Shown one piece after another: positions 1-64,000 of a stretch of 64,000 bases of DNA. Where the stretch lies: contig NC_089853.1 of the NCBI RefSeq assembly GCF_036373705.1, forward strand, positions 575,001 through 639,000, written 5' to 3'. The translations under genes and the position numbers were made by a program. The stretch comes from Amia ocellicauda. Its lineage: Eukaryota > Chordata > Actinopteri > Amiiformes > Amiidae. Numbering within the stretch: position 1 is the stretch's first letter; every line of letters starts with the position of its first letter. The notes under the pieces were generated by a model, which saw only the letters and a program-made list of their open reading frames with translations, was not told the origin of the DNA and did no database searches.

Positions 1-951
1 CCTGGCCAAACTGAGCAATCTGGGGAGAAGGGCCTTAGTCAGGGAGGTGACCAAGAACCCGATGGTCACTCTGACAGAGCTCCAGCGTGTCTCTGTGGAG
101 AGAGGAGAACCTTCCAGAAGAACATCCATCTCTGCAGCACTCCACCAATCAGGCCTGTATGGTAGAGTGGCCAGACGGAAGCCACTCCTCCGTAAAAGGC
201 ACATGACAGCCCGCCTGGAGTTTGCCAAAAGGCACCTGAAGGACTCTCCGACCATGAGAAACAAAATTCTCTGGTCTGATGAAACAAAGCTTGAACTCTC
301 TGGCCTGAATGGCAAGCGTCATGTCTGGAGGAAACCAGGCACCGGTCATCACCTGGCCAATACCATCCCTACAGTGAAGCATGGTGGTGGCAGCATCATG
401 CTGTGGGGATGTTTTTCAGTGGCAGGAACTGGGACTGGGACAGACTGGGGTGAAGGTGCATCTTCCAACAGGACAACAACCCTAAGATAACAGCCATGAT
501 AACAAAGGAGTGGCTACAGGACAACTCTGTGCATGTCCTTGAGTGGCCCAGCCAGAGCCCAGACCTGATTGAACATCTCTGGAGAGATCTGAAAATGGCT
601 GTGCACTGATGCTCCCCATCCAGCCTGTAGGAGCTTGAGAGGTCCTGCAAAGAAGAATGGGAGAAACTACACAGAAATAGGTGTGCCAAGCTTGTAGCAT
701 CATACTCGAAAAGACTTGAGGGTGTAATTATTGGTGCCAAAGGTGCTTCAACAAAGTACTGAGCAAAGGCTGTCAATACTTATGTACATGTGCTTTTTTT
801 AATAAATTTGCAAAGATTTCAAACAAGTTTCTTTCACGTGGTCATTATGGGGTATTGTTTGTAGAATTGTGAGGAAAATAATGAATTTAATCAATTTTTG
901 TAATAAGGCTGTACCATAACAATGTGGAAAAAGTGAAGCGCTGTGAATACT
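1..951 (+). mobile_element. Tc1/mariner transposon, 5' end outside window, decayed
   Basis: The + strand carries a Tc1-type transposase reading frame from about 47, with the first catalytic region at WSDETK and the conserved LWGCFS block. The frame breaks near 430-490, where the second catalytic Asp region (the DNDPKH equivalent) is missing, and resumes with the C-terminal third ([17 protein letters not shown]) ending at a stop near 763. The stretch 780-951 reads like a Tc1 3' untranslated region and inverted terminal repeat, ending in GCGCTGTGAATACTTT before a TG microsatellite. The left terminal repeat is not in the window. The element cannot encode active transposase. Confidence 0.88.
47..763 (+). 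pseudogene. Tc1-like transposase pseudogene
   Basis: Remnant of a DD34E transposase. Visible parts are the second helix-turn-helix region (about 47-200), the first catalytic Asp in WSDETK (about 275-290), and a C-terminal part around 540-760. The middle, including the second Asp, is lost and at least one frameshift separates the halves. The LNPIE motif is damaged: the text reads PDLIEHLW, so the residues before the Glu are deleted. Non-functional. Confidence 0.85.
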
Positions 952-952
952 T

Positions 953-982
<30 letters not shown>
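951..982. repeat. (TG)n microsatellite
   Basis: A run of TG dinucleotides followed by a short TA run lies directly against the right end of the Tc1 element. It may have grown from the TA target site. Confidence 0.9.
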
Positions 983-987
<5 letters not shown>

Positions 988-3000
988 TATTCTGGAGACA
1001 ATTCAAACACTGTAACAAGTGTAATAGAAGGTGAATGATGGTCTTGCACACTGAGCCATGGACAACATAGACTGTGACCCCAGCTGCCCCTGGGAGATTC
1101 TGCCCCTGTTCTTGCCTGGCTGCTGTTCAGACATGCTGACTGGACTGTAGTGTGGCTGTAAAACCCTCCCCTCTCCCCCATATCACTGTGTTTATGAGCA
1201 GGACGGGATGGTCCCACCGGCACAAAATCAGTCTCCTTCCTGCTGTGTGTGCTGCAGTGGCGGAGATAAGGCAGACCTCTCTGAGCACAGAAATGTGTGT
1301 TGATGAACAGCTGGGTGAGGACAGGGTGGACTGTGAGGGGACAGTGTGGTCTCTGGGGTTTGGGAACAAGGAACCCTGCACACACACTCACACACTCTCT
1401 CATACTCAAACATTGACACACTAACACACACACTCACCTGTACACGCACACAAAAAACTCTCTCCTACATACACAAACTCACACATGCACACTCACATAT
1501 TCACACTTACAGACACACTGTAACAGTGAGGAACAGGTTTTCTTTTAGTCAAGAAGACCAGGACTGACTGCACAGGGTTGACAGGAACAGAACAGAAAGG
1601 ACAAATACAAAATGGACAAAAAAACTAAACAAGAAAACACCAATAATGAAACAATTGCTCACTTTCAGTGGAGCTGAACAAGAGAAAACAAACAAAACAA
1701 CTCAATGCTTTCCAGCCAACCATGAGCCAAGACTTTCAGCAAACCACAGAGCCCAACCACGGGTCTCAGTCCATCCCTCACTCACCCACTCACTAGTGAA
1801 TCAAATTGAGCGAATCTGAAAGAAAGACAGAGGGGCCCCACAGGCTCAGCTGTGCTTTAAATCACTAAACTGGACTGATGTCCAGTACTTCAGGACCAGG
1901 TCTGACAACTGTTGAAGAACAATCATCTTCAATCAGGTTGGAACGTTTGTTGCAATGCCTTTAATTCACGCAGCGTGGAGAACAGCAGTGAATCAAGAAG
2001 AATCCAAAGTCGCTCTGCCTTCATTTTAACAGTCAGAACTTTTATACACAAAAAATCAAAGATCTGCTTATAATCAGAAAGTCATTACTATGTTATATTA
2101 CAAGTTAGCTAAGCAGAATATATATCATTATAGGGCAGAGTTCATAGATCAGCACAGGGATTGGGGAGCAGGCACTTAAATCATACTGTTTGACATTGCC
2201 TCCAAGATTCTCATCGTAAATAACAAACAGAAATCAAGCTTCCTTCTGACCTGACCTTCTAGCTTGACCTTATCTTTCTTAAGGATAACATTAAGTAAAA
2301 CATGTGTGAGATAGGAATTTCTAACCCCTGGTCTAGAGCAAAGGGAAATAATGAGGTTTAATCAGGGACACTGGAGTACCTAGTAGTGGTAGCTCCATCA
2401 AACACCAGAGCCCCCTCATTAAACCCAGTCTGTGAATTACATTATGAAACCACCTGAAGCCCTGCTGGTATAGTGTGTGTTTCTACATCATCTGCACAGT
2501 GACAATCCTGAAGTTCAAAAATGCGACAGCACAAAACTTTGCCACAAAACGACATGACTGTTTGGGGTTTAATCCTGAAGCAACTGAAATCTGAAATACA
2601 ATTTAAATAAACAACATTTTACAAAAAAATAAACACAAATATTTTCCTTAACTCATGGCAAGGTGGACTTCTCAGTTAAGATGAGCGTGAAAAAAGACCA
2701 GAAAGTAATTTTAAAATACCAGTAATTACATTAATGAATAACTAAAACAATCAAAACAACCAATAATTACATGTGTTAATAACTTGATACATTAAACTAA
2801 GTAATGTTTCCCCCTTTGATTAATTAACGCTTTACACCATAGTACAGCTTTCTCTCTCTCTCTCTCAGTCGAATGATAAATATCTATACATATAAACACA
2901 TGGGAAATAAAATGAAAAACCTGAATAAATGAGTGGAGGAACATAACGAATGCAGATGCCTCCAAACAGGTGTACAGCATGATACAATTAAGCAATTAAC
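983..3000. other. Intergenic, no gene recognised
   Basis: About 2 kb without a convincing coding exon. It has a CA-rich stretch at 1380-1520 that creates spurious open frames on both strands, and AT-rich unique-looking sequence from 2050 to 3000. No splice-consistent exons or conserved protein motifs were seen. Confidence 0.6.
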
Positions 3001-3650
3001 ATCCTACCATGCTCTGTGGCATGTATAAACATGCTGAGGCGGGGCAGTTGATCTCGATTTTGGATCCAGATGGCGAGAGGAATGGATCCAAGTGACTTTG
3101 AAAGAGGGGTCATTATTGCGACACGAATGGCAGAAGCTTCAGTCACAGACGCTCAACTGGCTAGTGTTTCTATAGGAACAGTGACTAAATTTACATCTGC
3201 ATTTAGATCTATGGAAAAGGCATCAGTAAATAGTGGGGGGCATTTTCCTGGCATGGTTTGGGTCCATTTGTCCCCTTAGAGGGAAGGGTCACTGCAAATC
3301 ATGACAGTTATTCTGAGTGATCACCTTTATCCTATGGTGACCCATTTCTCTCCTGATGGGAGTGTCTCTTCCAGGATGACAATGCCCATCCACAGGGCAC
3401 GAGGGCGTTACTGAATGGTGTGATGAGTATGAAAATGATGTGACTCATATGCTCTGGCCTTCACAGTCACCAGATCTCAACCCAATTGAACACCTATGGG
3501 AGATTGTGGACCTACGTGTTAGACAGCGCTCTCCACCACCATCATCAAAACTCCAAATGAGGAAATATCTTTTGGAAGAATAGTGTTCATCCCTCAAGTA
3601 GAGTCCAGAGATTCTAGAATCTGTGCCAAGAGCATTGAAGCTGAGACACT
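3000..3650 (+). mobile_element. Tc1/mariner relic
   Basis: Starts with a transposase-like N-terminus (the DPSDFERG box near 3085) and ends with the C-terminal signature [19 protein letters not shown] near 3460-3520. Between them lies a remnant of the second catalytic region ([12 protein letters not shown], near 3375). Frames are broken and the first catalytic Asp region is missing, so this is a dead, internally deleted copy. Terminal repeats were not confidently found. Confidence 0.75.
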
Positions 3651-3869
3651 GTTTTTTTTTTTCTTTAATTTGTGACCGGTCTGTATATAACTATATCAAT
3701 GTATTTAACTATTCAACATTTCATCTGCCCAATTCTATTTTTGGAATATTTATTTATATATTTAATTGTATTGATTTAGGCTAACAATATTCAATGCCTG
3801 TACGTGTCTGTATCTCTCGCTTTATGAAGATACACCTCTGACAGAAAGTGACCAATCAAAACGCAAGGC

Positions 3870-4110
3870 AGGTGTGCGGTTCCATCCCAAAGACCTGGCC
3901 GCTGTCACACCTGCGCAGCGCGGCGCGTCTGTGGCGAGTCTGCTCTCTACTGCGCAAGTGCAGCTGTACTCGGAGTATTGCGCCAGCCCGAGTCTGGGGC
4001 AGTTTCTTCTCGCACTGGGGCAGGGGGTCCGCGCTGGAGACACAGACATGTCGGACTACGGCTGCGCACACGGCTCTGGGGCTCGGCAGGATCCTGCCAT
4101 GCAAAAGCCG
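3870..4110. promoter_or_regulatory. GC/CpG-rich region upstream of gene A
   Basis: Clearly richer in CG dinucleotides than its surroundings and immediately 5' of the signal-peptide exon of gene A at 4192. It is a plausible promoter/5' UTR region. No TATA box was assigned. Open frames through this region on both strands are GC artefacts. Confidence 0.45.
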
Positions 4111-4191
4111 GTTTTACAAGTTTAGGGCACGGCTTGTTCAATTGGATGAGATTTTAAAAGTGTGTTTTGAAGCTCCTGACGTTGAGCAGCA

Positions 4192-4249
4192 ATGGAGGCA
4201 AAGCTTCTGTCGGGATGGCTGGCTGTGTGCTGTGCGCTCAGCTCTGAAG
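4192..4249 (+). CDS. Gene A exon 1, signal peptide
   Basis: ATG at 4192 opens a 19-codon peptide with a basic start (EAK) and the hydrophobic core [11 protein letters not shown], ending at a GAAG|GTATGG donor. It leaves phase 1, which fits the V exon that follows. The equivalent exon of gene B shares WLAVCC.AL. Confidence 0.8.
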
Positions 4250-5723
4250 GTATGGAGGTTTTATATTTAATACTTATTATATTATTGATGTATTTATTTA
4301 TTAGCAGACGCCCTTATCCTGGGCGAGTTACAGCATACAAAAGCATTACAAAACGTGCAATAATACCGTATAAAATTATGATCAATACGTAATACAATTA
4401 CAATATTTATATATTCATATAAATCAAGCAGTGTGTTATATTTACAATTTACTTAAATGTATTCCAGTACATTTATACTTTGTATTTCTGTCAAGTGCAG
4501 TCACTTCAGATTAGCAGGGTTTGCTCTGGGGTTGGACTCATCAGGGTGGCAATGGGAAGGAAAGTGCAGAGTTACTGAACACACACGCATGTGGGCTCAT
4601 GCGCTGCAGCTGCTCTTCAGTGTAGAGAAACGCGGCCCTCGACCCTCTGCGGGGGCCACTCTGCTGCCCACCTCCACAGCTTCATGAACAAACACAGTGC
4701 CTCTGATGGGCAGCACAGGGGAGTTCAGTCCTGACAGGGAGACTCTCCACGGCGGAGAGATGAGTTTGTCAGACAGCCATTAGAGCGCCCTGTCGAACCG
4801 GATGCACTGCATCGTTTCAGACCTGCCTGACGAGAGGGAGGAGATGGGAGTCTTTAGACACACCTACACACACTCTTCAGCCCAGCTGGAGTCTGTGTTT
4901 GGCGTTTTGTGAATCTGGGTCCAGCTGCATTAAAGCTCATCAGTGTTTAGTACATGACCTCTACACCCCTTGTCCCCCAGGTCTCTCAGTGCTGGGCCCT
5001 GCAGAGCCGGTGGCTGCAGTGCTGGGGGCTGATGTGGTGCTGCCCTGCTTTGTGCTCATCCCCCTGCCTGTGCCGGGGCTGGAGATCCAGTGGACAAAGA
5101 CAGACACGGGCAGCACGGTGCACCTGTTCTCAGAGGGAGAGAGCTGGCCTGAGTCTCAGCACTGGCACTACAGGGGCCAGGCCGAGCTCTTCCCTGAGGA
5201 GATCCGCTCAGGAAACTTCTCCCTGAGGCTGAGGCACGTCGGCACAGGGGACACAGGGAATTACACGTGCAGAGTTCGGACGGGCCGAGCTTCTGGAGCA
5301 GCAGTGGTGGAGCTGAGGAGCGCAGGTACAGATTGATCGTGCATCAGAGAACTGGCCTCACTGGCTCCAGGTGCAGAGAGATCAGAAGTGTGTGTTTGAG
5401 TGTTTTACTGTAGTCACAGGGACGCTGTAATCCCACATGGACAGGAGCCTCTAAGAGGTTCTGTAATGGCTGAAATGGTACACCTTCACAAAACCACACT
5501 CACATCTCCTAGACTGATAAACCCTCTGTGTCTCTCCCTCAGGCTCTGCCCCATACCACACCGGCACAGTCCTGCTGTGTTGTGCGTCGCTGGCTGCTGC
5601 GCTGGCCTCTGCCGGCCCAGCCTGGCTGTACCTGCAGACACAGAGTGAGTCCAGCCCTGCAGAGCACCGATCTGGGGCTGCAGACTGAGCTTTCACTGCC
5701 AGACACACACGCCTGCTCAGCGG

Positions 5724-5810
<87 letters not shown>

Positions 5811-7215
5811 CTTCCCAGCTGTGCACACACGCACACGCACAAGCACACACACACACAGGCCTGTCCAGCTCTGCGCGCGCACACACACACACACACACAC
5901 GCATACACACACACACGCCTGCCCAGCTGTGTGCAGACACACACACACACGCCTGCCCAGCTGTGTGCAGACACACACAAACGCACACGCACACACATGC
6001 ATGCCCAGCTGTGCGCACACACGTAACAATGCAGGCTGTGCTTTGTGCTGCTGATGGTGTGTCGTGTTGTGTGTCCCTCTAGGCGAAAGCAGAGCAGCTC
6101 GGCTCGGCTGCTGTGTGAACTGCTGTGCTCCGTCCCTCGGCATGGCGGCTGCGTTGCTCCTGTGGGGCATCAGCGAGGGTGCGTTCACCCCTAACCCCAA
6201 ACCCCCACACTTACAGATATTTCACAACATAAACCCAACATCACAATCATTGATTTTGAGTTTCAGTGATTTAAAATAAATCATCAAACAGAATGAGGTT
6301 TCAGTGTCCCGTCTGTAATGCAGTGACATGAGAGAACTGGTCAGGGCTCTGAATACCTTTGCAGGGCACTGTGTATATACACTGATCAGCCATAACATTA
6401 TGACAGTGGATGGGATATATTAGGCAGCAAGTAAACATTTTGTCCTCAAAGTTGATGTGTTAGAAGCAGGATCAATGGGCAAGCGTAAGGATCTGAGCGA
6501 CTTTGACAAGGACCACATTGTGATGGCTAGACGACTGGGTCAGAGCATCTCCAAAACTGCAGCTCTTGTTGGGTGTTCCTGGTCTGCAGTGGTCAGTACC
6601 TATCAGATGTGGTCCAAGGAAGGAAAAGCGGTGAACCGGCGACAGGGTCATGGGCGGCCAAGGCTCATCGATGCACGTGGGGAGCGAAGGCTGGCCTGTG
6701 TGGTCCGATCCAACAGACGAGCTACTGTAGCTCAAATTGCCGAAAAAGTGAATGCTGGTTCTGATAGAAAGGTGTCAGAACACACAGTGCATCGCAGTTT
6801 GTTGTTGTATGGGGCTGCGTAGCCGCAGACCAGTTAGGGTGCCCATGCTGACCCCTGTCCACTGCCGAAAGCGCCTACAATGGGCACGTGAGCATCAGAA
6901 CTGGACCACGGAGCAATGGAAGAAGGTGGCCTGGTCTGATGAATCACGAGTTCAAGGTGTTGACTTGGCCTCCAAATTCCCCAGATCTCAATCCAATTGA
7001 GCATCTGTGGGATGTGCTGGCCAAACAAGTCCGATCCATGGAGGCCCCACCTCGCAACTTACAGGACTTAAAGGATCTGCTGCTAATGTCTTGGTGCCAG
7101 ATAGCACAGCACACCTTCAGAGGTCTAGTGGAGTCCATGCCTCGACGGGTCAGGGCTGTTTTGGGACCTACACAATATTAGGCAGGTGGTCATAATGCTA
7201 TGGCTGATCGGTGTA

Positions 7216-7251
<36 letters not shown>

Positions 7252-10200
7252 CACTCACCTAAAGGATTATTAGGAACACCTGTTCAATTTCTCATTAATG
7301 CAATTTTCTAACCAACCAATCACATGGCAGTTGCTTCAATGCATTTAGGGGTGTGGTCCTGGTCAAGACAATCTCCTGAACTCCAAACTGAATGTCTGAA
7401 TGGGAAAGAAAGGTGATTTAAGCAATTTTAAGCGTGGCATGGTTGTTGGTGCCAGACGGGCCGGTCTGAGTATTTCACAATCTGCTCAGTTACTGGGATT
7501 TTCACGCACAACCATTTCTAGGGTTTACAAAGAATGGTGTGAAAAGGGAAAAACATCCAGTATGCGGCAGTCCTGTGGGCGAAAATGCCTTGTTGATGCT
7601 AGAGGTCAGAGGAGAATGGGCCGACTGATTCAAGCTGTTAGAAAGCAACTTTGACTGAAATAACCACTCGTTACAACCGAGGTATGCAGCAAAGCATTTG
7701 TGAAGCCACAACATGTACAACCTTGAGGCAGATGGGCTACAACAGCAGAAGACCCCACCGGGTACCACTCATCTCCACTACAAATAGGAAAAAGAGGCTA
7801 CAATTTGCACAAGCTCACCAAATTTGGACAGTTGAAGACTGGAAAAATGTTGCCTGGTCTGATGAGTCTCGATTTCTGTTGAGACATTCAGATGGTAGAG
7901 TCAGAATTTGGTGTAACAGAATGAGAACATGGATCCATCATGCCTTGTTACCACTGTGCAGGCTGGTGGTGGTGGTGTAATGGTGTGGGGGATGTTTTCT
8001 TGGCACACTTTAGGCCCCTTAGTGCCAATTGGGCATCTTTTAAATGCCACGGCCTACCTGAGCATTGTTTCTGACCATGTCCATCCCTTTATGACCACCA
8101 TGTACCCATCCTCTGATGGCTACTTCCAGCAGGATAATGCACCATGTCACAAAGGTCGAATCATTTCAAATTGGTTTCTTGAACATGACAATGAGTTCAC
8201 TGTACTAAACTGGCCCCCACAGTCACCAGATCTCAACCCAATAGAGCATCTTTGGGATGTGGTGGAACGGGAGCTTCGTGCCTTCCATCAACTGCAAGAT
8301 GCTATCCTATCAATATGGGCCAACATTTCTAAAGAATGCTTTCAGCACCTTGTTGAATCAATGCCACGTAGAATTAAGGCAGTTCTGAAGGCGAAAGGGG
8401 GTCAAACACAGTATTAGTATGGTGTTCCTAATAATCCTTTAGGTGAGTGTATATATATATATATATATAATATACACAGATTAATTCTTTATGAATTGTA
8501 TTGATATTTCTCCAGGTTGTTTCCAGGAGGCCCTGACGTGCCCCAGCGTGAGTCTTGTCAGGATTGTGCTTCTGTTGATGGTGGCTCCGTATTCAGACAC
8601 ATTCCCTGGTATTTGCTGTATTTTGTCACTGGAGTTTGACTGATGTAGACGGAAACAATAATCACAGGAGGTTTTGACATCAGAATAAGAGGAATGATGC
8701 GCTGAATTCAGCAATAATGGAAGCAATGCTGACTGTCAGTTCAGAGATGAAATGTGCTGTCACAGATCCCCTCATATCAAAGGCATGGCTCTGTCTTGAT
8801 GAGTGGATTAATTTAAATATGAATGACTGAACGCTGTTCTTCTCTAACTTCATTGTAAAGCATTTGTTTTTGTATTTGTTTCCGTTTGACTGCAGTGAAA
8901 CTGAAATCGATACTGAGGAACACCGCAATTCCTGCAGCTCACCTGGTGGTGTCAACAGCAATGATCATCGGTAGGTCTGTGTGTGCATGTGCGTGTGCGT
9001 GTAATACAGTACAATACCAAAGCTCTTAGAACACGCATGAATGGACGCTGACTGGGTTAAAGATCAAGACTGCGCTGCTCTGTTTTCGGCAGGAGGCTCA
9101 AGTCTTCTTGCCTGTACGAGGAGAAGCCTGTGTTTTGGGGGTGTTGATCCCGGGACCAGAGAGGAGAGTCAGACATTATCCCTCCCTCATACATGACCAT
9201 GTATTGTGTTCCTATGAGCTGCTCTCTGTCTCTCAGTGGTGTCCCTCCCCTTCACAGGCGCCCTGCGCACCGGGCCGTGGGCTGACGTCTCGGGCCTGGC
9301 ACTGGCAGTGCTGGTGTTCATGAATGCTTACTCGTGCTTCTGGAAAGGTCTGTAACAATCACCCAAAAACAACAGAGCGCTCTTCCTCTGATACTGTAAA
9401 TAAGCCTCGTCTAAGACTGTGCGTTTCATCCCAAGGCTCCCACTCTGCAAGAGAGGCAACAGACTCGGCAGGTGAGCTGGAATTTGCAGGTGAATCCAAC
9501 ATCTAGGTATTGTAACACAGTTAAGAACATAAGAACGTAAGAAAGTTTACAACGAGAGGAGCCCATTTGCCCCATCGTACTCGTTTGGTGTCCATTAATA
9601 ACTACAGTGAGGGGAAAAAAGTATTTGATCCCCTGCTGATTTTGTACGTTTGCCCACTGACAAAGAAATGATCAGTCTATGATTTTAATGGTAGGTGTAT
9701 TTTAACAGTGAGAGACAGAATAACAACAAAAAAATCCAGAAAAACGCATTTCAAAAAAGTTATACATTGATTTGCATGTTAATGAGGGAAATAAGTATTT
9801 GACCCCTTCAACTTAGTACTTGGAGGTCAGACGTTTCTTGTAGTTGGCCACCAGGTTTGCACACATCTCGGGAGGGATTTTGTCCCACTCCTCTTTGCAG
9901 ATCCTTTCCAAGTCATTAAGGTTTCGAGGCTGACGTTTGGCAACTTGAACCTTCAGCTTCCTCCACCGATTTGCTATGGGATTAAGGTCTGGAGACTGGC
10001 TAGGCCACTCCAGGACCTTAATTCGCTTCTTCTTGAGCCACTCCTTTGTTACCTTGGCTGTGTGTTTTGGGTCATTGTCATGCTGGAATACCCATCCACG
10101 ACCCATTTTCAATGCCCTGGCTGAGGGAAGGAGGTTCTCACCCAAGATTTGACGGTACATGGCCCCGTCCATCGTCCCTTTGATGCGGTGCAGTTGTCCT

Positions 10201-13200
10201 GTCCCCTTAGCAGAAAAACACCCCCAAAGCATAATGTTTCCACGTCCATGTTTGATGGTGGGGATGGTGTTCTTGGGGTCATTCCTCCTTAAAACACGGT
10301 GAGTTGAGTTGATGCCAAAGAGCTCGATTTTGGTCTCATCTGACCAAAACACTTTCACCCAGTTCTCCTCTGAATCATTCAGATGTTCACTGGCAAACTT
10401 CTGACGGGGCTGTACATGTGCTTTCTTGAGCAGGGGGACCTTGCGGGTGCTGCAGGATTTCAGTCCTTCACGGCGTAGTGTGTTACCAATTGTTTTCTTG
10501 GTGACTATGGTCCCAGCTGCCTTGAGATCATTAACAAGATCCTCCTGTGTAGTTCTGGGCTGATTCCTCACCGTTCTCATGATCATTGAATCTCCACGAG
10601 GTGAGATCTTCCATTTGCGAATAATCGCACCAGCTGTTGTCACCTTCTCACCAAGCTGCTTGGTGATGGTCTTGTAGCCCATTCCAGCCTTGTGTAGGTC
10701 TACAATCTTGTCCCTGACATCCTTGGACAGCTCTTTGGTCTTGGCCATGGTGGAGAGTTTGGAATCTGATTGATTGATTGATTGATTGCTTCTGTGGACA
10801 GGTGTCTTTTATACAGGTAACGAGCTGAGATTAGGAGCACTCCCTTTAAGAGAGTCTCAGCTCGTTACCTGTATTAAAGACACCTGGGAGCCAGAAATCT
10901 TGCTGATTGATAGGGGATCAAATACTTATTTCACTCATTAACATGCAAATCAATGTATAACTTTTTTGAAATGCATTTTTTTTTTTTTGTTATTCTGTCT
11001 CTCACTGTTAAAATACACCTACCATTAAAATTATAGACTGATCATTTCTTTGTCAGTGGGCAAACATACAAAATCAGCAGGGGATCAAATACTTTTTTCC
11101 CTCACTGTAAGTGATCCAAGGATCCTATCCAGTCTGTTTTTGAATGTTCCCAAATTCTCTTCAGCCACATCGCTGGGGAGTTGGTTCAGATTGTGACGCC
11201 TCTCTGTGTGAAGAAGTGTCTCCTGTTTTCTGTCTTGAATGCCTTGAAGCCCAATTTCCATTTGTGTCCCCGGGTGCGTGTGTCCCTGCAGATCTGGAAA
11301 AGCTCCTCTGGTTTGATGTGGTCGATGCCTTTCACGATTTTGAAGACTTGGATCAAGTCCCCACATAGTCTCCTCTGTTCCAGGGTGAAAAGGTTCAGGT
11401 CCTCAGTCTCTCAGTAGGACATTCCCTTCAGACCTGGAATAAGTCTGGTTGCTCTCCTCTGAACTGCCTCTAGAGCAGCGATATCTTTCTTGAAGTGTGG
11501 AGCCCAGAACTGTCCACAGTATCCAGATGAGCTCTAACTAGTGCATTGTACAGTCTGAACATCACTGTCCTTGTTCTCAATTCTACACTTTTGACAATAT
11601 ACCCTAACATTGTGTTTACCCCAGAATTACTCTCACTTTCTCCATCCAAACAATGTGGGGAAGCAATAAAGAAGGCAATTATCTTCTTTGTCACCCCAGT
11701 ACAAGCTTGTGAATTATTATATACATTTTAAATCAGTGAAGATACACCGATCAGCCATAACATTATGGCCACTGACAGGTGAAGTGAATAACACTGATAA
11801 TCACGTTATCATGGCACCTGTCAGTGGGTGGGATATATTAGGCAGCAAGTGAACATTTTGAGTGAGCAATGGATGAAGGTGGCCTGGTCTGATGAATCAC
11901 CAGTTCAAATTCCTCAGATCTCAATCCAATCGAGCATCTGTGGGATGTGCTGGCCAAACAAGTCCGATCCATGGAGGACCCACCTCGCAACTTGCAGGAC
12001 TTAAAGGATCTGCTGCAAACGTCTTGGTGCCAGATAGCACAGCACACCTTCAGAGGTCTAGTGGAGTCCATGCCTCGATGGGTCAGGGCTGTTTTGGTTG
12101 CAAAATGGGGACCTACACAATATTAGGCAGGTGGTCATAATGTTATGGCTGATCGGTGTATATTAGAGCAGAACAGTTACAGGGAATCACACATTCTTCA
12201 CATATTTCATTGTCCGCATCCGAGAGCAGATTGAGCTGCGAGACACCGCCTCACGGTAGGTGTGTGAGAGACTCGGCTTCCAGCATCCACTCACGACACA
12301 CAGACCTCAGAGGCTCCCTGTTGTAAAACACAGATTTTAATGAAACTGACATTTGAAACCCAGTGGTTTACAGCCAGTTTCCACAGTGTGATTATAGAGT
12401 TAGCTGTCTGAGCAGACCCACTGCTTGGTGTAAGTGCTTTGCATCAGCTGTGGTATGTTTGGTCTCCACCTGTGCTGCTGTCACAAGGGGCTGTTCTGGA
12501 TAAACTGAGGGGTGACGAGGGAAGCCTGACGGAAGACGCACGACTGGCATAAAGTGACACATCGGCTAATTATTCTTGCCAGGGAGATAATTCTCTTTTT
12601 GTTTCAGCCTCCTATGGCGTGACCTCGCTGCTGCTTGGCACGGCGTTAGCGTTTTTTGCAGTGGCCCTAATCGCGCTCTCCTGTGCTTCGTTCAGTAAGT
12701 GAAACATTTTCTCAGATATAACGCTTTCCAGGGTTCAAGACGTGTACATTTTTTTTTTATTTTTTTTTTAATCGCTTTGTTACTATTATCAGTAGTATGT
12801 GGTGATTTTTCAAAACTCTTAGTACAAAACTCCAGACTGTAAAACAGCATGCCTGTGCTTTCACTTGGTCTGTAAACTTCTTTCACCACAAGATCATTGA
12901 TTCAACCACTTTGTTTTTTGTGAAACATTGGTTAAGTCATCCAAACAACACAATGCCATCCTCTCAGTTTTGTCATTGTAACAACCAGTTCATCCAAGAG
13001 CAAGCAGTGCAAGACTCGTGTTTCAAAATGACCCTTTGAAGTGCTGAAGGTCATCTGCTACAGTCAGGGGTGGAGCCGGGAGGGCTACAGGGGCACTGGC
13101 CCCTGCTGAAATGGATTGAGTGCCCCCACCCAGTCACTCCGAAATGTTCGTATATTTCATAGTCAGTTTCCCGTTCATATTCTGGACAATGGGGAATGTT

Positions 13201-16200
13201 CGTTTCTTTTACAAAAGTTGTCCTGTGTGTGTGTACTGCCCAGCACGAATCCAGGTGAGAGAGTTATGAGTTGAGAACACCGGTGCATGCGCACAGCCAC
13301 AAACACTGCAGGTCCGTTTCAAGACAAGACACTTCATTGTATATTGATTGTTTAAATACTCTTGCTGTGCTGAATTGCATTTCTGCTATGACATGGACAA
13401 TGTAATGAATGGTGATAGCTAAGCTACACTAGTTTAGGGTGACCATACATCCAGTTTTAACCAGACTTTTCCTCATTTTGGGTCCTTTGATATCTGTCCG
13501 GCCAGATTATTTTAAATATCTAACAATGTCTAACAATGCTCGTCCTTCTCCCAGCACTGAGCTACAGTCCTGGGTGTGCAGGGGCGATTCTAGGATTCTG
13601 GAAATGGTGGGGCCATAAGAGGGGCTGACGTGCTAGGGGGGGCATGCTCCCCTGGAAGATTTGTTTTAAATGGCTTTTAAAATCTCAGTCTGTCAGCTAA
13701 GATTGAAGCTGGGCAATTCATAACAATCCAGCAAAAATGTACCACCATATTTGCTACCATTTGCTAGTGTCAACATTTTAAAATTGACATTAACACAATA
13801 GACAACAGTGATACTGTATTGCCAATTTTAAAATGCCCCCGGACCCCCTTAGCACAATGCAATGTACAATCCTAACAAGTTATGCAATACTTTATATGAA
13901 AATCCTGGGTTTCAGTGTGAAGCATGTCTTTAGAGGGAACACTGATCTGATCGTGTGTGTTGTACTCAGTCGTGTTGTGCTCAGAGTTTTGGAAAAAGGG
14001 TTTTCTTGCTGATCTGTTGTGTTTTTGTATTATGAGTTGTGACGAATTACCACATACTATTGATAATACTACCAAAGCCATTAAAAAGACTGTAAATTGT
14101 AATCCACCAATTTGTTCTTTAAACGTCAGTCAATGTAATGTTAGTGAGGATGATGAGACACATTAGTGAACGGCACCTGAAGGCCAAGAGAATCCATTAC
14201 GTTACATTAATCGTTACTTAGCAGACGCTCTTATCCAGGGCGACTTACATTTATACAGAGAGAGCACTGGAGCAATCCAAGTGAAGTACCTTGCTCAAGG
14301 GTACAACAACACTGCCCTACCTGGGATTTGAACCCACAACCTTCCGATCATGAGTCTAGAGCCCTTCTCATCAATGGCTCATTACCCTGTTGTTCCGCAG
14401 CACTGACTATGATGATGATAGTTATGACTGTCAATGAGAAGAGTGCCGGTGAGATGCAGTAATGGTTATTAAGACCTGATCAGACAGCCTGTACTTTTCT
14501 GTTTGCAGAATATTGTCCTCTCTTGGCCATGAGTCTCTGCCTGCTGGTCAGCACAGTGTCTCTGAAGAGCAGATTGAAAAAGTGCGGGAGACGCGTGGGT
14601 GAGTGCGTCTGAGTTACATTCATCACAGAAAGACGTGTGAACATTTATGAATAATAAATACATCTGTGTATCTATTTCTCTACAGTCCGAAATATCCATT
14701 ATATATTTGTCCTGTTAACTGTAATTAATGAGTGGTAAATCGTTTATAAAACTGTAAGGAACCATTAATAATATAATTTATAAGTGATCAATAAAACCTT
14801 TATAAGATGTGATTTATCATTTTATAAAGGTTTACTAATGGTTTATAAATACAAACGTTGATTCCTAACTGTTATAAACTATTGACCAGTCATTATTAGT
14901 GACACTGTATGTGAAGTTACCCTTCCCAGTGATGATAGAGATGGGTTTTTCAGCTCTTTTTCAGGAGATTGTGGCTGCTGCTCTCGCTGTGCTGGTCAGT
15001 GCACTGGTCTTGTCCTTTCTGAAGGAGGCTGTCTTCTCTAAAGGTGTGCAGGAGCTGCTCCATGTGTGCAGATGGGCTCTCTGTTTAGACAGATGGGCCC
15101 TCTGTCTTTGTGTTAATAATTTAGAAATAATAACAGGAAAAAAAATGAAAATCTGAACTACAGTGAATGACACTCGCAGGGAACATTGCATTTAGAACTA
15201 GAGACATCATGTTTTGTACCGTATGCACATTAGATGAGATGTTTATTGTCTGTCCACAGGAAGTCTGTCAAGCCGCGGAGTGGTCTGCGAGGCGGCGCAC
15301 CTGTTCGCTCTGTCGCTCACACAGTTCTTTACGTTTCCCCACAGACTGCCTGGTACGTCCCTGGGGCATTATCTGTCCTCTATCAGTCACACATTCCCAC
15401 TGCAGATAAGACTCTCTCAGTGTTGGGACGCTTGTTAAACACAGACCTGATCTCTAACCCGAGAGCTTCGCATGTCGCTGACCTGCTCTTGTCCCCCTCA
15501 GCCGTGCCGCACGCTGTGCTGTACATGATCGGGACCACGGGCCTGCCCAGCGTGAGTGGGGGCGCCCTGCTGTGGGAACTGACCTCCCAGACCAGTGAGT
15601 AGCTGCCAGACACCCTGACCGCCTGTCCACGGGCTGGACCGGCCTTTTCTCGTATGGGTTTGTTATGTGAGCCTCTTGAATATGGAGGATAATCTTTGCC
15701 AAATGAATTAATATATGAAATATCGAAACAACAAACAGATACATTTTAGACTTTTATTACATTTTGGTACAAATGATCCTCTGGACTGCAGTCAAGCAGT
15801 GATGAGTTAATACTGCAGCAGTGATATGCATATTAGACTATATACATGTATAAATACTAATATAATGTACATGTTCATATGGGGAATAAAGCGCACAAAA
15901 GAGATGAGCATCACATCCACCTCGACCTCACAGGCCTGGCCCAATGGCAGCTGTTTGCCAGCTGCTGTTCCGCTGCCCCCCCCTGCTGGTGCCACACATC
16001 ACTTACAGCCGTTTTCCCGAATTAAGGTTCAGAACCTCTGTTTTGATCATGTGACGGTTTTCCTCAGACTCAAAGTCCGCCACACTCTCACTGCGGCAGT
16101 TCGTGGCAGCGCCCTGACGGGTTACTTTCCGTGTGCAGCGTCGAACGCCTGCCCCAGGAGGTGGTCTGTTGCCTTGGGAACCTCATCCCCCCGCATGGAC

Positions 16201-17972
16201 AGAACTGGTGTGATGGGTTTGCGTGTTGTCGTTCTTTGAATTCTTGCTCATGTCTGTGGCGGCCTTGTTCCAACAAGTGATGTCATGACAAGCTGGAAAT
16301 TCAGAGGGACTTTCTCATTGCCTTTTATTGTCTGAGTTCTTTGGCATTCAACTACAGGACTGTATTTGCAAAGGGAGCCTGTATTGACATAAAACACATT
16401 CCTGCCTTTGCTCAGTGTGGTGTGTGTCTGTGTTGTGTGTTTGCCTCCATTCATGCTCATTTATTTTGTTTTTGATTGTGTTTACATGGATGCAGTGATT
16501 GTTTTCGCTGATGCATGACTGAAGCGTTAAGAGTTGATGCTAATGGAGGTGTGTGTGCATCCCTATTGTGCGGAGGGCATTTTGCTACGTGTTTAAGTCA
16601 TTCAGATTGTTGTTGCTAAATTATATACAGGGACTTGCAATTTATTTATGTATTAACCAGAGTTCTGCAGCTGAGGATCATTAGAGCGTGGCTGTGGTCT
16701 GCGGCCTTGTGGTGGCTGTCTTGGGTGTTAGGTGTGAGCTGGTATGATGTTGGCTACAGTGACGCAGGGTGCAGCTGAACTGTCGTTACCTGTAAGACAT
16801 TGGTGGTGTATATAGGTGTGTCCTGGTGGTGGTTTTGTGTCCATTGTTGTATTTTGGTGGGGTTGCCTGCTCCAGCAACGCATAAGCACACCGTGACAAC
16901 TGCACGCGCACAGTCGCACAGCTCCAATGGCTGGTAATGAGTGACAGTTTATGTTCTTAACTTTTGCACCACTATGTGTGTAATTACAGAACAGCGTACA
17001 CAATGACACATTCGCCTGCACTGTAGTTGTGTCTCGCCTCACTGTTCACACAAGTCAGTCCTCAGTCCTTCCACACAAAGATGTGCCCCACTGAACACTG
17101 ACTGTGTTTCTGACTCAACTGATCTCTCTGATGAAACGCTGCAGACTGGGGCTACAGAGTCCTGGCTGACCTGCGCTTGGTCGTCCTGCCCTGCGAGTCC
17201 TGCTTCGTTCTGGGATGGCTGGGACTGCAGATGTACGGATACTGTGAGTACAGAGGTCTCTATTAACACAGTTCACACTGAGTACAGCAGTCTCGTATTA
17301 ACTCAGGAGACTAGATTGAGAATCAGTCTTTTGGTTTTTAATGATTGAGTCTTTCTAATGATGTGAACGTATACAGTAGCCATGAACTAACCCCGGTCTC
17401 TCTTCTCTCTCTTCAGGGCTGCACAAGGGATTCAGGTACGACAGTTTCATCAGTGTTTGGCGTTTATGATTTTGGTGTCCATACAGAGGAGATTTGTATT
17501 TTAGTCAACTAGGACATTTAAAACAGCATTATAATCCAGGCGCTGTTTTGTTCAGTGTATAATTCAATCGACTCTTTAACTGGGGTCTCAACAAGATCCA
17601 AACCCGCCCTCTCCGGGGAAACAATATTCTCACAAACTTGTACCCGACTGCATTTTTTCCTCTCTTTCTGTAAGAAGTAGACAGTGGCCTCTGAATATAA
17701 TAATCTATAACTGTGATCAGGTTTCTGTTTGTAATTTGCCATTCACCGGCTCAGGCCAACGATCTGCATGTGTTGTGTCTTGCAGTGATCTACCTTGGGT
17801 TTCACAGCGGCCACCAGCTGAGGTACAACTTCCATTTAAAGCCTTTCAACAACAACAAGGCCGATCGGTTTCAGAACTGACCAAGGGCGAACAGTTAGGA
17901 GATGGCATTTACTTCAGACTTGTATCTTTCATTACTCTGTACTTTTGTTTCTTGGTTGTCATCGATCGTTAA
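4192..17972 (+). CDS. Gene A: V-set Ig, multi-pass membrane protein (butyrophilin/SKINT-like)
   Basis: Hand-built spliced model, exons: 4192-4249, 4981-5325, 5543-5644, 6083-6178, 8516-8608, 8896-8970, 9237-9347, 12608-12694, 14401-14448, 14509-14598, 14954-15043, 15260-15352, 15502-15594, 17145-17243, 17417-17435, 17786-17972. The joined frame stays open for 561 codons. Residues 1-19 are a signal peptide (GWLAVCCAL core), 20-134 a V-set domain, then about 11 hydrophobic segments, nearly one per exon. All introns except the last are phase 1. Exons 4-6 and 13-15 match gene B in exact length. Family markers shared with B are QEALTC (exon 5), AVPH..LYM (exon 13) and DLRxVVxPCES (exon 14). Known: butyrophilin-family V-sets are immune ligands or regulators; SKINT proteins combine V-set and several spans. 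Function here is inferred. The 3' end is uncertain: a donor at 17822 could instead join an exon at 18295-18351 (stop 18349). Confidence 0.8.
4286..4345 (-). repeat. SINE tail fragment
   Basis: The reverse complement of TTAGCAGACGCCCTTATCC matches the conserved tail shared by the SINE and L2 copies elsewhere in the window (for example 14220, 50930). It is a short fragment in intron 1 of gene A. Confidence 0.6.
4981..5325 (+). CDS. Gene A exon 2, V-set Ig domain
   Basis: 345 bases, phase 1 to 1, with a TGTCCCCCAG acceptor and a GCAG|GTACAG donor. Reads as a complete V domain: VVLPC (B-strand Cys), IQWTK (core Trp), [18 protein letters not shown] and DTGNYTC (D.G.Y.C motif). NYTC gives an N-glycosylation sequon. 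The YRG.xEL run after the C' strand is typical of butyrophilin/MOG V-sets. No C-set exon follows; the next exon is a membrane segment. Confidence 0.9.
5729..6035. repeat. (CA)n microsatellite/minisatellite in gene A intron
   Basis: An uninterrupted CA tract of about 78 bases (5731-5808) is followed by degenerate units combining CA runs with a repeated GCCTGCCCAGCTGTG motif to about 6020. Both strands show long spurious open frames. Confidence 0.95.
6380..7213 (+). mobile_element. Tc1-like element, internally deleted (family 1)
   Basis: Bounded by inverted ends CACTGATCAGCCATAACATTA (left) and the complementary ATGCTATGGCTGATCGGTG (right), with TA on both sides. Contains a transposase start near 6475 ([20 protein letters not shown]) and C-terminus to 7181 ([16 protein letters not shown]). 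The stretch between the first catalytic region (WSDES, about 6935) and the C-terminal motif is deleted, so the second Asp is absent. A frameshift lies near 6820. Inactive. A shorter copy of the same family lies at 11745-12158. Confidence 0.9.
7252..8449 (+). mobile_element. Tc1-like element (family 2), nearly full length
   Basis: Inverted ends CACTCACCTAAAGGATTATT (left) and AATAATCCTTTAGGTGAGTG (right) are perfect complements, flanked by TA repeats. The internal transposase runs from about 7400 to 8417. All three catalytic regions are visible: [15 protein letters not shown] and [11 protein letters not shown]. The frame breaks at least twice (about 7650 and 7930-7980), so it is a recently decayed copy. 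Confidence 0.93.
7400..8417 (+). pseudogene. Tc1-like transposase, frameshifted
   Basis: DD34E-type transposase in three overlapping frame segments (7400-7654, 7651-7980, 7929-8417). The N-terminal helix-turn-helix ([20 protein letters not shown]), both catalytic Asp residues and the Glu are present. About 330 codons in all, the usual Tc1 size, but frameshifts prevent a single product. Confidence 0.88.
9605..11107 (-). mobile_element. Tc1-like element (family 3) inserted in CR1
   Basis: Inverted ends CAGTGAGGGGAAAAAAGTAT and ATACTTTTTTCCCTCACTG, with TA target sites at both edges. It interrupts a CR1 fragment exactly at a TA present in the unbroken copies. A subterminal inverted repeat at 10800-10887 (ACAGGTAACGAGCTGAG and its complement) could form a hairpin. 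The same family is present at 56681-58179. Confidence 0.95.
9813..10748 (-). pseudogene. Tc1-like transposase, open but catalytic Glu lost
   Basis: A single open frame of 311 codons from [13 protein letters not shown]. First Asp in WSDETKIE and second in [10 protein letters not shown] are intact, but the third catalytic position reads NPIANRW, so the Glu of the DD34E triad is Ala. The copy at 56681-58179 keeps the Glu (MENLW). About 20 residues between the two N-terminal DNA-binding helices are missing compared with that copy. The frame is open but the product should be unable to transpose. Confidence 0.88.
11745..12158 (+). mobile_element. Short Tc1 derivative of family 1 (MITE-like)
   Basis: Ends CACCGATCAGCCATAACATTA and TAATGTTATGGCTGATCGGTG, TA on both sides. 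It keeps only the subterminal sequence and the C-terminal transposase fragment ([15 protein letters not shown]), so it is a 414-bp internal deletion derivative of the element type at 6380-7213. Confidence 0.92.
12160..12607. other. Gene A intron, nothing recognised
   Basis: Non-coding sequence leading up to the exon at 12608. No repeat family recognised. Confidence 0.5.
12700..14200. other. Gene A intron, possible hAT-like debris
   Basis: Mostly unique-looking. Two spots resemble hAT-type transposon ends: around 13070 (CAGGGGTGGAGCC) and around 13580 (CAGGGGCGATTCTAGG), followed by a GGGGCATGCTCCCC box. No transposase frame and no matched pair of ends was found, so this is weak. Confidence 0.35.
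14200..14365 (-). repeat. tRNA-like SINE
   Basis: Read on the - strand it contains a tRNA-type B box (GGGTTCAAATCCC), a central CCTTGAGCAAGGTACTTCACTTGGATTG block, and the tail AAGTCGCCCTGGATAAGAGCGTCTGCTAA. Ends just before exon 9 of gene A (14401). The tail matches that of the L2 LINE at 50920-50980, suggesting the SINE borrows the LINE machinery. Confidence 0.75.
14690..14890. repeat. AT-rich inverted-repeat element, possible MITE
   Basis: Contains facing copies of AATAAAACCTTTATAA and TTATAAAGGTTTA with further TTTATAAA units on both sides. No coding capacity; inferred hairpin repeat in a gene A intron. Confidence 0.4.
15600..17140. other. Gene A intron, no gene recognised
   Basis: The intron between exons 13 and 14. 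I see no repeats I can name and no splice-consistent exon. Confidence 0.5.
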
Positions 17973-18906
17973 CACCGAGGGCAGCGTCAGCCACCTCAGA
18001 TGTAATGATTGAGGAAGGGCATTGTGGGTATTTAGACAGCGCCTCCCCTTCAGCCGCTTGAACAGCTCCGCCGGCCCAGTGTGTGCTGTCCTCAGCCACG
18101 TCTCCGTCACGGGGGGGCTCGCTGTGGTGCCTGTCCTCGGCTTCACGTTAACACACACACGATGGTTGGGGCAGGCAGGGAAATATCAAGCAAGGCCGAG
18201 AAAATGAGTGTCTGCTGTTGTGGTCACTGTGGAGTGTTGTGTCTGAGTTACTAATAGTTTAATAAAGACGCTTTTGTTCTACTTTTGTTTTTAGATGAAC
18301 TCTGACGATCAAGAGATGGTCATCCTACGCACTCCTTCCGATAGCGGATAATATTCACCCGGCCTCTCATCAGTGCTTGCTCGTGTCAGATTCACACTAG
18401 TGGTGGCCGTTCCCAGTGCTACACGAGTGACGCTCTGAGACGCAGCATTGCCGCTTCTGCACTGGTCAGCTGGTCTGGCAGGACTGTGAGGACACATCGC
18501 GTCTGCAGTGACCTTCTAAAGTGTTCACATCCTGTCATCAGGTGCTGCACCAGGACGCTGGAGCCACTGATGTGGAAATGCAGCCCCTCAGCCCAGCGCA
18601 CGATGCTGCTTCTCAGAGTCACATGGTCAAGTGCTGGACGACTGCCGCCTGGAAACGCAGTCCCTGGAGAGGTCAGAGTTAAAGTGCTGTATTGGCAGTG
18701 AAGAGTACTGAGCTTGTGGAAACACCCTGGCAGTGCTACTGTCTGTACTGTGAGCACCACAGAATTTAACCCTATGTGTGCCCTGAGCTATCACTGCACA
18801 ACACAGGCAGCCATTGCACAGCAGTGTGCATTTGATAGTGTTATAACACGGCTGGGAGTGTGAGGATGGCTGCATGTTAACCACAGGCTAGCAGGGGGCG
18901 CTCTGA

Positions 18907-18937
<31 letters not shown>

Positions 18938-19340
18938 GGGGGGGTGACCACACTGCCCCCTCCCTGTCCTCATCAGTCACACATGAGCGCTCCACACCCA
19001 GCTGTGGGTGTTGTGCTGAGTTCGGCCTCTAATGAGAGTGTGAAGAAACAAGTGTCTGTAAAATGATTTCCTAATAAAGCTGAAGTTTCTGTCACTCCTG
19101 TGATTTCCTGTTTTTATCTGTAATTCCTCACTCTGCTCGTGGGACCCGTCTGCACTATTGCCTGGACCATGAAACTCCCACACAGGCTCAGAGCAGAAGA
19201 CAACACTTTTGAGACACGGCTGCCCTCTGATGCTGCAGACGGGAACAGAAGCTGCACTACTGCCAGCCTGTCAGTCACAAATCTGCTCTCATCGGACAAC
19301 ACATATTATTCAGGGTTCACAATTTACATCTTAAACATCA
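17973..19340. other. Gene A 3' region and intergenic
   Basis: Holds an AATAAA at about 18260, a possible alternative terminal exon of gene A at 18295-18351 (pyrimidine-rich acceptor, 18 codons, stop), a (TG)n run at 18910-18938, and a second AATAAA near 19073 that could end the gene A transcript. No other gene is supported. Confidence 0.5.
18910..18938. repeat. (TG)n microsatellite
   Basis: A simple TG run followed by eight or nine G residues. Confidence 0.9.
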
Positions 19341-19574
19341 TATACATTTATTACAACCCATATAAAAATACTGCGTTAGTTTCTTTTCAGTTTAATATCA
19401 GCTCTGTACTGGTGATGGACATCCTGTGCTGAGAGTCTGAGACACTGCCCCCTGCCGGCCGCTGTTCAGTATGACAGCAGTTCTGTGCTCCAGTCCTGTG
19501 AGAGGCCGAGCTGGTGTGGGTCAGATGCTGTGCTGGGAGGCGGGGCCTGGGTTTAGAGGAGACTGGCCTGTCAC

Positions 19575-23869
<4,295 letters not shown>

Positions 23870-23898
<29 letters not shown>

Positions 23899-24110
23899 CT
23901 TGAGCCGCTTCGACACAAAGTGACCGACTCTGCGCCGCGGTTTGAAGGCTGTTAAGGTCCTGAAGTTCAATGCAGCTTCGCTAAGGGTCTCCTTGCGCTG
24001 GCCTCGGTACCGGCGCGTCCAGGTCCGGGCTGCACAGTGAAGCTGCGTCACCGGGCGTCTGCGCTGACGTCACGGTCTGCGCAGACGCAGCGCAAGCAGC
24101 TGAGGTAGAG
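23870..24110. promoter_or_regulatory. CpG-rich promoter region between tmem80 and gene B
   Basis: Dense CG dinucleotides around the tmem80 start codon (23898). The gene B start codon lies 808 bases away in the opposite direction. It is a candidate shared or bidirectional promoter; no specific factor site was assigned. Confidence 0.55.
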
Positions 24111-24706
24111 CAGACTGATCAGACCGAACTACTGTTCATAGACATAACAGTCATGTATTGCAATGTTTAATGTATCAATATAAAGTCCTCCCTTAAAAAA
24201 ATTAAATTTAAAAGAAAACATTTCACCGTTTATTAGCTGATGGATGTCCCGCATGCCCGCCCCGCTGGCGGTAGACTGTCCCTGTCCTGTGTCTCTCATT
24301 TCACATTTCTGTTTAGATCAGCTCTTGTACTAAACCTCTACCCAGAACACACGGCTGTACATTAAAACAATTATAACAGCACAAGTGTAACTCTTTATCG
24401 GGACACCATTGAACTACCCACACACGGCGGGGTTATCGTAGCCGAAGAGAAAGAGAAAGTAAAACCATTTCTTTGAGAAGCTGGGTACTTATCCACGGAG
24501 CGTATATAAAATAAGGTGGGTCAGCCTTTTTTATTAAACATTTCACAATTGTGAAATATTTCCTTAAAACACAAATCCATTGGATAAAGCGTGTGAATGG
24601 TTTATTACTCGATATTACACTAGTAAACTCATGTTCAGTGTCACTGTCCTCTTCCTGTTTTGTCCACTGCGTGTGTTAATGATGTGTCTTCTCTTAATCA
24701 GGCGCA

Positions 24707-24761
24707 ATGACCGCTGTCCTCAGGACATGGCTGGCTGTGTGCTGCTGGGCTCTCACTGCAG
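24707..24761 (+). CDS. Gene B exon 1, signal peptide
   Basis: ATG at 24707; [18 protein letters not shown] is a typical signal peptide; donor CTGCAG|GTACCG, phase 1. Parallels gene A exon 1. Confidence 0.8.
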
Positions 24762-27700
24762 GTACCGTGATCACAATATCTGATTAATGTCTCATTAATA
24801 TCTATACACTGCCAACGCCTTTCCTGCTCATTGGAGCTGAATGTATCAAAAAGACGATGTTGGAAATAGTAATACAGCAGAATAACTTCTTATGAAATAT
24901 AAATAAATGTGAAATGACAGTTGACGTCAGACAGGCAGGCACACGATGCAGGGACAGTTGTGGGACCAGTCCTCTCCTGCCCTGTGTGGGTTTCTGGTGC
25001 AGCTCTGTGTGTAGAGAACTGAACACACACTAGAGCCTGCTGTCTGGATGTACATGTGGAGTTGGTAGAGATGTGAAGAAGCACTTTAGGTCTTGTGCTG
25101 TTTAATCTCTTGTCAAGTCATGTCAAATGTGAGATGCTGCCAGGTCTCAGCGCTACTGTACTAAAATGGCCGACTTTATAGGAAGTGAGCCGTTCATCTG
25201 GCACCCAGTCAGCAGAGTGTATAACAGATATCTCCACAGCAGGACATCTCCACTGCTACTGCACAGTTGTACAGTATAGGAAGGCACATTTTAATTCAAT
25301 AAGTGAATTAATAGTTATATCTAATCTATAATATTTTATTCACTGTAATGTGTGGATCATTATGATGAAAAAACGACACAATTATATCATTTAATTTCTT
25401 TGCTGGGAGTTTTTGTATTGAACTTCATGTTTGTTGTTCATGTAAGTCTATTTTAAGATTAATTTTTTAAATGAACAGCACATTTTTCATACATTTTATT
25501 TTGTTGTTAAGTGTTTATTAATCTTTCCTCACAAACACACAGGTCAGTTTAGAGCAGCCAGTCAAGTGAAGTGATTGGGCTGTGGACAGAACCCCCATGG
25601 ACACAGGGAGCGCAGACACTCAGACAGATACACAAGGATGGGACTGAACCCAGGCTGGGGCAGCAGGGCTTCCCCACATTGTTTTAATGCTTGTCTTAAT
25701 TTATATATGTCCCCTCACATGCCATTGTATATATTGTGCCACTGTGGATGTCCACAGCACTGGGGCTCATATACAGACGGGGTCTAGAAACACTGGTGCT
25801 CACAAAGGCAGGGACAGATGTAAATAAGTGAAGATTTATTTAGTGATCGTGATTCAAACAAAATACACAGCCTAACTCTTCTTTGAGTCTCACTAATCGC
25901 TCACCTAGTCCCTCTCCACACCCAGTGAATAAACACAAACGAGACAAACACACAGCTACCTGTCCAAATCACAGTCTGTAAGTCCCAGCTCACAAATCAA
26001 AGTCTGCACCATATTCGTATTGTGTTGTTGCTCACGTCTTTACACGTCTCCAGGCTCCGTCCTCCTTGCCTCTCCACACATTAAGCAGTCCTCTCCCTGT
26101 TTCAGGGAGGAGGGGAGCCACGGTGGAGGGGTTCTTTAGCAGATTCAGAGTCCCCATGCAGCTCCATTCGGACTAGGGAAGAAACTTCCAGAGCCAGGGG
26201 TCCCCCCGTTTAATTCACCTGCCCCGGGGTCCAGGGTGGGGGAATGCCTCGGGGGCGGTCCTTCTGGCACAGCACCACAATACACATACACACACAAACA
26301 AAATTAATCAGCTTCAATCAATATTACAGAATTAATCAACTTCAATCAATCAATATTTTAAGAGAATTCTAGAACACACCTAACTTATTTCTCTCCACTT
26401 CTCTGCAGTTTGAGGGAGTGATTTCAAATTCTTTTCCAAAACAATGTGTTGCAACACAGTCAGAGAGCAGATCTGAACAGAACAGAAGCCACACAAGTGA
26501 CTGAACTGAGTTGTGGCAGAAGCTGATGAAAATCACAGCAGAAAACACACAACATTGAGAATGACCAGTTAATTGAGCTGATATCTGCACACTATGTACA
26601 GTTTTGTGAATGTGTTTGTGCCCCAGGTTTCTCAGTGCTGGGCCCTGCGGAGCCGGTGGCTGCGGTGCTGGGGGCCAATGTGGTGCTGCCCTGCTCTGTG
26701 CTCATCCCCCTGCCTGTGCCGGAGCTGGAGATCCAGTGGACAAAGACAGACACAGACACGGTCAGAACGGTGCACCTGTTCTCAGAGGGAGAGAGCTGGC
26801 CTGAGTCTCAGGATCGGCGCTACAGGGGCCGGGCCGAGCTCTTCCCTGAGGAGATCCGCTCAGGAAACTATTCCCTGAGGCTGAGAAATGTCACAGTGCA
26901 AGATGCTGGGAAATACAGGTGTGCTGTTCACACACAGCATGAGTCTAACAACACTGCGGTGGAGCTGAAAGGAGTGGGTGAGTATGTTTGCTACCATTTA
27001 AAAAAAAAATCGAAAAGCTAGTGATTTTAGTTTGTAAAGCAATTTTTTTAATGGTCCTGTACTATAAGTAGATAAAGAATTAAACAGCATAGAAATTACT
27101 GTGCATGTTAGATGTTAGCTTGTGTGACAATCACAGTCTAATGCACCCCACTTGTCCCCACCAGAGGTTGCCATCACCCTTTCCATACCTGTCTCCTCTC
27201 CCAGATTCAATCAGTCAATCTTCTCATGAAGCGCTCTGATTACTCACCACACACCTGCTACTCTCTACTCTCCTACCGGTCTTTATAAACCCCTCCCAAG
27301 ACTCTCATTCAGTGTAAAGTATTGTCAGTGTATTCTACATCTCCGCGCAGGCTCCCTGTGCCTTGTGAAAACCTTGTATCCTCAACTCACGGATTTACAC
27401 CTCGACCACAACCTTGAACTTCCTCTGATTCCCTGTTTACCTGATCGCCCGCTCCTTCCCAGTGACCACGACCACGTCTTGCCTTTGCCTTTGTTTGCCC
27501 TGTCCTGCCGGTATCGGACCCTCGTTTGTCTGCCCTCCTCTACCTTGCCCTGCAACTGGGTCCCACTTTTCCTGTCATCCCCAGGCCTTTGGACTGTGAC
27601 AGCTTGAAAGTTAAATTTCAGAGGTTAATGACACATTGAATGTATTGTAGTGACCTTGCCTTTTTACAGGTCACTGATAAAATACAGCACTCAAGGCAGA

Positions 27701-30700
27701 GTTTTCCAAAACAAAAACTGTGGTTTATTAATCTGTTACAGAGGTACTTCCCCTTTCCCCCTTTTTCCTTCAGATTCTCTCCAAACACACAGATGTTTCT
27801 CTCCATTAAACTCCCACTCAGCTCAACTCCCGGCGTGTCACCCCACCCTTATATACACCCCCTATCTGGTGTCTCCCTCCCGTCCAATCACTGCTTTCCT
27901 TCTGTACCACCCTGGGACGGGGGGAGCCACACAGACACAAATACCCACGACATCCCCCCCTTACCCAACACAACGAGACGCCACATGTAACACACATTCA
28001 CACTCATGCACACACACAGACAGACAGACAGAGTCCCCGAACTGACTCACCCACCCTGCATACACACTTTTACATCCCCCCCCCACCTTTGGGCTGCCCT
28101 ACTGGCACAGACACACAGACACCCACCAGGATCGCTACACAGCCCTCCCCAGTCCCTCGCCCCCGAGGAACAGACTAACTCGGCCAAGTGTCCTGGCGGC
28201 CTCTGGTTCCGGGCTGGACGAACAGGAAGTGGGAAGAGCCACTTGGGGTTGAGTTGGGCTGCCTGCTGTTCACAAAGGGAGCAGGGGCAGAGGAGGGAAG
28301 TTCAGGGGACGGGGCCACTGGGGACAGGTCAAGGGCAACAGAGGGTGGAGAAGGGGCAGCAGAGGAGGAACAAGGGGCAACAGGGGGTGGATGAATGGGA
28401 ACAGGTGTGGGCCGAGGGTCAGCAGGTGGAGGGTCCAGGAAGCTGAGGCGGGCCCGGCCGTGATAAGGAGCAAGGTGGTCCCGGTGCAGAACCACCGCCT
28501 TGCCTCGTGGGGGGAGGTGAACATGGTACACTTGCTGTCCAGCTTCGGGCAGCGGCCCTTCACCCGCTTCAGGCTGAAGACCCAGACCAGTTCCCCGGTG
28601 CTGAAGTGTGGCCCCTTTCAATGGAGGTTGTATCCCCGCTTCTGTCGCACCCCCGCAGCTTCCAACTGCTTGCTGGCGAATTGGTGGGCCATCTCCAGCC
28701 GGTTCTGTAGCTTTCGGGCATACTCGGGTCCGGCGTCGGCCATCGGGGTCCGCAATTCTCGTCCCAGCATGAGGAGGGCAGGGGTGCAGGCCGTGGACTC
28801 TTGTACGGCTGTTCGACAGGCCAGGAGGACCAGGGGCAGATGGAGGTCCCAATCTTTCTTGTCTGCTGCCACCACCAGGACCAATTGAGCGCCGAGGGTA
28901 CAGTTGAACCTCTCGATGAGGCCATCACCCTGCGGGTTCAGTGGGGTGGTCCTGGTCTTTTGGATGCCCAGGCGGTTGCACAGCTCCCTGAACATCCAGG
29001 ACTCGAAGTTTCTTCCCTGGTCCGAATGGAGCTGCGTGGGGACTCTGAATCTGCTAAAGAACCCCTCCACCAGGGCATCAGCCACCGTCTCGGCCTCCTG
29101 GTCTAGAAGGACATAATCAATCAATCAATACATTTTTATTTGTATAGCGCCCTTCGCAGGGTAGCTATAGTATCTGTGTATGTTTCCTGTTCTATCTGTT
29201 TTCTACTGCTGTTAACTTTGCTATTGAAATGATCCATGAAGTCACTACAGGTGAAATTGGGGGGGAATAACCTCTGAAGGCTTTTCCTGCTGGTTAGTAA
29301 GTGTCGCTATTGTATTAAAAAGAAAACGCGGGTTATTCTTATGTGTCTCTATTAAATTGGAGTAGTAGGGAGACCTAGCAGAGGACAGGGCTGCTTCTAT
29401 CTTATTATACTGTCATTCCATGCCATGTGAAGACCTCTAGGTTTGTTTCTCTCCATTTACGCTCACATCTACGGCATTCTGTTTTAAGTGAGCGAGTGTG
29501 TTCGTCAAACCATGGTGAGTGTTTTGTTGGTTTAATTTGTCGAGTCCTTAATGGGGCTACTGTATCTAAAGCAGTGCTTAGTGTATTGTTGAAATTATTT
29601 AATAATTCATCTGCAGATCCTGTTTTGATAAAGCTAGCATTTGGCAACAGGGTAGTGAATTTATGAATAGCAGTGGGATTTAGGCAGCGAGTTTCTATAT
29701 TCCTCTCCTGTGTGTCTAATTCTACTCCAGGCAGCTCAAATGTAATAAGGCAGTGGTCGGAAATTGTCTGGTTTTGGGGTGATATTATTAGGTTGTGAAT
29801 CTGTACCTCATGGGTAATAACTAGATCTAGTGTGTGATTGTGATGATGTGTGGGTCCAGACACATGCTGAGTGAAGCCTACAGACTCCAATAGGGACAAG
29901 AAACTAACAGTGAGGGGGTCGTTTTTAATGTCAATATGTATGTTAAAGTCCCCCAAAATAATGAGTTTATCATAATGTATGGCTAAGTCAGATAAGAGAT
30001 TGCTAAATTCGGTCATAAAAAAGGAATAGGGGCCTGGTGGCCTATAAATAGCTATAAGCTGAAGAGGTGGATTAAGCCTAAATTCTACCTGGTGAATTTC
30101 AAAAGATGCGAAGCTGTCTAATGGCTTAGTAGAGGCGCAGGTCTGTGCGGTAGATGGTGGCCAGCCCCCCCGCGGCCTGTTGCACGGGCCTTCTGGCAGT
30201 AAGAGAAGTCATTAGAGGAGGCTTCTACTAATGGAATAGTGTCGTCTGGTCTTAACCAGGTCTCAGTCAAGATGAGCACATCTATGTGTGTGTCAGTTAT
30301 GGTGTCATTTATTAAGGCTGCTTTGCTAGGTAGTGAGCGGATGTTTAAGACAGCAAGCTTATACATGGGAGGAGTAATGTGAGCAGGTAATTTCTGTCTT
30401 GTAGTTTTAACTTTTATTAGATTGTTGAAACGAGGGCCCCGAGAGGAAGGAAGAGTGCTCTGAAGAGTCATGTTTTTAAACAACTAGCTATATTATCAGA
30501 TAACATTAGCGTTCCTCTCCAGCTTGGATGGAGCCCATCTCTTCTGTATAAGCCAGGCCTTTCCCAAAAACAATCCCAATTGTTCACAAAAACGAAATTA
30601 TTTGATGCACACCAGCTTGTCAACCAGCTATTTAGAGAAGACAGCCTGCTGAAGGCCTCATCCCCTCTGTGTAATGTTGGTAGCAGCCAGAGACAATTAT

Positions 30701-33700
30701 ATTCTGACATTGTTTTTTCGCTGTTTTGCATAGCGATGCAAAATTTCTTTTTTAAATCTCAGTCTATGTCTAATATCGTTAGTGCCAGCGTGAATAACCA
30801 GAGTAGAAACTTCGCCGCCTGGCAATTCGTCCAATTTAGCTTCAATGTCAGAGACTCTGGCTCCCGGGAGGCATTTTACTTCTATTGCTGGTGACACAAT
30901 CTTTATATTTCTAACTATGGAGTCTCCAATAATGAGCACCTTCTCAGCAGACGCGCCGTCGAGGGGTTCAAATCTGTTCAGGGTCCGAATGGGAGACCGG
31001 AGCGCCGGAGCTCTAGCTCTGGATTTCGAGCTTCTAGAGCCTCTCTTTACCGAGACCCAGCGATCCTGCTGTGACTGCGCAGCCGCCGGTGTCGGCCTCT
31101 CGCTGGCTACAGAGGACGAATCTGTGTTTCTACAGACCGAGTCAAGCCAATTCTCGGCCTCTTTTAAATTTGTAAGAGTATCTACGTGCTCCTCCAACAC
31201 GCGTACTCGTTCCGCCAACTCCTTATTAACTACGCATTTTGTGCAAGTAAAATGATCATTTTGGTCCGTGGATCTAACCATGGTAAACATGCTGCACGAC
31301 AAACAGTAAATGGCATTAGAAAAATACATATTAGCAGTACTCCCCTTTTGTGTGCCGCTGTTATTTTTGCTTCTCTTCTCGGAGGCAGATGCAGGCGTTC
31401 CATGTGTGGGCCATAAGCCTCAGGCCATTAAGTGAAGTAATCGAGGACCTCCAGCACATATCTGTTGCACCGGGTGGAGCGTGGAAATGGGCCCAGCACA
31501 TCCACATCCTAGGTGTTCGTCGTCACCAATGTCCAATAATATTTGCAATGCCTCCCCTTCCAATGCGGCCGAAAGCTGTGTGGCTTTTTGTTCAGCAGTC
31601 CAGGCATTGGCCCAAGCCACCATCTCGAACTTGGCCTTGTAGGCCTCCCAGGGGGCCTTTCCATCATAATGCTCCACCATCAGCTCCTTCCGGCCAGCCA
31701 TCGGCACAGGGCAGACTGGGGATGAGGTCTGTGGTGTAGGCAACAGTTCCAGGGCCTGGGCGGCGCCTTGTGCAGTCTGGGCCCGGACAGTCATGCCATA
31801 TTTCCCTGCCGCTATAGGAGCGGTGCCTATGTCTAGGTTTAGCTACCCCCACCGCTAACACATGCACGCCTTGTTTTACAGTCTCGGTACTTACAGGCTC
31901 TCTTTCTATTAGCGGCTGTATCAGGGCGAACTCGGGGGGACTCAGTCTCTTGATCAGCTGTAAAAGCTGTGTATCTGCAGTCCACGTGTCTTGTTCCGAC
32001 TTGGTTTTAGGCTGCTCTTCTGTGGGCTTACTGAGTGCCGCGTCTTCCACATGGGCCGCATTGGTCCTGCAGTCCAAGATGGCCGCTCTTCTGGTGTTGT
32101 ATTTCCGTCCGTGGCAACGTGGTCGGCCTGGTCCCGTCCTGCGCCTCCTGGCCAATCTCCTCTCTCCATCGTTGCACCTCATCTCGTTACACCTCTCTCT
32201 TCCTCCCCACCTCTCGCTGTATTTCTTCTAATATTTTTCTTACGCTCTCTCCTTCTGGGTGCCTCCTCGGCATGGCTCCCAGTAGTTGTTCTCCCTTTGT
32301 CAGTGGCACAGCCATTCTTCTTCTCTTCCGCACGCATAGTTTGTATTTTTTATTCTGACACCAAATGTAGCGACCTTGCCTTTTTACAGGTAAAATAATG
32401 ATAAAATAACGCACTCGAGGCAGAGTTTTTCAAAACAAAAACTGTGGTTTATTAATCTGTTACAGAGGTACTTCCCCTTCCCCCTTTTTCCTTCAGATTC
32501 TCTCCAAACACACAGATGTTTCTCTCCATTAAACTCCCACTCAACTCAACTCCCGGGGCGTCACCACGCCCTTATATACACCCCCTATCTGGTGACTCCC
32601 TCCTGTCCAATCACTGCTTTCCGGCTGGGAGCCACACAGACACAAATACCCACAACATCACTCCCTAACCCAGCCAAGTTAAATATGCATTTCAAAAGTT
32701 AAGTGTTTAGTTTGCAAAGCTTGTATTTAGGATTTAGCTCAATATTTTGTAAAATGATAAGTATTTACTTTTGAAAACAGAGATTTAGCATTTATTTATG
32801 TTAAAATTTGAAATGCCTAATTATTTACTAAATCTGGAAACACAAAATATGAGTTAAAGCTCTGAAAAAAGACACGTGAGAAAAAGTGCTTCCCTTTCAT
32901 TAACTGAGGTCTGCATCATACTGTGTCTCATGCTCTTGGCAAGGTCAGCTGATTTCTCGGAGCAGCTTATTTATGTGACGCTGGTTTCTCCCTTCAGTGT
33001 CTCCAGTGGGTCTGCAGCCCTGCGCCCTGAGAGCCGGAGGACTTTCATTCAGTTTAATTCCAGCAGTGCACTGAATTTAAAATAAAAAGTATAATTAAGC
33101 ATTGATCATTCATTTCAAACACGTGTTTACACTAGTTTAGTTAAATGACAAAAGTACAGTTTCTCACGACAGTGTCTTACTCCCTGATATCATTTTCCAG
33201 AGCGTCTCATTGTCACTGGTGCCAGTCATCCTGTGATTGCCCACGCTGGAGGAGAGGTGGTTCTGAACTGCTCTGTGGATATACACGTCCCTGTGGAGCA
33301 GCTGGAGGTGGAGTGGAGAAAGACAGAGTCCTCTATCTTAGTGCACCTGTTCTCAGAGGGAGACAGCTGGCCTGAGTCTCAGCACCCGCGCTACAGGGGC
33401 CGGGCCGAGCTCTTCCCTGAGGAGATCCGCTCAGGAAACTACTCCTTAAAACTGAAGGATCTCCGGACTGAAGACCAAGGGGAGTACAGATGCATCGTCA
33501 GCACAGATAGTGGATCTGCAAACGCTACGGCAGAAGTGAAAGCGCTGGGTGAGTAGCAAGATACCCCGAGTACTCAAGTGATTGTTGATTGTAGGGAGGA
33601 CGATAAAGAAGGGATTTTATATCAAACTCAAGAAACAATTAAAGTGCCTGTTAAATCAACATCCCATACATTTTGTAAATAAGTGGCAATCTGAATGTGG

Positions 33701-36700
33701 CCGTTGTTGACCACAGGTTTGCACATATAAAGTAGTAATAGCTGATGATACTCACACAGCTTTGTGGAAATAATGTTTAAAACAAATGTAAACTTTTAGT
33801 CGGCTTTTGGGTAGTTTTTTAAGTCTGAGAAGAACAGGAGTTTTCAATGCCAGCTTGCAAATGAAAAATACAATAAAACATGTTTAATACAGATGTTTAT
33901 TCCAGTATTTAAGACAACACTCAGGCACCGCTGTGAGCACCTGATTGGCCTCACATGCTGTTGAACCCGGGCATCAGTGGGGGTCAGATTCTTAAAGCAA
34001 CGTTTCCACCATTGTTTTCCTTCCACAGGTTTTTCTGGCAGACATATATGTGTTTTGCTGCTCTCCTTTGCAGCACTGGGAGTGTCGCTTCTAACCTGTG
34101 TTCCAACACTTCTGCACTTATTGAATATCAAGTCAATTTTTGATTGTAAGTATTTTCATACTTTTGTAAATTTCTTAAGGATAAATTATTGATTTAATTA
34201 ATACATATAGTATAGTCTCTACATCAAAATATTATGAAGTCTTCAGTGCTTAAGTTACAGGTTTATTATGTTCAGAAGAGTATCAGCTAACTGCCTTTTA
34301 GCCAACGTCCTGTTTAAATGACTTAAACTGCTTCCATTCCACAGTGTTGTCATGTCGGCTTCTCTGAGGACGTTCCCTTAGTCCCTTCATTCCCACTCGC
34401 CATTCTTTGGTGTTGTGATGTAATATTGTGATGTTCTTGAAACATGACTTTGGTAGTAATGCTTCAAGGTTTTTTGGGATTGGGATTTTGAGCTGTGAAT
34501 GTGTTTTTCATCCTTTAACATTGGTATCACTGAAATCAGCTTGCTTTAAATGAACCTTTAAAAATCATTGCATGTGTTGAAGTAGACCTTGTGCAGTTCT
34601 GTAATTCTAACTCACAAAGCAGGGATTTATATCCCAAGATGGGAGATACTTAAACAAAACATGAAAAAGACAGATTTCTCAATCTACTTGAATCTATCAA
34701 TGATCTTTTACTTTCATAACAATTACTTGTTATCAATTCCAGGTGAAATGAGAGCGGGGTGGTGGTGGTGTTTAGTGAACTGCATCGCCCCGTGTGTGTT
34801 GTTGTTTCCTGCATTCATCCTCTGGGGTGTAATTGAAGGTAAGAGTGTGTATTTAAACTGCAATACAGTGATACTCTGGCAGTTTATTTTGTAATTATAT
34901 TAGATTCAGCTGACTTACTGTAGAATGCCGAAGGAGGTTTTACACCTATTTAAGGAAATTATAATGCAATTAATGAACCTTATACTAAACCAGTCAGATT
35001 GTGTTTTTGTTACACAGGCAACGTTAACCAGAAAGAAATGCCAGAAAACAAAATGTATTACTCATTGCTTAGCTATAATGTAATATTTTGCATTATGAAT
35101 AAAATATCCGTGCAGATAATGTTCATGTTTAAGTCTCGTAAAATAGAATTAATTAACTAAAAATCATCAGGAGTTGGGTTTTCAAAGATTAATGTCACTC
35201 ACCAGGATTCAAGTTTAATATGACTTAGGCAAGATACTTGTTTGCTGTGAGGCGTGTTTCCTTGTTAAGTACATGATTTGTCTTGAAGGATTTCTGCAAG
35301 AAGCTCTCACATGTTCAACTATTATTCTCATGAGGATTATGTTATTATTAAAGATGTCCCCACGTTTACACAAACTCCCAGGTAGGTCCTGCATGAATAT
35401 AACAATCATTAATTCAACTTAAATATGTCTTTACTGATCTTGCATGTTTAACAGAAGGGTAGTGCTTCTCATAAAGTCTTGTAAAGAGGAAGCAGTGCTG
35501 ACAGTCAGGTTATCACACACTGATGAGCTGCCAGTCGAGTTCCTGGGTTAGAGGGTATATGTTCCATTTAAATCCAATCAGGAAATGTTGTCCAGTTTGT
35601 AATGTTAATATTGGACACTAGGGGGCTTCGGCAACACAACTCCAGACAGTAATCCCAGGGGCCCCGTAGGGCCACATCTGGGCCGCCCAGGAGTGAGGAC
35701 CGCAGTCACGCTTCTACCGGGAACTGTCTGCAATCAGCAAATACAAAGCAGGGCTACAGATGTCATCTCTTATGCCCTTCGCTTACAAAAGCAAGGCCGA
35801 CTGCTCTACTAGTGCAGCTAGTGAGGCCGTATATCTACTTGCATAATATTTGGCACGGCAATCAAGCAACTTGTGCGGCCTACGCACATTTTAATGGCAG
35901 TGGACCCCTGATCCAACAGGAGCGGGGCCACAGACCCACTGAAATCAACATAATTAGCTCTCCTACACTCAGCACATCACCACGCTGACACGCACCTACA
36001 GATTCTTCCTGAGCAACACACGCCGAATCCGTCCCTTCCTCACCAACTACTCGACTCTGCTCGTCCAGTCACTGGTCCTCTCCCGCCTGAACTACTGCAA
36101 CTCCCTCCTGGCCGGCCTGCCTGCAACTACTACCCGTCCGCTTCAGCTCATCCAGAACTCTGCGGCTTGTCTGATATTCTCTATGCCCCGATTCGCACAC
36201 GCTACTCCACTGCTCCGCTCCCTCCACTGGCTCCCGATAGCGGCATGCATTCAGTTCAAGACTTTGACCCTCACCTACCGCTGTCTTGACCACACTGTAC
36301 CAAGCTACCTCCAGACCACTGCGGTCTTCCGGGGCCAGAAGAATAACTCTGCCTCCTCTCCACTCCCCTTCCTCCAGAGCCACTCCTTCTCATCCCTGGT
36401 GGAACGACCTTCCCACTGAAGTCAAAACAGCAGAGTCCTTGACCTCCTTCCGGCGATTACTCAAAACACATCTTTTCAGACAGTACTTGTAATTTAGTCA
36501 TTTACTCTCCATGTAACGGAATTTTACAAGTTTTTAATGCGTTCGGGTGCCAGATAAGACTTAGCTCATCAAAATTCAAAATAATAATATTAATCCATTT
36601 CGAGGACTTAGCAGTTAACATTTCCACCATCCCTCTTTAATATTTCCAATGCACTTTAAACAAGCTATACAATAGGAGTGTTTAACGTAGTTGTCCCAAC

Positions 36701-39700
36701 AGATTAAACACCATCCCCCCACTTCCAGCATATACATCACTCAAAACTCTTATATAGACATATGGAATTAATTCAGTTCTCAAAATTTTATAGACACGAC
36801 TATTATTTTTAAATGCTCTAGTTGTTAATCGAAACTGAAACCGAAAGCGCAGCCGGAGCTCCAGTACGTGGACGGAACAGATTCGGATAGCTATCAATAA
36901 TAACTAACAAAAAACAAATAGAGACACACACACAGTAGTGTAGACGGTAGCGAACAACACAGCCGTGAAGCCAACCAACCGAAAGCACAGAATAAGGTCT
37001 TAATGCACAGACAAGACATGAGCTCACATTCTCCGGTCCAGTGAAATGGCAAAAGAGGAACGAACCTTCGCAGATGTTACCTTTTATACAAACAGGAAGT
37101 GGAAGGGAGTTGTTTAAGTGACGGGCACAGGGGCCAATGGCAGCTTTGATAGAGTGACGTTTTCGATCGGGTTCCTACTGAAGTGTGGAGAAACCCCTCA
37201 TCCTTGGTCCCCCCATTGCTTTGTTCTCACACACTTAATGATAGTCTAATAAGGAATGTATTTTTTATTGTCATTATCATTGTTTATTTGCTATGGATAT
37301 GGCCAGTAAACTATTAAAAGTTGTTTTATAGAAATATTACTTTGAAATTGGCTGTTTAGGGAAGCACCATAGTTTGAAAAGTAATACTTGTTTTGTGTTT
37401 GTTTTGTCTTTTTTCAGAAACATATTGCAAGATACTCAAGGAATTAAGTATCTCAGTTGTGCATTTTGCATTAATAACACTGATCACTGCAGGTAAAAAA
37501 CATCACATTTTTTCTGGAAAATGCTTTTAGTACAACATAATGTCAGAATATTGGGAGTGTTACAATGCCTGTCAGATAGAGCGTGAAACAGTAATGGTCA
37601 AACGAATACCAACAAAAGGCCTGAACCTGGGATTCATATGTAAATTATGGTCATGCTGTAAACTGGGGAGATTTGCATGCAAGCGTCTGTATCACTGCAT
37701 GTCATGTGTCCAGTGTTTGTGAGCACAATGGCCCCTCCGTAACCCTTCTAGTAAACACATTGTACACAACACAGTGGTTATGATATTATGATCATACACT
37801 ACTGGTCAAAAGTTTTAGAACACCCCCATTTTTCCAGTTGTTGTTGAAATGTAAGCAGTTCAAGTCCAGTGAATAACCTGAAATGGTACAAAGGTAAGCG
37901 GTAAACTGCCACAGGTTAAAAAAAGTTTAGGTTACCAAAAACTGAAAAATAATGTACATTTCAGAGTTATTCAGAGTTATGTGTTACTACACCCTCTTAA
38001 GCATTGTTTGTCAGTGTTACGCGCAGCTCCTGTGCATAGAAGTGACACTGTGTTCCTACATTGCGCACATCGATTCAAAGCTTATTATCTTGGCTCCCAG
38101 CGCATTTCATTCTCAAACACATCCGATTTACAGTTTCCGTGTGATCCCGTCATTCAGGGCCCGGTGGGGTCTCATTCAGACAGTCACATATCACTCAGTT
38201 TCGATCGGATTGAGATAATTTTATATATACTTCAATGACTGCATTATAAAAGTGCAAGATAACGGGTCAGTTTATTATGGGTTTCAAGGTAAATTAACCT
38301 TGATTATGGACGTTTATGGATGTTTAATGGTTAGCAATGGAGTATTTCAGTTTAATGACAATGCGGAATGGTATTTTTTCTGTTATTTTTCCTTTTTTTA
38401 TGATTATGCTCTATATTGTTGTGGGTCTGTTGTGCACTGTTCAGTACTGCACATCGTGTTGTAATACTAACTTTATAAAACATTTAGCCTATATTCAAGG
38501 CCTGCTGCTCCATCAAGGTTGTGAAAAAACACTTGTGTAAGATCAGTAAAACAGTGTTCAATGTGCACATGTGTAAGCATTGGATTTGACTTCCTCTTTT
38601 GTTAAAAATGACAAGCCTGGCTGATTAAGGAGAATTCATCAAGATAATGGTTGAGAATTTGGGGAACTTGTGATAAGAGTATTAGACGTTCTTGCACACA
38701 ATTTCAATTCAGTACACAAAAAAAATGCGAATTTGCAATAATAAATTGATGACTATATTATTATTATTATTATTATTATTTAATATAACCAACCGTTAAT
38801 TAGAGGAATTGCATGTTTACTAAACCCGAGTCCCATTTGCAGTCCGTCTGCATGTCCTCCCCGCCACTGTGGTCCAGCCTGTTTCTGAGCCTTTTATTTT
38901 TCAGATAGACACACACTTCAGCCACTGTTCTGCTTCTCATCAGTAGAAGTTAAAACAATTGCACACCACATACTGGATTTTCTATATTTTTTTACAGATT
39001 GTTCAAAAATGAAAATATTCATGTTTATCAAAATTCAATTTTTTAAATTTTGTTTAAATTTTTTTTTTTTTTTAATATGACAATTTTTCATTTTTTTCAT
39101 AACTTTCAGAAAATTGAACTGTGTACATCTGTGGATCATGGGTCCATGTAGCTTATCAAAAGCATTACATGGACCCGCAATTCACAGCATAACACGGTTT
39201 AATTCGTCACATGACAGCCAGTGTATTTTTCTCTGTGTATGTAAACCATTCTTCCTGGGATTTTGCTGCAAGAACAGCACGACAACCAGTGCCATGAAAC
39301 GGGGGACGGGGACGGGGGGACGGGGACGAGGGGACAGAGGGGCTCAAGCCCTCATGGCCAAATGCCCCTTCCAACCCTCACTGCTGCCTGCTAATACCCC
39401 ATTTCCACTGGCCACATTTATGTTCCCCTCAGCATGGCCGGGCCGTATCTGTACACAATAATTTCCCAATCAGGCACAGCTGCCCTAGGAAGTGAATGTG
39501 AGAAACAAAACGCATCCTGGGAAACTCTGCATTCTGGGATTTAGTGTTTAAAACTGGAGGCTGAAATACCTTAATAATGTAAATGCAAAGAACTTTGGAT
39601 TAAAATGTTTTGGCGATATCTAACATATAGTCAAGAGGGTGATCAGATATTCAAAAGTAGAAACCAGGAAATATTGAAAAAATATTTATAAAACAAATTA

Positions 39701-42700
39701 CATCACTCATACGATTAACATTATATCAGACATGTTTTATCACCTAAATGTGGGCAGTGAATATGGGGCACAAGAGGTCAATAAAACAAATTACATCACT
39801 TACAAGTATGGTATTTGTTAGAAAAATAAAAAAAGTATTAATTTCCATGTATCTGCTCCTGTTTCATGATCTTGATCCTCTATTTTTAAGATTGTAAGAC
39901 TTTTAAGAAAGTCCAAAGAAGGGAAAGCTAAAAACAGGGACACTCCCGTGGGGCGAGCCTCTGATCCCTGTATTCACTGGCCACATTAAGGTGATAAAAT
40001 ATCTGTTATACTTAAGTTATATTAGAACATAAGAACATAAGAAATTGTCCAATCGAGAGGAGGCCATTCGACCCATCGTGCTTGTTTGGTGGTCATTAAT
40101 AACTGTGCTGACAGTCAGGTTATCACACACTGATGAGCTGCCAGTCGAGTTCCCAGGTTAGAGGGTATATAACCCGGGTGGGGCAGTGCTGTTGTACCCT
40201 TGAGCAGGTACTTCACTTAGATTGCTCCAGTAAAATGCCCAGCTGTATAAATGGGTACAAATGTAAGTCGCCCTGGATAAGAGTGTCAGCTAAATGACAA
40301 AAATATTAATAATAATAATAATATGTTCCATTTAAATACACTCAGGAAATGTTGTCCAGTTTGTAATGTTAATGTTGGACAGACTGTATTGGCTGAGGAA
40401 AACATAAGATAAGAACAAAACTTAGCAAATTTAGCATTCGCCCCATTGTGCTCGTTTGGTGTCCATTAATAACTGAGTGATCCAAGGATCCTATCCAGTC
40501 TGTTTTTGAATGTTCCCAAATTGTCTCTTCAGCCACATCGCTGGGGAGTTTGTTCAGATTGTGACGCCTCTCTGTGTGAGGAAGTGTCTCCTGTTTTCTG
40601 CCTTGAATGCCTTGAAGCCCTTGAAGTGTGTCCCTGCTGATCTGGAAAAGCTCCTCTGGTTTGATGTGGTCGATGCCTTTCATGATTTTGAAGAATCAAG
40701 TCCCCACGTAGTCCCCAAGTGTGGAGCCCAGAACTGTCCACAGTATCCAGAAGAGCTCTAACTAGTGCATAGTGCAGTCTGAACATCACTGCCCTTGTTC
40801 TCAATTCTACACTTTTGACAATATACCCTAGCATTGTGTTTGCCTTTTTATTGCTTCCCCACATTGTTTGGATGGAGAAAGTGAGGAGTCCACGTAGACT
40901 CCTAGGTCTTTCTCATGTGATACTTCATCTAGTTCTGTTCCTCCCATAATGTAATTATAGTGGACATTTTTGTTACCTGCATGTATTACCTTGCACTTGT
41001 CCACATTGAATTTCATCTGCCAGGTGTTGGCCCACAACTGAATATTATCTAAGTCCCTTTGAATAGCCTGTGCTGCCCAGATTGTATCTGCTGAGCCTAT
41101 TTTAGTATCATCTACAAATTTGACAAGTTTGCTAACTATCCCAGAGTCCAGATCATTAATATAGATTAGAAAAGCAAAGGCCCTAGTACTGATCCCTGTG
41201 GAACTCCACTAACAAGTTAGAAGCGACTCCTCTAATCGACACCCTCCATTTCCTATACATCAACCAGTTCATAATCCATCAACTTACATTACCCTGAGAT
41301 TGATTGGTCTGTAATTAATATTAATATTGTCAATGTTAATCGGATAAATAGTGTAATTATAACTATTTTTTTCAATATGTCCCGGTTTCTACTTTTGAAT
41401 ATCTGGTCACCCTATAAGACTACATGTTAGATATCACAATAACGTTTTAGTCCAAAGTTTATTGCACTTTAATGTTTATGGTATTTTAGACTCCAGTTTT
41501 TGAACACTGAATCGCAGAATGCTGAGGGTCCCAGAATGCGTTTTAACCTTTTGTGTCTCACATTCACTTCCTAGGGCAGCTGGCTGTACAGCAGCTTTTT
41601 TCTAGTGCAATAATGTAAAACCATGTAAACCCCGAGAGGAAGAGGGGCATTTCATCTTGGACTCAAGCATATTCTTTGAGTAAGATCAACACACACGTAA
41701 ACTCCACCAATGTAGACTTCAGGAGCAAACTCACTTAAAAACAACCTATTAAACATGCCCATCCAGCCTGTTTGTCATGGATGGTTTTTAAAGAGAATGT
41801 GACTTAATACACATATAGTTAAGGCCTTGAGATGTGACAGTCTTCAGTGACACTGCAGAGGGGACATTTGTATTAATTTATCATTAATAATTCAGCACCA
41901 GAAGACAATAAAGCAAACAAATGGTACATAAACTGAAGGTTTTTGTTTTAGAAATACTGCTTAATTGACCTTCAGAACTGCTTAATTGACCTTAAACTTA
42001 ATTATTCTTTTTCTTATAAGTTTGCAAAATTTTACCTCTGCTAATGTCCTGCAGTACAGTATTGTAATTTTAATAGAAAAACACATACTGATGCAATTTA
42101 TGCTCTGATGATAGTGTTTGGATGACATTGTTTTAAGTTAATCAATGAAAATGATCTATTCATAATTAACTAATATTAACTAATGTGTTTCTGTTGACCA
42201 GGTTTCTTTACGGAGTTAATTAAAATTCACGGGTCCAGTGAAAGTGAAACAGTAGTTTTTAATGCCATTATGTTTGCCTTGATATCGATTTTGTTATTCT
42301 CCGGAATCTTTCTTAAAGGTAAGAAATTGATGTTTAATTTATTTCATTTTATTTTAGTATTCTTGGAATATTTGTGTGACTGAGATCTTATGAGATTTTA
42401 CGAGAGTTTATTTTACTTCATGCATTGGATCACCATCCCATGGTGTTACAATATCTATCTATTTATTACAGTTTGGTCCATAAATATTTGGACAGTGACA
42501 CAATTGTCATCATTTTGGCTGTTTACCACCGCAATGGATTTGAAAGGAAACAATCAAGATGTGCTTTAAGTGTAGACAGTAGAATGGTGGGCTCCATGGG
42601 CGTTGCCTAATATTTTATGGCTTGTGACGTCACCTGATTAATTATTCCTGCGTCATATCCGCATGGAAGTGTACACCCATCCCCCACGACACCCCTCTCC

Positions 42701-45700
42701 TTCTCTCCTTCTCTCACCCCTAGCAACACCACTTCCATCACACACACTGATTAGTTCTGCAGGCATTTGTTCTTACCTGAGAGTGTGAAGGTGGGTTGTG
42801 ACCCCCCTCATCCATCGTCCATCGTACACCCATTTTGCCCTCTAACCCTCCCCGGAAAATCTCCTCTCTATTTAAGATTCAGCGCTACACAACACAGCTT
42901 TATTTCTCAGTGCTTGAAACAATCCTGAAACAATCCCTCTTCAAAATGTCCAACAATGTCAACGAGAAACTCCGTGAGAAGAAAACCCGTGCTAGGGTTC
43001 CTTCGCTCACCAATTTGAAGATTGAGCAGTCCTGGCAGCTGACCGTTGGTGAGCAACGAGGTTACCGCATTAAAAGGGATCTGGGCGGTGTGGAGCTTTA
43101 GCTTTGGAGGAGAAGGAGGTTACGTTGGAACCTTTTGAGAAAGTAATTGAATACTCTTATGAGGACTGGCTGAAGGTAACTGTCTGGAGAGATGTTGGAC
43201 ATGTGGATAAGGCCCTAGAAGCATTGCATGAGGGGTCAAGAGAAACGGTACCTCTGAGACAGGGCTTTGAAAGTTGTGAATGGGAAAACTTTCTGTGTTC
43301 CGGAAGAGTCGTTAATAGTCTAACTATGACTGATGACCGCAAGTTGTTGTTTAGGTGGACCGTTATTACAAACCCTATGGACGGGGTTGAAAAACAGGTT
43401 ACTGAAATCGCTTTTGATGGCACTGACTGGCCGTTCTTGAAAGAAGCCATAACCGATATAAATTAAGGTTTTGATACCTTGATCAAATGTGCGGAACTGG
43501 ACGCCTATTATTTCCGGTTCTATTTTGATGTGTTTTACAGAAGACTGAACAAACCGTGGTTGAAGCCGGCGCTAATCAAGGTGCTATCTTTCTCCCACCT
43601 GCGGGCCACCCCCGGGCAAGTCCAGAAAATCATAGATGAGATTTTGCTGGAGCTGAAAAATGAGCCGTATATAAAAGAAAAACTTGATCAGCTGTTCAAT
43701 GACCTGGATGAGCCGAGTAGAAAAATCTTTTCAACCAGACTTTGAAAACGGTAATGCTGTTTGGGAATATTACAGTCCAGTATTGGCTACGGGGTGCCAT
43801 CTCAAGGATCAACCTCTGATGATCAATCGCCAGGAATACTGCAGTGGCTACACGCTGTACGGCTTCAAACTGACCCCTGACGAAGAATGTGTACAACATT
43901 TTTCACTGGTGAAAACAGGCAATATGCGTCTGGAGATGCATTTTAAGCAGCCTCTACCCCGCACTGTAAATATGATCGTGTACTCTGTGTTTGACAACAT
44001 TACTACAGAAGAAAAGTTGTTTGATTATTATTCAAATGAACACCAGAGAGCTCAACGACCTCATGACGGCTACAGCCTGTACCCGCAAACTGTTTCAAGG
44101 GGTCTATGCTTGCGACCAGCTGCCTAAATTTAAGATCAAGAATTTACCCGCAATGTGCATAATCAACACCCACCCTAAAAATATGCCTGGAGAACATTGG
44201 TTGGCTACTTATCTAAGGGAGGACCACCGTGGTGAATTTTTTGATTCCTATGGCCCCTAAAGCCCCCCCCCCAGATTTCAGACCTTTCCCCCAGAGGATC
44301 AATAACTTTTTGCTCAACAACTGTCAAGAAACCCTTTACAGCGGACGCCAAGTACAAAGTCTGCAGACCGCCACTTGTGGACAACACTGTGTGTTTTTCT
44401 TATATCATAGAGCTAAAGGCTGAACAAACCAAACATTATGACTCTGTACAGCGAGGATTTAGAACAGAATGATGAAAAAGTGACAGTTTGTCAGGACAAC
44501 GTATCCTAGCCCTTATAATCCTGTTACTTATGAACCTAGCCACCCTTGTATACAGACTGGCTGTTCTTGTGAGGATTTTAAAAGATGTCACGCATGTTAC
44601 GGAGAGAAATAGGAATCAGTCTTTGAAGTAAATAATTTGTTTTTATTTATCACAATTATTATACAAGACACGGTGCATGTTATAAAGAACACATCTGTAC
44701 AACATTTGAAAAATAAAAAATAAAATAAAAAATTACAATCGGTTGTCTGACTTCATTCACTGTTTTACAAATAATAACGGGGTATTAATAACCATCCCAA
44801 CGTGGTCTAGTCACGGAGGACCTTCACTTAGCACTGGGTGAGTAATGAGCAGTTGGGGTTTTAGCTCGCCAATCAGCCTCCCCCTCCATACACACGTGGA
44901 TATTTTGGCGTGTCTCCTGGTTAGGCACTGTTGATTGGGGTATGTTCAGACAGGCCATAGCCTGTCAGAAAGAATTCCATCCTACAGGTCTGCAGCTAGC
45001 AGGGATCTTATTAGTGCTAGTGACACTCTTCAGCAAATCAAACATATGTGATCCTTTGATCAATTGCCCTTTAAAAACAAATTCACCCTGTTCATTCCAA
45101 GCCGTTACCCGCGGTTTCTGAGCCATTTTGTGTAGGATATAATCAGCATTTCTTCTGCTTCTGGAAGGCATGTTTCTCAAAACATCGGTTACAACATCTA
45201 ACTCTGCCGAGGAGGAAGCGTCCTCAACAGGACCGGTATCCGCAACCACAGCCCCCGCATCCGCAACCCCGTTTTCTTGAGAGGCCATGTTTAAAGTTAA
45301 GGTGTTGTAATCTTTTTCCCCCTGCCGAACCAAACGGAGATATCATTGTAACATGGCACTATACAATTGGGGTTTGGAATGCTGATTTAAATCACCCCTG
45401 GCTAATATAGCTTATTTTCGACAGTTTGTCTGAGGGTTTCTGGAACGACAACATTTTTTATCAGTTTTTCAAGCTGTTCCTGAGGGACCAAAAACATTTT
45501 CTGAGCATGTTCCATTATTAAATTGATCTCGAAGCCAGAAGACTGGTTAGGAATGGCACAGCTATGCTCTATGCCAATAAACCCCCCGGTTTGATTAATC
45601 TTCTTTCTTTTTCTTTTAATAGAAGATAACATTACCTTGCTCCCCTGTGCAATAATTTTAGGGGTCACCCCGTAAAATTGTGGGCAAAACGTGTAATTGA

Positions 45701-48700
45701 GGTATTTCGGGCTACGGTATTTTATAAAGAAAGCACTGACACAGCCCTCGCTGCTGGCCAACCACTCATGATCCATCATGTCTATACAGTGTATATAATT
45801 GGCCACATGGACCCCGTTTTCCTGGCGACATTCAAAATCAAAGAAGACATACAGCTTATGCAGCTCCTTTTTAACAGACTGAATAAAACATTGGTGTTCG
45901 GCCTCCAGGGTTAAGTCGGCCTTACAGAGCTGACACCGCTGTTTCGAACATTTGTGGGTCTTGCCCTTATGAAACCGGTATTGGAAACAACATTTGGGGC
46001 AATATCTTGTTTGATTGCAGGCGCTCAGTTCAACACCACCGCCACTAACCCTCGGCACCTTATGCTCAGAAAAACAGAACACAGAGAGACAAATCCCTAA
46101 ACAACCTTTACAGCGGATGGTGGGGGACAACCCCTTACGACACTGGGGGCTGAAACAGACATTGTAGTAGCCAGCGCATCGGTGTTTAAGCTTATCATTG
46201 AACGCAGCATAACAGAAAGGACAAACGTACGAACAACCCAAAAAAGCTGTCAAACTCTTTATTCCAAAGTAATGACCATCATTAAAGAAGAGAAACAGCG
46301 TCTGTTCATGGGGGGCAGAATGCGTCTGAAATTTCACAAACACGTAATTTAGTGCACACCGGTACCACACCACAATTTTTAAAGACAACTTCTCCTCAAA
46401 CTTGACGATGTCTGAAAAGGCGACCATCTGTTGTGCGGTCAAACCGACACTCTGATGAAGCATTAAGGCCTCTTGCAGCGCTTGGGGTTCCGGGCTGTCA
46501 GGATTGAACAGTTTTATTAAACTGTACGCAAAACAGATTTTGTTGTCCCCATCGGAGCTCACCACTAATTGCCTGATCTTATTCCGGATTATGTCATTCT
46601 TCAAACATTTTGACAATTGTCTTCTACGAGCCCCTCCCTCAGGGTCACGCACCACATTTAGAACCAGGGTCAAACTTTCATCGGCTAAGATGGAAGCGTT
46701 ACTCTGTCACAAGGCTTCAATTTTAGCCCAAATTTCCTCAACATCTAAATTAGAACCCCTCAGCATTACAGACAGGTTGCTAAACAAATCATCACCCCTC
46801 AGTTCTAACAGGACAACATCTTGAGGTCTAACCCTTTCAGCCACCCGATCAATCATGCTTTGCAAGGCCTCATGTATGTTGACAAATATTTCATCATAAT
46901 TGTCGCAATTGAAAAGTTCTGCAAAATTAAAACGCTGCATCATTTCAAAATTGTTATAGGCCGGTCTATCTATAATCACTGGTTTGACGACCCTCTTAGG
47001 CTTGTCAACATTTTGCCAAAAACCCTCACCACCCATGTTCTCACTGAGCCTGCCCTCTACAATCTAATCAGTAACACAACCCTCCACATCAACCCCACAA
47101 CCTGCAAAGCCACCCTTTTGACGAGTCTCATTTAAAGCCTCTAAAAGAGCTTCAAAGATATCAAACCCGTTAATGTCAAGATCCTGCTCTATAGAGCTGG
47201 CTGCTTCAGCAGAACCTTGGTGTTCTAATGGGTACAAATCATTTGTAACAGGGACAGAATTTGGGCAGGGTATCGCATTCAAAGCATCAACCATTTCAAG
47301 TAAATCGGGGTGTACTGGGGGGCGGGGCTCTATAGGAGACATCAGCGGGGGTAGGTTATTTATATCATTGACAATTTGTAACAGGTCGGGATTCAGCGGC
47401 AATTCGATCAAATCAGGTGGGGACAGGGTGTTTAACTCTATCGGGAGTAAGGGTCTGTTATTTAAATAATTTACCATTTGCAATAGTTCTGGGTTTATTG
47501 GAATGCTGGAGGAGTTCTCAACAGGACCGGGGCCATGCTCTCTGGAAGGTCTTTTTGGGGCCCAAGTTTGTTCATAATCATTCGGGTAGTAAGCTCTTTT
47601 ACCATGTCCAGACATTTTTATTTATTAATTCATTTATTTAGTTATTTTCACAACATCCCACACTTTCGAGTCGTTTTGCGGGTAATAAAACATTAAATAC
47701 GATATTTGGCATTATTAACAGTATTCATAATAAGGTTTTGTCCCTCTATAGCCAGGTTTTGCGCATCTACAACAATTCTTTGATTTTCTAGAACCCGCAA
47801 TAACTCACACACCACTTGTGGTATTATCTCCAGGAGGTCTTCTACTGGCTCGGGGATATAGGGTTGTCGATCCAGTAGACCTCGGCCGATCGCTGCATAC
47901 TGTCTGATGTTTGAAGGGGTCGATCGTAGACTCTCGAGTGGAGACCAAACAATACTTGGGAGTACCCTGGCATAGAGGGGGGTACTGCTCCCGTTTCTCG
48001 GATACAGGATTGCAGGGGGGCTGAGTGACATTGAAACCGGCCTGGCATTGAGGGGCGAAATAGCACCGACTAGAGGGGGTCCAATCTGGTGCTGAGGAGT
48101 CTCCAGGACCCCTGGTGGGGTCCCTCTCGGCGACCGGAAACGTGGTGGGCTGAATGCGGTTGAAACCAGCCTGTTGTTGAGGGGTGAATCAGCTTCGGCT
48201 AGCGGTGATCCACGCTGGTGCGGAGGTCCAGGAGCACTGGTGGGGTTCCTCTCGGGGATCTAGCCGGCATCGGGGTTTGGTCCCAGTTAGACGGGGTAAT
48301 TGCCCACAAAAGATCATTGACTGAATGACTGTCCTACAAGTCTTGGGGGGTGGGGAAAAAAAAATAGTATCACCTATATATATTTAAACATTAAGACAGC
48401 AGAAACCACCAAACTCTTAATTTAAATCAAAGGGTTTAAATGCTATGCTAGGGGTCGGTTTTTAGACCTTTGAAAATTAGCCTTAGGAACACAAAAAACA
48501 CATTGCCACTATTATTTACAGACAATAGACTTATACTACCTTAATAAAATACAGACCGCTATATAAAACTTATAAAACTCCCAGCTGCCCTCGAACTCTA
48601 CCGCTCCCTACTGTCCACATTCTCGTCCTCTCTCACCTTAGCCAAGAAGTCTTACTTCCAATCTCTCTTCGAATCCACTATCAACAACCCTCGCAAACTC

Positions 48701-51700
48701 TTATCCACCTTCTCCTCCCTCCTTGCCCCCCCTCCCCCTCCTCCTCCCTCATCTCTCACTGCTGATGATTTCGCCTCCTTCTTCTCCTCCAAGATTGCAG
48801 ACATCCACAGGCTCTTCAATACTCGACCCTCATCTCCCATCACACCGAAACCTCCCACCTATCAAGCTTCCTTTTTTTCATTCTCACCTCTCTCATATGC
48901 TGAAGTTTCCGCTCTCCTCCTACATCACAAACCCACGTGTGCCCTGGACGCTCTCCCTTCTCGTCTCTTCCAAGCAACCGCTCCTGATCTTCTCCCCTTC
49001 ATCTCCTCCCTCCTCAACTCCTCAGTCCTCTCTGGCTGTTTCCCCTCTGCATTTAAACAAGCTGCTGTCATCCCACTGCTCAAGAAACCAACCCTTGATG
49101 CCACCTCTCCTCAGAACTACCACCCTGTCTCCCTACTCCCCTTCCTCTCCAAGACTCTCGAGCGGGCGGTCCACCGTCAGCTCTCGGACTTTCTGTCCCA
49201 ACACTCACTCCTTGATCCTCTGCAATCCGGCTTCCGCACAGCTCACTCCACTGAGACAGCTCTCCTGACTGTCACTGACTCCCTCAGTTGTGCTCGGGCG
49301 GCCTCCCTCTCCTCAGTCCTCTTCCTCCTTGACTTCTCCGCAGCATTTGACACTTGTCGATCACGCCATCCTCCTCTCCTGCCTCGCTGACCTTGGGATC
49401 TCTGGGACTGCTCTCACCTGGTTCTCCTCCTACCTCAGTGACCGGTCCTACCAAGTGACATGGCGAGGCTCCTCATCCACCCCCCAACCTCTCCTCACAG
49501 GCGTTCCCCAAGGCTCCGTCCTGGGCCCCCTCCTGTTCTCTCTCTACACTCGCTCCCTGGGCCCCCTCATCGCTTCCCACGGTACTCCTACCACTTCTAC
49601 GCTGATGATGCCCAGATCTTTCTGTCTTTTCCCTCTTCTGACCCTCTCATCTCCCCATCATCTCTTCCTGCTTGTCTGCTATTTCCGCCTGGATGCACTC
49701 GCACCACCTCAAGCTCAACCTCTCCAAATTGGATCTCCTCTTTTTCCCCCACTCTTCCTCACCTTCTGCTGACCTCCCCATCTCGATCCCCTTAGAATCC
49801 ACCACACTCTCTCCTTCTTCCTCCGCTAAAAATCTAGGAGTCACCCTCGATCCTGCGCTCTCCTACACCCAGCACATCACCACATTGACACGCACCTGTA
49901 GATTCTTCCTGAGCAACATACACCGGATCCGTCCCTTCCTCACCGACTACTCGACTCAGCTACTCGTCCAGTCCCTGGTCCTGTCCCACCTGGACTACTG
50001 CAACTCCCTCCTGGCTGGCCTGCCTGCATCTACTACCCGCCCACTCCAGCTCATCCAGAACTCTGCGGCTCGTCTGGTATTCTCTCTGCTACGATTCGCA
50101 CACGCTACTCCACTGCTCCGCTCCCTCCACTGGCTCCCAATACCGGCACGCCGGTATACTTCTCACCTACCGCTGTCTCGACCACACTGCACCAAGTTAC
50201 CTTCAGTCACTCGTCTCTCCATATATCCCCTCCAGACCACTGCGCTCCTCCAGTGCCAGAAGACTAACTCTGCCTCCTCTCCACTCTCCTTTTTCCAGAG
50301 CCGCTCCTTCTCATCCCTGGCCCCTAAATGGTGGAACGACCTGCCCACCGAAGTCAAAAAAGCAGAGTCCTTGACCTCATTCCGGCGCTTACTCAAGACG
50401 CATCTTTTCCGACAATACTTGTAATATTAGTCCTCTATCCCTGCTAGATAGCACTTCACAGTTTTATTTGCTTCTTTCATTCTTGATTGTTTTCCTCCTT
50501 GCTCCCTTTCCCGTAGCCCTTGACTGTGACCCTACATCTTGACAGCACTTAGCTTTCACCGTCCAGGATGTAGGACGTCACTTACTGTAAATTGTGTAAA
50601 TTGTAAATTGGAATTTGTAAAATGTATTATTTTTAATTGCTGTTTTAGCTAAATTATTATTATTATTGTCATTTAGCTGACACTCTTTTCCAGGGCAACT
50701 TACATTTGTACCCATTTATACAACTGGGTATTTTACTGGAGCATTCTAAGTGAAGCATCTTGCTCAAGGGTACAACAGCACTGCACCCCACCCGGGATTT
50801 GAACCCACAACCTTCCAGTCATGAATCCAGAGCCCAGATTAGAGTTTGCCAAAAAACATTTCTTTGTAATGATTGATGCCTTGTACTTCACTGTATTTTT
50901 GCACTTTGTTTGCACTTATGTTGTAAGTCACCCTGGATAAGGGCGTCTGCCAAGAAATAAAAATAATAATAATAATAATGATACATGTAAAACCGCATTA
51001 AATACAAACCGTAAATAAGTCATAATAAATTATTCTTTAAAAACTGTAATATTATTAATATTATTAAAACACAGGCTTATAGACAACTAACAACATTTCG
51101 CTTTTAACTGAACCATCCAAGATGGGAGTGTTTTCACTATCTAAAAAAAATAATAATAAAAAAAAATGCATGTAGTCCTTTACAAACAACCCAAACACTT
51201 TAAAATATAAAACCAAACATCTCTATACATTTTAATCAGAATCAAAATAATGGTAGATATTCCAAACAACTTCCTAAAACATCTCTGACGGTAAGCTTAA
51301 CTTCATAACCAACAGGGTGTTCAAACAAACATTTCTAACACGGCCATGTTACATGTCCCGACATGAGCCCCCGCAGTACACGAAACAGACTCACAGACTC
51401 ACAACCCCACCCCCCAACAATTACCCAGCAACCCTCAGCGATACAAACAAACAAACAAAGCCCTTTTAAGACTTAAAGTTTGAAAGACATTACTTACCCT
51501 CACAGAATAATCTTTTCGTATGTTTTTCAGTCTCTTGAAAGGTGTTTGTTCTTGATGGTAAAACAAAACATGTTCTGGAAGTGGATGGCCTCTAGTTGTC
51601 TAGGACCACGTTTCTTAGTACTGTTAAAAAATGATACATTTTTAAAATCACTGTTGCACCCTCGAGCAAGGTACTCCACATAGATTGATCCAGTGAAAGA

Positions 51701-54700
51701 CCCCGCTGTATAAATGGGGCCAAATAAGTGACAATAATGTAATTTAAGACAATTTAGTTCTTACGTGGTCTGCAGATCTCTCACATACACACAATTAAAG
51801 CTTACCTTCGTTAGTCACAGAGCCATTCCAAATTATTGCCACCGTGTTGGGTATTAAAGATTGTTGACTGTCTGTAACATAAGGTTACAGTGCTTAAAAC
51901 AGAAGTTATAACCTTATTTACAAAATATGAGCATAATGCATGCTGCAACAATGAAAGGAATCTGAAGACTTACCGAAATATTTGTTCAAGTCGAAGTCCG
52001 TGATGCTGTTTCCTGCCATTGTAGATAATCAGCAAGCAGAGGTATTCACCTCAATCAGGTAGTGCTGATGCTGCTTCAGGATGGGACCCTAACCACATAT
52101 TTATGCCTATGAATCTGCAGTGGTGGTCGTTTTTCTGGGGCTCCCCAGACTTTCAGACACCTTGGTTATATTAGAATAACCACACCCTCACAACCAATTA
52201 GCTCTCTCAGCGGCAAAATTCAAATGAATGCTAAGCTGTCGCCGCCAGGTCTCCACGGACCGGTAGCGCCTTTTGGTCATCAAAAAAAAAAAAAGATTTT
52301 ATGGCAGCGACTTTTATCACTTTACTTAGATTGTTAAATTAAATTAATGAGGTATAAGGGGTTAAGAATGTAAGAAAATAATGTGGTATATTGTAACATT
52401 TGTAAACCAAGATAAGGGGCTGCTAAGAATTTGAATAATAGCTTAAGTTTAAATCTTATGAACATTTAAGACAGTTAGAAGACCTGACACCCTCACACTC
52501 TCCGGTAAGAACAAAGGCCTGCAGAACTAATCAGCGTGTGTGTAGGAAGTGGGGTGGCTAAGGGTGAGAGAAGGAGAGAAGGAGAGGGGGCTTCTTGGGG
52601 GATGAGGGCGATATGAGTGTACACTTCCGTCTGGATATGACGCAGGAATAATTAATCAGATGACGTCACAAGCCATAAAATATAAGACTTTCATCTTTAA
52701 TATGAGGGGAGTTACATCCAAATTGGGTGAACAGTGTTGTGAGTGTTGTGTGTTGTAAATTGTGAGTTTCAATACTTGATTGCAAATCCTATCACCAGAT
52801 GCTGGGTTTCTTCCCTGGTGATGCTCTGCCAGGCCTGTGCTGCAGCTGTCTTTAGTTCCTGCTTGTTCTTGGGGTGTTTTGCCTCCAGTTTTGCCTTCAG
52901 CAAGTGAAATGCTACTCTATTGGATTCAGGTCAGGTGATTGACTTGGCCATTGCAGAACATTCCACTTTTTCACCTTAAAAAGTTTTGGGTTGCTTTTGC
53001 AGTATGCTTCGGGTCATTGTCCATCTGCATTGTGAAGCGCTGTCCAATGATTTTTGGAGCATTTGGCTGAATCTGAGCAGATAATATAGCCCTAAACACT
53101 TCAGAATTCATCTTGCTGCTTTTGTCAGCAGTCACATCATCAATAAATACAGCCATACATGCCCATGCCATAACATGCTTCACAGATGAGGTGGTATGCT
53201 TGGGATCATGAGCAGTTCCTTCCCTTCTCCATACTCTTCTCTTCCCATCATTCTGGTACAAGTTGATCTTTGTCTCATCTGTCCATAGGATGTTGTTCCA
53301 GAACTGTACAGGGTTCTTTAGATGTTTTTTGGCAAACTCTAATCTGGTCTTCCTGTTTCCTGTTTCCATATTGTGGTAAACCCTCTGTATTTACTCTGGT
53401 GAAGTCTTCTCTTGATTGTTGACTTTGACACAGATACGCCTGCCTCCTGGAGGGTGTTCTTGATCTGGCCAGCTGTTGTGAAGGGGTTTTTCTTCACCAG
53501 GGAAAGAATTCTTCTGTCATCCACCACAGTTGTTGTCCGTGGTCTTCCGGGCCTTTTGGTGTTGCTGAGCTCACCAGTGCGTTCTTTCTTTTTAAGAATG
53601 TACCAAATAGTCAATTTGGCCACACCTAATGTTTTTACTCTCTCTCTGATTGGTTTGTTTTGATTTCTAAGGCAGAATGCCTCCAAGAACAAGCAGGAAC
53701 TAAAGACAGCTGCAGTGCAGGCCTGGCAGAGCATCACCAGGGAAGAAACCCAGCATCTGGTGATGTCTATGGGTTCCAGACTTCAGGCAGTCATTAACTG
53801 CAAAGGATTTGCAACCAAGTATTGAAACTGACAATTTAATTCATGATTATGTTAGTTTGTCCAAATACTTTTGAGCCCCTAAAATCGAGGGTACCACATA
53901 TAAAAATGGGTGTAATTATTATACTGTTGTTACGCCAGGAATAAGGGATCCAGGAGCGGGGCTTTAGACAGAGTCTGAGAACAGGCGAAAGGTCTGGGTC
54001 CGGCTAACACTGTTATCAAGGATATCCGAGAGGTGAGGTCAGTAAATGAGCAAGGGGTCAGGCGATCGGGGAAACAATGCTAGAGGGAAATATCCAGAAG
54101 GCTAGGTCGAGGTAGGGAAATCTGAGGTCAAAAACTGGAAACAAAAGGCTCGGCAATGCTGCAATGAAGGCAAGGCAAAACTTCACAGAGAATGTAACTA
54201 ACAAAGGTGTACAAATACTAAAGGCAGGGTAGAGGTAACTGGAGACAGGTGTGAAATAATTGATAGAAAACTACTGGGAAATAATTCAATAATGAGAGGA
54301 AAGACAGGATTGAGAAGGATCGGAGATAGAACCTTGCATGTTGGTGGCCTCTGGTGTAGAATAGAGGATCAGTCACAGTGCTGGCTTGACAACCGTTCAC
54401 CCAATTTGGATGTAACCGCCCTCAAATTCAAGGTGAAAGTCTACACTTCAAGCACATCTTCATTGTTTCCTTTCACATCCATTGTGGTGGCGTACAGAGC
54501 CAAAATGATGACAATTGTATCATTGTCCAAATATTTATGGACCTAACTGTAAAAGTGGACTATATTAAAAATATGTGGATTTTCTTTTTTATTTTGTAAA
54601 TTTTTAAATAACTGGTTACAATATTTTGTATCCAGGAAACATACCTTTATAATTGTATCAACAAAAAATTAAGTGCAAAATGTTCACTGTTATTTTTCAC

Positions 54701-57700
54701 AGCATGTTTTTATAACACAACCACGGACGTGGGTTCACTGGGTATGTTTTATTTTGTATTATTAATTTTAAAATGATTTTATGGTATCCAGGCTGTGGTC
54801 AAAGTAGCACAATAATGTAGACTACAGTGCTTTCAATATTTAAATAGCTTTTTAGTGCTGGTCATGGTAACTAATGCCCTTTTCTGAGTGGCTAAAAGCA
54901 CAGTAAAAGCGCAGATTGAGCCCTATGAGCTGTGGGTCACCTCTCGTCCAGTTAGTGCTGAACCTCCCTATACAGCCTGCGGTGTCTAGAATGACAGGCG
55001 GATGGGATTGTGGGATCCTGGTCATACTTCCTCACCCTCCCAAAGTGTAGTGGCGGGGGACGAGATGCTTACTGAACACATTATAAATGCTTACTATAGT
55101 TATATAATGCCTTTTTAGTACAAAATATATTTGACAGTGAGAAACACTAAAACATATTTTTCTTACAGGTTTCTTTACTATTACTTCGTTCTTTGATACA
55201 ATTCTAGCACTATTCTTTGGATCCTTTAAAGTAATAGTTGGTAAGTTGTCCAATGAACAATTAAAATTATTGTTATGAACTTAGTCTGGTGGTTCAGCAC
55301 AAATATAACATTTCACATTTTTAATACTAAATGGTTGAGGCATATTTTCTAGTATAATTTCTTAAGCTCATCTGTTAATAATGAAAACACAACGGCCCTG
55401 ATTTTCCCTCTGGGTGCTCTTTGCCCTTGTAATTTATTGAGTATGAGGCCACTTGCCCATAGTTTTCTCAGAGGGAAAATAAGAACCAAAATGTAAAACA
55501 AAATCCTCTATTTCTGCAATGGTCATCAACTATTTACTGATTTATATATGTTTGTTTTGTGTCTTTGCAGGTTACGTGGTGGGAATGTGTTTAGCATGTG
55601 TGTTATTAGCTACTGTTTCAGTCAAAATATTTAAGTGTTGTGGAACAGCCGGCCGTAAGTAGAGAGTTCTGAAATGTATCGTTTCCACGGTTAAATAACT
55701 ACCACTAATTGAATTAATGTGCGATATTCCTTCATGAAATTTCACTGATTCATTAAAAAATGTATGTTAATATCTGAGAAACTATCTGGTTTTCCATGGG
55801 AAGGCCTTTATTAATGCCTAGTTGTTTCAGACAGCTGTGTTTGCTTTAGATGCAACAGTATATAATAAGCTAGTAAAAGCTGGGCTCTTGTAGTGCCACA
55901 CTGGTATCATATCAATGATCTCATATAAAACAAAGCATCATGGTTAATTAAGAACCTCTTTCAGTCCTGAGTGAAACAACACTCAGCTGCAAAGGCAACA
56001 TTATGTTTAATATTTAAAGTCAGTGTAATTGATAGACAATTGCTAATAAGCTCTTAATATTACATGATGTATTTAAAAAACATAAGCAGTGTGTTGGAAG
56101 TTTTGTTAGTAGCTGAACACACTGATCTGCAGCTTTGTAAGATCAGTTACTGAAGCAGTTTTAATACGATCATACAATAACATGTGGATTGTATTTGTCT
56201 TTGTATACAAATACATTTTCATTCACTAAAGAAGATCATTATTGATTTCTTTTCAGGAAACGTATTACAAATCTTAAAACACCATTGGACAATTGTACTG
56301 TCTGTCTGGTATGGTTGTCAAATTGTGCCTGATCAGTTTCTGTCACTGTGAACTGGTCTGACGGAGATGCTGTGGTGTTTGTGCGTTATTCTAATACATT
56401 ACTTCACCTTAGTCAATTATTTTCTTTCAGCCTTTATTCAGAAAATTGCTTTCCTGATTCTTCTTATTCTTACAATCACATTGAGCTTACTTTACGTGGA
56501 TGACACTGTGGAGAATGACAGAGGTATGTAGAGATATCTATTATCAGTGAGTCTGTTTTTCCTCTAAGAGCTACATTAGTAAGAACATTGGATTCCTACA
56601 AACATTTGTCTTATATTGCTAGGATCACACGTAAATACAGATAAAATGAAGCTCAGGCTACTGTACTTGTGGACTATCTACAGTGAGGGGAAAAAAGTAT
56701 TTGATCCCCTGCTGATTTTGTATGTTTGCCCACTGACAAAGAAATGATCAGTCTATAATTTTAATGGTAGGTGTATTTTAACAGTGAGAGACAGAATAAC
56801 AGCAAAAAAATCCAGAAAAACGCATTTCAAAAAAGTTATAAATTGATTTGCATGTTAATGAGGGAAAAAAGTATTTGATCCCCTATCAATCAGCAAGATT
56901 TCTGGCTCATTACCTGTATAAAAGACACCTGTCCACAGAAGCAATCAATCAATCAGATTCCAAACTGAGACCAAAGAGCTGTCCAAGGATGTCAGGGACA
57001 AGATTGTAGACCTACACAAGGCTGGAATGGGCTACAAGACCATCACCAAGCAGCTTGGTGAGAAGGTGACAACGTTGGTGCGATTATTCACAAATGGAAG
57101 GAACACAAAATAACTGTCAATCTCCCTCGGTCTGGGGCTCCATGCAAGATCTCACCTCGTGGAGTTTCAATGATCATGAGAACGGTGAGGAATCAGCCCA
57201 GAACTACACGGGAGGATCTTGTTTATGATCTCAAGGCAGCTGGGACCATAGTCACCAGGAAAACAATTGGTAACACACTACGCCGTGAAGGACTGAAATC
57301 CTGCAGCGCCCGCAAGGCCCCCTGCTCAAGAAAGCACATGTACAGGCCCGTCTGAAGTTTGCCAGTGAACATCTGAATGATTCAGAGGAGAACTGGGTGA
57401 AAGTGTTGTGGTCAGATGAGACCAAAATCGAGCTCTTTGGCATCAACTCAACTCACCGTGTTTTAAGGAGGAGGAATGACCCCAAGAACACCATCCCCAC
57501 TGTCAAACATGGAGGTGGAAACATTATGCTTTGGGGGTGTTTTTCTGCTAAGGGGACAGGACAACTGCACCGCATCAAATGGACGATGGACGGGGCCATG
57601 TACCGTCAAATCTTGGGTGAGAACCTCCTTCCCTCAGCCAGGGCATTGAAAATGGGTTGTGGATGGGTATTCCAGCATGACAATGACCCAAAACACACAG

Positions 57701-60700
57701 CCAAGGCAACAAAGGAGTGGCTCAAGAAGAAGCACATTAAGGTCCTGGAGTGGCCTAGCCAGTCTCCAGACCTTAATCTCATGGAAAATCTGTGGAAGGA
57801 GCTGAAGGTTCGAGTTGCCAAACGTCAGCCTCGAAACCTTAATGACTTGGAGAGGATCTGCAAAGAGGAGTGGGACAAAATCCCTCCTGAGATGTGTGCA
57901 AACCTGGTGGCCAACTACAAGAAACGTCTGACCTCTGTGATTGCCAACAAGGGTTTTGCCACCAAGTACTAAGTCGAAGGGGTCAAATACTTATTTCACT
58001 CATTAACATCCAAATCAATTTGTAACTTTTTTGAAATGCGTTTTTCTGGATTTTTTTGTTGTTATTCTGTCTCTCACTGTTAAAATACACCTACCATTAA
58101 AATTATAGACTGATAATTTCTTTGTCAGTGGGCAAACATACAAAATCAGCAGGGGATCAAATACTTTTTTCCCTCACTGTATATGGAATATGGTGTCTGG
58201 AATACATACACACATAAACACATACATCCTGTCTGGAATACAGTCTGAGTGGCAGAGAACAGTTCAGAGGGAACCTGCCACTGTAGCCTTTATAAAGTGC
58301 ATTACAAATGATCCATACATAGTCATTGACTGTCTTCCAGTGAGCAATAAAGGTCAGGTTTGAATTGCATTGCTGTGCTCATCTACATATTCCGTGTTTA
58401 AGTCCACCACACTACTTCACCTGCTCTTGTGATTTGAGGTTAGAGTTTGTAGTAAAGTGCCATTTTCGGTCAATCACTATATTCTTGTTTTAAATGTTCA
58501 GTGCCCAGCAGTCCCCTCTTCTGGGGTGTTCTACTATGCAGAACTTTTTTACAGAATAAAAACAGTTAATACTTACTCTTTATAATGTGCATTTGAATGT
58601 TATAATGTGTTTTGTGCTGAATGTGATTACAGGACGCCTTGGACGGATGTGTGAAATGGCATTTCTCTTTATTCTACTCAGCCCAGAGGCCTTTAAACAT
58701 CTCAACATACCTGGTACAGTGTGTTTGTGTGCAAGCTTGTGTGCTGCCTGTGTGACCTAGGTTACCGTATTCTTACACTCCTAATAAAGTAAAAAAGACA
58801 CCAGAAACATATACAAGCAGAATTGTTAGATTTTAATACTGCCAGCAATGCATTATACATTTCAACACTGATTTAAGCACAGCTGTGGTCTTTTTATCAC
58901 AATAAATAATTAATGTTGTAAAAGTAGATCCTCAAAAGTATAATTAAACAAATGTAATAAGTGCACAATATCACTTGAGAAACAAAACCAGGTGACAAGA
59001 TGAAAATATGAATGATAAAAACTGGAGTCTGTAACACAAGAACTCAGCATTAATACAGTATAACATGCTTAATATGCACAGATTGTATTCTGTACTTTGG
59101 TACTCTGGTTATTTGGTAGCATGTTTTAATAGAAAGCAGTAGAAGCAGCTGGAGATGAAAACCCAGTGTGGGTGAATGTCACATCACTAATGGGAAGAAT
59201 GTATCCACCCCTGGGGCAGTTACATGGGCTTCTTTAATACTTTCAAATATGATCGAGATGCTGTTTGTGTTTAGTTCAGAAAACTAACAACTTCAGCAAA
59301 ATACTCTGCATGAAGAACATTAAAGATACAACAAAAGAAAAGAATTGAGACCTAAAGAAACTCCCTTCTCTGTGCTTTCAGCTGTACCTCACACGCTCCT
59401 GTACATGTTTGGGGCCACAGCTGTGGCTGCAGTGAACGCCTGTGCTCTGGCAATAGAGCTCATCCTGAAAGCAGGTACTGTATACGCAAATATTTCATGG
59501 GTAATAATTGCAGCGAAAATTGCCAAATGACTACAGTCCTCGTGAAAATAAATCCTTGCATAATAATTTATAGTGCCACTGAATATAATTGGTTAAATAT
59601 GGCACTTTGAAAGTAAACATTGCCAAAAGCCTCGTGCCTCTGTGGGAGGTGTAACCAAAGGAAAACAGTCCAGAGGCACCTGAGACACAATAAACCTGAA
59701 TTATTAACACTACAAGTAACTGTCTACCATGTATAAAGTCAAGAAGTTTTCAAAGTTTTCTATTTAAAACAAAAAAGAGGTGAATTTTATTTACATCGAT
59801 TTGGATTATTCCCCTCTATAACTGTGGACTAACCTACTATGGTGAATGCTACTTTATTTTTATTCTGTACATTACTTATTTTGTATGATTGTGTGCTTAA
59901 TCATTCATTTGTAATGTACTGTAATGGATTTATATCCCTGTTATCTTGTTACTGATTGAAAAACTTATTCTACAAAACATAAATATATTTGGTGTAAAAA
60001 AACAAATTTTATGTTGATTTACTTTATTTTAGTCCATTTAAACTGTTAAAGGTTTATTTTATTTTTCATTTTGTTGTAGAATGTTGTACCTTGTAGCCAA
60101 ATTCATTGAGAATGTCTGTGTTCATTTTGTAATTATTTCTTATTTTTCCTCATTTGTGTATGTAATATTGTTTGACCTTTGAACTGTAGGAAAAGAAAAT
60201 CAACTGCGCATGAGCAGTATTGTTATGATCAATAGGGCAGTGTTTGCAGAAGTTAGACAGAAAAGAGAAGAGCGCATATAGTGCTGGAAGAAAAAAGTTT
60301 TTTTACTGTTCATTTAATTGTTTATTCAATCAGTCAGCGTAGTCAGTTTCGTTATTTATTTAGAATAGCGTATTGCATGCTATATGCTACATGACTGTGG
60401 AAGATTGAAGACTGTTAATAAATTGGTTATTCAGTGTTTTCATGATTCTGCTGAGGATTTGTGAGTAGCCTCCTGAAGCTAGCCTATCTCACATATCTCA
60501 CATTTGAATACAAGGACACGCACACGTCATGACCTACATCTTGCACTACAATGATCTAAGTAGCAGTGAAAGGAAAATATTTTTTCTACTATCCTCTGTA
60601 AAACACTCTGTGGCTACCCTGCGAAGGGTGCTATACAAATAAAAGTTGATTAATATTTCTCATCTGTTCATCATTCATACTTAAACAGCTATTAATTTGT

Positions 60701-61986
60701 GACTTGGTGCAAGGGCAATGCTAAAACAATTTCAGCAAAGACTAGTTATAATTTATGATAGAATGACTCTGATAAAAGTGTCAAATCTGATTGTATTGGA
60801 AATTATCATTGAATGTTGAATCTGTGACTGATCTTCAATAACTGTTTCAGAAAATGGCCAGCGCTCTGTGAAGGATCTGCGTGTCGTGGTGTTTCCCTGT
60901 GAATCCATCTTTGTGGGCTGCTGGCTCCTTTTACAGATGTTTGCCAACTGTACGTATCTGATATGAGAGGCTTTCTCACTAAACTGAAATAAATTGGTAG
61001 GATTTCTAAATATTGTAACACTTGGGGGGTTTTCGGGTCACAGTGAGATGGGGACTCAACCCCCGTCTCCTGCACCACAATGCAGCAATCTTACCGCATC
61101 AGGCCTCCTAGTGAGGCTCGACATCGCTCCAATTGTCAATATATATCATTCAATGTCCCCACGTTACAACAACTCTTAAGATAAACAATTGTAATTTTGT
61201 CTTCATTATTAACAGCTAACCAACTAATTTGTAGGACAGAAAAGCAAGTGTTCTATATTACTTACCTCTGTTGCATATACTACATTAATGATAACTTTCA
61301 ATTTGTACTTATTGCTTTCAGTTCAGATAAAGAAGGAACAAACGAGTAAGTATAATTTTAAAATATTTAATATTTCTCCCCTTCTAAATATAAAATTTAA
61401 TTATTTGTATCCCTATGTCTATATAATATATAAAGTAGATCCATTGTAAAATGTTCAGAAAGCTTGATTCCTGATTTATAAGTGTTTTCTACACTAATAC
61501 ACTTTAACAATTGTCTGCCTTCTATTCAGCATTTTGGATCTAAAGTTCTTTCGTTCTCTTCAAATCTGTGGGAGTTTAGCTTCTTATTTATTTTTAATTG
61601 TTTTTGAATTAGGATACGAGGTTCACAAGCATAACCAGGAAGATTACCCCGGCAGGTGTGTTTTCTTTTCTACACAGTATAGTGTGTCAGAGTTTTGTGT
61701 TTTTATCTGGAGATCTTATTCTGGTTTCTAGTAGAAGAAGCATAAGATATTTGTTGGCTTTTTCCTTGTTTGAGCCACTACTTTGTCAGGACAGTCAATG
61801 AAGATTGATATGTTTCAAGACTTTCAAGACTGAATAAAAACCCACCTCTGTATTTGGCAATGTCTGTTGTGTAAATCATGCTTTTGTGTGTTGTACTGCA
61901 GACAGAGAACATCACCTATTGAATCAATGCAATTAAATCAACTCGATGAGAGGGAGCGACCGGACACCGATCACATGACTCGCTGA
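24707..61986 (+). CDS. Gene B: double V-set Ig, multi-pass membrane protein (butyrophilin/SKINT-like)
   Basis: Hand-built spliced model of 18 exons: 24707-24761, 26627-26977, 33201-33548, 34029-34145, 34743-34838, 35289-35381, 37418-37492, 42202-42318, 54703-54741, 55169-55240, 55571-55654, 56431-56523, 58633-58713, 59382-59474, 60851-60949, 61327-61345, 61530-61655, 61902-61986. The joined frame is open for 680 codons and ends at TGA (61984). Signal peptide 1-18; V-set domains at 19-135 and 136-251; about 12 hydrophobic segments from 252 to 650; a polar tail ending DTDHMTR. Phase is 1 throughout until the 19-base exon. Exons 5, 6, 7, 14, 15 and 16 equal gene A's in length (96, 93, 75, 93, 99, 19). 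Introns have swollen to 37 kb by mobile DNA; one, 42319-54702, holds a nested Tc1/Polinton/L2. A plasma-membrane immune ligand or receptor is the inference. The exon at 35289 has a weak acceptor. Confidence 0.85.
24762..26626. other. Gene B intron 1, no gene recognised
   Basis: AT-rich to 25540. The GC-richer block at about 25545-26290 has the look of an old LTR or other insert but no paired ends or coding motif was found. Confidence 0.4.
26627..26977 (+). CDS. Gene B exon 2, V-set domain 1
   Basis: 351 bases, phase 1 to 1. [34 protein letters not shown] and DAGKYRC mark a full V-set. Sequons at NVT, NYS and NNT. Nucleotide sequence is very close to the gene A V exon over most of its length, indicating recent duplication or gene conversion. 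Confidence 0.92.
27123..27601 (+). mobile_element. Solo LTR with 5-bp target duplication
   Basis: Begins TGACAATCACAG and ends GGACTGTGACA, flanked on both sides by GCTTG (27118-27122 and 27602-27606). A TATA-like CTTTATAAACCCC lies near 27280. No internal region and no second LTR copy nearby, so it is a solo LTR formed by recombination. Orientation is inferred from the TATA box. Confidence 0.7.
27646..28139 (-). repeat. 3' LTR of the gypsy element
   Basis: On the - strand it starts TGTAGCGATCC and ends AAGGTCACTACA (TG...CA). 494 bases. The inner ~300 bases match the other LTR closely. Confidence 0.88.
28175..29124 (-). pseudogene. Ty3/gypsy integrase region
   Basis: The - strand frame 29124-28618 shows an integrase core: FHSDQG-type motif ([11 protein letters not shown]), then [18 protein letters not shown] with the catalytic Glu near residue 90, matching the D-D-35-E layout of retroelement integrases. 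The upstream zinc finger and first Asp are missing because the LINE interrupts. The ATG-like start lies in the LINE tail, so it is not genuine. A downstream frame (28852-28175) covers the proline-rich C-terminal extension, with a frameshift near 28600. Inactive. Confidence 0.88.
29405..30483 (-). pseudogene. LINE ORF2, endonuclease part only
   Basis: Frames 30483-30118 and 30016-29405 give the apurinic-type endonuclease: NIRSL near the start, LILTETWL, then [11 protein letters not shown] and [11 protein letters not shown], with the catalytic Glu, Asp/Asn and the SDH motif. A frameshift lies near 30100. The linker continues ([20 protein letters not shown]) but no reverse transcriptase follows. 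Confidence 0.88.
30697..31329 (-). pseudogene. LINE ORF1 with SGNH-esterase-like domain
   Basis: About 210 codons. The N-terminus has a CxxC...CxxC-like finger (YCLSC..., FTCTKC), then a coiled-coil-like stretch, then [13 protein letters not shown] and [15 protein letters not shown] and GTND are the block I and III motifs of SGNH hydrolases found in ORF1 of CR1- and L2-group LINEs. The C-terminal part runs out of frame near 30700 (the continuation 30731-30468 has the C-terminal DGLHPSWRG block with the His). Confidence 0.85.
31420..32182 (-). pseudogene. Ty3/gypsy gag-like region
   Basis: Frames 32182-31664 and 31794-31420. The second carries the gag-type stretch [20 protein letters not shown]...[18 protein letters not shown], typical of the capsid N-terminus of fish gypsy elements. 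A frameshift separates it from the upstream charged region. It stops at the LINE junction. Confidence 0.7.
32366..32675 (-). repeat. 5' LTR of the gypsy element, truncated
   Basis: About 310 bases, near-identical to the inner part of the 27646-28139 LTR (shared GTTTATTAATCTGTTACAG, CTTATATACACCCCCTATC). The outer ~185 bases of the LTR are missing, so no target duplication can be checked. Confidence 0.85.
33201..33548 (+). CDS. Gene B exon 3, V-set domain 2
   Basis: 348 bases, phase 1 to 1. [29 protein letters not shown] and DQGEYRC. The first ~140 bases and the last ~100 are clearly diverged from V1, while 33341-33445 is almost identical to both other V exons. The 5-kb gypsy insertion lies between V1 and V2. 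Confidence 0.92.
35490..35620. repeat. Repeat unit also present at 40105-40380
   Basis: The GTGCTGACAGTCAGGTTATC...CCAGTCGAGTTCC stretch and the following ATGTTCCATTTAAAT...TTGTAATGTTAAT recur at 40105-40165 and 40322-40380, where a SINE-like insert splits them. Confidence 0.8.
35621..35969. other. Gene B intron, unrecognised sequence
   Basis: Sits between the 35.5-kb repeat unit and the L2 fragment. GC content is higher than around it. I see no gene or known repeat. Confidence 0.4.
35970..36495 (+). mobile_element. L2-type LINE 3' fragment
   Basis: Encodes the end of the L2 ORF2: [34 protein letters not shown], then [15 protein letters not shown] and stop. Closely parallels 49860-50424. 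A short deletion near 36400 removes the APKWWND stretch partially and shifts frame. 5'-truncated. Confidence 0.88.
36500..37417. other. Gene B intron, nothing recognised
   Basis: Non-coding, leading to the exon at 37418. No named repeat. Confidence 0.4.
37796..37980. mobile_element. Tc1/mariner terminal-repeat relic
   Basis: ACTGGTCAAAAGTTTTAGAACACCCCCATTTTTCCAG is a characteristic fish Tc1/mariner end. No transposase and no partner end was found. Confidence 0.65.
37981..39330. other. Gene B intron, unrecognised, AT-rich
   Basis: Contains an (ATT)n run at 38756-38781, a poly-T stretch at 39060-39073, and a hairpin-forming GGGTCCATGTA...TACATGGACCC at about 39138-39176. G-rich GGGGAC repeats lie at 39300-39335. 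No coding exon. Confidence 0.5.
40024..40105 (-). mobile_element. CR1 3' end, short fragment
   Basis: AGAACATAAGAACATAAGAA followed by the CGAGAGGAGGCCATTCGACCC block shared with 22820-22880. Only the 3' terminus of the LINE remains. Confidence 0.75.
40166..40320 (+). repeat. tRNA-like SINE (partial)
   Basis: GGGCAGTGCTGTTGTACCCTTGAGCAGGTACTTCAC, then GTAAGTCGCCCTGGATAAGAGTGTC and an (AAT)n tail. It splits the repeat unit described at 35490. The tRNA-like head is largely missing. Confidence 0.75.
40385..41315 (-). mobile_element. CR1-like LINE 3' fragment, longest copy
   Basis: The - strand reads the C-terminal part of the CR1 polymerase protein: [17 protein letters not shown], then [20 protein letters not shown], then LVRALLDTV. 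That is the stretch after the catalytic YADD motif; the upstream polymerase core is missing. Frameshifted and with a ~40-base deletion near 40615-40630. Confidence 0.85.
41690..42201. other. Gene B intron, nothing recognised
   Basis: Non-coding sequence before the exon at 42202. Confidence 0.4.
42578..42793. repeat. Polinton left terminal inverted repeat
   Basis: Matches the reverse complement of 52487-52684 with scattered changes; also carries CT-rich TCTCCTTCTCTCCTTCTCTCAC, whose complement is at 52562-52585. Confidence 0.9.
42943..43466 (+). pseudogene. Polinton ORF of unknown function, frameshifted
   Basis: A frame beginning [13 protein letters not shown] at 42943 ends at 43101, and a second frame from 43104 continues in similar style ([20 protein letters not shown]) to 43466. 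The change of frame at about 43100 looks like a one- or two-base indel in a single gene of roughly 170 codons. I do not recognise a domain. By position (left end, + strand, upstream of capsid and protease) it should be a structural or early protein, which is a guess. Confidence 0.5.
43479..43745 (+). pseudogene. Polinton ORF, unknown
   Basis: About 88 codons, mixed charged/helical ([20 protein letters not shown]). May belong to the preceding gene or to a separate one; no family recognised. It overlaps the start of the capsid remnant frame. Confidence 0.4.
43740..44035 (+). pseudogene. Polinton major-capsid-protein C-terminal remnant
   Basis: The block [20 protein letters not shown], then [19 protein letters not shown] and IVYSVFDN resembles the C-terminal end of the double-jelly-roll capsid protein of metazoan Polintons (often annotated as F54H12.2-like). 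Only about 100 of the usual ~500-600 residues remain, and there is no intact start. Family assignment is from memory of the motif pattern. Confidence 0.6.
44037..44423 (+). pseudogene. Adenovirus-type cysteine protease of the Polinton, frameshifted
   Basis: Shows the protease pattern: catalytic His in [10 protein letters not shown], an acidic position and FFDSYG downstream, and the catalytic Cys in [10 protein letters not shown] near 44385. About 130 codons in all. The frame breaks at a C homopolymer (44262-44271) directly after FDSYG, separating His from Cys. In Polintons this enzyme processes capsid proteins. Confidence 0.82.
44965..45333 (-). CDS. Small Polinton protein, unknown
   Basis: Up to 122 codons (a start at MASQENG is more likely, about 106). 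Acidic low-complexity N-terminus, then a compact C-terminal part: [38 protein letters not shown]. Open with no stops. I have a weak impression that this C-terminal pattern recurs in Polinton-related elements, but cannot confirm it. Confidence 0.5.
   Translation of the reverse strand: MVRQGEKDYNTLTLNMASQENGVADAGAVVADTGPVEDASSSAELDVVTDVLRNMPSRSRRNADYILHKMAQKPRVTAWNEQGEFVFKGQLIKGSHMFDLLKSVTSTNKIPASCRPVGWNSF
45402..47615 (-). pseudogene. Protein-primed family B DNA polymerase remnant (Polinton pPolB)
   Basis: One frame on the - strand from 47615 to 45402, interrupted by two in-frame stops (TAG at 47066-47064, TGA at 46709-46707). The N-terminal part has three degenerate tandem repeats ([36 protein letters not shown]). 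The middle has Cys/His-rich pairs (CPFC, CRKG...CKGC, CPKC, CQLC). The 3'-5' exonuclease I motif FFDFEC is followed by a deletion and a [10 protein letters not shown] block. The polymerase palm motifs are absent, so the C-terminal half is lost. Inactive. Confidence 0.8.
47693..48031 (-). CDS. Small Polinton protein, unknown
   Basis: 112 codons, open, starting [14 protein letters not shown]. Ends with a helical stretch ([20 protein letters not shown]). No domain recognised. Lies just upstream (on the - strand) of the polymerase gene. The next 250 bases contain related-looking GG(T/G)GGTCC units. Confidence 0.45.
   Translation of the reverse strand: MSLSPPAILYPRNGSSTPLYARVLPSIVWSPLESLRSTPSNIRQYAAIGRGLLDRQPYIPEPVEDLLEIIPQVVCELLRVLENQRIVVDAQNLAIEGQNLIMNTVNNAKYRI
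48560..50424 (+). pseudogene. L2 LINE reverse transcriptase, frameshifted
   Basis: Segments 48723-49268, 49290-49772, 49460-49795 and 49672-50424 together cover the polymerase: LDFSAAFDT (motif A) near 49335, [18 protein letters not shown] (motif B) near 49500, the FYADDAQIF catalytic box near 49590, and a C-terminal region ending [10 protein letters not shown]. At least three frameshifts. Endonuclease and ORF1 are missing through 5' truncation. Confidence 0.88.
50655..50870 (-). repeat. tRNA-like SINE
   Basis: On the - strand: GGGTTCAAATCCCGGG (B-box), CCTTGAGCAAGATGCTTCACTT, and the tail TGTAAGTTGCCCTGGAAAAG. It lies within the 3' part of the L2, in opposite orientation. Confidence 0.75.
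50990..51490. other. Polinton non-coding or decayed sequence
   Basis: AT-rich; no open frame of note. It should contain later exons of the spliced - strand gene that starts at 52019, but none could be assigned. Confidence 0.4.
51498..52019 (-). CDS. Spliced Polinton gene, 5' three exons
   Basis: Three consecutive - strand exons with GT-AG borders and matching phases: 52019-51974 (ATG GCA GGA AAC..., donor CG|GTAAGT), 51871-51806 (acceptor TTACAG, donor AAG|GTAAGC), 51574-51498 (acceptor TTCCAG, donor AGG|GTAAGT). They join to a 63-codon open frame starting [15 protein letters not shown], with no stop. The end is not found, perhaps because of the deletion/L2 insertion at lower coordinates. 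No family recognised; splicing of a Polinton gene near a terminal repeat is the notable point. Confidence 0.5.
51655..51740 (+). repeat. SINE fragment
   Basis: TTGCACCCTCGAGCAAGGTACTCCACATAGATTG and CTGTATAAATGGGGCCAAATAAGT match the SINE centre. Both ends are lost. Confidence 0.65.
52487..52684. repeat. Polinton right terminal inverted repeat
   Basis: Inverted partner of the left repeat. It ends ...GCCATAAAATATA and passes straight into Tc1 sequence, so the outermost part found on the left (42578-42609) is missing here. Confidence 0.9.
52971..53737 (-). pseudogene. Tc1-like transposase of family 4
   Basis: Two frames (53737-53339 and 53369-52971). DNA-binding part: [21 protein letters not shown], then [10 protein letters not shown] (GRPR hook). 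Catalytic part: LWTDETKIN and [18 protein letters not shown]. Downstream the third catalytic Glu should lie at about 52900, where the LNPIE-equivalent is visible on the - strand (SPDLNPIE) but out of frame. Frameshifts near 53340 and 52970. Confidence 0.88.
53928..54391. mobile_element. Solo LTR in the Tc1 right terminal repeat
   Basis: Runs from TGTTACGCCAGG to GGCTTGACA (TG...CA), flanked by ACTGT (53923-53927) and ACCGT (54392-54396), a five-base target duplication with one mismatch. It interrupts the Tc1 repeat between GTAATTATT and ACCGTTCACCC. No coding content. Confidence 0.65.
56257..56308 (+). pseudogene. Decayed extra copy of the fourth membrane exon
   Basis: After a good TTTTCAG acceptor the frame reads [18 protein letters not shown], paralleling the exon at 37418-37492 ([17 protein letters not shown]) base by base for its first ~45 bases. 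It is followed by GTATGG, but 52 bases breaks phase, so inclusion would cause a premature stop. I left it out of the gene B model. Confidence 0.55.
56681..58179 (+). mobile_element. Tc1-like element (family 3), full length
   Basis: Perfect family ends CAGTGAGGGGAAAAAAGTAT and ATACTTTTTTCCCTCACTG with TA on each side. Transposase on the + strand. Same family as 9605-11107, in the opposite orientation relative to the window. Located in a gene B intron. Confidence 0.95.
56965..57972 (+). pseudogene. Tc1-like transposase, frameshifted, catalytic triad present
   Basis: The start codon region is deleted (the frame begins ...[12 protein letters not shown]). A base is lost near 57073 and again near 57310-57320 and 57360. 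From 57397 to 57972 the frame is open: [24 protein letters not shown] and DLNLMENLW, so both Asp and the Glu remain, then the C-terminus to TKY and stop. Confidence 0.9.
58182..58632. other. Gene B intron, nothing recognised
   Basis: Non-coding between the Tc1 element and the exon at 58633. Confidence 0.4.
58720..59381. other. Gene B intron, nothing recognised
   Basis: AT-rich, no repeat named. Confidence 0.4.
59480..60850. other. Gene B intron with LINE tail
   Basis: AT-rich. A short LINE 3' tail lies at 60608-60650 (+): GGCTACCCTGCGAAGGGTGCTATACAAATAAAA, the same tail as the LINE at 29115-29165. No other feature recognised. Confidence 0.5.
60605..60652 (+). repeat. LINE 3' tail fragment
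   Basis: Matches the complement of 29135-29160 almost exactly (CTACCCTGCGAAGGGCGCTATACAAATAAAA). Only the terminal ~45 bases were inserted or survive. Confidence 0.7.
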
Positions 61987-62895
61987 CAGGGAGCTGGAGG
62001 GTCAGTTGGACTCTTGTCAAACACCCCCATCTGTAGAGGAACTGGTTTGCCGTTGGGATTGAGGAGGCTGCTCCAGCTCTGTGTTCAACAGTGTCCTTCT
62101 CTTACAAAGCAGCACAAGACCATTAGATATTCACTGGCCTCTGGTATTGAAATAGTTGCCCACAGTGATGGGGATCTCTTCCCATACATTCAGGGTGTGA
62201 GCCCTAGTGACATGTTAAAAGGATAAAATGTAGGAAGGAACCTCTGAAAGACATTCTGCTGGGAGTGTTTAATAGACTTGTATGCATTGTAAAAAAGTAT
62301 AGGCTATGTCATGTTTTTTTGTTTTTTAATCTGCACACAAGCTTGTAAACCATACTCTGGATAGAGCTGTGACATGCACAAGTTCAAGCGTGTTACAGAC
62401 AAATGCATAATGTCTTCCTATCCGCTATTTGACTAGTAGGTTTATAGCAAACATTGAGTATCAATGCTGTGGGGAAATGCCAGGGGCAGCAACCAGGAGG
62501 CAGGACAGCATTAACAGCAGGGACTGTTATATTATAAAGAACGACTGGACACCAACTGTATAGGTTGAACTGTATAGGAAGTTTTATTTGTCCCTGTTAC
62601 CATTGCCAGAACATGGCGTCCCTTTTCCGTTGCATGCGTACACACACACGCCCCCAGCATCGTATCCTAGCAACCCAAGCACGACACTCATTCACACAGG
62701 AAGACTGAGAACAGAACACGGGACACTTAATAATAATATGCTTAATTACTGAACATAACAGGGACGAAAACACGGCTTCTTAAATTCAGCGGAGAATGAA
62801 CTGTTCAGTGTTGGCTTTATCTGATCCTATGACCATCTAGGATTAGGATTACATAAACTGTTAGTATAGTTTAATATTGTGCCCTGGTTTAAGTA
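61987..62895. other. Gene B 3' UTR and downstream, no gene
   Basis: Starts directly after the TGA. I could not find a convincing AATAAA signal in the first 600 bases. From 62550 the sequence has a repeat-like character, but I could not classify it. Confidence 0.4.
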
Positions 62896-62896
62896 T

Positions 62897-63429
62897 TGTG
62901 ACGGTGTGAGGGGCACGGCCGGGGTCAGGGCGGATCTTTTAGTGGAGGAGACCACAAAACCTCTCCTCCAAGACTCCAAACCCCGGAAGCCAGCAGGGCT
63001 CCTGATGGCCATAGCCCCGCCCACCACTTCCTCTATGAAAGGAAACAGGAAACAGACCAGTGTGTGCATGCTTGGCTGGGGTAGCAAGCCAAGAATGTGA
63101 GCGTGAGTGTGTGCGTGAGCATTACGGATATTGATTATGAACTTGCCTTATCTCTTTTTTACTTCTGTCTGCCCGGTGTTTGGCTCTGCTGACCCGGGTG
63201 ATTACAGTTGTTATTATTATTATTAGTGTTTGTTTTTCAGTTAGGGACTGTTTATATTTAGTTAGTGCTCAGACACAGCTAGGTTTCTGTTTTGTATGTT
63301 TTCACACTGCACCTGCCATTGAGGGCGTCAATAAACTATCAGCAAGCCTGTTTTGTACCCTCTGTCTGCCTCCCTACTGTGTGTTTCAAGACCAGACCCC
63401 GCCTACAAACAAGCGCTTTTTTTGTGACA
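62897..63429 (+). mobile_element. Possible solo LTR
   Basis: TGTGACGGTGTGAGG at the start, TTTTTTTGTGACA at the end, and an AATAAA at about 63330. No matching target duplication was seen, so this is tentative. Confidence 0.3.
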
Positions 63430-64000
63430 GGCCACCCAATCTCTCACAGCATATATTGTATATTGGAAATAGTGCTAAAGTCACTACGAACCGCAGCTTA
63501 TAATACCGCAATGTGATGTGTAAAGAGTCTTGCTTAAAACTGATTGGACAGCGTTCCGTCAGTATGTGAACAAAATATCTTGTTAATGTATATCTAACAC
63601 AATACTGAAACACAATGCTATAATGAGTGAATGCTTCAATTGGATAATTACGTGTAAACTGATGTGTTATTGTGTTTGTTGTTTCTATGTGCAAATGGGT
63701 GCATTGTGTGTCATTCTGTTATAAAAGTGTCAGGAATATGAAACACTGGTCATGTGTGAGCTACTGCATGCCAGTATACATAGAGACAATGCTTAAGCTG
63801 TGAAGAGCAGATGATGGATAAATAACAGTTCCAGAGTGAGTGTTATAAGGCACAGTCACCATTGCTCTGTGTTCCCTCTGTTACAGATATACAGATTACC
63901 ACTACTTTATTTTCTGCCCTGCGGAGTCTCCCTCTGAGACCCGTAATGGAACCATTGAGGTCCCTGTTTCATAACTGCATTGCATTGCAGTTAGAGAACC
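63430..64000. other. Intergenic, nothing recognised
   Basis: No coding exon or named repeat was seen up to the window end. Confidence 0.4.

Follow-up and report, generated by a model that had tools for sequence, protein, structure and literature searches.

Butyrophilins are built from an IgV domain, an IgC domain and a single membrane span, often with a B30.2 domain. SKINT proteins combine IgV and IgC domains with three spans, the number given for SKINT1, and no SKINT-like sequence was detected beyond placental mammals, according to passages of PMC4382165. CD47 was called the only five-span receptor of the immune system in 2021, and passages of that source (PMC8410850) describe a V-set ectodomain that leads into a helical bundle of several spans and then into a short tail subject to alternative splicing. 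The same passages state that cd47 is present only among higher vertebrates, that a third cysteine of the V domain is joined to an extracellular loop, and that the five-span bundle and its loops keep the V domain in orientation. CD47, with a V-set domain and five spans, is the closest known layout to the gene pair analyzed here, and it was absent from the readings offered in a first-pass annotation of this DNA.

The window, meaning the whole stretch of 64,000 nucleotides that was analyzed, covers positions 575,001 to 639,000 of contig C4 (55,603,009 bases) in the 988 Mb genome of Amia ocellicauda (bowfin). It contains LOC136747518 (gene 1) and LOC136747517 (gene 2). In a residue-by-residue spliced mapping, isoform X2 of gene 1 (P0001) matched exactly at 519 of 519 residues to 4192-18351, and isoform X2 of gene 2 (P0003) at 638 of 638 residues to 24707-61986. 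Both mapped chains have AG/GT splice sites and stop codons, and positions 4192 and 61986, given earlier as the outer limits, coincide with the first coding base of gene 1 and the last one of gene 2. The bowfin proteins P0001-P0004 are NCBI predictions, and the spotted gar proteins P0005 and P0006 are likewise predicted. The coding exons of gene 1 are listed first, placed by mapping where no other basis is given.

4192-4249, plus strand, start codon and signal-peptide exon, phase 0-1 (exact match to P0001)
4981-5325, plus strand, single V-set exon, phase 1-1 (Pfam scan and mapping)
5543-5644, plus strand, span 1 exon, 102 nt (exon scan and mapping)
6083-6178, plus strand, span 2 exon, 96 nt (exon scan and mapping)
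8516-8608, plus strand, span 3 exon, 93 nt, with the intramembrane Arg (mapping and four-protein alignment)
8896-8970, plus strand, span 4 exon, 75 nt
9258-9347, plus strand, span 5 exon, 90 nt
9436-9471, plus strand, linker exon, 36 nt (9436-9489 in isoform X5)
12608-12694, plus strand, span 6 exon, 87 nt
14509-14598, plus strand, span 7 exon, 90 nt
14954-15043, plus strand, span 8 exon, 90 nt
15260-15352, plus strand, span 9 exon, 93 nt, marginal hydrophobicity (mapping and hydrophobicity)
15502-15594, plus strand, span 10 exon, 93 nt, AVPH..LYM
17145-17243, plus strand, span 11 exon, 99 nt (11 protein letters not shown)
17417-17435, plus strand, tail exon, 19 nt
17786-17822, plus strand, tail exon, 37 nt
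18295-18351, plus strand, last coding exon with stop

Gene 2 has the following coding exons, with the basis given in the same way.

24707-24761, plus strand, start codon and signal-peptide exon (exact match to P0003)
26627-26977, plus strand, first V-set exon, Va (Pfam scan and mapping)
33201-33548, plus strand, second V-set exon, Vb, skipped in X5 (Pfam scan and mapping)
34029-34145, plus strand, span 1 exon, 117 nt
34743-34838, plus strand, span 2 exon, 96 nt
35289-35381, plus strand, span 3 exon, 93 nt, with the intramembrane Arg (mapping and four-protein alignment)
37418-37492, plus strand, span 4 exon, 75 nt
42202-42318, plus strand, span 5 exon, 117 nt
54703-54741, plus strand, linker exon, 39 nt
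55169-55240, plus strand, span 6 exon, 72 nt
55571-55654, plus strand, span 7 exon, 84 nt
56431-56523, plus strand, span 8 exon, 93 nt
58633-58713, plus strand, span 9 exon, 81 nt, marginal hydrophobicity (mapping and hydrophobicity)
59382-59474, plus strand, span 10 exon, 93 nt, AVPH..LYM
60851-60949, plus strand, span 11 exon, 99 nt (11 protein letters not shown)
61327-61345, plus strand, tail exon, 19 nt (61322-61345 plus 61613-61655 in X5)
61902-61986, plus strand, last coding exon with stop

The mapped chains give the gene structure as predicted and confirm the earlier observation of a tandem paralogue pair in which, in the predicted chains, V-set exons join a multi-span body directly. 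Each gene has a signal-peptide exon, 11 span exons and one linker exon; to these gene 1 adds one V exon and three tail exons, and gene 2, in isoform X2, two V exons (Va and Vb) and two tail exons, P0001 thus having one V domain and P0003 two. Exon order is the same in both genes, the linker exon separating span 5 from span 6, and every exon that lies between the signal-peptide exon and the tail exons has phase 1-1. The six exon lengths reported as equal between the paralogues are correct: 96 (span 2), 93 (span 3), 75 (span 4), 93 (span 10), 99 (span 11) and 19 (tail). The open frames of 561 and 680 codons given at that stage differ from the X2 isoforms, which have 519 and 638. The full span number is taken from the NCBI chains, our own hand-spliced chains being less complete: neither contained the linker or span 9, the gene 1 chain also missed span 4 and started span 5 at another AG, and the gene 2 chain also missed the signal exon.

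Isoform X5, the only further one examined among the others that exist for these genes, skips exactly spans 1-3 in gene 1 (P0002) and spans 1-3 plus Vb in gene 2 (P0004), leaving 8 spans. Since this number is even, the rest of the body would be inverted unless one span is left out, and the predicted X5 products are to be viewed with caution. PF26428 appears among the precomputed domains of P0003 and is unlisted in the Pfam scan, which is one version older.

Several other elements share the locus. Between the two genes, at about 19860-20716 on the minus strand, lies a gene matching PF09799 (E 4e-8, one 47-aa piece), which we take to be TMEM80-like. Pieces named by eye as EPS8-like occur in the upstream flank (L014), and a minus-strand ORF of 3127 aa, a Thr/Ser/Pro repeat of mucin type also named by eye, occurs in the downstream flank (L013). 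ORFs resembling, by eye, Tc1/mariner transposases, integrases, endonucleases and reverse transcriptases are found at 6424-8417, 9813-10808, 52971-53782 and 57289-57972, at 28.6-30.2 kb and at 48.5-50.4 kb. An intron of gene 2 holds a block of long ORFs at about 43.0-48.3 kb (e.g., minus strand 45402-46706, 434 aa), for which 6 pieces gave no Pfam match over the cut-off and which is possibly a large mobile or virus-like element.

By sequence, the ectodomains are V-set domains of the BTN/MOG/B7 type, which supports the BTN/MOG/SKINT family named in the first-pass annotation. PF07686 (V-set) scores above its cut-off in P0001, P0003, P0005 and P0006, with E-values of 4.5e-9 for P0001 and 3.8e-24 for P0003. 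Among the best 60 of 96 PDB matches of P0003 are CD276 (E 6e-26, two stretches), BTN3A1 (8e-17), MOG (8e-16), SKINT1 (2n4i, E 1.6e-10) and PD-L1 (1.4e-9). All seven V domains (7/7) contain the two canonical cysteines only. The V domain is thus what the proteins share with butyrophilins, BTNL, MOG and the B7 proteins CD276 and PD-L1, whereas Pfam scans list no C1-set, C2-set or B30.2 domain at E up to 1, and by this and by its 11 spans the pair is not an ordinary butyrophilin.

The contrast extends to other V loci of the same genome. Among 87 matches in total, the top five V exons from elsewhere in the genome show 42-45% identity and all lie on C20; the pair on C4 stands apart from the many BTN-like V exons of C20. 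At five other bowfin V loci, drawn from 20 selected at first (four of the five on C20 and the fifth on C6), span-like exons within a distance of 8 kb number 1, 2, 1, 3 and 0, and a long run of spans occurs at none of the five, which form a small sample. At three of them, L036-L038, the order reads V, a second Ig-like ORF (by eye) and one span, as opposed to the 11 spans and no listed Ig C domain of the present pair.

The same combination of V domains and body is seen in the spotted gar proteins P0005 and P0006 and in alligator gar P0007 ('BTNL1 protein, partial'), which looks mis-predicted in its middle by eye. In the gar proteins, the tail and the loop that connects span 5 to span 6 are both longer than in bowfin. 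Among the matches listed, protein searches returned relatives only in bowfin, spotted gar and alligator gar; these searches, two of which scored candidate lists capped at 8000 and the third a list of 317, are insensitive, having missed known relatives (the gar proteins, P0001 and P0003, in one search each), so that relatives in teleosts, sharks and other groups may have been passed over. No earlier report of such proteins was recognized by title or abstract start in open-licence full texts, and a term search of the main text of the bowfin genome paper (PMC8423624) gave 0 mentions of butyrophilin or BTNL.

Hydrophobicity analysis, with a cut-off of 1.2 chosen here, assigns 11 spans each to P0001, P0003 and P0006 and 10 to P0005, in which span 9 is missed. 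Span 9 is marginal in the two bowfin proteins (1.39 and 1.25), as is span 10 of gene 1 at 1.28, and the C-terminus would lie outside if span 9 were absent. AlphaFold models of both bowfin proteins, built from 5-row alignments and used solely for the helix count, contain 11 body helices each at low confidence; with mean pLDDT values of 47.2 and 46.8, helix packing is unreadable. Within the 11 to 12 spans estimated at first, the number is therefore likely to be 11 rather than 12. With the V domains set outside and the first 30 residues of each loop counted, the inside:outside ratio of Lys plus Arg is 15:6 in P0001, 14:7 in P0003, 18:10 in P0006 and 21:12 in P0005 (10 spans). A scan for hydrophobic exons flanked by phase 1-1 splice sites, whose rules were fixed only after the first exons had been seen, gave 18 plus-strand clusters, of which 16 overlap with the 22 true span exons. 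The minus strand yielded 3 clusters, and 10 length-matched Markov-3 sequences yielded 0-5 (mean 2.3), in line with the initial judgement that the arrangement is unlikely to be due to chance.

Comparison of the paralogues indicates that the body is kept as a protein, with a pS of 0.81 against a pN of 0.42 over 310 aligned codons and saturation at synonymous sites. Amino-acid identity per exon ranges from 19% (span 5) to 56% (span 11), the least conserved exons being those of spans 4, 5 and 8, where 19-24% of residues are common to both paralogues. Exons at the same position score better than shuffles (z > 3) in 8 of 11 cases, and spans 5, 6 and 8 fail. Across four proteins, two from bowfin and two from gar, 67 of 360 body residues are invariant and 44 of these 67 lie within spans, 36 of the 44 in spans 2, 3, 9, 10 and 11; conservation across spans 4-8 is loose. 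Polar intramembrane residues are conserved at Asn303, Arg338 and Glu521 (P0003 numbering), and the Arg of span 3 is invariant in all four proteins. The two gar bodies are 85% alike in global alignment, so the comparison amounts in effect to three lineages. Gar is 43% alike to gene 2 in global alignment (38-39% by BLAST) and 32-33% to gene 1 in global alignment.

These data also bear on whether the V exons and span exons are in fact different genes that only gene predictors and the first-pass annotation had joined. The V-body junction is in register at phase 1 in both paralogues, the gar predictions show the same continuity from V domain to body at the protein level, and the body is conserved as protein, all of which makes such an artificial fusion very improbable.

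The two-V layout of gene 2 can be compared with that of gar. Bowfin Va is 62-63% identical to gar Va and 50-51% to gar Vb, and bowfin Vb is 66-67% identical to gar Vb, against 54% in the other pairing. This Va-Va and Vb-Vb pairing suggests that the two-V layout predates the divergence of bowfin and gar; gar Va and Vb are themselves 65-67% identical, as close as gar Va is to bowfin Va, and a small V tree, with 2 of its 4 inner branches open, gives no settled age for the layout. At the DNA level, the V exon of gene 1 and Va of gene 2 are 90-97% identical over the first ~240 of 342 bases and 55-75% at the end. The shared tract pairs 4970-5233 with 26616-26885, and in the central part of 33201-33548 Vb has a shorter tract common to the gene 1 V exon and Va (92-97% in two windows). 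Because the V tracts are this similar while the bodies are synonymously saturated, gene conversion is the likely explanation, apparently sparing the last strands at the CDR3-like end of the V domain.

Family searches with the body returned little. Pfam gave no significant match for the four bodies (best E 0.075, in one of the four), NCBIfam none (best E 0.33) and the PDB sequences none, the best being a GAF/HD protein at E 0.3; a PADLOC scan of both proteins returned nothing. Since no sequence match was found, the body may be a new membrane fold. In body searches of the whole bowfin genome, 14 of 14 and 6 of 6 matches fell within these two genes (15 and 10 candidates scored), most being the query gene itself or a close reading of the same. 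Gene 1 was recovered only at E 0.05 and 2.8 in one case and 0.01 and 0.4 in the other, so an equally distant copy of the body would be near the detection limit. Two candidate origins of the body were considered. Internal exon duplication is unsupported, as 0 of 220 pairs of different-position exons reach z > 3, in a test of limited power that 3 of 11 true pairs also fail. TMEM80 was suggested as a source by the likeness, by eye, of AVPH..LYM to its first span, and was rejected for want of a consistent register: exon by exon, 6 of 88 pairs with the body reach z > 2.5, scattered, and PF09799 is not listed for the bodies in the Pfam search.

Set against the described systems, the proteins are V-set proteins of BTN/B7 type that carry their own kind of membrane body. 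They resemble SKINT in having a BTN-type V domain, with SKINT1 among the PDB matches, and more than one span, and CD47 in joining a V-set ectodomain to several spans, so that an expanded SKINT, or a relative of CD47 by descent, comes into question. The gar V domains do touch the Pfam V-set_CD47 family (PF08204) weakly, with E-values of 3e-4 and 9e-4 and scores of 20.9 and 19.4 bits, just below the cut-off of 21; the bowfin proteins are unlisted, and the bowfin genome has 5 weak PF08204 matches, 2 over the cut-off (C22 and C6) and none in the window. PF04549, the family of the CD47 membrane region, is unlisted for the four bodies at E up to 10, where HMMER filters drop most matches above about 0.1, and its lack of any match over the cut-off in the bowfin genome leaves no positive control for CD47 there. 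As each V domain has two canonical cysteines only, a V-to-loop disulfide of the CD47 type cannot form in the same way, and there are 11 spans instead of five; by PF04549 and cysteine content, the pair is not CD47. Nor is it SKINT by the defining features, since no Ig C domain is listed and the spans number 11, not 3, and the proposal of an expanded SKINT relative is not upheld. Descent from either system is also at odds with the distributions in the passages cited above, placental mammals for SKINT-like sequences (PMC4382165) and higher vertebrates for cd47 (PMC8410850), and we consider it quite unlikely.

The conserved polar residues raise other functional readings. In the receptor-transporter or receptor-channel hybrid proposed at the outset, the body would move a solute or an ion and the V domains would sense or gate this movement. 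In its favor, invariant polar residues lie within spans 2, 3 and 9-11, and many transporters have about 11 spans. The body nevertheless matches nothing significantly in Pfam, NCBIfam or the PDB sequences and contains no internal repeat by the weak exon-pair test described above, and the proposal gained no positive evidence; we regard it as unlikely. Its wider form, a family of polytopic immune receptors with gars and bowfin as the only known bearers to date, in which butyrophilin-type V domains sit on an 11-span body that itself transports or conducts and so would unite ligand binding with membrane flux in one chain, is distinctly doubtful. Alternatively, the V domains could bind a ligand while the span-3 Arg pairs with an acidic ITAM adaptor of DAP12 or FcR-gamma type. 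The invariance of this Arg in the four proteins is compatible with such a signaling receptor, as are tails lacking tyrosine motifs of their own: no ITIM or ITAM pattern was seen by eye after span 11 in P0001 or P0003. An Arg in a polytopic body can equally serve packing, however, and ITAM adaptors usually pair with single-span receptors, which leaves this arrangement improbable.

The reading that we favor, at a probability of roughly 55%, is that of a holostean cell-surface ligand or co-regulator carried on a polytopic 11-span anchor, somewhat like CD47. In this single chain, a signal peptide would precede one or two extracellular V domains of BTN/B7-like kind; the 11-span membrane body would come next, and the C-terminus would lie inside the cell, in a short tail that lacks any recognizable tyrosine motif. 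Such V domains bind receptors carried by other cells. The shortness of the tails and the absence of such a motif by eye make the protein look more like a displayed ligand or co-regulator, whose V domains would be read by lymphocyte receptors, than like a receptor with its own signaling tail. By analogy with the five-span bundle of CD47, the polytopic body would act as a structured anchor that fixes the pose of the V domains and supports assembly. Counting against this reading are the conserved Asn303, Arg338 and Glu521, which exceed the needs of a plain anchor, as well as the marginal span 9, the weakly kept spans 4, 5 and 8, the failure of spans 5, 6 and 8 to reach z 3, and X5 isoforms, whose 8 spans would leave the remainder inverted.

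An 11-span BTN-like protein common to bowfin and gar would have a membrane body far larger than those of the V-domain families compared here. This raises the testable question of what a V-domain ligand gains from so large a bundle, and it appears that an immune-type surface molecule with an unusual shape arose in an ancient lineage of fishes.
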